A DNA stretch of 38,809 nt, taken from assembly GCA_947564735.1 (NCBI GenBank), contig CANOEC010000035.1:1-38809 (forward strand), given 5' to 3'. Within the stretch, counting starts at the first letter, position 1; each line of letters starts with the position of its first letter. A program made the translations under genes and the position numbers. The DNA comes from an uncultured Lachnospiraceae bacterium. GTDB lineage: Bacteria > Bacillota > Clostridia > Lachnospirales > Lachnospiraceae. The notes under the pieces are model-generated. The model was not told the origin of the DNA. It worked only from the letters and a program-made list of their open reading frames with translations, and did not search any database. Positions 1 through 38,809 of the stretch are shown piece after piece.

Positions 1-7
1 AAAAGGA

Positions 8-55
8 AACCCCTCAGAACACTTTTTTACATTGTATGAAGCGTTCTGAGGGGTT
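8..55. repeat. 13-bp inverted repeat with 22-nt loop
   Basis: Bases 8-20 (AACCCCTCAGAAC) are perfectly complementary to 43-55. There is no clean T-tract on either side, so it is not a convincing terminator. The right arm belongs to a diverged repeat that recurs near 2033, which suggests a mobile or repetitive intergenic element. The rest of 56-271 holds no gene I can support. Confidence 0.6.
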
Positions 56-60
56 ATGAC
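28..60 (+). repeat. Direct repeat copy 1 flanking accessory segment
   Basis: Bases 28-60 align without gaps to 2014-2046 with 25 of 33 positions identical. The shared blocks are TACATT, GTTC, GAGGG and TATGAC. The two copies are in the same orientation and bracket the toxin-antitoxin pair and the DUF1186-like remnant. They may be remnants of a repeated element or of a duplicated target; their origin is not known to me. Confidence 0.45.
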
Positions 61-271
61 TATTAACAAAATAACAGGATTTATTTATTTGATGATTGTC
101 TGCCGCTTACTCACTATAAAAGATAAACCAAAACTCAATACCGTTTGGAAAAAATATCAGGTTCTTTCGAGAGCCGCCAGCGTATTCTTGCAGCAGCTGA
201 AAATAGAAATAGAAGAATAAAGATATATTATTAATAGACTGGGCATTTCCTCCATACGATTTTTTCCCATT

Positions 272-688
272 TCAGAATGCAAGCTTTTCCAAAAATTCGT
301 TTGGAAGAATCGCAGGAACTCTTGATAAAGCAAAATCCTTTGGATTTCTCGTGACAATATAATCTGCTGAGACCGAAACAGCACATTCTTCTTGAAGACA
401 ATCTTCAAAATCGCTAAAATCCCCGTTATCCAAAGCTGATAGTATTTTGAAAGAATCAATCCCTTCCACCTTTACAATTTGACAAATATCCTTTAACGCT
501 ACTCTGCGTTCTTCTTTCGACATAGAATTTCTTAAAATGTAAAAAAGATTGGGAATAGAGTGGGCTGCAATATATCCGGAAACTTTTTTACTTGCACACA
601 AAGCAAGGATATTATAAGCAATATCATAATAAGGATCTCTGCCTAATAACACATCCGCCAAAATATTTGTGTCAATCAATGCCCTCAT
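272..688 (-). CDS. PIN-domain toxin, VapC-like ribonuclease
   Basis: A 138-residue protein with the layout of a single PIN domain. An N-terminal DTN motif (Asp6) follows a beta strand, acidic residues lie in the middle, and a late segment near residues 93-118 (DFEDCLQ, then ADYIVTRNPKDF) carries the acidic cluster and the TRN turn typical of the family. PIN toxins are Mg2+-dependent RNases, usually acting on tRNA or rRNA. The gene overlaps the 3' end of the upstream antitoxin gene by 17 nt, which indicates translational coupling in a type II toxin-antitoxin operon. Family assignment is fairly firm; the RNA target cannot be told from sequence. Confidence 0.82.
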   Translation of the reverse strand: MRALIDTNILADVLLGRDPYYDIAYNILALCASKKVSGYIAAHSIPNLFYILRNSMSKEERRVALKDICQIVKVEGIDSFKILSALDNGDFSDFEDCLQEECAVSVSADYIVTRNPKDFALSRVPAILPNEFLEKLAF

Positions 689-917
689 ACTTTTCCTCCC
701 TAGCTTTCGCTAATTCAGCTTTATAATCAATCTCTATATCACTGCGCTTACGGAATCTTTGCAGATCTTCCAGTGCTTTCTGTGCTGGTGTCTTAGTGCC
801 ATTTTCCATATTTTCAGATAATCCTTCCACACTTTCAAGAAGCTGTACCACATAATACAATTTCTCTTCTGGCATACGGCATATCATGTCAACCGCCTTT
901 TCTTGTAGCATTGTCAT
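672..917 (-). CDS. Antitoxin partner of PIN toxin
   Basis: An 81-residue, charged, mostly helical protein encoded directly upstream of the PIN gene. The N-terminal helix (EEKLYYVVQLLESVEGL) looks like a dimerisation element. The C-terminal part, with an RKRSD segment followed by KAREEKYEGID, resembles the toxin-wrapping tails of RelB/VapB-type antitoxins. An AAGGAA ribosome binding site precedes the ATG at 917. By analogy with the family it would neutralise the PIN RNase and repress its own promoter. I see no named DNA-binding fold, so the exact antitoxin class is open. Confidence 0.7.
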   Translation of the reverse strand: MTMLQEKAVDMICRMPEEKLYYVVQLLESVEGLSENMENGTKTPAQKALEDLQRFRKRSDIEIDYKAELAKAREEKYEGID

Positions 918-1035
918 AAAATTCCTTCTTTCCTCTAAACTTCATCGCTCTTCTATTTTTCTATTTTATCCTATCCACCTTCTATTTACAATAAAAACAG
1001 CAAAAGAACCGCTCTTTTTCTCGGTTTCTCTCCAT

Positions 1036-1563
1036 CTATCCATATTGTATTTCACCATAAATACAGTCGTCCCAGTACCGCAACATATCCGCTGCATTCA
1101 TCTGCGCCTTACAAAACCTGTCTTTAGGCTTCCGATAGGCAAACAAAGCGTCTACACAGGAATCATATTTTCCCATGCACATCTCATCTAAAATACCCCG
1201 GTCATACATATAACGTATTTTCGGAAGCATATCAACAAAATGGCATTGGCACAGTACATACTGCACAGCATTATAAATATAATCATATTCTCTTCCATCA
1301 TACACAATCTCTTTTAGAAATTCTTTCCATTTGCTTTCCGCCAGAGTTCCATCCAGATACAACTGTCCCATAACGTCCAGCATAACCGCCCTTGCAAATT
1401 CATTGATATCTCTGTTTTGAATTGACTTTTTCAACAAATCTATGTCGCCGTTATATGTATTATAAAGAGCATCCCCCAATCCAGCGGTTACAGCATCCCC
1501 AAGCAGATGGTCCACTTCGCCCGCAGAAAGAGATGCCATTTTCATAATTAGAGGAAAGGGTTG
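1036..1563 (-). pseudogene. 5'-truncated DUF1186-like gene remnant
   Basis: The longest open stretch starts at an ATG at 1545 and encodes 169 residues. The motif LLGDAVTAGLGDALYNTYNG, followed by alternating helical repeats, resembles the C-terminal two thirds of DUF1186 proteins, which run to about 250 residues. Similarity seems to continue upstream of the ATG (QPFPLI in frame) up to an in-frame TAA at 1564-1566, and no ribosome binding site precedes the ATG. The N-terminal third is therefore missing, probably lost by a deletion that joined it to unrelated sequence. Family recognition is from memory of the consensus and is moderate; the truncation is seen directly. Confidence 0.5.
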
Positions 1564-1677
1564 TTATGAATATACCGTAATTTTTACTTCATTCACCTTT
1601 ACGCCAGTAAAAACCGCTTCACAAAACAAAAGCAGGAGACCATATAATCCCGCATAATCCTCAAACAATTCAATCAA
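1564..1677 (-). CDS. Doubtful 37-residue ORF (possible remnant)
   Basis: A TTG codon at 1677 lies eight bases after a GGAGG and opens a 37-codon frame rich in hydrophobic residues (GLYGLLLLF). It ends at the TAA that abuts the DUF1186-like remnant. It may be a real micro-protein, or the tail of a gene cut by the deletion that truncated the neighbour. I cannot assign a function. Confidence 0.2.
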   Translation of the reverse strand: MIELFEDYAGLYGLLLLFCEAVFTGVKVNEVKITVYS

Positions 1678-1705
1678 GTCGCCGCCCTCCTACTCAAGTA
1701 TGCTC

Positions 1706-1840
1706 TTAATCACGGGATCGTCTTTTATTTTCTTGCTCCCTTTTTTCATAAAATCCATAAAACTTTCGCTTTTGTTCCTTATAGGATGGTTCTTTGTTTT
1801 TCCCTTTCTTTTCCTTTGTTCTCTCATTTAACTTGTCCAT
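1706..1840 (-). CDS. Small highly charged 44-residue ORF
   Basis: An ATG at 1840 follows an AAGGGAG ribosome binding site and opens 44 codons, almost entirely Lys, Arg, Glu and Asn. No family is recognised. The good start context favours expression, but the low complexity and the neighbouring remnants leave decay as an alternative. The stretch 1841-2068 holds only AT-rich sequence and repeat copy 2. Confidence 0.3.
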   Translation of the reverse strand: MDKLNERTKEKKGKNKEPSYKEQKRKFYGFYEKREQENKRRSRD

Positions 1841-2013
1841 ATCCAGAACTCCCTTTTTAATGGCTCATTTTTAACTATTATAAAACCATTACAGCCTTAA
1901 TTTATTGTAAATCAACCAGAAAGTTTCCAGATTAATTGATATTATATATACATTTTCGACAAAAGCAAATGTACATTATAGTAGAATTAACCAATTTTAA
2001 ATCAGTAATCTCG

Positions 2014-2046
2014 TACATTTTTGAAAGTGTTCCGAGGGAGTATGAC
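2014..2046 (+). repeat. Direct repeat copy 2 flanking accessory segment
   Basis: Aligns without gaps to bases 28-60 (25 of 33 identical). This copy lacks the complementary left arm that turns copy 1 into a hairpin. It lies just downstream of the stop codon of the deacetylase-glycosyltransferase gene. Confidence 0.45.
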
Positions 2047-2068
2047 CGCTTACATGCATTCGAGCGCC

Positions 2069-4894
2069 TTACAACATCCCATTGTACAATTCCAGATATT
2101 CCCGTATCAACTGATTATCCCATGAAAAATCAACAGTCGCCGTACTATTGACAGCCTTTCTCCACTTTTCCCATTTTTCCTCTCCGTGCAGTTTTTCACA
2201 TACCATCTTAATGATATCCAGCAAAACCCAGCAATCATCCCTAAAGGTGAAGAATCCTATCCCCTTATCCATCTGCCCTTCCGGTTTATATACATATTTA
2301 TTATCAGCAGGCAACTCTTCAACGATATTATAATCTATTAAGGTGTCATTGAAAGAATCTATTTTGCTTACAATCGGAAGGACTCCGTATTTCATGGCTA
2401 AAATCTGGGTGGTTCCACATGCTTCGTCTCTGGATGGCATAAGCAGCACATCCGATGCGGAATAGGTCTTAAATTCCATTTCCTCCGAAAACGGACTATA
2501 GAAAAATTTCTCCGGATTTTCTTCCATCTTCAATCTGAAAAAGTCCGCATAAGGCGAAAAGACAAGCGTATTCTCATTTTTGTCCGTGTAAGAAGCATTT
2601 CTGTCATCATCTCCAACGATAACCAGTTGAAGATCCAGTTCCATCAGCCTTGCAAAAATATTTTTAATGTCTTCAATTCCTTTGGTCGCATTTAGTCTTG
2701 ATACCATGCAGAATATCGGCACGTCCGGATCCACTTTCAGCCCAAATTCCTTTTGAAACGCTTCTTTATTATTTTTCTTTGCCATCTCCCAGTTTCTTTC
2801 GGTATGCTTCATGTATGTAATATCTTCTTTTTCTGAAGATAATTCCCGATATTCCAGAGCACATCCGTTCCGGATGCCATATACCTTCTTCGTCCTGAAA
2901 TCCGGATAATTCTGTATCGTAGAAGCATATCCTTTGCTGACGGTTGTAACAATATCAGAGAAAATAATCCCCGTCTTCATCAAGTTTATTTTATCATCCG
3001 GTATTCCCAGCTTTTCTGTATCTTCCTTGCTATATGCGCTGACAAGATTGAATAGACATTCCTCTCCTTTTTGACATATCAGGCACAGGTCGCAGTCAGG
3101 CTCACGGATGCCCAGATAACCAAGCACTTTTCTTTTTGAATAAATACCTTTATAGCCATAAAAATGAATTGTATACATTATCTTTAGCGATGGCATGTAG
3201 TTTGCAAATTTTACTTTCCGTACCAGCGGAATCAGCGCAGTCTGGTTATCATTACAGTGGATTACCGTAGGCATGAAGTCTAAATTATTTCTCAGTGATT
3301 CCATGACTGCAAGGCTAAAGGCAGCACATTCCATATCGATATGCTCGTTATCAAATACATTATCACTTTCAAAAAGTCCCTCTATATCAAGAAGATAATA
3401 TTCTACCCCTTCATAAAGATACTTTTCAAGACGGCAGGTATATTCTTTATCATCCAAAACTATCCAGAACCCGCCATCCGCCTTGTTATAATTGAGCAGT
3501 TCCACTTCTTTTCCCGTAGGGGAATCATGATAATCGGAAAATATCATATTGCCGGTTTCTGAATAATCCACTTTATAATACGTTCCGTCAATCTTTGCCT
3601 TCACCTGATAAACATTTGCAAATTCTCTCATCTTCCTTTTATACTTAGGCATCATGACAGCCGCCCTGTTCACATAAGGTCTCAACGCTTTGATATAGGA
3701 AAATGCAACTTCCCCAGAACCCCCTGTCTTCAAAAATGGTTTTGCCTGAAAAGTCGCATATAAGATATTATTTACATGCAGGCTCAAAATACTTTGCAAT
3801 CCGGGCAGTTCCTTTTCCTGAACCAGATAGGAACATAACGTCCGTTCAATTGCTCCATCAAACTCCCCGTAATGTTCATGGTTATACACTGCGGATAGGA
3901 TATGCCCTATATCCTGCTGGCGGATGTTTGTTCCATCAGCCCTAACAAGCTTACTTCCCAGCAGCCCTTTATAATACGCAGAAGCAGTCTCTAATCTTGA
4001 CGTATCCTTTAACTGGAAATCATAGGGATGGTCGATATAAAAAATAACCTTATTTGCAAATCCGTTTTTGACAGCCGCCAGCACACCATAATATGCTGTC
4101 AGAACATGCATCGGATGCTGTATCCCGACAGGAAGTAATATAAATTTCTCGCTGGCTTCCATTGATTTAAATTCTGTAACTGCCTTATCTATACATTCTT
4201 CCAATTTCAGAGTATCATAACCACTATTTGTATAATAGTCTATTAGCGTATGATAATCTGTCACCTCTGAAGGACTTTTTTTCTCGACGATTTCATACAT
4301 CAAATTATAATCATAGTCCTCTAAACAACATTTCACATGACTGGTAACAGTGGTCTTCTTCCTTGTCGGCAGCCCTTTCTGTTCATGGAGCATCGTCAGG
4401 TCTACCTTATCACGCGTAAACCCATCTTTTTCCATACCGCTTTCCGCCATTGTATAGACGATTGTCTGGATATTATCCGTATCTGCATAAAGGATACTGG
4501 AGGCAGAGCCCATAAAATCGTCATGATGCGGCTCCAATACAAGAATTTTTACGCTTCTCCTATCCAGCACACTGTCTAAAATCCAATTCGACAACTTTGC
4601 TTTATATTTTTCAGTATCTTCTTTTAGATACTCACGTTCTTCTTGAGAAAAAAGATTCTTGGCAGGTATTTTGCTTAAGATATCACATGCAATATAGTAT
4701 GCATTTAATTCATCCAGACTGGAAGGATCCGATATCATATGATAAGCCTCATTGATTGCGTTGATATCTTCATACCAACGAGCCGCAATTTCAAGAATCT
4801 TCTTCCGTCCCATCTCTTCCGTCAGACAGTCACCGTATTGCTTTCTCTTTAACTGAATTTCTTCATCAAACTGCATCCTGCTATTTTCCATCAT
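2069..4894 (-). CDS. PIG-L deacetylase / GT5 glycosyltransferase fusion protein
   Basis: A 941-residue cytoplasmic protein with two enzymatic parts. Residues 1-110 are helical. Residues 115-360 look like a PIG-L/LmbE N-acetylglucosaminide deacetylase, with a zinc motif PHHDD (122-126, canonical HPDD) and a second motif HPMH (260-263, canonical HPDH). From about residue 385 the protein follows the glycogen/starch synthase family (GT5): KTGGSGEVAF (389-398; KTGG is the ADP-glucose loop of that family), HCNDNQTAL, TIHFYGYKG, TVSKGYA, GIRNG, SRLNATKG and PSRDEACGTTQILAMKYG all appear in family order. A GGAAGGAG site fixes the start at 4894. A GT5 enzyme joined to a deacetylase suggests a polymer or glycoconjugate containing amino sugars rather than plain glycogen; that is inference. 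It is divergent from the GH43-GH31 unit with its own promoter. Confidence 0.82.
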   Translation of the reverse strand: MMENSRMQFDEEIQLKRKQYGDCLTEEMGRKKILEIAARWYEDINAINEAYHMISDPSSLDELNAYYIACDILSKIPAKNLFSQEEREYLKEDTEKYKAKLSNWILDSVLDRRSVKILVLEPHHDDFMGSASSILYADTDNIQTIVYTMAESGMEKDGFTRDKVDLTMLHEQKGLPTRKKTTVTSHVKCCLEDYDYNLMYEIVEKKSPSEVTDYHTLIDYYTNSGYDTLKLEECIDKAVTEFKSMEASEKFILLPVGIQHPMHVLTAYYGVLAAVKNGFANKVIFYIDHPYDFQLKDTSRLETASAYYKGLLGSKLVRADGTNIRQQDIGHILSAVYNHEHYGEFDGAIERTLCSYLVQEKELPGLQSILSLHVNNILYATFQAKPFLKTGGSGEVAFSYIKALRPYVNRAAVMMPKYKRKMREFANVYQVKAKIDGTYYKVDYSETGNMIFSDYHDSPTGKEVELLNYNKADGGFWIVLDDKEYTCRLEKYLYEGVEYYLLDIEGLFESDNVFDNEHIDMECAAFSLAVMESLRNNLDFMPTVIHCNDNQTALIPLVRKVKFANYMPSLKIMYTIHFYGYKGIYSKRKVLGYLGIREPDCDLCLICQKGEECLFNLVSAYSKEDTEKLGIPDDKINLMKTGIIFSDIVTTVSKGYASTIQNYPDFRTKKVYGIRNGCALEYRELSSEKEDITYMKHTERNWEMAKKNNKEAFQKEFGLKVDPDVPIFCMVSRLNATKGIEDIKNIFARLMELDLQLVIVGDDDRNASYTDKNENTLVFSPYADFFRLKMEENPEKFFYSPFSEEMEFKTYSASDVLLMPSRDEACGTTQILAMKYGVLPIVSKIDSFNDTLIDYNIVEELPADNKYVYKPEGQMDKGIGFFTFRDDCWVLLDIIKMVCEKLHGEEKWEKWRKAVNSTATVDFSWDNQLIREYLELYNGML

Positions 4895-4948
4895 AACGCT
4901 CCTTCCTCTCCAAATAATATATTATAAAAATAGAATACTATGAATATA

Positions 4949-4976
4949 ATTATAAATTGTCTGCCCCAAAAATCAA
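4949..4976 (-). promoter_or_regulatory. Sigma-A-type promoter of the deacetylase-GT5 gene
   Basis: On the minus strand TTGATT (4976-4971) is followed after 16 nt by TATAAT (4954-4949), about 55 nt before the start codon at 4894. No copy of the LacI-type operator lies in it, which suggests this gene is regulated separately from the glycan locus. Confidence 0.55.
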
Positions 4977-5032
4977 CTATAACCGAAATTTAATTCTTGC
5001 ATTTTAAATATCCCCTCTCCCGCCGAAATAGC

Positions 5033-5061
5033 TTGTATAAAAACGTTAAACAAGATAAAAT
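5033..5061 (+). promoter_or_regulatory. Promoter with LacI-type operator for GH43-GH31 unit
   Basis: TTGTAT (5033-5038), a 17-nt spacer and TAAAAT (5056-5061) form a good sigma-A promoter 39 nt before the GH43 start. The operator AAAACGTTAAAC (5040-5051) sits inside the spacer, so a bound repressor would exclude RNA polymerase. The same 12-mer occurs at 20873 and 21005. Confidence 0.65.
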
Positions 5062-5099
5062 ATTCATAAATACATAAGTACAATTGGAGGGTTACTACT

Positions 5100-6497
5100 A
5101 TGAAAAAACAAGCGTTCAATCCCTATCTGCCGTCTTGGGAATATATCCCGGACGGCGAGCCCTACGTGTTTAACGGAAGGGTTTATGTTTATGGCTCCCA
5201 TGACTTTTATAACGGCTATGTATTCTGCATGGGTGATTATGTCTGCTGGTCCGCACCCGTAGACGATTTGTCCGACTGGCGTTACGAAGGAGTCATCTAT
5301 CCCCGCAACGAAGACCCGTTAAACAAAGATGGCAAAATGTGTCTGTATGCGCCCGATGTCACGGTTGGTCCGGATGGCAGATATTATCTGTATTATGTAC
5401 TGGATCATGTTTCCATCGTATCCGTAGCAGTATGCGACACCCCCGCCGGACGGTATGAATTTTACGGATATGTCCACTATGAGGACGGGACACGTTTAGG
5501 TGAAAAAGAAACAGATGAACCCCAGTTTGACCCCGGCGTACTGACAGAAGGCGACCGCACTTATCTCTACACCGGCTTCTGCGGCAGAGGCGACAAATCA
5601 AGAACCGGCGCCATGGCTACGGTTCTCGGTCCGGATATGCTGACGATCATAGAAGCGCCGGTCTTTGTTGCGCCCGGCTGCGAATACGGTGAAAATACAG
5701 GCTTTGAGGGACACACTTTCTTTGAGGCGCCCTCCATCAGAAAAATTGGAGATACCTATTACTTCATCTACTCCTCCACCCCTATGCACGAACTATGCTA
5801 TGCATACAGCAAGGAACCGACAAAGGGATTTGTCTATGGCGGTGTACTGGTGAGCAACTGTGACCTGCATATTGATACCTATAAACCGGCTGACCAGCCC
5901 ATGGCTTACGGCGCGAATAACCACGGCAGTATCGTGGAAATCGGCAGCGACTGGTACATTTTCTACCACCGGCACACCAACGGGACATGGTACAGCAGAC
6001 AGGGCTGTGCAGAAAAAATTACGGTTCTGCCCGATGGAAGCATTCCACAGGTAGAGATTACTTCCTGCGGTTTAAACGGCGGTCCGTTAGCCGGAAAAGG
6101 AGAGTATCCGGCATATATTGCATGTCATCTGTTTACGGATACCCCCTCCATTTATGTGGGCGGAGACGCATTCCCGAAAATCATGCAGGACGGCAGGGAC
6201 GGCGATGAAGAACCCGGATACATTGCAAACATCAAAGATTCCGCAACGGCAGGCTTCAAATATTTTGACTGCAAGGACATCAAAGAAATCCGTATTACCA
6301 CCAGAGGTTATGGCGATGGCGTCTTTGAAGTAAAAACCGCATGGGACGGGGAGCCGCTTGCACAGATTCAGATAGCGTATTCAAACATCTGGGAAACCTA
6401 CTCGGCGCCCGTTTCCATTCCGGACGGCATACAGTCTATTTATCTGACTTACCGTGGTCCCGGCTGCATCAGTCTTTTGTCCTTTGAACTGGTCTGA
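5100..6497 (+). CDS. GH43 family glycosidase (arabinofuranosidase/xylosidase type)
   Basis: A 465-residue protein without signal peptide, hence cytoplasmic. The five-bladed propeller of GH43 is recognisable. The probable catalytic base is Asp18 (IPDGEPYVFNGRVYVYGSHD), the pKa modulator Asp86 (LYAPDVT) and the general acid Glu209 (FFEAPSIRK); NNHGS near residue 275 supplies the conserved metal/water-binding His. Residues from about 340 form a C-terminal beta-sandwich of CBM6 type. The GGAGG site precedes the ATG. It is first in a two-gene unit with GH31 (18-nt gap). Activity is probably removal of alpha-L-Araf or beta-D-Xyl from imported heteroxylan oligosaccharides; which of the two cannot be told from sequence alone. 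Confidence 0.85.
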   Translation: MKKQAFNPYLPSWEYIPDGEPYVFNGRVYVYGSHDFYNGYVFCMGDYVCWSAPVDDLSDWRYEGVIYPRNEDPLNKDGKMCLYAPDVTVGPDGRYYLYYVLDHVSIVSVAVCDTPAGRYEFYGYVHYEDGTRLGEKETDEPQFDPGVLTEGDRTYLYTGFCGRGDKSRTGAMATVLGPDMLTIIEAPVFVAPGCEYGENTGFEGHTFFEAPSIRKIGDTYYFIYSSTPMHELCYAYSKEPTKGFVYGGVLVSNCDLHIDTYKPADQPMAYGANNHGSIVEIGSDWYIFYHRHTNGTWYSRQGCAEKITVLPDGSIPQVEITSCGLNGGPLAGKGEYPAYIACHLFTDTPSIYVGGDAFPKIMQDGRDGDEEPGYIANIKDSATAGFKYFDCKDIKEIRITTRGYGDGVFEVKTAWDGEPLAQIQIAYSNIWETYSAPVSIPDGIQSIYLTYRGPGCISLLSFELV

Positions 6498-6515
6498 TCT
6501 AAGGAAGGAGAACCT

Positions 6516-8870
6516 ATGCTACAGGCAGAACTCAGAAAAAAAAGAACGATTACCCGCGCATACCGGCAGGAACATATTCTGTATCTGGAATCAGAAGCCG
6601 GACTTATGCGCATTATCCCTCAGGATACCCGGATTTTCCGGGTATCTTTTACAAAAGATACTACATTTTCCGAAACGCAGGGAGAAGCGCTGGCAGACTT
6701 GTCCGGCTCCTGCCAGTGGACATGGCAGGAGGACGACACTGAAATCCGGATTTCTACCGACTCTTTGCATGCCGTAATAAACAGAGTGTCCGGCTCTATC
6801 CGTTTTCTTAGAGAAGACGGCTCTCTGCTCCTTGCGGAACGGGATTATGAGAGCAAAAACGTGGAAGAATTTGACGTTTATCAAACGCTTATAAACGAAA
6901 ACACCGAAATCGAGAAAGTCCAGACACCCGACGGGGTAAAACAGCGCATCCGGCAGGCGGACCGGGTGTGGGCGGGAAAACTTTGTCATACCAGACTGTA
7001 TCTTACCTTTGAAGAAAACGAGCGGCTTTACGGATTAGGACAGGCGGAGGAGGGCGTCTGGAATCTGCGCCATACAACCCAGTATCTCCATCCTGCCAAT
7101 CTGAAAATACCGCTGCCAGTGCTTTTATCTGAAAAAAACTGGGGCATCATGCTTTCCACCCAGAGTACGGCAGTGTTTAACGATACACCATACGGCTCTT
7201 ATCTGCATACGGAAGCAGATTCCTATCTGGACTATTACTTTATAACAGCAGAAACGCCCGGCGAAGTGACCGCTTCAATCCGTCGGCTGACCGGACGGGC
7301 AGCCCTGCTTCCCAAATGGGCATTTGGCTATATGCAGTCCAAGGAACGCTATGAAGATGCAGAGGACCTGCTGACAACGGCAAAGCAGTTCCGCAAACGC
7401 AGACTTGGACTGGATACCCTGATTCTGGACTGGATGAGCTGGCAGGACGGTCTATGGGGACAAAAAACCTTTGACCCCGCCCGGTTTCCCAATCCGGATG
7501 ACATGGTATGCAGACTGCATGACATGGATGTTCACTTCATGATTTCCATATGGCCCACGATGGATGAAAAATGTGATAATTACCGGGAATTTAAAGAAAA
7601 AGGGCTGCTCTTTTCAACCGGCGGAATCTACAACGCATTTGTGCCCGAAGGGCGCCGTCTCTATTGGGAGCAGGTGCAAAGAGGACTGTTTGCACACGGC
7701 GTAGACGCATGGTGGTGTGATTCCAGCGAACCGATAACGCCGGAATGGAGCCGGGAGATGAAACCGGAAGCGGGAGAAATGTACCGTGATTATGTGGCGG
7801 CTGCCGCCGACTGTATGCCGCCGGACAAATCTGCAGTTTATGGTCTATATCACGCCCGGACCCTCTATGAAGGACAAAGGTCATGCACGGTAGAAAAAAG
7901 AGTCCTAAACCTGACACGCAGCGGCTGGCTTGGCAGCCAGAAATACGGCACAATTCTCTGGTCGGGCGATATCTCTGCAAGCTGGGACACACTGCGCAGA
8001 CAGATTGTTGCTGGACTGCAATTCTGCATCTGCGGTCTTCCCTACTGGACCCTTGACATCGGTGCATTCTTTGTAAAACGGGGCGTTTCTTGGTTCTGGG
8101 ACGGAGACTATGACCTTGGGTTGGAAGATGACGGCTATCGGGAGCTGTATGTCCGCTGGTTCCAGTACGGCGCTTTTCTGCCCGTTTTCCGCAGCCACGG
8201 AACGGATTGTCCGAGAGAGCCTTGGCAGTTCGGTTCTGACGGCGACCCTTTCTATGAGGCAATCTGCGCTGCAATCCGATTAAGATACCGTCTGCTGCCC
8301 TATATTTATTCTACCGCCGGTGCCGTATGGCGGGAAAATGCAACGATGATGCAGCCTCTGTTTTTTGAATTTCCAAAGGATACACATGCTGCCAATATCA
8401 GCGATGAATTTATGTTTGGTCCCTCTCTTTTGGTCTGTCCGGTGACAGAATCAATGCAGCATCCGCAGACAGACATCATGGAAAAAACCAAAACCGTGTA
8501 CTTACCTGCCGGAAGCAGATGGTACGATTTTAAAAGCGGACACAGATACGAAGGCGGACAAACCATTCAGGCATCTGCTGGAATCGACAGTATTCCCGTG
8601 TACGTCCGGGAGGGCGCTATCCTGCCGACAACGAATCCGGTCGAAAGCGCCAATGCCATGGATGGACAGGATATCTGCCTCATGGTTTATGCCGGAAAAA
8701 GTTCTTCCTACACATTCTATGAGGATGCCGGAGACGGTTACGGCTATGAAAAAGGTGAATACTGTCTGACCCACATCACATACGACGACACCACCGGAAC
8801 AGTACACTGGGATACCGAAGGAGATACCCGTTTCCGGAAAGGCAGCCTGACAGTAGAAATCATCAAATAA
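6516..8870 (+). CDS. GH31 glycosidase, probable alpha-xylosidase
   Basis: A 784-residue GH31 enzyme of normal length and without a signal peptide. An N-terminal beta-sandwich is followed by the (beta/alpha)8 barrel from about residue 265 and C-terminal beta domains. The nucleophile is Asp402 (WWCDSSEP) and the acid/base is Asp485 (WSGDISASW), both in full family context. The segment YNAFVPEGRRLYWEQV is like that of characterised bacterial alpha-xylosidases, but GH31 also holds alpha-glucosidases, so the substrate is inferred from context. AAGGAAGGAG fixes the start at 6516. The gene follows GH43 in the same unit and ends at a bidirectional terminator. Expected role: removal of terminal alpha-D-xylose. 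Confidence 0.85.
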   Translation: MLQAELRKKRTITRAYRQEHILYLESEAGLMRIIPQDTRIFRVSFTKDTTFSETQGEALADLSGSCQWTWQEDDTEIRISTDSLHAVINRVSGSIRFLREDGSLLLAERDYESKNVEEFDVYQTLINENTEIEKVQTPDGVKQRIRQADRVWAGKLCHTRLYLTFEENERLYGLGQAEEGVWNLRHTTQYLHPANLKIPLPVLLSEKNWGIMLSTQSTAVFNDTPYGSYLHTEADSYLDYYFITAETPGEVTASIRRLTGRAALLPKWAFGYMQSKERYEDAEDLLTTAKQFRKRRLGLDTLILDWMSWQDGLWGQKTFDPARFPNPDDMVCRLHDMDVHFMISIWPTMDEKCDNYREFKEKGLLFSTGGIYNAFVPEGRRLYWEQVQRGLFAHGVDAWWCDSSEPITPEWSREMKPEAGEMYRDYVAAAADCMPPDKSAVYGLYHARTLYEGQRSCTVEKRVLNLTRSGWLGSQKYGTILWSGDISASWDTLRRQIVAGLQFCICGLPYWTLDIGAFFVKRGVSWFWDGDYDLGLEDDGYRELYVRWFQYGAFLPVFRSHGTDCPREPWQFGSDGDPFYEAICAAIRLRYRLLPYIYSTAGAVWRENATMMQPLFFEFPKDTHAANISDEFMFGPSLLVCPVTESMQHPQTDIMEKTKTVYLPAGSRWYDFKSGHRYEGGQTIQASAGIDSIPVYVREGAILPTTNPVESANAMDGQDICLMVYAGKSSSYTFYEDAGDGYGYEKGEYCLTHITYDDTTGTVHWDTEGDTRFRKGSLTVEIIK

Positions 8871-8873
8871 AAT

Positions 8874-8896
8874 AAGGAGGGGAATATCCCCTCCTT
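8874..8896. terminator. Bidirectional terminator between convergent units
   Basis: AAGGAGGGG (8874-8882) pairs with CCCCTCCTT (8888-8896) around a five-base loop, immediately after the GH31 stop and just before the end of GH95. The leftward transcript continues into TTATTTTATTT, a usable U-rich tail; the rightward tail is weaker. Confidence 0.75.
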
Positions 8897-8907
8897 CCTG
8901 CCTTACG

Positions 8908-11136
8908 CTATTCCCATGTCAGTCTAGTCGCTCCAGCCGGAAGCGTCAGTTCCCTCTTCTCCCCGTTCGCTTCCACCGTCACATTCTGCTCTGTACCAGA
9001 TTTCAAAGAAGCACACAGAACTTTCCCGTTCTCCCACTCCATATCGAGTGTCATGCCGCCCCGCAGCAGAATGCCTTTTGCGCTGCCATCCGCAAACTGA
9101 ACCGGCAGCGCCGGCAGCAGATGGATATACCCGTTGCGGCACTGCACCAGCATTTCAATCATCGCTGCCGCTGCTCCCAGATTGCCGTCAATCTGAAAAA
9201 CAAATCCGTCGCCCATAGGATGATTGTCCATCAGATTTGGAAAAGTGCTGTCCGCCAGCAATGCACGGAAATTCTCATAAGCCTTTTCGCCATCCAGAAA
9301 TTTCGCCCACAGACCGATAATCCAAGCCCTTGACCATCCCGTATGTCCGCCGCCAAAAGAAAGTCTTCTCTCTAACGTAATCTTCGCCGCGCGCATCAGC
9401 TCCGGTGTCTCCTGCCACGTAATACTGCTGCCGGGATATACGCCGTACAAATGTGAAATATGGCGGTGTCCCGGTTCAGCCTCGTCATAATCCTCCAGCC
9501 ACTCCCGCAGTTGTCCGTATCTGCCGACACCCAATTGCGGAAGCCGTTCCAAGATACTGTTTGCTCTGTCTATCAGCCCGGAATCCTTATCCAGAATCTT
9601 ACAGGCGTTTATATATCCATGCAGCAGCTCCTGTATAATTTCAATATCCATGGATGCGCCTTCACATAGACATCCCCTCGTACCATCGCTCTGTATATAA
9701 GTATTCTCCGGCGAAACCGAAGGCGAAGTCACAAGTCTGCCCTGTTCATCTTCTATCAGAAAATCTTCAAAAAAATCCACATTCGCCTGCAGGATATCAA
9801 AATATTCTTCCAGAAAATCCTTATCCTGCGTATACAGATAATGCTCATAAATATGTGTCGCGAGCCACGCTTCCCCCATCGGCCAGATACTGGCGGAAAT
9901 ACAGATATCCTGTGGCGCCGTATCCCCGTACAAATCAACATTATGGTGCGCCACAGACCCCCGGCAGCCATACATCTGCTCCGCAGTCCGCTTTCCGTTT
10001 TCCATCACTCTTCTTAAATGTGCAAAATAAGGAAGATGGCATTCTGAGAGATTCCCGCTTTCCGCAGCCCAGTAATTCATTTCCGTATTGATATTGATTG
10101 TAAATTTACTGTCCCACGGCGGCGTAAGCCTGTGATTCCAAATCCCCTGCAGATTCGCAGGAAGGCAGCCGCCCCGGCTTGAGGAAAGCAGAAGATACCG
10201 TCCATACTGAAAATACAGTGCAAACAGACCTGCGTCCTCCTTCCCCTCTTTGACTGCCCTAAGACGCATGTCGGTGGATACTTCCTCTTTTTCCGTATCC
10301 TTTCCAAGCGTTAGATTCAGACGCCCGAAAAGCCTCTGATATTCCGCAACATGACCGGTAAGGCAGGCTTCCCATCCTTTTTCTTCTGCCTGCGTAAGCT
10401 GTCTTGTGCACACCTCTTCATATGCCTTTTGCCGAAAACTGGTAACAATATTCAAGTACAGCGTCGCACTCTTTGCCCCTTCCACAGACAAATACTCACC
10501 GATGGAGCGCAGTGAACCGCCTTCCTGTCTGATGACAAGCGAAACCAGAAAAGAGATCCCCTCGCCACCATCCACTTTAAACCACAGACTATGTCCCTGT
10601 GCGCAGACCTCGTCGAGTCTGTTGTGACATCGTTCCAGTCTGCATACAAACTTAAGGTCCTCCGGTCCCTGTGCTTCCATATGCAAAATAAGCGCTTGAT
10701 CCGGATACGAAGCAATCATTTTCCGCTCATATTTTGTCGCCCCCATCTCATAAGAAACACTTACCACCCCGTTATCAAGGTCTAGCTCCCGGCGGTAATG
10801 GCGTACCTCCCCCGTCTCCTTAAAAGACAAGTATAACTCTCCCGCCGTCTCATAGGAACGCTGAGAGTTAGGCGTTCCGCACAGCGCCAGCTTCGCCAGT
10901 TCTTCCGCCTCAGGAATCCTTCCCTCTCTAATCAGACTTCGTATCTTCGGTAAGTTTTCTTTCGCATCGGGATTAATCCTGTGGAGGGGTTTTCCGCTCC
11001 ACACGCTGTCCTCATTCAGCCAGATCGTTTCCTGCGTTACGGCGCCGCACATCATTGCCCCTAGTCTGCCGTTCCCTATCGGCAGCGCCTCTTCCCACTT
11101 TTCAGCCGGCTTGTCATACCATAGCTTCATGTTCAT
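8908..11136 (-). CDS. GH95 alpha-L-fucosidase/alpha-L-galactosidase
   Basis: About 742 residues, no signal peptide. The N-terminus (KLWYDKPAEKWEEALPIGNG, then LNEDSVWSGKP) is diagnostic for GH95. The (alpha/alpha)6 barrel segments AHHNVDLYGDTAP, WPMGEAWLATHIYEHY, SPSVSPEN (family general acid Glu) and MDNHPMGDGFVFQIDGNLG are all present. The frame is open to 11169, but AGGAGG stands just before two nearby ATGs (11136 and 11130), so I start at 11136. It is last in the GH51-ABC operon, 40 nt after the MATE gene. GH95 enzymes remove alpha-L-fucose or alpha-L-galactose. In a feruloylated heteroxylan locus alpha-L-galactose is the likelier target, as shown for a Bacteroides ovatus GH95 acting on corn xylan; this is inference. 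Confidence 0.88.
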   Translation of the reverse strand: MNMKLWYDKPAEKWEEALPIGNGRLGAMMCGAVTQETIWLNEDSVWSGKPLHRINPDAKENLPKIRSLIREGRIPEAEELAKLALCGTPNSQRSYETAGELYLSFKETGEVRHYRRELDLDNGVVSVSYEMGATKYERKMIASYPDQALILHMEAQGPEDLKFVCRLERCHNRLDEVCAQGHSLWFKVDGGEGISFLVSLVIRQEGGSLRSIGEYLSVEGAKSATLYLNIVTSFRQKAYEEVCTRQLTQAEEKGWEACLTGHVAEYQRLFGRLNLTLGKDTEKEEVSTDMRLRAVKEGKEDAGLFALYFQYGRYLLLSSSRGGCLPANLQGIWNHRLTPPWDSKFTININTEMNYWAAESGNLSECHLPYFAHLRRVMENGKRTAEQMYGCRGSVAHHNVDLYGDTAPQDICISASIWPMGEAWLATHIYEHYLYTQDKDFLEEYFDILQANVDFFEDFLIEDEQGRLVTSPSVSPENTYIQSDGTRGCLCEGASMDIEIIQELLHGYINACKILDKDSGLIDRANSILERLPQLGVGRYGQLREWLEDYDEAEPGHRHISHLYGVYPGSSITWQETPELMRAAKITLERRLSFGGGHTGWSRAWIIGLWAKFLDGEKAYENFRALLADSTFPNLMDNHPMGDGFVFQIDGNLGAAAAMIEMLVQCRNGYIHLLPALPVQFADGSAKGILLRGGMTLDMEWENGKVLCASLKSGTEQNVTVEANGEKRELTLPAGATRLTWE

Positions 11137-11176
11137 ATCTCCTCCTGTTCTGCACAAACCTCCATTCATTGCATCG

Positions 11177-12535
11177 TTATACCCGAATCTTCTTAATCCA
11201 CTTTCCGCCCCTTAACCGGAAAATACACCAGAACGTCTTGGCAATCTGGTCCGATTTCAGACATACATATATCCAGAACGCCGACCAGTGGAACACGAAT
11301 CCCGCCAGAAGACCTAACGGTATCGATAATACCCACAGAAAAATATTGTCGGCAAGCATCAGCATTTTCGTATCGCCGCCACCGCGCAATACCCCCTTTG
11401 TCATAATACTGTTTGTAGCCTGAAAAACAATAATCAGGCTGATTGCTTCCATCAACTGCTCCGCTACCTTTGCCGTTTCTTCGGATACATTATAATATGA
11501 GATAATCGGACCGCTGACCGCCATGATAAACAGGGCGGAAAGGAGTCCCAGCCCGATGCCCAGTCGCAGAAAACTGCCTGCCTGCTTCTGTGCCTTTTCC
11601 CTGTCTCCTTCGCCCAATGTCTGTCCTGTTACGATAGCGCCTGCCTGACACACGCCCTGTATCAGCACGGTGCTCATCTGCTGGGTGACGCTGGTGATGG
11701 CATTGGCGGCGACAAAGGTCACTCCCAGTCTGCCGATTACCATAGCTACGGTATTCCCACCGACAGCCAGTATCCCGTCACTGATTAGAACCGGAATGCT
11801 GATTCGCACATACTCTCCAATCAAATCGCCGGTTTTCATCAGAAGATCCCGGCAGCGGAATCCAATCCTTTTATCAAAAAACAGCAGATATCCGCAGATG
11901 ACCCCTGCTTCAAAGAGCCTTGCGATCAACGTCCCCAGTGCAGCCCCCGCAACTTCCATACGGGGCATCCCAAATTTTCCAAAGATAAATGCATAATTTG
12001 CGCACAAATTTACAACAAACGCTCCGATGGAAACAAAGAGCGGCATCTGAACCTGCCCAACACTCCGCAATCCTATCGTACACACCAAAGACAGCCCCAA
12101 GAAAAAACAGGTCACAATGGAATACCGGAAATAAACAATCCCCAGCCTTATAATCTCCTGCTCCGTCGTGTACATGCGCATGATACTTCCCGGACAAAGC
12201 AGCATTCCCAGCGCAAAGATAAGCGCCAGTGTGACCGTAATCCGTATCATAATGCATACTGTTTTGCGCAGCGCCAGTGCAGCGCGCTCAGGTTCCTCCT
12301 TTTTCATTCCCCAGTATCTGGCAATCAGCACGGAAGCGCCCATGCCGATTCCCATACACAATATATGATAAATATTGATAAACTGGTTTGCCAGCGATAC
12401 CGCAGACAACTGCGTTTCTCCCAGATTTCCCACCATAATCGTGTCTAACATATTTACACCGATTGTAATCAGACTCTGGAGCGCTATGGGCGTTGCAAGA
12501 AAAACCACCCGTTTATAAAATTTTCCATCAACCAC
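11177..12535 (-). CDS. MATE family efflux transporter
   Basis: About 452 residues with twelve predicted membrane segments in two homologous halves. The first (residues 10-30) leads into MLDTIMVGNLGETQLSAVSLANQ, the typical MATE N-lobe sequence, and the second half repeats it with RGGGDTKMLMLADNIF near the end. The likely start is a GTG at 12535, seven bases after AGGAGG, overlapping the stop of the upstream beta-helix gene by 8 nt. MATE proteins export cations, drugs or other small compounds using H+ or Na+. Its place inside a glycan operon suggests export of a by-product of degradation such as a hydroxycinnamate, but nothing in the sequence shows the substrate. Confidence 0.85.
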   Translation of the reverse strand: MVDGKFYKRVVFLATPIALQSLITIGVNMLDTIMVGNLGETQLSAVSLANQFINIYHILCMGIGMGASVLIARYWGMKKEEPERAALALRKTVCIMIRITVTLALIFALGMLLCPGSIMRMYTTEQEIIRLGIVYFRYSIVTCFFLGLSLVCTIGLRSVGQVQMPLFVSIGAFVVNLCANYAFIFGKFGMPRMEVAGAALGTLIARLFEAGVICGYLLFFDKRIGFRCRDLLMKTGDLIGEYVRISIPVLISDGILAVGGNTVAMVIGRLGVTFVAANAITSVTQQMSTVLIQGVCQAGAIVTGQTLGEGDREKAQKQAGSFLRLGIGLGLLSALFIMAVSGPIISYYNVSEETAKVAEQLMEAISLIIVFQATNSIMTKGVLRGGGDTKMLMLADNIFLWVLSIPLGLLAGFVFHWSAFWIYVCLKSDQIAKTFWCIFRLRGGKWIKKIRV

Positions 12536-14486
12536 GACTCTTCCTCCTCGGGTCAATCGCATAAACCATCCCTTCTTTACTACTGCAAACTGCTTCCTCT
12601 TTCGCCCACAACACCTTTTCGTCTATGGCTGCTGCTTCTGCTAAGCCTTTTCTGTCAGATACATCCCACTCGTCTATATGCGCAATCAGTTTCCTGCGGT
12701 TGATATCTTCCACAAACAGCGGCGCTTTTCTGTCCGCAGGCAAAAACTTAAGTGTCAATGACACGGGATCCACTTCCATGTCAAACCAACCTTCCCTGCC
12801 GCTTACATCAAACCCGTAAAACTCCTGCCATGCGCCAAGATGCAGACAAACCGGCGGTTCTGGATATAAAATCCGAAGATAACCGCCAAACAGCTTTACA
12901 TACAGATTTCCCTCGGATACGTTATCTTTTGTCGGCAGCTTTATCGCCGCTTCGCCACAGTCATAAAACAAATTTCCCACAATCCTTGCATCCCTTGAAG
13001 TGCCTCCCCGCTGCATTCCTCCCATGCGGAAAGATACCGGTTTGGAGAAATAGCCGGCGCTGCGGCATCTGCCTATCAGATTACATACAATCCGCAGATG
13101 ATCCGTTCCCTCTCCGTAGATGCCGTATCCGTTTACGACATCATGCTCTTTCATCTTGTACCAGCCGGAAGAGCCGGGTTCCTCCGGAATATCCGTCTCC
13201 TTAAAACGCCCCTCCACATTCCAGATAAGGTTATGGTCAATCAGATTGACGCCGTCCCGCGTGCACTCGATAAAGATTGCCTCCCTCTGCTCGATGCCGT
13301 TTAAAAACAGATTGTTCGTAATACGGTTGTTTTCGTTGCCGCAATCCAGCCAGAGGTGGTCCGCCCGCAGCGTATTGCGGAAAATATTGCGCCGGATAAG
13401 CCCGCCCACGCTATTATGTAACTTGATGCCGCCAGCTTCCCACGATAATTCCATTCTCTGCCAGCCGGTACCCTCTATCAGATTATCCTCTATCAGCATA
13501 TGCTGGGCGAAAAGACCGGCAATCCCACAGACGCCCGCATCCTTAATCGTACAGCCCCTGATGACACTATATCCGATTTGCTGCTCCATATCAATATCAT
13601 GATGCCAGCATTCATTGCCCACATCTATTCCCACGCCGTTAGACCAGTCAATCACACAGTCCTCGATGATCCAATGATGACCCCGGAAACAGGATAGTGC
13701 ACCTCTTTGGGGCACGGGAGCGCCGCCCGCCGCATGGGCAAAAGTGATTCCCTTCACCCGTATATAGGACAGAAAAGGGATTTCCGGTGCAAAGCACTGT
13801 TCCCTGCATGTAATTTCAATCTGATGCCCCGCCGGCTCCTCGTCATTCTCTAGACGGAAATGAACGGTCTGCCCATTTGCCTCTACCCAATAGCTTCCCG
13901 GCGTATCCGCCATCTGGTTGTATAACGCTACCTGCTTAAGCGGCTTTCCATCGCAAAAGATCATCCCTCTACGGTTTAAATAAGGCGTCATGTCCGTCTT
14001 GTCATATTCGATAAAAAGTCTGTCGTGCAGAATGTTGACACAGCAAAAAGGATTGTAACCGCAAAACAGAGCCGGATCCAGATGATACTGCCATATCCGG
14101 CATTCCTTGTACTCCCCGGTATCCTCCGGTCCATGCGTAAGCCGCCACCCTGTACTTCTTACAAAATCCGTCACTACCTCAGAGGCTTTTACAACAACCT
14201 CCTCTTGGTCGAAAGCTTCATAACTAATCATATGCTCTGCGTCTGTGCCGCCCTGCATCGGACGCACCCATTCCCGATAAACGCCGCCATGAATGCAAAC
14301 GCGTGTACCGGGTGTAGCAGTTTTTGCCGCCGCCTGAATTGTCAGAAGCGGTCTATCAAGACTGCCATCGTTTCCGTCATCCGCAAGCGGATGTTTCTGA
14401 TTCACATGAATCTGCCTGTCATATACCTGCTCCTTCTCCCAGAATGCAAACATCGTCCCATCCGGGAGATATGCTGTCTTATCCAT
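12528..14486 (-). CDS. GH120-like right-handed beta-helix, probable beta-xylosidase
   Basis: A 652-residue protein. The frame is open to 14585, but GGAGG immediately before the ATG at 14486 fixes the start there. Residues 25-110 contain the capping region typical of beta-helix glycosidases (DGNDGSLDRPLLTIQAAAK, then IHGGVYREWVRPMQGG), followed by helix coils such as IIEDCVIDWSNGVGID and LIEDNLIEGT. The segment LWLDCGNENN (Asp381) followed by IFIECTRDG (Glu407) matches the nucleophile and acid/base segments I recall from the GH120 beta-xylosidase XylC of Thermoanaerobacterium (near residues 382 and 405), as does GIKLH just before. No signal peptide. It lies in the GH51-ABC operon after an internal terminator. 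The family call is from remembered sequence; GH141 or an unclassified beta-helix family is the alternative. Confidence 0.68.
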   Translation of the reverse strand: MDKTAYLPDGTMFAFWEKEQVYDRQIHVNQKHPLADDGNDGSLDRPLLTIQAAAKTATPGTRVCIHGGVYREWVRPMQGGTDAEHMISYEAFDQEEVVVKASEVVTDFVRSTGWRLTHGPEDTGEYKECRIWQYHLDPALFCGYNPFCCVNILHDRLFIEYDKTDMTPYLNRRGMIFCDGKPLKQVALYNQMADTPGSYWVEANGQTVHFRLENDEEPAGHQIEITCREQCFAPEIPFLSYIRVKGITFAHAAGGAPVPQRGALSCFRGHHWIIEDCVIDWSNGVGIDVGNECWHHDIDMEQQIGYSVIRGCTIKDAGVCGIAGLFAQHMLIEDNLIEGTGWQRMELSWEAGGIKLHNSVGGLIRRNIFRNTLRADHLWLDCGNENNRITNNLFLNGIEQREAIFIECTRDGVNLIDHNLIWNVEGRFKETDIPEEPGSSGWYKMKEHDVVNGYGIYGEGTDHLRIVCNLIGRCRSAGYFSKPVSFRMGGMQRGGTSRDARIVGNLFYDCGEAAIKLPTKDNVSEGNLYVKLFGGYLRILYPEPPVCLHLGAWQEFYGFDVSGREGWFDMEVDPVSLTLKFLPADRKAPLFVEDINRRKLIAHIDEWDVSDRKGLAEAAAIDEKVLWAKEEAVCSSKEGMVYAIDPRRKSRG

Positions 14487-14525
14487 TTTCCCTCCGTTCC
14501 GGGGCTCCACTCTTTCTGCCCCTAT

Positions 14526-14562
14526 TAAAAAAACAGGAACCGGCAAAAGCCGATCCCTGTCC
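14526..14562 (-). terminator. Intra-operon terminator after the binding-protein gene
   Basis: Minus-strand ACAGG and CGGC arms pair with GCCG and CCTGT around a TTTT loop, followed by a run of seven T. It lies between the solute-binding protein stop (14597) and the next start (14486). It probably gives partial termination, keeping the binding protein in excess over the downstream enzymes. Confidence 0.75.
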
Positions 14563-14596
14563 TTCACTGGCTGTATTTTCGCCATTCTAATTTCTC

Positions 14597-16393
14597 TTAT
14601 TTTGCTGCTTCCAGCTTCGCATCCAGCTCAATCTGATATCTCTCTACATCCGAATCATACAGCTCTTGGAAACCGAAGCCGTCCATCTGTGTACACATTT
14701 CATCCCACATTGCATCAAATTCCGCATCATCCTTCGCAAAAATCATTCTCCAAGAATAATCGCAAAGTGTATCGTTACACTGATTTCTGATAACAGAGAT
14801 ATCGGAAGAATCGCTCGGCAACGATACGCTGACATTCGGACTGATCAAAAGCACATTGTTCTTCTTCATATAGTCTACCGGCTCTTCCGCATCAAATTTC
14901 TCCTGCCACTCCTTCTTCATATCCGTCATGGTAGCTTCCTTATAGGTACTCCAGTACTGACAGGAATAAGGTTCACCACTGTTCGGATTGGTACTCATTG
15001 CCGCTACGATCCACTGGTTGATTGCATTGTTACCATCATTGTAACCGCCGCCGCCGTACTCTTCAGGTACCGGAAGGTTATCCATCAGCGCGTTATCATT
15101 CATCTGCGTAAACTTACCATCATCGCCAACCGTATAATTAAATCCTTCAATTCCGTCATGCTGGAATGTCAATCCTTCCGGACTCGCATACCAGTCGAGG
15201 AATTTCATAATTCTATCGTATTTCTCACCTTCCACCTGTGAGCCTACTGCAAACACACGGGTACTTCCATAGTAGCTGTCTGCATCTGCATAGTAAAGCT
15301 GGTCTTGTACCGGCGTGAAAATAAATGCGTTACCTGCTTTGAGTCTCTCCTGTGAATTCCAGAAACCTACTTCCCAGCTGTACCACAGCAGATATACCTG
15401 TCCTGCGGATATCTTCGCACATACGGAGTTCCAGTCCTGCGTACCGGAATCCGGGTCTACCAGTCCTCTTCTCTGCGCATCATTTAAGAAGTGCAGCATC
15501 TTATAATAAGTAGCCGTCTTATCCGTTAAGGGTGTGAATGTATTATCTGCCTTTAAGATTGCGGAACCCTTAATTTTTTCTCCATACCATGTTGTAAGCT
15601 GTACCACATTGGCGATACCAAGCATACCATCGCCGCCGTCCCAGTCAGCCCAGAGGGAGAGAGGATAAGCCGGGTCGCCGCTTTCATTTGTAGGATGCGC
15701 CTTCATCATCTCCTCCAGCACGTCCAACAGTCCATCTAAATCTGCAATCTCCGGGTGACCCAGTTCAGAATACAGATCCCAGCGAAGCATCGGGCTGGAA
15801 TAAATAACATCCTGACTATAGGAGGTCGGAGATGTATTCATCATCTCAGTAGGAATTCCGTAAGTCTGACCACTGTTCCCCGGAAGCCCGTTATTGAGCA
15901 CATCAATCTGATCCTTATAATCCATCAGATTAGAATAATTACCGATATCTGCCGAAATGTCCTTTACCAGTCCCGCTTCCACACAGTCAGCGAAATCCGC
16001 TCTTTCCAGAACAAGGATGTCGCCCAGATTCCCGCTGCTGGCACGCGTCTGGAACACTGCGTCGCCTGCCACCTGCGGCGCAATAATATTCATCTCCATA
16101 TTGAAACGGTCTTTGACAACCTTATCGAACCAGCCGCCCTGTACCCCTTGATAGTTCGCCGCAACATCATAGATTTCAATCGACAGAAGGTCTCCCGCCG
16201 CAGCGCTGTCGCCGCCTTCCTGTGCGCTATCCCCTGCCTGTGAATCCGTCCCGGACGCGGTGCTATCCTGCGTCTCTGTGGTCTGACCGCCATCTGTCGT
16301 TTGCTGCGTATCTGCACCGCCGCCACAGCCAGCCAGCATGGATATTGTCATTGAAGCAACTAACAACACCGACAATACTTTTTTACTTTTCAT
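14597..16393 (-). CDS. Extracellular sugar-binding lipoprotein (LipO/YtcQ type)
   Basis: A 598-residue family 1 extracellular solute-binding protein. A lipoprotein signal (SMLAGC, lipidated Cys23) is followed by a Ser/Thr/Gln/Gly-rich linker to about residue 70. The length near 600 and the pairing with LplB/LplC-type permeases place it in the large LipO-like group that binds oligosaccharides. AAAGGAGG precedes the ATG. It is 38 nt downstream of the second permease gene. It would capture the oligosaccharide outside the membrane and deliver it to the permeases. The substrate is inferred from the enzymes of the operon. No ATPase is encoded in the operon, so a shared MsmK-type ATPase elsewhere is expected. 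Confidence 0.88.
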   Translation of the reverse strand: MKSKKVLSVLLVASMTISMLAGCGGGADTQQTTDGGQTTETQDSTASGTDSQAGDSAQEGGDSAAAGDLLSIEIYDVAANYQGVQGGWFDKVVKDRFNMEMNIIAPQVAGDAVFQTRASSGNLGDILVLERADFADCVEAGLVKDISADIGNYSNLMDYKDQIDVLNNGLPGNSGQTYGIPTEMMNTSPTSYSQDVIYSSPMLRWDLYSELGHPEIADLDGLLDVLEEMMKAHPTNESGDPAYPLSLWADWDGGDGMLGIANVVQLTTWYGEKIKGSAILKADNTFTPLTDKTATYYKMLHFLNDAQRRGLVDPDSGTQDWNSVCAKISAGQVYLLWYSWEVGFWNSQERLKAGNAFIFTPVQDQLYYADADSYYGSTRVFAVGSQVEGEKYDRIMKFLDWYASPEGLTFQHDGIEGFNYTVGDDGKFTQMNDNALMDNLPVPEEYGGGGYNDGNNAINQWIVAAMSTNPNSGEPYSCQYWSTYKEATMTDMKKEWQEKFDAEEPVDYMKKNNVLLISPNVSVSLPSDSSDISVIRNQCNDTLCDYSWRMIFAKDDAEFDAMWDEMCTQMDGFGFQELYDSDVERYQIELDAKLEAAK

Positions 16394-16431
16394 TTTTTAT
16401 CCTCCTTTTATTGTTGTATTACAGTAAAATA

Positions 16432-17367
16432 TCAGCCTTTTACAGCGCCGATCATGATACCCTTTGTAAAGAACCGTTGGAAAATGGGATACACCAGAAT
16501 AATAGGCGTTACCACCACAATCGTTACCGTCATTCTAATCGAAGTAGCCGTCTGGGCATGCGCCAGACTTGCCGCCAGATTCGCTCCGGAAGTACTGCTG
16601 TTGACGAGAGCCTTTAAGGAGCTTGCCTGATTAATATACTGATACAGCGTAAACTGCAATGTATATAATTTGCTGTCCGTCACTAAAAGCAGCGTATCCT
16701 GAAAAGCGTTCCACTGCGCCACCGCCGCAAAAATTGCCACGGTTGCCAGAATCGGTTTAATGACCGGAATGATAATCGAGAAAAATACCCTGAGCGTTCC
16801 CGCTCCGTCAATCTCCGCCGCATCCTGCAGCTCTTTCGGTACAGATTCCACGAAGGTCTTACAGAGAATAATGTAAAACGGCTGTACCGCCATCGGCAGA
16901 ATATAACCCCAGAAATTATTCGTCAGATGCAGATTGCGCATCGTAATGAACCACGGAATGATACCGGCGTTAAAGTACATGGTTGCCGCCACGAAGCGGT
17001 ACCATAGCTTGCGCTTCCAGAGTGTCTCTCTGGTGAACATAAACCCAAGGAACGCGGCAATGACTACCGTGAACAGTGTCCCTACAACCGTTCTTTCCAC
17101 AGAGACTTTAAGCGCCATAAACAAGTCCGGAATCTGCATAACCTGTTTGTAATTGTTGAAATGAAGCTCCTTTGGCCAGAACAGCACCTTTCCCCTCTGG
17201 CTTAAATCATTGGAGCTGATTGTATTAATGAATATGTAATAAAAAGGATACACGCACACAAAAGCAAATATCGTATAGACTATATAGGTAATCGCGCTGA
17301 TAATCCGATCCGTCGTACTGACTTTATACTTTACTTTACTCGTGTAAACATCTTTCTGCCGTTTCAT
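16432..17367 (-). CDS. ABC sugar permease, LplC/YtcP type
   Basis: A 311-residue inner-membrane permease with six predicted membrane segments. The first lies at residues 25-47 (SAITYIVYTIFAFVCVYPFYYIF). The ATPase-contacting EAA loop reads ELQDAAEIDGAGTLRVFFSI near residue 200. The C-terminal FQRFFTKGIMIGAVKG ending is typical of the carbohydrate uptake CUT1 family, LplC branch. It pairs with the permease encoded 85 nt upstream and the lipoprotein encoded 38 nt downstream. Confidence 0.9.
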   Translation of the reverse strand: MKRQKDVYTSKVKYKVSTTDRIISAITYIVYTIFAFVCVYPFYYIFINTISSNDLSQRGKVLFWPKELHFNNYKQVMQIPDLFMALKVSVERTVVGTLFTVVIAAFLGFMFTRETLWKRKLWYRFVAATMYFNAGIIPWFITMRNLHLTNNFWGYILPMAVQPFYIILCKTFVESVPKELQDAAEIDGAGTLRVFFSIIIPVIKPILATVAIFAAVAQWNAFQDTLLLVTDSKLYTLQFTLYQYINQASSLKALVNSSTSGANLAASLAHAQTATSIRMTVTIVVVTPIILVYPIFQRFFTKGIMIGAVKG

Positions 17368-17452
17368 ACTTTTCTCCTTTCCATGCCCTTCCCGTCTGTA
17401 TCGGGACAGTGCGGACGTCTACCTGTATCAATCATCCGACCAAGTCATCCAA

Positions 17453-18388
17453 TCAGATAAATCCTTCTCCCCGAATCAGCTTGGAAATGCCGTTCGTACA
17501 GCACAGAAGCAGGACGCTCACCACTGATTTCAAAATACTGATTGCCGTGGAAAGAGAATATCCGCCATTACCCATAGCTAAGTTGTACACATAAAGATCC
17601 AGTACCTGTATGCTGTCTTTATTAAACGCATTTTCAAATACGAAATACTGCTCCATTCCGTTTGACAGGAAATTCGCCAGACTGAGCATTACCAGCACAA
17701 AATAAGTCGGCAGAATGCTCGGAATCGTTATATGTCTGATAATCTGCATTCTGGTTGCGCCGTCCACCTTCGCCGCTTCCGTCAGTTCTCCGTCTATTCC
17801 CGTGATGGCTGCGATATACATAATCGCCGACCATCCTGCGTTCTTCCATGTCAGCCATAGCCACATTTTAAACCAGACGTGGTCTCCCGACTGCAGAAAA
17901 AGCTGCGGAGAATCAATGATACCCAGATTCATCAGAACGGAATTTACTACGCCGGTACTGTTTAACAGGCAGTATGCGATAGAATACACAAGCACCCAGC
18001 TGATAAAGTTTGGCAGCGTCGTGACCGTCTGCACGAATTTCTTAAACGGTACACACTTGATTTCATTAAGAAACACTGCAAAAATCATCGGAAACCATGA
18101 AAACAAAAGGCTTAATCCGCTCATTGCAAAGGTATTACGCAAAACCCTTAAAATCTGCATCAGCTTCACCGGGTTGTCCACCATGGATTTGAACCATTTT
18201 AATCCGGCGAACTGATCCATGGACAGCGGAAATGGCGGTTTATAATCAAAAAACGCATATACCCAGCCATACAGCGGATAATAAGAAAATACCGCCACCA
18301 GAATCAAAAACGGAAGGATATAAAGGAATTCCCGAAACCCTCTTCTGTTCCGCTTGTTTTGAAAATATTTCTTCATCTTACCTGCCAT
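17453..18388 (-). CDS. ABC sugar permease, LplB type
   Basis: A 311-residue CUT1 permease with six predicted membrane segments. The first (FLYILPFLILVAVFSYYPLYGWVYAF) and the following PFPLSMDQFAGLKWF are characteristic of the LplB/YteP branch. The EAA loop reads LTEAAKVDGATRMQIIRHI. The gene start overlaps the stop of the GH51 gene by 11 nt, which indicates translational coupling. It forms the heterodimeric channel with the next permease. Confidence 0.9.
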   Translation of the reverse strand: MAGKMKKYFQNKRNRRGFREFLYILPFLILVAVFSYYPLYGWVYAFFDYKPPFPLSMDQFAGLKWFKSMVDNPVKLMQILRVLRNTFAMSGLSLLFSWFPMIFAVFLNEIKCVPFKKFVQTVTTLPNFISWVLVYSIAYCLLNSTGVVNSVLMNLGIIDSPQLFLQSGDHVWFKMWLWLTWKNAGWSAIMYIAAITGIDGELTEAAKVDGATRMQIIRHITIPSILPTYFVLVMLSLANFLSNGMEQYFVFENAFNKDSIQVLDLYVYNLAMGNGGYSLSTAISILKSVVSVLLLCCTNGISKLIRGEGFI

Positions 18389-20846
18389 CTCCTTTCCTTG
18401 TAAGTTCCAATACTGCTACGCTAAGCGCCGGCATATGATATGTAAAATCCGCCGATGCTCCCGTCTTCTCGTAAACCCTGTCGCTTACACGCTCCGGCTC
18501 CTCAAAGCTGTTCTTGTCCGTTTTTCCGCCGTTCAGTACATGCGCCGTATAATCCGTATCAACCTCACAGTCCAGCCTGATTGCTATCTCCGTCTCCTTC
18601 TCTTCCATGTTCACCAGCTTGATATAAATCTTTTTTGCATCTGCCGTTACAACGCTGCTCTGCGCCGGGAAGGAAGGAAGATGCGTCTCTCCAATCAATC
18701 TGCCTTCATGATACAATTTCAAATCCGTTCCGTCAGTCCGATAGGAAAATCTTGTAAATCCTTCTGCCGTACAGTCCTCTTCCCTGAAACGTGCCAGCTC
18801 TTTCGGAGATGGACCATACTGGTCTGTCAGTACATGTTCTCCTCCTTTTATCGTCCACAGGATTGGTTTAACGTTTTCCACATTCCACGCTGCCGGCGGA
18901 TGAGTTTCATCACTGATATACATGGTATCCGGTAATCGATAAGGGAAGATTCCGAGAACCAGCTCTCTCTCTTCCTCCTTTCCCATATACAGCTCAATCT
19001 CAAACGTACCGTTCTCCTGCACTTCATCGCCGAATACGACCAGAATTTCATCAAGCTTTGCCCCAAAATGCCTGCGGCTCTCCGCCATCTGCTCCTCGTC
19101 CGGCGCCGTAATAACAAAACCGTCATCCTCCTTCTGCACTCTGCCCATCACCTCGTGCGTCACATCCTGCGCTTCGCCATTCCAGCGGGAATTCTTGAAT
19201 CGCACGCCCGGTTGTCCTAACAGTGCAAGACGCCCCTTCACCGGTCGGGCGATTCGTCCCGTGGCAAGTTCGCTTGCCGCCACATACTCTCCTCTGAACG
19301 TTCCGAACATTTTCCACACATAATAACTTGGTATACCAAAGCTCCTCGTATGGTCAAACCGAATCAAATTGGGAAACCATGACTGGTAGTGTACATTTTC
19401 CAGAAGCGGTGCATAGGACGCTAACGTCACGATATCCTGATTTCTCTCTACGCCGGTAAAAAATGCCGCTTCCCCAAGCGCTGCGTAAAGCTCGCTTACA
19501 TACCCCCTCACTACAGCCACTTCTCCCAGAAAAATCTCCGGTCCGTTCCTGTCATATGTATCAAATAAATGTGTATTTTCTGCAAACCATTCCGCCGTAT
19601 CATAATAATGCTCATCTACAATCTGTGCTTCCAATCCCTTTTGTTCCAGATGGGAATTGGCAATACACCTAATCTGCGGATATTTTGCTTTGATGGCGTC
19701 ATAAAACAGTTTATATCTTTTCTCGTAATGCTCTCCCCAGTTCTCATTCCCGATTTCAATGTAATTCATCGCAAACGGCTCCGGATGTCCCATCTGTGCC
19801 CGCATGGCGCCCCATTTCGTATCAACGGAACCCACCGCATATTCAATGGCATTCAACGCATCTTCTAACGCCGCTTGAAGCTCCATGCCCTCCATCAGCG
19901 TTTCCTTTCTCGCCTGACAGGTCATACCGCAGTTGCAGACGTACAGCGGTTCCATACCTAAGTCCTCGCAAAATTGCAGATATTCATGAAAACCAATCCC
20001 GTCATATGCTCTGTAGTGCCACATCAAAAGCTTCCCCGGTCTCTCCCAGACCGGTCCTATCGTATCTTCAAACCGCCACATTGTGGACGGTGTAAAACCC
20101 TCTACGATACAGCCGCCCGGAAACCGGAAAAATTTCGGGCGAAGTCCCTTTAGTAATTCAGCAATGTCACAGCGAAGTCCATGATTTAAAAATGTCTTCA
20201 CCGGCATTAATGACGCAAAGCCAAGCTGCACCCTGCCGCCCTCCGGACAACTCAGACAAGCCGCCCTCTCCAATGTACTCTCCGCCGCCTCATAGACCAG
20301 CTCGTACCGCTTCCAGTCTCCCGGCTCAACATGCAGCTCCCCTGCCGTTACTCCCGAAAAGGAAAGCGTCAGGCTGACCGCCTCTTCTGTCTTCGCAAAC
20401 AGATAGAAATGATAACTTTCTCCTTTTGTCTGCGGTATCCCGCTAAATCCTACATTCTCCAAGGAACCGCCGGGCATAAACGTTATCTCCAGACTGGCTT
20501 TCCTATGTTCGTTCAGCGTATCATCCCGCCGCAGTGTCATCCGCGCATTCTTTGTATACCAGCCGGGAACCTCTGTCTTTTCCAGTTTTCCCTGTACCAC
20601 CCAGCGCGAAAGACCTTCCCCGCCATTAAACTCATCACGCCAGCCTTTATCCGTCTCAAAAGCGTACCCGTTCTCTACAGCATGGCATCCCTCCGGCAAT
20701 AGAGAATCTTCAAAACTCCTGTTACGCAAAAGTTCAGGATAAAGTCCGCCGTCTACCGCACGATTGATATCTTCCAGAAAGATTCCGTACAGATTCGGTG
20801 CTGTTTTCATCAGCTTCTCTTTGGCCTTAATCGTCAACTCTGCCAT
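18378..20846 (-). CDS. GH51 alpha-L-arabinofuranosidase with inserted beta-sandwich
   Basis: An 822-residue protein with no signal peptide. The N-terminus NLYGIFLEDINRAVDGGLYPELLRNRSFED is characteristic of GH51. A CBM4/9-like sandwich spans about residues 60-215, then the barrel follows with FRFPGGCIVEGF, the acid/base Glu368 (IEIGNENWG) and the nucleophile Glu442 (IFLGEVAVV). The C-terminal beta domain ends near 820. AAGGAG stands before the ATG. GH51 enzymes release alpha-L-arabinofuranose from xylan and arabinan oligosaccharides. It is the first gene of the leftward operon, behind two copies of the LacI-type operator, so it should be strongly inducible. Family call is firm. Confidence 0.9.
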   Translation of the reverse strand: MAELTIKAKEKLMKTAPNLYGIFLEDINRAVDGGLYPELLRNRSFEDSLLPEGCHAVENGYAFETDKGWRDEFNGGEGLSRWVVQGKLEKTEVPGWYTKNARMTLRRDDTLNEHRKASLEITFMPGGSLENVGFSGIPQTKGESYHFYLFAKTEEAVSLTLSFSGVTAGELHVEPGDWKRYELVYEAAESTLERAACLSCPEGGRVQLGFASLMPVKTFLNHGLRCDIAELLKGLRPKFFRFPGGCIVEGFTPSTMWRFEDTIGPVWERPGKLLMWHYRAYDGIGFHEYLQFCEDLGMEPLYVCNCGMTCQARKETLMEGMELQAALEDALNAIEYAVGSVDTKWGAMRAQMGHPEPFAMNYIEIGNENWGEHYEKRYKLFYDAIKAKYPQIRCIANSHLEQKGLEAQIVDEHYYDTAEWFAENTHLFDTYDRNGPEIFLGEVAVVRGYVSELYAALGEAAFFTGVERNQDIVTLASYAPLLENVHYQSWFPNLIRFDHTRSFGIPSYYVWKMFGTFRGEYVAASELATGRIARPVKGRLALLGQPGVRFKNSRWNGEAQDVTHEVMGRVQKEDDGFVITAPDEEQMAESRRHFGAKLDEILVVFGDEVQENGTFEIELYMGKEEERELVLGIFPYRLPDTMYISDETHPPAAWNVENVKPILWTIKGGEHVLTDQYGPSPKELARFREEDCTAEGFTRFSYRTDGTDLKLYHEGRLIGETHLPSFPAQSSVVTADAKKIYIKLVNMEEKETEIAIRLDCEVDTDYTAHVLNGGKTDKNSFEEPERVSDRVYEKTGASADFTYHMPALSVAVLELTRKGDGR

Positions 20847-20872
20847 GTGCTTTTCTCCTTAATTCTTTTAGT

Positions 20873-20893
20873 AAAACGTTAAACTTGTTTAAC
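20873..20893 (-). promoter_or_regulatory. LacI-type operator, proximal, upstream of GH51
   Basis: AAAACGTTAAAC (20873-20884) is identical to the copies at 5040 and 21005. It overlaps a 16-bp palindrome GTTAAACTTGTTTAAC (20878-20893). It is 26 nt from the start codon, so it may act as a roadblock or as the second anchor of a DNA loop. Confidence 0.55.
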
Positions 20894-20996
20894 TTGATAT
20901 TACCCTTTCTCATTTATGCTGTCAATATAATTCCGACTTTCATTATACATTTTGTTAAATATTTATAATTCTTATTTATATTTTTTATGCGTTTTA

Positions 20997-21016
20997 ACTA
21001 TATCAAAACGTTAAAC
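20997..21016 (-). promoter_or_regulatory. Promoter and distal LacI-type operator of GH51 operon
   Basis: Minus strand: operator GTTTAACGTTTT (21016-21005) directly abuts an extended -10, TGATATAGT (21005-20997). The leader to the start codon is about 150 nt of AT-rich sequence. The two operators are 132 bp apart, a spacing compatible with looping. The region 20847-21085 holds no gene. Confidence 0.5.
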
Positions 21017-21085
21017 ACCATTTATAGTATGTTAATTTATGGCAAAATTTTCGCTATGGTAACACATTACAAAGATTCGGGTATC

Positions 21086-21136
21086 AAAAAGAGATTGCGC
21101 AGACGAAACGAATCCGCTTCATCCTCCCGCAATCTC
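21086..21136 (-). terminator. Rho-independent terminator of the tandem esterase gene
   Basis: Minus strand GAGATTGCG (21136-21128) pairs with CGCAATCTC (21099-21091), followed by TTTTTG. It lies 35 nt past the esterase stop codon and isolates that gene from the GH51 operon promoter region. Confidence 0.75.
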
Positions 21137-21170
21137 TTCGTCACATTCTACTCTATTTCAGCCTGTCAGT

Positions 21171-23495
21171 CTATCGGAAGACTTTTCTCAGAAAGGCATT
21201 TACGCAATGTCTCCAGAATGTCCAGTCATGATAACCGTATCCTTCAAAGAACTCGACAGGTACGCCCGCCTCCGATACCTTCTTCACATTTTCTACCGTG
21301 CCCGGATAATGATCTTCTTCTGTGCCGCACGCCACGAAAAGCATCCGGAATCTTTCCCGGAACGCTTCCGGGTCAAGCAGTATATCGCTATAGTCCACTT
21401 CTTCATCCTTTATCACAAGTCCGCTGGAAAACAGCCCTGCCCACGCAAACAGTTCCGGTCTCTCAAACACGGCACGCTGCGTCTGCATTCCGCCCATGGA
21501 TAATCCTGCCATGGCACGATGCTCCCTGTCCGCAATGGTACGAAACGTCTTGTCAATATAGGGAACGCAGCTTCCCGGCAGCTCCTGTGGAAATGCGCTC
21601 AGCGCATAGTGATAATTCCCATCTTCCGGGAACGCATAACCGGTAGTCATTACAATGATCATCTCTTCCATCGATCCTTCTGCAATCAAGTTATCCGCGA
21701 TATTGGCAAGCTTACCCTGCCAGAGCCAGCCTACTTCGTTTTCCCCGCCGCCGTGCTGCAGATAGAGTACGGGATATTTCTTATCCGGATTCTCCTCATA
21801 AGAAGCCGGCGTATATACATAGCACAACTTTGTACGTCCTGTAATCTTTGACGGATAATATTGATAGTGCACGGTTCCATGGGGCACCTGCCGAATCCGG
21901 TATACTTCAAAATCCTCCTCCGGCATTTCCAGATAGTTTACCGCCCTAAAGCCGCCGTATCCTACCGGCGCATTGTTGTCAACCACCTCCGTACCGTTCA
22001 CAAAGCAACCGTAATAGTGGAATCCCTTCTCGATGCCGGATACGTCAACACTCCACCAGCCTTCTTCATCCGTCTGATGCAACGCATAACGCCCCATTCC
22101 CCAGATATCTACTTCCACACGCTTTGCGCCCTCCGCGCGAATCCAGAATCTGGCGCTTCCGGCGGAGGCATCAAGAATCTCCGCCCCGGAATGCTCCTCT
22201 TTGTACCTTCCATTCGGTCTTCCTTTTTCATCCACCGCATAAATGAGTCCTTTGTGAATCGGATCCGCCATCAGCATATGTTCTGCATAAGTCTGTGCAT
22301 CCAACTGTTTTATATCGGCATGCGGTTCCTCATAGACACGTTTTGCTTCCTGTTTTGCCTGGTCACCTGTCGCTTTAAAAAGCAGCATGACAAAATCCCG
22401 CAGGCTTTCCCGCCACACATGCCACTCATGATACCCCTCGTAGCAGCGCTGTCCGCCTGCCACGCCAAGCGCCGCAAACTGATCCGTATAAACCTTCTGC
22501 GCCTCGTCAAGCCCCTTCTCACCTTGTCCAGCCGTCATCAGCACCGTCTGCATAGGATATTTTTCATGGGCGGCAAGTATTTTTTCCGTCTCCCCATCTC
22601 TGATCCCGGAAAATACGCCAAGATGGGCAAACAGCTCCTGATAACGGGACACAATCTGCGTCGCCTGTGCCGACCCTAATGAAAGTCCTGCCATCGCGCG
22701 GTTTTTCCTGTCACGGCACACCGGGAAGCGGCTCTCCACATAGGGAATAACATTTTCCACCAGCTCTTTACCGAAATCACCCGGGAAAAATACAGGGTCT
22801 TCTCCTTCCACAAAGGCATAACCGCAGCACATCACTACAATCATCTCTTCTGCTTTTCCCTCAGCTAACAGATTATCCATAATAAAATTAAGTTTTCCGT
22901 TCCAGAGCCATCCGCTCTCACTTTCTCCCACACCATGCAGAATGTAAAGCACGGGATACCTTTTGCCTTCTACTTTTCCGAAACTGGGTGGCAGATACAC
23001 ATAACATTTTTTTCTGTGACCATTCTGCCCGGACCGGTAACTATGTATCTGCACGTCTCCGTGAGGCACGTCCTTTAAAAACCAGAAATTGCTTCCCTCC
23101 TTTGGCAGTTCAAAAAAATTGTTTACGCCAAAGCACCCGTAAGCACAAGGAGCATAGGGATTTACGGACTGTACACCGTCCACAAACCATCGATGGTAAT
23201 GAAATCCCGGAAGTATCCCTGATACTGTTTTCTGAAAATATCCTTTTTCGTCTTTTTCCAAGGCAATTTTATCTGTCCCCAGACTGCCGCCGTAACCGGA
23301 CACTTCCACGGTCTCCGCCTCTGGTGCGTACATGGTGAAGGTAACGCTCTTATCCTCTTCCACCTTCACACCGCAGGGTTCCTCCACATACCGGATGGAT
23401 ACCTTCCCTTCTTCTCTGTTGAATTCCGCCTTCTTACGAATCGGATCGAAAAAAAGCGGATACATTGTGACTGCCTGATTTTGTTTTTTTGCCAT
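21171..23495 (-). CDS. Tandem feruloyl-esterase-like protein (two CBM48-esterase modules)
   Basis: A 774-residue cytoplasmic protein; GGAGG before the ATG at 23495 fixes the start rather than 23519. Two homologous modules each consist of a CBM48-like sandwich and an esterase D (Fae/XynZ type) alpha/beta-hydrolase. Module 1: sandwich about 40-130, esterase 145-375, nucleophile Ser272 (GLSLGSAQ), His356 (GYHEWHVW). Module 2: sandwich about 435-525, esterase 540-774, Ser666 (GLSMGGMQ), His756 (GYHDWTFW). The catalytic acid site reads GTEED (728) in module 2 but GQGEKG in module 1, so module 1 may use Glu326 or be weakened. Such domains release ferulate from 5-O-feruloyl arabinose or acetyl groups. 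It has its own promoter with a LacI-type operator and its own terminator. Confidence 0.82.
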   Translation of the reverse strand: MAKKQNQAVTMYPLFFDPIRKKAEFNREEGKVSIRYVEEPCGVKVEEDKSVTFTMYAPEAETVEVSGYGGSLGTDKIALEKDEKGYFQKTVSGILPGFHYHRWFVDGVQSVNPYAPCAYGCFGVNNFFELPKEGSNFWFLKDVPHGDVQIHSYRSGQNGHRKKCYVYLPPSFGKVEGKRYPVLYILHGVGESESGWLWNGKLNFIMDNLLAEGKAEEMIVVMCCGYAFVEGEDPVFFPGDFGKELVENVIPYVESRFPVCRDRKNRAMAGLSLGSAQATQIVSRYQELFAHLGVFSGIRDGETEKILAAHEKYPMQTVLMTAGQGEKGLDEAQKVYTDQFAALGVAGGQRCYEGYHEWHVWRESLRDFVMLLFKATGDQAKQEAKRVYEEPHADIKQLDAQTYAEHMLMADPIHKGLIYAVDEKGRPNGRYKEEHSGAEILDASAGSARFWIRAEGAKRVEVDIWGMGRYALHQTDEEGWWSVDVSGIEKGFHYYGCFVNGTEVVDNNAPVGYGGFRAVNYLEMPEEDFEVYRIRQVPHGTVHYQYYPSKITGRTKLCYVYTPASYEENPDKKYPVLYLQHGGGENEVGWLWQGKLANIADNLIAEGSMEEMIIVMTTGYAFPEDGNYHYALSAFPQELPGSCVPYIDKTFRTIADREHRAMAGLSMGGMQTQRAVFERPELFAWAGLFSSGLVIKDEEVDYSDILLDPEAFRERFRMLFVACGTEEDHYPGTVENVKKVSEAGVPVEFFEGYGYHDWTFWRHCVNAFLRKVFR

Positions 23496-23556
23496 ACTTT
23501 CCTCCATTTCTGCCGGCATGGACGCCGACCCTTCTCTTAATTTGTCTCATTTCCCC

Positions 23557-23575
23557 ATCATAAGTGTAACGTTTT
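23557..23575 (-). promoter_or_regulatory. LacI-type operator and -10 of the tandem esterase gene
   Basis: On the minus strand AAAACGTTACAC (23575-23564) is one base off the shared operator and lies directly before TATGAT (23562-23557), a good -10, about 60 nt before the start codon. No clear -35 is seen. Confidence 0.55.
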
Positions 23576-23605
23576 ACTACTCATTTTTTTGCTCATATTG
23601 TATCA

Positions 23606-26212
23606 TTAGAGTCCCAGCGCCGCCGCAACGGTCTGCGCATACAGTCTTGCCAGAAAATCATTGGGATGATTCAGCCAGTTTCCCGTAAGGTCGATATACC
23701 GTTTCCGTCTGTTTATCTCGCAATGCACTTCCTGTACATCCGCCAGACCCACTCCTTCCCGACAAAGCCCACGGAGCGCTTCCCCATATTCCTCCTGATG
23801 TGCATGGAAATACATCGGAGGTGTCGCGCACAAAGGATTCGGCAATGTGGTGGAAACAAGCAGTATCTCCGTCTGCGGACTGTCCTTCTTTACCGCATCA
23901 ATAAGCCGTTTCGTCTTGTCCCGGTACTCCTCCATACCGCAGCGATCGTTCATACCGAAGCCTAAAATGACCAGATCAGGCTCATATCTTCCCACTCTGT
24001 TATAAGCATTTTGAATTGCCCATTCCGTATCCATGCCGCTTAAGGACGTGTTGTGGAAGCTCATCGGATTGCTCCACTTCTCGCCTAACCTGTGAAGCAA
24101 AATCTTCGACCAGACAGGCTGACCGGGCTGTTGTCCATATTTCCCGCTGCAGTCGAATCCACAGCAGATACTGTCGCCAAACAGCACAATCTTAATGGGC
24201 TCTCCCTTATCCAGTTTCTCCTGCAGCCGCGGCAGTTGTTCCATCTGGCTCCTTTGCACTGCGCCAAACTGCTTATCCCTTGTCGTATAGGTTACGGCAA
24301 TCTGCCATTTTGTCACAAGCTCCGGATGTCCGATAGGCTCCAGATTGATATATTTCCCATTGGTCGCCGCAACCGGTCCGAAATCCGGTGCAAAGCCGCT
24401 CTTTTCAAGCGCCTGCTTCGCCGCCTCCTCAGTATCGTAGAAAAAGGTCTCCCAGCCCGTATGCGGAATACGGCTGTTCTGTGTCAGCACCAGATTCCCG
24501 TCTTCTACCCGGTAATCCCGGTCTTCTTCATAGACGGTTTCCCCATCGTAGCTTTCCACCTGAAGAATCTGCTTTGGCTGGAATAGAAACGGCGCCTTCA
24601 CCATGCCGTCTTCCTCTATCATCGCAAAGGTCTCCCGAAACACCCTATCGCTCTCCCAAAGCGGCTGTATCCATTCTTCACACCAGCGTTTGCCTCCCAG
24701 CCGTTCCTTCACTTTTTCTATCAGAAATGCCTTAAAGGGCGTCTCCTGCTTAAAAGAAACGACCGGTCCGTCGGAGGTGAATATCATCTCGCACGGTTCC
24801 TCCTTCGTATAGGGTTTCCATTCCGGCATAGGGCTTCCGTCCGCATCCAGCCCATTAGGATTTCCCGTCTTGATAAAATTCGCCCAGTAGTTACACATTT
24901 TCCTTGCCAGATCATAATGCCGCCCCACAAAGGGTCTCCAGCACTTCGCCAAGGTCTCAAAGAAAAACCACAAATCGCAGGAATGGAACGTCCCCGGATT
25001 ATCCTCCCCGGGAATATCCGGCGTAAAGCGGTAATAATAATAGTTCTGCCCATTTTCTCTTTTGCTGTAAGAAAAAAGCGCCTTCGCCGAACATTCTATC
25101 CCGTTCACCCTTGCATATTTTCCCTCTCCAAACATCTCCTTTGTTTCCGGGAATGCAAGGAAGGTTTCCGCCTTCTCCCCAAATAGCTTCTTCGCCTTAT
25201 CTTCCAGCTCCTGCTCGCTATCTGCCGTAAGGAAACCGGGAAATTCATCCGCCGTGTTGCCTGCCATTACGGAAATAGCGGCGCACTTTCCCTCCAAGAA
25301 CATCTGTAGCGGGTCTCCCACACAGAAACGTCCGTCTACCACGGTAAACATCCTTGGGAACATTTGTGCATATTCCGCATATTTATCGCGGATATAGAAA
25401 GCATCCAGCGCTCTTGCCTCTTCCAAATCCGACACGCCAAGGAAATCAAAGAAATTCTGTCCGCTTTCTTCCGCCTCACACAAAGACTGCGGAATCCCAA
25501 TCCCGCCCTCCTCATAGGGATTTCTAATCATCGCGCTCATAATGACCGCCTTTTGGAACAATCCTGCATTCTGTGGAGATGCCATCTGACTTAAGACACT
25601 TCCGCCGCCTGCAGACTGTCCTGCAATCGTAATATTATCCGGGTCTCCCCCAAAAGCAGCTATGTTCCGGATAACCCAGCGGATTCCTGCCTGCTGGTCA
25701 AGACTTCCGAAATTAGCGGGTGCATCCGGCTGCTCCAAGGTAATTTCCGGGTGCGCCAGAAATCCGAATACATTGATTCTGTAATTCACGGTAACCACCA
25801 CGACTCCCCTGCGCGCCAGCCGCTCTCCGTCAAACTCCATTTCCGCAGGATTCCCCCACTGCAGCGCACCGCCGTAAAACCAGACCAATACCGGCAGCTT
25901 TTCTTCTTCGCTCTTAGCCCCTGTCCAGACATTCAGATAGAGACAATCCTCATCCATCGGAATCTGTGGATCCACATTCCATTCCCGGTTATATATGGTG
26001 TCGCCCAGTCCCGGTACATCCTGCACGGAAATAGGTGCAAACCGTGAAGCGTCCCTTATTCCTTCCCAATTTTCGCAAGGCTGTGGCGCGCGCCATCTGT
26101 TCTTCCCCACCGGCGGCGCCGCAAAGGGAATCCCCTTAAACGCCGTGATGCGCGGATCCGCAGCCTCAATCCCCCTCAGCCATCCATTTTCTACTTTTGC
26201 CTGTCTTATCAT
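23606..26212 (-). CDS. Type B carboxylesterase fused to SGNH esterase
   Basis: An 868-residue fusion without signal peptide. Residues 1-510 are a type B carboxylesterase, with the nucleophile Ser200 in AGQSAGG, the acid Glu323 (NTADEFPG) and His410 (TFHSCDLW); the oxyanion loop reads FYGGALQWG instead of the usual HGGG. A beta-rich linker (about 535-640) leads to an SGNH hydrolase, with Ser681 in LFGDSICCG, LGFGMND, and a final TGNWLNHPND motif. Both halves look catalytically complete, so two ester types may be removed by one protein, for example acetyl and hydroxycinnamoyl groups. GGGGAGG precedes the ATG. It lies 61 nt after the LacI gene and is probably co-transcribed with it. Substrates are inferred from context. 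Confidence 0.82.
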   Translation of the reverse strand: MIRQAKVENGWLRGIEAADPRITAFKGIPFAAPPVGKNRWRAPQPCENWEGIRDASRFAPISVQDVPGLGDTIYNREWNVDPQIPMDEDCLYLNVWTGAKSEEEKLPVLVWFYGGALQWGNPAEMEFDGERLARRGVVVVTVNYRINVFGFLAHPEITLEQPDAPANFGSLDQQAGIRWVIRNIAAFGGDPDNITIAGQSAGGGSVLSQMASPQNAGLFQKAVIMSAMIRNPYEEGGIGIPQSLCEAEESGQNFFDFLGVSDLEEARALDAFYIRDKYAEYAQMFPRMFTVVDGRFCVGDPLQMFLEGKCAAISVMAGNTADEFPGFLTADSEQELEDKAKKLFGEKAETFLAFPETKEMFGEGKYARVNGIECSAKALFSYSKRENGQNYYYYRFTPDIPGEDNPGTFHSCDLWFFFETLAKCWRPFVGRHYDLARKMCNYWANFIKTGNPNGLDADGSPMPEWKPYTKEEPCEMIFTSDGPVVSFKQETPFKAFLIEKVKERLGGKRWCEEWIQPLWESDRVFRETFAMIEEDGMVKAPFLFQPKQILQVESYDGETVYEEDRDYRVEDGNLVLTQNSRIPHTGWETFFYDTEEAAKQALEKSGFAPDFGPVAATNGKYINLEPIGHPELVTKWQIAVTYTTRDKQFGAVQRSQMEQLPRLQEKLDKGEPIKIVLFGDSICCGFDCSGKYGQQPGQPVWSKILLHRLGEKWSNPMSFHNTSLSGMDTEWAIQNAYNRVGRYEPDLVILGFGMNDRCGMEEYRDKTKRLIDAVKKDSPQTEILLVSTTLPNPLCATPPMYFHAHQEEYGEALRGLCREGVGLADVQEVHCEINRRKRYIDLTGNWLNHPNDFLARLYAQTVAAALGL

Positions 26213-26273
26213 GTGAACCTCCCCATTCTTATCTATTTTTTCAAACTTTCATCACTTACTTTCTCTTGCTCCT

Positions 26274-27329
26274 TCATGCTATGGGCTCAATACATTTCAC
26301 GGATTCCCTCTCAATCAATGTGCAGGGAATCTTCTTTTCTACAACATGCTTTGTATGCAGCGTCTGTCCGCCTTCCAGACTGTCGAGCAAAAGGCTTGCC
26401 GCCTCAATGCCGATTCTTCTAAGGCTTAACTCCATCGTCGTAAGCCTTGGGTAAAAATACTCGGAAATATCCCGGTTATCAAACCCTGCTATGGAAATCT
26501 CTTCTCCTATCCGCACCCCCTTTTCACGAAAATAATCGTACACGCCGCCCGTCATGTTATCATTCATGCAGAAAATGGCGGTAAGTCCCTCCTCCGCAAG
26601 AAAACGCGCCTGTTCATAACCAGATGGTCTCTCCCAGTCCCCGTAGCGTACCCACGCCGGATTATAAAAAATTTTTTCTTCAAATAACGCCGTCTGAAAG
26701 CCCATCAGACGCTTCTGCGTATGAATGTTATCCTTCTTGCCTCCAATCACGCCAATTCGGCGGTGTCCCTTGGAAATCAGATATTTTGTCATGTCATAAC
26801 CGCCTTGTTCGTCGTCTATCACGATTGAAGGGACTTTTTCCGATTCCGTATAGGCATACACCATAACGCTTGGGATACTGTTATGCTCCGCCAGATATGG
26901 TATAATCCTCCCATGACCAGCCACATAAAGAAGCCCGTCCACCTTAAGGGAAATCATCTCCTGCATAACGGGATCCATAACAGAACGGTATGCCGCATCA
27001 TTATGATACCATGTATCGTTCCATCTCATATAAAGACGCAGATTCTGTATCATGGTACGGTATCCCCTCTCCTCACATACTTCCATGATTCCTTCCAGAA
27101 CCTCCGGCGTTGTAAACTGGTCGATTTCCTCCGCTATAATACCGATACAGTTGGTCTTCTTCCTCCTGAGTCCCTGTGCAAGATAATCCGGCTGATACCC
27201 TCTAAGCTGCACCACCTCCAATACTTTCTGCCTTGTCTCCTCACTTACCTTCGGACGCCCGTTTAGAATGTTGGACACCGTAGTCGCCGACACATTGCAC
27301 TCTCTGGCAATTTCTTTCAACGTGACCAT
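26274..27329 (-). CDS. LacI family transcriptional regulator
   Basis: A 351-residue protein. The N-terminal helix-turn-helix (TLKEIARECNVSATTVSNILNG) and hinge (LRRKKTNCIGIIAEEI) are canonical. A periplasmic-binding-protein-like effector domain follows (FCMNDNMTGGVYDYFREKG, ISIAGFDNRDISEYFYPRLTT). GGAGGAGAGG precedes the ATG. It is the only DNA-binding regulator in the glycan locus, between the second GH43 and the esterase fusion. It should bind the CG-centred sites at 5040, 20873, 21005, 23564 and 29097 and release them when an oligosaccharide or sugar binds. No such site is evident before its own gene, although it may be read from the GH43 promoter. Confidence 0.92.
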   Translation of the reverse strand: MVTLKEIARECNVSATTVSNILNGRPKVSEETRQKVLEVVQLRGYQPDYLAQGLRRKKTNCIGIIAEEIDQFTTPEVLEGIMEVCEERGYRTMIQNLRLYMRWNDTWYHNDAAYRSVMDPVMQEMISLKVDGLLYVAGHGRIIPYLAEHNSIPSVMVYAYTESEKVPSIVIDDEQGGYDMTKYLISKGHRRIGVIGGKKDNIHTQKRLMGFQTALFEEKIFYNPAWVRYGDWERPSGYEQARFLAEEGLTAIFCMNDNMTGGVYDYFREKGVRIGEEISIAGFDNRDISEYFYPRLTTMELSLRRIGIEAASLLLDSLEGGQTLHTKHVVEKKIPCTLIERESVKCIEPIA

Positions 27330-27426
27330 AGTCCTCTCCTCCTATCTACATTTTCAATATCACCCGTCTTGCCGGCTTATCCTGCCTGTGTCTTGACGGT
27401 TCATCGTCAGGGGCGTCCGGCTTAAC

Positions 27427-29064
27427 TTAATGACATTCTTTGACAATCACATTCATTTTGACATTACTGAATTCTTCATTCACATCTTCCTCAAAAGACA
27501 TTCCGAAAACCGGGGAACCATCCTCTCTGAAATGGACTCGTCTGATGCCGTCGCAGCGAAGCGTGCTGTCCGGCGAAGTCTCTGCATGATAAGAAATCAT
27601 CAGCTCCCCGTCCTCATCATAAAAGAAAGCATTGTGTCCGGGACCGTATTCTCCCTCTACAGAATAAAACTGAAGCACGGGCCAGAGACTCTTCTTCCAA
27701 GACGCCAAGTCAAGCAAATCACCTTTCCCGTCCGCACTGAGCAGACCAACCGCATACGTATAGCTGTTTGCCGCACCTCCGGAATAGGTCACATAAACCT
27801 TTCCGTCCCTGTAAAATACATAGGGTCCCTCATTGTTGATGGTTCCGGCGACATTTTCCCAGCTATACAGAGGTCTCGAAAGCAGTACCGGCTCACTGGT
27901 AAGCCGCCACGGCTCTGTCTCGTTTATCGTTGCGATGTAAAGCATGGAACCCGTATCCGTCTTTGTTCCTATGTCCCTTCTATAGGACCAGACAACATAA
28001 GATGCACGTTCAGCTTTCAGATAGGTCATGTCCAGCGTAATACCATTTCCATCTGCAAGGAAGCTTCCATCCTCTCTGCGGACGCGCACCGGATTCTCCC
28101 AGTCAGCTTCTTTGATGATGCTTCCATTCTGTTTTAACTTCATCATATGGCATTGAGGGCCCCACTGCTCATTGCTGACTGCAAATAAAATATAAAGCTG
28201 TCCGCCAATGACATGAAATTCCGGCGCCCAGAATGTCTGTACAAATCCCCGCTCTTTATCCAATGGCAGAATCAGATGTTCTTCGATACCCTCGGCAAAC
28301 AAACCGGCTGGCGTATCCGCCTCACGGACATAGATGCCGATATCATCCCTGTTGTCACTTGTGCCAATAAAATACCATTTACCTTCCCATCGGAACAATA
28401 CGGGATCGCCGTATCCTCTTGCCAGCGGAAAAAGATATTTCTTCTGGTATATCCTGCCTTCTACCATATAACTTCCCGGTCTGCTAAAATCAATGCTTTC
28501 CATCTCCCATTGTACACTCTTTTTCGCTTGAGAGCCATCGGAATAAACCGCCGTTGCACATACCTGTTCCAATTCTTCCCTGCTGCAGACCTGCACGCTG
28601 TCGGGAACCTGTGTTTCCACATGCCGCATGGGTGTCCAGTACTTTGCTGCCCGTAAAACCAGTTCCCTGTCGATTTCTATGCAGTCTGGCGCTTTCTCCG
28701 GCATAGCAGCGTCGCCCTCCGCAAATCCCTTCTCTTCAAAGCTGATAAAGTCCTCAGTATACCAGCAAAGCTTTTTGCCTTCTGCCAGTTCATCAACCGC
28801 CCCATTTTCCTCTGTCTGCACCGCCATAATATAAAACCCCTTTTGTTTTGCTGCAAAAACAAAAGGCTTTGTCACCCCCTTGGGAAGCAGGGTATCATTC
28901 GGAAGAATTTCTGCTTTCGCAAAAAGAATGCCGTAGTTTTTATAAAACGGATAAAACGCTTCTCCATCAAGACTGTACGCAATGTGGATACTGTTTGCCA
29001 GCCCATCCGGATAGTTCTTTTCAATCGCTCTTGTGTATACCTTCAAATATGCCTTTTCCCCCAT
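27427..29064 (-). CDS. Multidomain GH43 glycosidase with inserted Ig-like domain
   Basis: A 545-residue protein. GGAGGAGAGG just before the ATG at 29064 fixes the start, although the frame is open to 29112. The C-terminal part is a GH43 propeller: catalytic base Asp220 (ARGYGDPVLF), modulator position Glu282 (FWAPEFHVI, where many members have Asp) and general acid Glu412 (NNEGPYVFY). Residues 1-125 resemble part of another propeller (HIAYSLDGEAFYPF, YGILFAKAEI). Residues 155-205 look like an Ig-like insert (VYSDGSQAKKSVQWEMESID). No signal peptide. Its promoter carries a LacI-type operator. Expected to act on arabinosyl or xylosyl decorations; the exact linkage is unknown. Confidence 0.82.
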   Translation of the reverse strand: MGEKAYLKVYTRAIEKNYPDGLANSIHIAYSLDGEAFYPFYKNYGILFAKAEILPNDTLLPKGVTKPFVFAAKQKGFYIMAVQTEENGAVDELAEGKKLCWYTEDFISFEEKGFAEGDAAMPEKAPDCIEIDRELVLRAAKYWTPMRHVETQVPDSVQVCSREELEQVCATAVYSDGSQAKKSVQWEMESIDFSRPGSYMVEGRIYQKKYLFPLARGYGDPVLFRWEGKWYFIGTSDNRDDIGIYVREADTPAGLFAEGIEEHLILPLDKERGFVQTFWAPEFHVIGGQLYILFAVSNEQWGPQCHMMKLKQNGSIIKEADWENPVRVRREDGSFLADGNGITLDMTYLKAERASYVVWSYRRDIGTKTDTGSMLYIATINETEPWRLTSEPVLLSRPLYSWENVAGTINNEGPYVFYRDGKVYVTYSGGAANSYTYAVGLLSADGKGDLLDLASWKKSLWPVLQFYSVEGEYGPGHNAFFYDEDGELMISYHAETSPDSTLRCDGIRRVHFREDGSPVFGMSFEEDVNEEFSNVKMNVIVKECH

Positions 29065-29096
29065 ATACCTCTCCTCCACGTTCCCATTAGCGTTTT

Positions 29097-29110
29097 GTTT
29101 ATCGTTAAAC
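29097..29110 (-). promoter_or_regulatory. LacI-type operator upstream of second GH43
   Basis: GTTTATCGTTAAAC is a 14-bp CG-centred site with symmetric GTTTA/TAAAC ends. It differs from the other four copies mainly in the centre. It lies 33 nt before the start codon at 29064. Confidence 0.5.
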
Positions 29111-29236
29111 ATATCATATTGCTATTTTTATCATCTGTCAATCTATTGTGAGACAACTTATCAATTATTTATAACCGTTTCTATCCATCCGACAGACTCC
29201 ATCTTTTAGCGGAATATTTTTCAGTGACAGCAGCCT

Positions 29237-29309
29237 TACACAAATGTAAGTTACAACACATAAACTGTAAGCTAAATCCATGGAAGCGGATTTTCCTATC
29301 TGATATTCT
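29237..29309 (+). promoter_or_regulatory. Candidate response-regulator site and promoter of small membrane protein
   Basis: TACACAAATGTA (29237-29248, inside TTACA-N4-TGTAA) is followed after 17 nt by TGTAAG (29266-29271). An extended -10, TGATATTCT, lies at 29301-29309, two helical turns further downstream than in the related promoters at 33600 and 36867. TnACA-N4-TGTnA is the known operator type of BceR-like regulators. The rest of 29111-29412 shows nothing else. Confidence 0.4.
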
Positions 29310-29412
29310 TATTTCAGAACAAAAAACACACTTCGCGGCAGCCAAAAAGACCCTTGCAATCCATCTTCTTGACACACTGTACGCGGAAATCAAAAAAAGG
29401 AGATTTATCAAT

Positions 29413-29607
29413 ATGAAAAACGTATTTATCGCAGCAGCATCCATAGTAGGAATTATCGTAGTACGTATGATACTGTCAATCGCTTGTAGCGAGCAGGTCG
29501 CAGAGGTTTTTGCCCGCGTGGCAATCGGCGCTTTATTCTTCTATTATATTTGTCAGACAGGTAAATTTTACAAACAGCACAAAAACAAATTGGAGTCGTC
29601 AAACTGA
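29413..29607 (+). CDS. Small two-span membrane protein, unknown function
   Basis: A 64-residue protein. AGGAGA nine bases before the ATG at 29413 marks the start, although the frame is open from 29224. Two hydrophobic segments (about residues 4-24 and 32-50) are followed by a basic tail (KFYKQHKNKLESSN), giving a hairpin in the membrane with both ends probably inside. No family is recognised. The upstream TACA-N4-TGTA and TGTAAG elements link it to the two-component/ABC module further right. It is the only rightward gene in this part of the window. Confidence 0.6.
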   Translation: MKNVFIAAASIVGIIVVRMILSIACSEQVAEVFARVAIGALFFYYICQTGKFYKQHKNKLESSN

Positions 29608-29619
29608 CGAACGATAAAA

Positions 29620-29646
29620 GGGTGTGGAGAATAAATCTCCACACCC
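29620..29646. terminator. Terminator between small membrane gene and ATPase-like gene
   Basis: GGGTGTGGAGA (29620-29630) pairs perfectly with TCTCCACACCC (29636-29646) around ATAAA. Leftward transcripts run on into TTTTATCG, so it mainly serves the leftward gene ending at 29664, and probably also the rightward small gene. Confidence 0.8.
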
Positions 29647-29663
29647 GTCAGCTCCAAATATCC

Positions 29664-31187
29664 TTACATCTCCCTGCTTTCAATCAGTACCTTCTTTCCA
29701 CAAAAAGCAAAACCATACTCTCTAATCCTTTCTCCCGAAATTCCTTTCGCAGTCAGATTCGCCCGATACTTCTTCTCCTCTATCTGTTTTAATGCCATCT
29801 GCACTGTATCAGACAGTTCCTTTTCGTCTTCATCCTGCACCTTAAATTCTATGATAATTGCGTCATCACTCTCTTTTATCGGCTCCAGCATCACATCATA
29901 CCGCCCAAAACCGCTCTCCCTGTTCGATGTGATTACATATCTGTCCACCAGCTCCACCATCAAACCTAATACAAATCCATGATAGAAACGTTCCGGTTCT
30001 TCCTCCGACGGACTTTTTCCTGTGTCAAAATAACTAAACGACTGCAAGGCAACTTTATTCATAAACAGATTCATTCCTTTGACATCCCCTGCCAGCAATG
30101 CTTGAAGGAACGCGTTATTCACCCTGCGGCACCCCTCAAACCAGCCCTCTATCATCCGCTCAAACATCACATGGACTTCCCTGTTGGTCAGTTTTAAATC
30201 AAATTCCGCTTTTCCACACTGTATATTAAATTCATAATGAACTGCCTTCAAATACCCACTTGCCAAAAGCAGGCTAACGACCGCATCATCCCCCTGCTCA
30301 AGCTGGCTAAATACTATCTGTTCATCAAATACAGCACGGAATGCTTCCCCCCGCAGCAAACGCTCCATCGTCATTTTGATTTCCGGGCTTCCCTCCCGGA
30401 CCAGCTTCCCGACCAGACCGTTACTGCTGGTATTTGCCCAGTAAATACCTATCCTTCTTTTATCCAGAAAATTGATGATAGACCAGGGATTGTAAATGTC
30501 TGTCATTTTTCCAAAAGAAAAGCCGTCATACCAGTCTTTTACCTGCTGTTTCTGATTCGACATGTCAAATTCATCCAGCGCATGGAACACTTCTTCTTCC
30601 GTAAAACCAAAACAGTCCGCATATTTATCCGAAGTTGTCGTTACCACTTCCAGATTATTCAAATCCGAAAAAACGGACTCTTTACTGACTCTGGTTATTC
30701 CTGTCATAATGGCGCGTTCCAGATATGGGTTTGTCTTAAAAGTAGCGTTAAAAAGGCTTCTTGTAAACGCCACAAGCTCTTCCCAATATCCATTGACATA
30801 AGCCTCCTGCATGGGCGTATCATATTCATCCAGAAGGATAATCACCTTTTTCTTATAATACCGTGAAAGAAAATCTGACATCTTATGGAGCGCCCACGCT
30901 GCCGTTGCATCTTCCATGTCATAGGTTACGCTTCGGAAATAATCTTTCTCATTTTCCGTTAAAAGTCCGCTCTCAAGCAGAAAGACATTTTTATTATAGA
31001 TATCCTCGATAACCCGGTTAATCGACTGCTTTGTTCCCCTATCATCAGATTCCTTCACATTGGCAAAGGACAGACTGATAACCGGATAGGTTCCTTGCAA
31101 ATGGCGATACTTCTCGTCAATATAGAAACAGCCATCTTTTTGAATCTTCTCAAAATCCTGATTCCCAATTCCAATTTTTTTGGTCAT
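29664..31187 (-). CDS. AAA-ATPase-like/PD-(D/E)XK protein lacking its P-loop
   Basis: A 507-residue member of the family with an AAA-ATPase-like N-terminal domain (PF09820) and a PD-(D/E)XK nuclease-like C-terminal domain (PF08011), common in gut Firmicutes and Bacteroidetes. The Walker B segment VIILLDEYDTPMQEAY, the sensor segment IMTGITRVSKESVFSDLNNL and the C-terminal FGRYDVML / AIIIEFKV nuclease-like motifs are present. However, the N-terminus runs from DGCFYIDE (18-25) directly into KYRHLQGTYPVI, skipping the roughly 50-60 residues that normally hold the RPRRFGKT P-loop. The reading frame stays open, so this is an in-frame internal deletion. The protein may still fold but should not bind ATP normally. 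Biological role of the family is not established. Confidence 0.75.
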   Translation of the reverse strand: MTKKIGIGNQDFEKIQKDGCFYIDEKYRHLQGTYPVISLSFANVKESDDRGTKQSINRVIEDIYNKNVFLLESGLLTENEKDYFRSVTYDMEDATAAWALHKMSDFLSRYYKKKVIILLDEYDTPMQEAYVNGYWEELVAFTRSLFNATFKTNPYLERAIMTGITRVSKESVFSDLNNLEVVTTTSDKYADCFGFTEEEVFHALDEFDMSNQKQQVKDWYDGFSFGKMTDIYNPWSIINFLDKRRIGIYWANTSSNGLVGKLVREGSPEIKMTMERLLRGEAFRAVFDEQIVFSQLEQGDDAVVSLLLASGYLKAVHYEFNIQCGKAEFDLKLTNREVHVMFERMIEGWFEGCRRVNNAFLQALLAGDVKGMNLFMNKVALQSFSYFDTGKSPSEEEPERFYHGFVLGLMVELVDRYVITSNRESGFGRYDVMLEPIKESDDAIIIEFKVQDEDEKELSDTVQMALKQIEEKKYRANLTAKGISGERIREYGFAFCGKKVLIESREM

Positions 31188-31262
31188 AGCCAGCCTTTCC
31201 TTTCAGCTGTAAATGCAGAATACTTCTTTCGCCGTGTTATTTGTTCATAGTATATCCTTTTC

Positions 31263-31709
31263 CTATCTGAAAAGCAATAAATCCTTGATTGAAAAACAAA
31301 CCAAAAAACAACCGGTTAACAATGGCGGTGCAGGGCTAAATCTTCCCTGCACCGCCTGCGGCATTTCTTTATATTCCACCTCGTTCCACTCGGTCACACC
31401 CCGAATCGGTTTCACCGTCAGCCTCAGGTATGCGCCTTCTCGTAACTGTCTTGACGCCCCAAAGGTAATACTCCTTTCTCTGCCGTTTTCATCATACGCA
31501 GGCAACGTATAATAATAGTCCATCCCTCCACGCAAATCAACGACCCCATCCCGTGAATCTCCTTCTTCTATCTTACTATTATCAATCTGCACGTAATAAT
31601 AACCGCTGTCCTTTCCCAAGAGAAACCACGACGAGAATCCCAAAAACCCTATCACCAATGCTATCACTGCCGCCACAATGCCTACCTTATTTCCCATTTT
31701 TACAACCAT
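31263..31709 (-). CDS. YxeA-like (DUF1093) membrane-anchored protein
   Basis: 148 residues from the ATG at 31709, preceded by AAGGAAGGAG; the frame is open to 31787. An N-terminal membrane anchor (VGIVAAVIALVIGFLGFSSWFLL) leads to a small extracellular beta domain with YYYVQIDNSKI, YTLPAYDENGRERSITF and LREGAYLRLTVKPIRGVTEW, the typical YxeA pattern. Family members usually end soon after this. Here the frame continues for about 28 residues (PAPPLLTGCFLVCFSIKDLLLFR) straight through a strong hairpin. A TTTAG out of frame near the expected end suggests that a one-base loss removed the original stop. YxeA-like proteins often accompany peptide-related ABC transporters; function unknown. Confidence 0.7.
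   Translation of the reverse strand: MVVKMGNKVGIVAAVIALVIGFLGFSSWFLLGKDSGYYYVQIDNSKIEEGDSRDGVVDLRGGMDYYYTLPAYDENGRERSITFGASRQLREGAYLRLTVKPIRGVTEWNEVEYKEMPQAVQGRFSPAPPLLTGCFLVCFSIKDLLLFR
31324..31356 (-). terminator. Strong hairpin inside the 3' end of the YxeA-like frame
   Basis: GGCGGTGCAGGG (31324-31335) pairs perfectly with CCCTGCACCGCC (31345-31356). On the minus strand a TTTTTT run follows about 15 nt later. It looks like a terminator that the reading frame now runs through. Confidence 0.5.
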
Positions 31710-31797
31710 GCTCCTTCCTTTGCCATCCTCTTGGAACGGCTTTCTTTTTTTATATACATGATTGTATTGCAGCAACCCTACATACACATTGCGGTAT

Positions 31798-31815
31798 CCT
31801 TACATTTACCTTACA
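31798..31815 (-). promoter_or_regulatory. Direct-repeat regulator site upstream of YxeA-like gene
   Basis: On the minus strand TGTAAGG occurs twice with an 11-bp period (31815-31809 and 31804-31798), the layout bound head-to-tail by OmpR-family dimers. The same TGTAAG element recurs at 33616, 36883 and 29266. A possible -10 (TACAAT) lies downstream. Confidence 0.5.
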
Positions 31816-31859
31816 AAAACAGCTCCTCCCATCGTCGCTCTCATTGTATCCGGAAGCTA

Positions 31860-33530
31860 TCATCGCGCCCGGAAACCCTCAGCAATCGTATCCCCAATCA
31901 GCGTGCTCCGCTCCAGCATATGCCGATAGCATGTCCCCGGAAAAACATGGTAACTGTTAATTTCTCCTCCCGTCGCGTAGTATATGATATTACCATTTAT
32001 CTCGCAGCCTTCCATACTGCCTCTATCATAATCCTGCTGCACAATATAATACGGTTCTCGCATACTTTGTTTGACAAAAACACCTGCATCCGTAACGTAC
32101 TGATCCCAATAAGGGCTGACCGAAACAATGATGCAGAACACGAGTCCGCCGGTCACAATACTGCCAAACCCACGGTTCTCCACGCTCATATAGTCTCCCA
32201 CCGCAATCATGATAACGGCAAATAGAAAGGCAAGTCCGTATCTGATAAAAGGCGCCTCGAAAAACCACACCGCAATATTCACCCATATCGCAAGGTGCAG
32301 CACAGCAAGCGGCAGTCGAATCTTCTGCCGCCGCCGGATTCTTCCGACAGACAACACAAACTGTAGAATTGCACCGAGCGCCGCCGCGCCCAGAAACATC
32401 TTTTCATAACGAAACTGATGCTCCCACCAGATTGGGAACCATTCCGACACAGGCATGTCTATCTTGCCCACATCATACAGGCACCGTCCCCAGACCTTAA
32501 TCTGTCTTGCATCATGCAGCAGATACTCCTTTGGAATCTTCCATACAGTATTAAAAATATCAATTCCCTCAAAGGGATAGAGCAGCCACCCGGAAATCAG
32601 ATAATTTCTGACCAAAAATGGGCATAGGATGATGCAGCCGCTGAAAAGATACGCACCTATCTTCTTCCATTTCTTATCCCTTATCAGACAAAAAGCCGGA
32701 TAAAGTACAATCAGCCCCAGCAGGCATGCCGAAAACTTGAAAGTCGCCGTAAACACTGCCGCCACGGACAACAGGCAATACCGTGTAAGATTACTGCCGC
32801 CCTCCAGCAGATTCTCACACCACGCGGTAATGATAAAGAACACAAAATACATTGTGGCGTAATCTGTCGCCGGAGACATACTGCGTGTCACATTCACCAA
32901 TGTATAGAACAAAATCCCAATCCGCATCATATCCGTCACATGGTTTTCATGCCGCTTAAAACCTTTTAACCCATGGAAAGCGTACAGACACATGATTACT
33001 TCCAAGAACCCCGTTGTCGTATGCAAGGAACGCCCGAACAGCCAGTTCAGACTAAAGATTGCGACAAACGCCAGATAAGAGCTGTTGTAAGCGTAATGAA
33101 GCTGCAGATTGCCGATTCCCTTCACCAGCCCGTATTCCTCGTAAATCCTTATCGCCGCCGCGTGATAGATATTTGTGTCGGTATGAAATTCGCCTCTGGA
33201 TGTAAAATAGGCAATGAAGAGAATAAAGCAGCAATAGAAAAATCCCTCCCATGAGCATACAAAAGGACGGTATGCCAGCCAGAGTGATTTGATTCTGCCG
33301 CGTTTCATATATCCGGCAAGAAGCGCCGCCACAAACAAAACGATATGCGCGCAGGCGCCTATTTTACCAAAAATGCTGAAATACTCCACATATACGGTAA
33401 TGCCGACAATCCCCGCAACAAAATAGTAAATCAAGGAAAACTCCATATTGCTAAACAGACTCAATATCCCTATCCCAATCAAAACACAGACAATGGAAAT
33501 ATAAATCCAGCTTACGATGACCGATAACAC
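31860..33530 (-). CDS. Polytopic membrane protein, LIC_10190-like
   Basis: A 556-residue protein with roughly a dozen hydrophobic segments spread over its whole length. It starts with GTG at 33530, behind AAGGAG. The segment FHTDTNIYHAAAIRIYEEYGLVKGIGNLQLHYAYNSS, here seen around residues 115-150, is like that of the LIC_10190 family and recalls the first loop of GT-C glycosyltransferases, where acidic residues act in catalysis. A role in transferring sugars from lipid carriers is possible but unproven. Two promoter regions lie upstream: one with the TACA-N4-TGTA / TGTAAG architecture shared with the ABC exporter, and one with a G-run in its spacer. The leader also contains a bulged hairpin (33559-33588) near the ribosome binding site. 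Confidence 0.65.
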   Translation of the reverse strand: MLSVIVSWIYISIVCVLIGIGILSLFSNMEFSLIYYFVAGIVGITVYVEYFSIFGKIGACAHIVLFVAALLAGYMKRGRIKSLWLAYRPFVCSWEGFFYCCFILFIAYFTSRGEFHTDTNIYHAAAIRIYEEYGLVKGIGNLQLHYAYNSSYLAFVAIFSLNWLFGRSLHTTTGFLEVIMCLYAFHGLKGFKRHENHVTDMMRIGILFYTLVNVTRSMSPATDYATMYFVFFIITAWCENLLEGGSNLTRYCLLSVAAVFTATFKFSACLLGLIVLYPAFCLIRDKKWKKIGAYLFSGCIILCPFLVRNYLISGWLLYPFEGIDIFNTVWKIPKEYLLHDARQIKVWGRCLYDVGKIDMPVSEWFPIWWEHQFRYEKMFLGAAALGAILQFVLSVGRIRRRQKIRLPLAVLHLAIWVNIAVWFFEAPFIRYGLAFLFAVIMIAVGDYMSVENRGFGSIVTGGLVFCIIVSVSPYWDQYVTDAGVFVKQSMREPYYIVQQDYDRGSMEGCEINGNIIYYATGGEINSYHVFPGTCYRHMLERSTLIGDTIAEGFRAR

Positions 33531-33599
33531 CTTTTTTCTCCTTCTTGTGTTTCTTTACTGATTCCATAATAGCTTCTGTTATTGGAATCCTTGTTATTC

Positions 33600-33653
33600 A
33601 GCATATCACGCAAACCTTACAGGAATCTTACTTCCACATTACAATTTTGTAAT
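33600..33653 (-). promoter_or_regulatory. Promoter with palindrome and TGTAAG repeats (membrane protein gene)
   Basis: Minus strand: 16-bp palindrome ATTACAAAATTGTAAT (33653-33638), then direct repeats AGTAAGA and TGTAAGG with an 11-bp period, then an extended -10, TGATATGCT (33608-33600). The 12-mer TACAAAATTGTA, the 18-nt gap to TGTAAG and the 10-nt gap to the -10 are identical to the ABC promoter at 36867-36918. No -35 is apparent, which fits an activated promoter. Confidence 0.6.
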
Positions 33654-33667
33654 AACAAGATGTCTAT

Positions 33668-33698
33668 ATTTTACCCCCCCCCGGTATACTTTTGTCAA
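33668..33698 (-). promoter_or_regulatory. Upstream promoter with nine-G spacer tract
   Basis: Minus strand: TTGACA (33698-33693), a 19-nt spacer and TAAAAT (33673-33668). Nine consecutive G (33682-33674) abut the -10. Slippage to seven G would give the ideal 17-nt spacer, so the present state should be weak. Confidence 0.5.
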
Positions 33699-33727
33699 TT
33701 CACAAGGTAACTATCCGGGCGCACCAC

Positions 33728-33764
33728 AAAAAAGGCACAGCTGCGCGTTGCCGCCGTGCCTTTT
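33728..33764 (-). terminator. Terminator of the ABC permease gene
   Basis: Minus strand AAAAGGCAC pairs with GTGCCTTTT around a 17-nt GC-rich loop, ending in a run of six T, just past the permease stop at 33782. Confidence 0.75.
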
Positions 33765-33781
33765 ACATTCTTCATCATCCG

Positions 33782-36130
33782 TCACAATTCATTAATTGTC
33801 TCCGTAATCGCCATCTCCCGGATGCGCCTTGCCGGTGTATACACCGCTGCAACACAGGACAGCGCAATAATTGCTGTAATCATGAATAGCGGCTCAAACG
33901 GTACTCTCCATGAACCGCCGAAATGTGCGAAAACCAGTTTTTCCATAATCAGCCGATGCAAACACAGCCCTGCGATATACCCTATCACCAACCCGCTCAC
34001 CGCATAGGTCACGGCTTCCGCAGCAATCATCTTCGTCATCTGGTTCACACTCATCCCCACCGCACGCATGGCGCCGTACTGCTTCATTCTTGCAGAAACA
34101 CTCATGGAGATATTATTCATAATATTAAAGACTGTAATCAGCGCAATAATACTTAAGAATCCATAGGCGGCTATCCGAAATACCCAGAATGATGAATTGA
34201 CTTCCTGATTCTCCTCTCTTCTGTCTGCAAACTCATTTTCACCTGTTATTGTCTGAATGGTATCCACCGTCTCTTGTGCCACGTCCTTCGTAAGCTGCAC
34301 GCCCAGCAGAATATAATTTTCCTCTCCCGTAAGGCGCATATAAGTTTCCTCCGTACAGACAATCGCCGGACGGCTCTCCGTTCCAATTCCTTCTGAAGCA
34401 ACACATGCAACTTCCAGTTCCGTATCCCCGATTTTTATTTTGTCACCCGTATCTAAACGGCTGTCCATATTAAAAATTGTCAGCACATAATTGGTATCCC
34501 CGGCTACTTTTCCCAGATCTCCGCTGGCAATCGACCTTTTTGTCCAGTCAAACATATACGTATCATAAGAAACCAAATCAACACTGCCGGAAACGCCGTT
34601 AATCTGTGCCGGCACATCATAAGAAATGGCACACCCAAACGCTGCTTCCACACCGGACAGCTTTGCAATCTCCTCCTTCATTGACCTGTCAATGGAATTG
34701 GTGTTGTCAGTTGTCCCGATGCTGATGTCCGGATTCAAATCATTTTCCGACGGCATAAACCGCCCTATCAGATCGAGTCCTGCAAAAAATGCCAGAAATA
34801 AGGCAACCGTAAAAGCAACGGATAAACTCATCAGTATCAGATTCTTTTTTGCCGCCGTGGCATGAAAAACGCCCAGCGCACTCTCTACCTTAAAAATCCG
34901 GGTATTTGCCGCATGTGTAATCGTCTTTCCTGTGTTAGCATTACCCGATACTGCCGCTGCCGGCGATACACCTGCCGCGCGTCTTGCCGGTGAGTGCGCC
35001 GCCAGCAGTACCGATATCACGCCGACCAGAATGCCGGATACAATACCTACCACGCTAAACCGATACGAATAGCCGCTGAACTCACCGCCTACCTTATACT
35101 GCAGAATCTTACACAAAACCCATGTAAAAACGATACTGATTCCAAGACCAATAGGAATCGCCGTCCTACACCAGTTTAAAGCTTCCAGTCTGACAAAACG
35201 CATCACCTGCTTTTTGCTTGCGCCGATACAGCGCATCATCCCGAAAAACTTCGTCCGCTGTGAAACTGTGCTGTTCATGCAGCTTGAAATCATCAGCACG
35301 CCGGCAATCAGAATCATAAGAAAAACCGCCGCCGCAAGCAGATAAAGGCTGTTCATTGTCTGATTGCTGCTTGCCCCTGCCACTCCCATCGTAATAAGAT
35401 TTTCTTCGATATTTCCATCGGCAAGCCCAAACTGTGCTTTCAGATTGGCAATCATTTCCCTGATATCCGTTCCTTCCGCAAAGCGGACATAATATGCCGC
35501 GTTTTCCACCCCGTCGGCATATCCATTGCGATTGCAGATATCCTTTAACGCATCCAGACTTAAGTATGCACAGACGCCATCATACTTCGCGTCATACTGC
35601 TGGTATTCATCCACGCAGAATCCTGTTATCCTGTAGTCAAAGTCACCCGCCGGGGTATGGATGGTAATGTCATCCCCCAGCCCGACTCCCAGACGTTCTT
35701 TGGAGATTTCATTCAGCATGACCTCATTATCATTCTGCGGGTACATCCCTTCCCATTCGTAACCTCTGAGCTTATCGATATATGCCTGCTGTGTCCCGTA
35801 GAGAATGACTCTTTTCCCGTCGATTTCATATCCCTCATAGATATCTTCCCCGAAATTGCCATACCACGAGGATGCTGTCACATTTCCTGACCCTGCAAGC
35901 TGCTTTGCCTGCTCCTTGGATATGCCGCTTACTGCAATATGATAAGTTCCATGCTTCCTCATCATGACTTCTGTTTCGCCCTTCGTCATAATCTCTGCAT
36001 AAGAAAAGACCGTTGTCACGAGGAATACCGCAAAAATGATACAGAGCAGAATCAGACGGTTCTGTTTCCTGTGGGTTTTCGCAGAAATCGGAATGAGGCT
36101 TAGATAACTCTTCATCTCACAATGTTTCAT
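33782..36130 (-). CDS. ABC transporter permease with two FtsX/MacB domains
   Basis: A 782-residue permease starting at the ATG at 36130, which overlaps the TGA of the ATPase gene (ATGA); GGGGAGG stands eight bases before it. A first membrane segment (residues 25-45) precedes an extracellular MacB-like domain, then three segments of an FtsX domain (about 270-385). A further anchor near 440 precedes a second extracellular domain and a second FtsX domain (about 655-775) ending in PARRIREMAITETINEL. This duplicated layout is typical of LolCE/MacB-type complexes that move lipids, lipoproteins or antimicrobial peptides rather than nutrients. Together with the two-component genes it suggests an envelope-stress or peptide-resistance system; the substrate is unknown. 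Confidence 0.85.
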   Translation of the reverse strand: MKHCEMKSYLSLIPISAKTHRKQNRLILLCIIFAVFLVTTVFSYAEIMTKGETEVMMRKHGTYHIAVSGISKEQAKQLAGSGNVTASSWYGNFGEDIYEGYEIDGKRVILYGTQQAYIDKLRGYEWEGMYPQNDNEVMLNEISKERLGVGLGDDITIHTPAGDFDYRITGFCVDEYQQYDAKYDGVCAYLSLDALKDICNRNGYADGVENAAYYVRFAEGTDIREMIANLKAQFGLADGNIEENLITMGVAGASSNQTMNSLYLLAAAVFLMILIAGVLMISSCMNSTVSQRTKFFGMMRCIGASKKQVMRFVRLEALNWCRTAIPIGLGISIVFTWVLCKILQYKVGGEFSGYSYRFSVVGIVSGILVGVISVLLAAHSPARRAAGVSPAAAVSGNANTGKTITHAANTRIFKVESALGVFHATAAKKNLILMSLSVAFTVALFLAFFAGLDLIGRFMPSENDLNPDISIGTTDNTNSIDRSMKEEIAKLSGVEAAFGCAISYDVPAQINGVSGSVDLVSYDTYMFDWTKRSIASGDLGKVAGDTNYVLTIFNMDSRLDTGDKIKIGDTELEVACVASEGIGTESRPAIVCTEETYMRLTGEENYILLGVQLTKDVAQETVDTIQTITGENEFADRREENQEVNSSFWVFRIAAYGFLSIIALITVFNIMNNISMSVSARMKQYGAMRAVGMSVNQMTKMIAAEAVTYAVSGLVIGYIAGLCLHRLIMEKLVFAHFGGSWRVPFEPLFMITAIIALSCVAAVYTPARRIREMAITETINEL

Positions 36131-36810
36131 TCCGAACACCTCCCCAAATCTGTCAGCACGCCGTCCGATACCGACAATACTCTGTCCGCTGTCTGGGCGA
36201 TCGTGCGGTTATGGGTAATCATGATGATCGTCTGCTCATATTTTCTCGACGCCTCTTTTAACAGGGCAATCACCTCGCTGCTGTTCTGTGAATCCAGATT
36301 GCCGGTCGGTTCATCCGCCAGAATGAGAGATGGTCTTGTCATCAGTGCACGCCCGATTGCCACCCTCTGCTGCTGTCCACCGGATAACTGATTCGGCAAA
36401 TGCCCCCTGCGCTCTTTCAAGTTGAGCACCAAAAGCAGTTCTTCCAGATATTCCCGATCCGGCTTCTGGTAATCCAGCAACACTGGAAACATTATATTCT
36501 GCTCCACCGTCAATTCGGGAATCAGGTTAAAAGCCTGAAAGATAAATCCGATATTTCTCCGGCGGAAAACCGTAAGTGCGCTCTCTTTCATGGCAAAGGT
36601 ATCCTTGCCGTCAATCAATACTTTGCCGGATGTGGGGGTATCCAGCGCCCCAATCATATTGAGCAACGTACTTTTCCCGGAACCGGATTCTCCGACAATC
36701 GCCACATACTCTCCCTTCGGCACCGAAAAGCTGACATTCTTAAGCGCCTGCACGGATGTCTCTCCGCTGCCGTAAGTCTTGCAAATATTGCTGACCTCTA
36801 ATAAATTCAT
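36127..36810 (-). CDS. ABC transporter ATPase, MacB/LolD type
   Basis: A 227-residue ATPase of normal length. Walker A is GESGSGKST near residues 40-48, the signature LSGGQQQRVAIGRAL is near 141, Walker B is LILADEPTGNLD, and the H-loop is MITHN. The FIFQAFNLIPELTVEQN segment is typical of the MacB/LolD/BceA group. It is translationally coupled to the permease. Its promoter region lies in the 95-nt gap after the histidine kinase gene, and its presumed operator overlaps the stop codon of that gene. Confidence 0.92.
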   Translation of the reverse strand: MNLLEVSNICKTYGSGETSVQALKNVSFSVPKGEYVAIVGESGSGKSTLLNMIGALDTPTSGKVLIDGKDTFAMKESALTVFRRRNIGFIFQAFNLIPELTVEQNIMFPVLLDYQKPDREYLEELLLVLNLKERRGHLPNQLSGGQQQRVAIGRALMTRPSLILADEPTGNLDSQNSSEVIALLKEASRKYEQTIIMITHNRTIAQTADRVLSVSDGVLTDLGRCSE

Positions 36811-36866
36811 TGTATAAGCACCTCTTTCTGATTGATTTTACTAGAGAATTTCTCCTCTCTTTTGAA

Positions 36867-36918
36867 AGATTAGCATATGAATCTTACAGCAAGACTTCCG
36901 CCAGACTACAATTTTGTA
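36867..36918 (-). promoter_or_regulatory. Promoter with palindrome and TGTAAG (ABC operon)
   Basis: Minus strand: TACAAAATTGTA (36918-36907), 18 nt, TGTAAG (36888-36883), 10 nt, extended -10 TGCTAATCT (36875-36867). The element spacing equals that at 33600-33653 exactly. The palindrome covers the last codons and stop of the histidine kinase gene. Probable target of the response regulator encoded at 38034. Confidence 0.6.
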
Positions 36919-37970
36919 GGAATCATGAAATGCATCGCAAAGACTGTCCCCTCTCCCAGCCGGCTGTCCGCCTCAATCGTTCCGTTATGCGCTTCCACCA
37001 CGAATTTGGCAAGCGGCAGTCCCAGCCCAATCCCTTGTATATCCTTGGAATATCTGCTGCGGTAAAACCGCTTGAAAATATGGTACAAATCCTCCGGATG
37101 GATACCACTCCCGTTATCTCTGACCGTTATTTTCACCACAGAGGCAGACTGGCTCCAATCCACCCGGACGCAATCCCCCTCTTTTGTGTGATCAAGTGCA
37201 TTTTTGACAATATTTCCGACTGCTTCCACAATCCATCCCCGGTCGCAGTACAGAAAGCTGTCTTCACTGCCCGACAGCACAATTTCTTTATGCTCCTGTC
37301 CGGCACGGAACAGAAACTGCTCTTTAACATCCGTCATCATCTCCAAAATATTTTCCGGCTGCTTCTCTAAAACCATCGTCCCCGCATCAAATTTGGCAAC
37401 TTTTAAGAAATTCTGCACCAGCGTCTCTATCCGGTCAAGTTCCTTCTCCGATAAGTCCGCAAATTCTTTGACTGTCTCCAAATCCGCCGTTTCCGACTCC
37501 GCCTGCAAAATCCCATTATAAATATTCAGAGCCGCGAGGGGCGTCTTCAGCTGATGTGAAATATCCGATATCATATTTTGCAGAAATTTCCTCGATTTTT
37601 CTTCCTTATCCGCCTTGGCGTTCAGAATAGCCGCCATAGAGTTTACTTCATGAAACAATCTGAATACTTCGCCTTCCTCATCGCATACAATCCGTGCCGT
37701 CCGGTTTCCGGAAATAAACTGCCTGACCTGAGAAACGGCGTCCTCCATCATCTTATCCTGCAATCTAAAATACCGGTAGCATACTGCCAGCACACCTATT
37801 CCCATTAAAAAGGCGCCAGCCATAACACTTATGATTCCGATACTCAAATCTGCAGCCGCTATTCCGAACCCTCCTGTCATAATCAGTACTGAAACGAAAA
37901 GAAAAGCCAGTATACAGAGTATCATCTGTATAAACAGCCATTTTATTTTGGGGTTTGTAAACACTCTCAT
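36906..37970 (-). CDS. Sensor histidine kinase with short extracellular loop
   Basis: A 354-residue kinase. Two membrane segments (about 11-32 and 43-65) are separated by only about ten residues, as in intramembrane-sensing kinases. A HAMP-like linker follows, then the H-box DISHQLKTPL (phosphorylated His139), the N-box IVKNALDHTKEG, and the G-boxes DNGSGI and GIGLGLPLAK. The short loop means it probably cannot bind a ligand alone and may sense through the adjacent ABC transporter, as known for BceS-type kinases. It lies 63 nt after the response regulator gene. Confidence 0.9.
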   Translation of the reverse strand: MRVFTNPKIKWLFIQMILCILAFLFVSVLIMTGGFGIAAADLSIGIISVMAGAFLMGIGVLAVCYRYFRLQDKMMEDAVSQVRQFISGNRTARIVCDEEGEVFRLFHEVNSMAAILNAKADKEEKSRKFLQNMISDISHQLKTPLAALNIYNGILQAESETADLETVKEFADLSEKELDRIETLVQNFLKVAKFDAGTMVLEKQPENILEMMTDVKEQFLFRAGQEHKEIVLSGSEDSFLYCDRGWIVEAVGNIVKNALDHTKEGDCVRVDWSQSASVVKITVRDNGSGIHPEDLYHIFKRFYRSRYSKDIQGIGLGLPLAKFVVEAHNGTIEADSRLGEGTVFAMHFMIPTKL

Positions 37971-38033
37971 CCTGATTCCATCCTCTTTCCTTTTCGGAAT
38001 ATGTTAACACACCAGCCTCTGAAGCCCTACGCA

Positions 38034-38726
38034 TCATTTTCCCAAAGCACTGTTCCACTTATATCCCATCCCGCGCATCGTCACAATCTTATCCGGTTCC
38101 CCCGGATTGTCTTCAATCTTCATACGCAGTCTGCGGATATAGACCGTAAGGGTCTTATTATCAATATAATTTTCGTTACAATCCCACAGCCTGCTAAGAA
38201 TCTGTTCCGGCGACAGCACCACATCAGGATTTTTCATAAACAGACAAAGGAGCTTGTATTCGCTTGACGTCAATTCAATTGCCTTTCCATCTTTATAGAC
38301 CATTCCCTGCAACAGCTGCACTGTAATGCCTTTAGAAGTCAGTTCCGCCTCCGGCTGACTAAAATGATCGCTCCGCCTAAGAAGTGCATTGACCCTCGAC
38401 AGAAATACTGCCAGCTTAAACGGCTTTGTGATATAATCGTCTGCGCCAATATCCAGACCCATGATGATATCCGTCTCCTCATCGGCTGCCGTCAGAAACA
38501 TAATCGGCACTTTGGAAGTCTGCCGTATTTTCCTACACAGCTCAAAGCCGGAACCGTCCGGAAGCGATACATCCAGAATCACCAAGTCATACTTTTCTGC
38601 ATCCCACATCCGTTCTGCTTCAAGACTTGTCCGCGCAACATCAACTTCATACCCCTGCTTTTTCATCGCAAAGGTCAGTCCGTTAATTAAACTTAAATCA
38701 TCCTCGACAAAAAAGAGCTGCTTCAT
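38034..38726 (-). CDS. OmpR family response regulator
   Basis: A 230-residue regulator. The receiver domain has the acidic pair Glu8/Asp9/Asp10 (FFVEDD), phospho-acceptor Asp52 (VILDVSLPDGSG), Thr near 80 (FLTAADEE) and Lys near 102 (ITKPFKL). The C-terminal winged helix (ELTSSEYKLLCLFMKNP, DNKTLTVYIRRLRMKIE, VTMRGMGYKW) binds direct repeats. AGGAAGG precedes the ATG. First gene of the regulator-kinase-ABC cluster; it is the natural candidate to bind the TGTAAG elements in this window. Confidence 0.93.
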   Translation of the reverse strand: MKQLFFVEDDLSLINGLTFAMKKQGYEVDVARTSLEAERMWDAEKYDLVILDVSLPDGSGFELCRKIRQTSKVPIMFLTAADEETDIIMGLDIGADDYITKPFKLAVFLSRVNALLRRSDHFSQPEAELTSKGITVQLLQGMVYKDGKAIELTSSEYKLLCLFMKNPDVVLSPEQILSRLWDCNENYIDNKTLTVYIRRLRMKIEDNPGEPDKIVTMRGMGYKWNSALGK

Positions 38727-38770
38727 TCATTTACACCTTCCTTTTCTCACATCATCCTATCACAGAACAA

Positions 38771-38809
38771 AATGCCTTCGGCATTATGTTCGGAAGAACC
38801 TTCGGTTCT
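38771..38809 (-). terminator. Two tandem short hairpins at the right edge
   Basis: AATGCC-TTC-GGCATT (38771-38785) and AGAACC-TTC-GGTTCT (38795-38809) are two stem-loops with the same tri-loop. On the minus strand the first is followed by TTTTG. They probably end a leftward gene beyond the window edge, upstream of the response regulator. Confidence 0.5.

Follow-up and report, generated by a model that had tools for sequence, protein, structure and literature searches.

The evidence inclines us, on balance, to read a gene locus of an uncultured Lachnospiraceae bacterium as a LacI-controlled system for the uptake and intracellular breakdown of feruloylated heteroxylan side-chain oligosaccharides, the maize-type cap included. 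The window, meaning the whole stretch of DNA analysed, comprises 38,809 nt (assembly GCA_947564735.1, contig CANOEC010000035.1, positions 1-38,809, forward strand), and the locus studied occupies window positions 5100-29064. The maize xylan side chain has the structure alpha-D-Xyl-(1-3)-alpha-L-Gal-(1-2)-beta-D-Xyl-(1-2)-5-O-feruloyl-L-Araf, while the side chain beta-D-Xyl-(1-2)-[5-O-feruloyl]-L-Araf is common in grasses. A preliminary description of this DNA had proposed one candidate enzyme for each bond of the maize chain. The enzyme families do match bond by bond, but the L-galactosidase role given to GH95 is not readable from the sequence; the maize reading is the best of those weighed here, but unproven. 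Maize arabinoxylan side chains can carry arabinose, xylose and both D- and L-galactose (PMC11610566). Among xylans, that of maize bran is one of the more recalcitrant, with its side chains a main reason (PMC7176698, PMC4491172), and a proven gene cluster for its use was found in Bacteroides (PMC4491172).

In the mechanism that we propose, oligosaccharides freed by other enzymes would be taken up by the lipoprotein-dependent ABC importer. A core consisting of the importer and the GH120-like enzyme, joined by a carboxylesterase in about half of the related loci and by LacI and arabinofuranosidases in some, would handle beta-D-Xyl-(1-2)-[5-O-feruloyl]-L-Araf. The cap found in maize, alpha-D-Xyl-(1-3)-alpha-L-Gal, would be stripped by GH31 as an alpha-xylosidase and then by GH95 as an alpha-L-galactosidase. 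Within the cytoplasm, both esterase fusions (CE1 and carboxylesterase) would free acetate and ferulate; arabinose would be released by GH51 and GH43, and the MATE transporter may export ferulate. The genes and their families, the recurrence of the core, the lack of visible signal peptides and the link of the operator to LacI are observations, whereas all substrates, the sequence of steps and the part given to MATE are inferred.

Gene content and importer

The GH31, GH95, GH120-like, GH51, two GH43, two esterase fusions, importer and LacI regulator of the preliminary inventory were all recovered within 5100-29064, and the locus also encodes a MATE transporter that the inventory had missed. The importer consists of a solute-binding lipoprotein (14597-16393, minus strand; 9pmy 1.3e-7; lipobox LAGC), sugar permease 2 (16432-17367, minus strand; PF00528 1.7e-9) and sugar permease 1 (17453-18388, minus strand; PF00528 5.7e-15). 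It is of the ABC type and a profile search of the locus matched no SusC/D families, so the locus does not carry the SusC/SusD mark of a Bacteroidetes PUL. Judged by hydropathy only, no locus enzyme shows an N-terminal signal, so oligosaccharide breakdown would be intracellular and follow import. Elsewhere in the genome lie one GH10, one ordinary GH120 and one marginal GH67 match. The earlier view of a system dedicated to side chains and not to the backbone therefore holds for the locus alone but not genome-wide. Between the locus and its right flank, a consensus match only indicated a terminator-like hairpin (29620-29646, minus strand; 11 pairs, 7 of them G-C).

The GH120-like enzyme, its neighbours and the LacI regulator

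The GH120-like beta-helix enzyme (12528-14585, minus strand; likely true start M34, at 14486) has a XylC-type fold across its full length; its AlphaFold model was built on 40 sequences, a 6-sequence version being too poor (pLDDT 60). We take XylC (GH120, 3vst) to come from Thermoanaerobacterium and its D382 and E405 to be the catalytic residues. D414 and E440 of the window enzyme align with these two positions, and the pair is invariant in 81/81 sequences. Although fold and catalytic Asp/Glu positions are common to both proteins, they share 25% identity over 513 aligned residues, and the motif beside the nucleophile reads LWLDWEAQGTR in XylC but LWLDCGNENNR in the window enzyme, where N417 is likewise invariant in 81/81. 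Within the order, identity to further GH120-type proteins is mostly near 32% over partial length. These comparisons, with XylC and with GH120-type proteins of the order, suggest a separate, uncharacterised GH120 subfamily with an invariant catalytic pair and putative beta-xylosidase activity.

From 287 relatives of this protein, 80 loci in many clostridial genomes were kept. Flanks extended to at most 10 kb and were full on both sides in 44 loci, so the GH31 and GH95 counts are undercounts. Beside the GH120-like gene we found the solute-binding protein in 55/80 loci, permease 1 in 46 and the carboxylesterase in 37, followed by LacI (18), GH43a (15), GH39 (13), GH43b (10), GH51 (7), GH31 (6), the tandem CE1 esterase (4), MATE (3) and GH95 (2). 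Because importer and carboxylesterase recur beside the GH120-like gene, we regard these as a core to which GH31 and GH95 seem to be optional additions. A counterpart locus is present in Eisenbergiella porci, with the tandem CE1 esterase and MATE absent from the 40 kb read. For 20 of the 80 loci, the record title points to a gut sample from a ruminant or a horse. As a tentative and broader proposal, it is possible that a regulon dedicated to side-chain import is common to gut bacteria of the clostridial group, many of them from herbivores. In it, a cognate ABC importer would work with the carboxylesterase and with the GH120 subfamily, whose members would cleave feruloylated Xyl-Araf as beta-1,2-xylosidases; cap modules such as GH31 plus GH95 would be added according to the plant diet, and ferulate would be freed in the cell and, in the fullest loci, exported by MATE.

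The LacI regulator (26274-27329, minus strand; PF00356 and PF13377) is a putative repressor of the locus on account of its operator association. LacI-type operators stand ahead of GH51 (AGTAAAACGTTAAACT, 20870-20885), heading the GH51-to-GH95 gene run, ahead of the tandem CE1 esterase (AGTGTAACGTTTTACT, 23563-23578) and ahead of GH43b (TGTTTATCGTTAAACA, 29096-29111), with none upstream of the GH43a-GH31 pair. Two further operator-like sites, of unsure role, fall within the genes for the solute-binding protein (14766-14781) and GH31 (7174-7189). Directly upstream of the first and third operators lie sigma-70-like promoters, TTGACA-17-TAATAT (20897-20925, minus strand; 10/12) and TTGACA-17-TATGAT (29113-29141, minus strand; 11/12), both of them consensus matches only; the second operator has no promoter-like site in range. 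Such sites numbered 17 in the stretch against 12.8 expected. Across the 80 loci, 16/18 with this LacI and 1/62 without it carried the operator; the LacI-positive group had 30 sites in 377 kb, the LacI-negative group a single site in 996 kb. Leaving out the four loci from which the pattern was derived gave 12/14 against 1/62 (P 3.7e-11, a value that ignores relatedness of the loci). Of 36 operators, 18 had a promoter-like site within range, compared with a mean of 2.5 and a maximum of 8 in the controls. The regulator gene, together with a matching palindrome at the locus promoters, the GH43a-GH31 pair excepted, points to a local regulon under putative LacI control. Genome-wide, the strict operator pattern matched the locus only but missed the site at 29096. 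When one mismatch was allowed, it matched 8 places against 6 for a reversed control, so LacI may have other targets in the genome.

Arabinofuranosidases, GH31 and GH95

Three putative arabinofuranosidases are encoded. GH43a (5100-6497, plus strand; PF04616 5.9e-19), a putative arabinofuranosidase/xylosidase with no signal peptide seen, has as its best solved relative 9no3 TerARA (1.3e-138), itself named 'arabinofuranosidase/xylosidase'. GH51 (18378-20846, minus strand; PF22848 and PF06964) is closest to MgGH51 (6zps, 7.3e-76) among solved structures and is a putative alpha-L-arabinofuranosidase. GH43b (27427-29064, minus strand; PF04616 3.2e-25) has an open reading frame from 29112 with a likely start at 29064, and its best solved relatives 3k1u, 3akf and 5m8b are named beta-xylosidase or alpha-L-arabinofuranosidase. 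Its arabinofuranosidase relatives, including 3akf, are presumably arabinan-active. This kinship, and the GH127 genes that adjoin two related loci, would fit an arabinan or rhamnogalacturonan side-chain system in which GH43b, GH43a and GH51 take arabinose and the esterases take ferulate off pectic arabinan. We consider such a system very improbable. To our knowledge, neither a GH120-like beta-xylosidase nor a GH31 alpha-xylosidase has a use on arabinan, and in one Pfam-checked related locus (g19) there is a GH39, along with two GH43 proteins that bear the beta-xylosidase C-terminal domain PF17851.

GH31 (6516-8870, plus strand; profile match; solved relative 5jou, 7.8e-129) appears to be an alpha-xylosidase, in agreement with the preliminary assignment. 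Four alpha-xylosidases are nearest to it, at 434, 432, 390 and 298 bits against 212 bits for the top non-xylosidase, in a comparison set without the xylan-specific GH31 BACOVA_03422, and the catalytic Asp pair (D402 and D485) is retained. Its best solved relatives include xyloglucan enzymes, as would be expected of a xyloglucan side-chain locus with GH95 as alpha-L-fucosidase and GH31 as alpha-xylosidase on xyloglucan oligosaccharides that carry fucose, arabinose or acetyl groups. Xyloglucan breakdown would, however, require a beta-galactosidase or beta-glucosidase family, and a profile search of the locus matched none (GH35, GH2, GH42, GH3). We also know of no role in xyloglucan for feruloyl-esterase-type CE1 domains or a GH120-like enzyme. 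In addition, the window GH31 lacks a stretch of about 160 residues found at the same place in its three best solved relatives; its alignment to BoGH31A breaks at about residue 211 and restarts at 369, with few query residues between. The missing stretch includes PA14 in the Xanthomonas enzyme, and the absence of a PA14 counterpart between window residues 223 and 232 argues against xyloglucan, the insert being present in characterised xyloglucan alpha-xylosidases but not a strict definition of that class. In the Xanthomonas GH31, PA14 carries a key tryptophan (PMC8245568). The Xanthomonas xyloglucan locus XyGUL, like the window, unites GH31, GH95 and an esterase, which favours the xyloglucan reading, but it has a GH74 xyloglucanase and a GH35 beta-galactosidase, and the accessible part of the report names no GH120, GH51, GH43 or CE1 (PMC8245568).

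GH95 (8908-11169, minus strand; PF22124 6.8e-167; best solved relative 4ufc, 7.7e-163) is a putative alpha-L-galactosidase or alpha-L-fucosidase that retains the conserved Asn pair and Glu (N359, N361 and E488), as well as T357. The latter aligns with T370 of BACOVA_03438 but also matches the threonine of XacAfc95, which is specific for L-fucose and belongs to the xyloglucan locus (PMC8245568). Because a fucosidase carries this -1 subsite threonine too, it was dropped as a criterion of specificity. A tree with 4ufc, 7kmq and 2rdy gave no decision either, because 4ufc and 7kmq clustered together outside the clostridial clade and the two specificities thus fell together. The preference of the window GH95 for L-galactose or L-fucose is not readable from sequence. 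Elsewhere, GH2 and GH36 genes neighbour one Pfam-checked related GH95-GH31 pair and the GH95 of an Anaerocolumna, and such a GH2 could be a xyloglucan beta-galactosidase. On this evidence we hold a xyloglucan locus to be quite improbable.

GH31 lay near the GH120-like core in 6 of the 80 loci against 0.27 expected (P 4.5e-7), and GH95 in 2 against 0.68 (P 0.15), no more than chance in a count that overlooks GH95 genes more than 10 kb away, as in E. porci, G321 and G328. The expectations assume, per 4.5 Mb genome, one copy of GH31 and 2.5 of GH95, the latter figure resting on 56 pieces from 22 genomes. Among 294 genomes of the order, 27 have GH31, including 4 of the 6 with a GH120-like gene (P 0.0008), whereas GH95 co-occurred with that gene in 1 of the 6 (P 0.44). 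GH31 and GH95 are each present in 27 of the 294 and together in 11 (P 2e-6). All these P values ignore relatedness of the genomes. In three genomes out of 18 (E. porci, G316 and an Anaerocolumna), GH31, GH95 and the GH120-like gene share a contig, all within 45 kb; the 18 were chosen partly for rich loci, so this count was kept out of the statistics and the 80-locus count was used instead.

The scarcity of GH31 and GH95 beside the core, even as an undercount, and the chance-level proximity of GH95 would suit a general importer system for acetylated, feruloylated oligosaccharides of grass arabinoxylan, with GH31 and GH95 minor or unrelated and no maize specialisation. The ruminant and horse samples point the same way, as the usual diet of these animals is grass and not maize bran. 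Such a system is nevertheless unlikely in view of the enrichment of GH31 near the core, the co-location of the three genes in those three genomes and the association of GH95 with GH31 across the 294 genomes.

Described systems, the esterases and the MATE transporter

Published systems are compared here from the accessible parts of their reports. Herbinix sp. LL1355, also clostridial, shares a GH31 alpha-xylosidase, GH95 alpha-L-galactosidases, a GH120 beta-xylosidase and GH43 arabinofuranosidases, which were shown to attack maize xylan oligosaccharides jointly (PMC7176698), in support of the maize reading. The Herbinix genes have widely separated locus tags (1211, 687, 697, 1710, 996 and 1120; PMC7176698), unlike the single importer-linked cluster of the window with its esterases, MATE and LacI. 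Bacteroides ovatus PUL-XylL likewise unites GH31, GH95 and GH43 in a single locus that serves complex maize xylan. Its enzymes, however, are surface and periplasmic, its uptake is SusC/D-like, the backbone is cut by GH98 or GH30, and regulation is by a hybrid two-component system (PMC4491172); the window instead has LacI, an ABC importer and enzymes that appear to be cytoplasmic. Enzymes of these types, and their combined action on maize xylan, have been described before (PMC7176698). What is new is the separate GH120 subfamily with its recurring importer and carboxylesterase, the LacI operator and the lack of visible signal peptides on the enzymes. In titles and abstract openings, with subscription papers and bioRxiv largely outside the search, we found no printed importer-linked cluster of this kind beyond PMC7176698, PMC4491172, PMC8245568 and PMC8040265. 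If our reading is true, the locus would be a clostridial importer-based counterpart by which side-chain oligosaccharides, ferulate included, are captured whole and not shared. The GH120 subfamily and the LacI operator would then give direct handles on the substrate for loci in many clostridial genomes.

The tandem CE1 esterase (21171-23519, minus strand) contains PF00756 in two stretches and a CBM48, with two esterase-type GxSxG sites at S280 and S674. Its CE1 domains, GxSxG sites and kinship to feruloyl esterases (best solved relatives 7b5v, 6ne9 and 6rzo) suggest a feruloyl or acetyl esterase. The best of these, 7b5v, we take to be the C-terminal part of DmCE1B. Dysgonomonas mossii DmCE1B likewise has two CE1 domains and a CBM48 in one protein, and its N-terminal domain is a feruloyl esterase (PMC8040265). 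DmCE1B is predicted to be secreted, whereas no signal was seen in the window enzyme, and the CE1 family also includes acetyl esterases (PMC8040265). The second fusion joins a type-B carboxylesterase to a GDSL esterase (23606-26212, minus strand; PF00135 4.1e-91, PF13472 4.4e-18); in E. porci each half is encoded by a gene of its own.

The MATE family transporter (11177-12562, minus strand; PF01554 8.9e-50, TIGR00797), a putative exporter, has a reading frame that overlaps that of the GH120-like enzyme by 35 bases. We propose it as a candidate ferulate exporter. We know of no other xylan system in which ferulate is exported by a MATE encoded in the same gene run, and the titles and abstract openings searched describe no link between MATE and ferulate. 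The tandem CE1 esterase (E up to 1e-100) occurred in 5/396 other genomes of the family. No MATE lay beside it in the fetched stretches of four of these, the fifth stretch being too short. Locus L115, with a tandem CE1 esterase (52%) and a GH120-like gene, also had no MATE within 10 kb, and a constant association of MATE with the tandem CE1 was not upheld. MATE homologues at 60-76% were found in loci L048, L049 and L050, the only three of the 80 with at least 50%; L048 and L049 look closely related.

Gene content, predicted cell location and precedent

The window is an entire contig of a 4.52 Mb genome in 102 contigs. Its locus is a run of thirteen genes, two on the plus strand (GH43a, 5100-6497; GH31, 6516-8870) and eleven on the minus strand, transcribed in the order GH43b, the LacI regulator, COest (a type-B carboxylesterase-GDSL esterase fusion), CE1x2 (a tandem CE1 esterase), GH51, permease 1, permease 2, a solute-binding protein, the GH120-like gene (12528-14585), MATE and GH95. 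The preliminary description, which proposed a maize heteroxylan side-chain system with a candidate enzyme for each bond, listed these genes correctly and missed MATE alone. A GlgA-like gene borders the run on the left; the product of 2069-4894 (minus strand) has 941 residues, with a glycogen-synthase-like second half and a first half of about 480 residues outside the best-scoring matches. The right flank holds an AAA-ATPase/PD-DExK gene, a DUF1093 gene, a gene for a 556-residue protein, an FtsX/MacB-type ABC transporter and a two-component system. The AAA-ATPase-like/PDDEXK_9 protein (29664-31187, minus strand) lies directly at the locus edge and belongs to a family often repeated in gut genomes; the 556-residue protein (31860-33530, minus strand) has a GTG start and no Pfam match at 0.001.

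Hydropathy analysis revealed no N-terminal signal in any of the eight enzymes (highest 15-residue mean 1.2), the solute-binding lipoprotein reaching 2.32 by the same measure. The enzymes should therefore be cytoplasmic and their substrate imported. As the preliminary description noted, the window lacks GH10 and GH11 xylanases. Elsewhere in the genome lies a single GH10 gene (C8), whose product apparently starts with a signal sequence. GH11 had no match in the genome, and a GH67 N-domain match was barely above the cut-off (25 against 24.3 bits). The organism probably attacks the xylan backbone through genes elsewhere, with the locus adding the side-chain part.

The biochemical logic proposed for the locus was already established. 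In the accessible part of Beri et al. (PMC7176698), joint action of Herbinix GH31, GH95, GH120 and GH43 enzymes on maize xylan oligosaccharides is predicted and then shown, and a B. ovatus counterpart is described in the portion available of Rogowski et al. (PMC4491172). The Herbinix locus tags in the former suggest scattered genes, whereas the window genes form one cluster. Among the matches listed in literature searches, none described these enzymes and their operator gathered in an importer-linked cluster of a clostridial genome.

A recurring GH120-like core and a proposed GH31-GH95 module

Close full-length relatives of the GH120-like protein (46-68% identity) occur in 6 of 294 other genomes of the order, while 41 further genomes gave partial GH120 matches only, mostly about 32% identical, and the window's own genome carries an ordinary GH120-type gene on a different contig. 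The protein thus represents a separate subfamily, which can occur alongside an ordinary GH120 in one genome. Scanning genome contigs yielded 287 relatives; the top 80 were retained, and these together with the window protein (81 sequences) all share the catalytic Asp and Glu. A model built from 40 sequences (pLDDT 81) had the solved GH120 enzyme XylC (3vst) as its best match across almost the full length. The modelled fold and the catalytic pair place the protein, a putative beta-xylosidase, in GH120.

Neighbourhoods of up to 10 kb on either side of these 80 genes (44 with full flanks) contained homologues of the solute-binding protein in 55 cases, permease 1 in 46, COest in 37, LacI in 18, GH43a in 15, GH39 in 13, GH43b in 10, GH51 in 7, GH31 in 6, CE1x2 in 4, MATE in 3 and GH95 in 2. 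In 51 of 72 loci, GH120 has the solute-binding protein no more than 1.7 kb upstream or permease 1 no more than 0.4 kb downstream. Of the 68 loci with enough room for COest, 26 have it at most 0.4 kb downstream of GH120; the window differs, its COest being elsewhere in the run. GH39, found in 13 of the 80 loci (L039, 11066-12625; L046, 12501-14009; L155, 16022-17548; and others), is absent from the window; it could be an alternative beta-xylosidase that acts on the same side chain.

In these 80 loci, and with P values that ignore relatedness, GH31 occurs near the core above chance (6 against 0.27 expected, P 4.5e-7) and GH95, where genes beyond 10 kb are missed, does not (2 against 0.68, P 0.15). 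Across the 294 genomes, again ignoring relatedness, 4 of the 6 genomes that have the GH120-like gene also have GH31 (P 0.0008), and GH31 and GH95, each present in 27 genomes, share 11 of them (P 2e-6); GH95 accompanies the GH120-like gene in 1 of the 6 (P 0.44) and so shows no association with it. We read the core as acting on a substrate that contains beta-xylose, ester and arabinose, and GH31-GH95 as a module that can also be found on its own and that has been combined with the core in this locus. Because the importer is of one kind whether or not a locus has the module, the module would most simply act on groups that decorate the substrate of the core. The maize side chain matches this description, being a Xyl-Araf-ferulate unit with a Xyl-L-Gal cap.

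The closest gene content to the window was found in Lachnospiraceae MBin.029 (locus L049, genome G314), with GH31, GH43a, LacI, importer, GH120-like, COest, GH51, MATE and CE1x2 together and GH95 on a different contig. A single E. porci contig (L151) carries GH95 (61%, frame apparently split), GH31 (65%), GH39, GH43b, the first half of COest with a separate GDSL gene corresponding to its second half, a GH51 of another type, GH120-like (65-68%), importer, LacI and GH43a; neither CE1x2 nor MATE was found in the 40 kb read. The split GH95 frame (2977-5063) and a 244-residue GH31-like open frame (15628-16362) on this contig possibly reflect decay or assembly error. Genome G316 holds GH31, LacI, GH43a, importer, GH120-like, GH39 and GH95 inside about 21 kb. 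GH31, GH95 and GH120-like all lie within 44 kb in Anaerocolumna sp. AGMB13025, where GH95 adjoins GH43a, GH2, GH36 and a second ABC importer and likely belongs to another operon. In G031 and G080, which belong to a different genus, a GH95-GH31 pair is accompanied by an ABC importer but not by a close GH120-like gene, and a Pfam run on G031 alone found GH2 and GH36 near the pair. GH36 suits heteroxylan, as this polymer can carry alpha-D-galactose (PMC4491172, available part); GH2 leaves xyloglucan as a possible substrate of such loci. In the related loci, PF00144 beta-lactamase-fold proteins recur (L151, 12561-13733; L153, 9055-10212), possibly as esterases, and GH127 genes (beta-L-arabinofuranosidase family) adjoin two (L153, 1756-3858; L160, 9661-11523).

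A candidate LacI operator

A palindrome with the core GTNNAWCGWTNNAC precedes GH51, CE1x2 and GH43b, with two further copies inside genes; no such site lies upstream of GH43a-GH31. With up to one mismatch, a near-identical pattern matched 14 times in the window (both strands) against 3.7 expected, and 100 shuffles of the same search gave at most 13. The identical 16 bases precede the importer in MBin.029. Among the 80 loci, 16 of the 18 that have a LacI orthologue contain the motif, against 1 of the 62 that lack one; the former total 30 sites in 377 kb, the latter 1 in 996 kb. When the four loci that supplied the motif are left out, the counts are 12 of 14 against 1 of 62. The sole exception, L105, starts just before the importer, and its LacI may be cut off by the sequence end. 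Of 36 sites, 5 from the window and 31 from the 80 loci, 18 have a sigma-70-like promoter in range, compared with a mean of 2.5 and a maximum of 8 in 200 random sets; in ten of these 18 the promoter ends 11 bases before the operator. Window promoters end 1 base before the operator at 29096 and 11 bases before that at 20870, and none was found in range of the other three window sites. Genome-wide, the exact pattern AGTNNAACGTTNNACT occurs in 2 places, both within the locus; one mismatch gives 8 places against 6 for the control. On the simplest reading, LacI would be a repressor blocking transcription start at the locus, perhaps with other targets.

Nearest relatives of the enzymes and the MATE protein

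The four top matches of GH31 are alpha-xylosidases (434, 432, 390 and 298 bits), the first non-xylosidase scoring 212 bits. The window protein lacks a counterpart of a stretch of about 160 residues present in its three best matches; in the part of PMC8245568 available, and on our present reading, this region of the Xanthomonas GH31 includes a PA14 domain with a key tryptophan. GH95, a candidate alpha-L-galactosidase or alpha-L-fucosidase, best matched the B. ovatus alpha-L-galactosidase 4ufc (546.9 bits), followed by BH0842 (538.4) and a Xanthomonas L-fucosidase (531.9). It carries the galactosidase threonine (T357), which is also found in L-fucose-specific enzymes (Vieira et al., PMC8245568, available part). 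A 16-sequence tree groups it with E. porci and two genomes of another genus (support 100/100), placing 4ufc and the Xanthomonas L-fucosidase 7kmq together outside the clostridial sequences. The nearest match of GH51 is MgGH51 and that of GH43a is TerARA, a named arabinofuranosidase/xylosidase; GH43b is nearest to 3k1u, 3akf and 5m8b, named beta-xylosidase or alpha-L-arabinofuranosidase.

CE1x2 (21171-23519, minus strand) has two esterase-type GxSxG sites, and its nearest matches are CBM48-CE1 esterases, several of which bear the name ferulic acid esterase; a tandem CE1 precedent is D. mossii DmCE1B (PMC8040265, as far as the accessible text goes). Strong CE1x2 matches are rare, being present in 5 of the family's 396 other genomes. 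Neither of the two same-genus genomes among the matches listed had one, and in 18 same-genus genomes matches were weak and partial or absent; the locus possibly originated outside the genus. The MATE frame lies between GH120 and GH95 and overlaps the former. MATE was not found beside CE1x2 in four other genomes having enough sequence read. As cytoplasmic feruloyl esterases would free ferulate inside the cell, its export would be a natural role for MATE, and we infer a candidate ferulate exporter. MATE homologues (60-76%) occur in three related loci, all with CE1x2.
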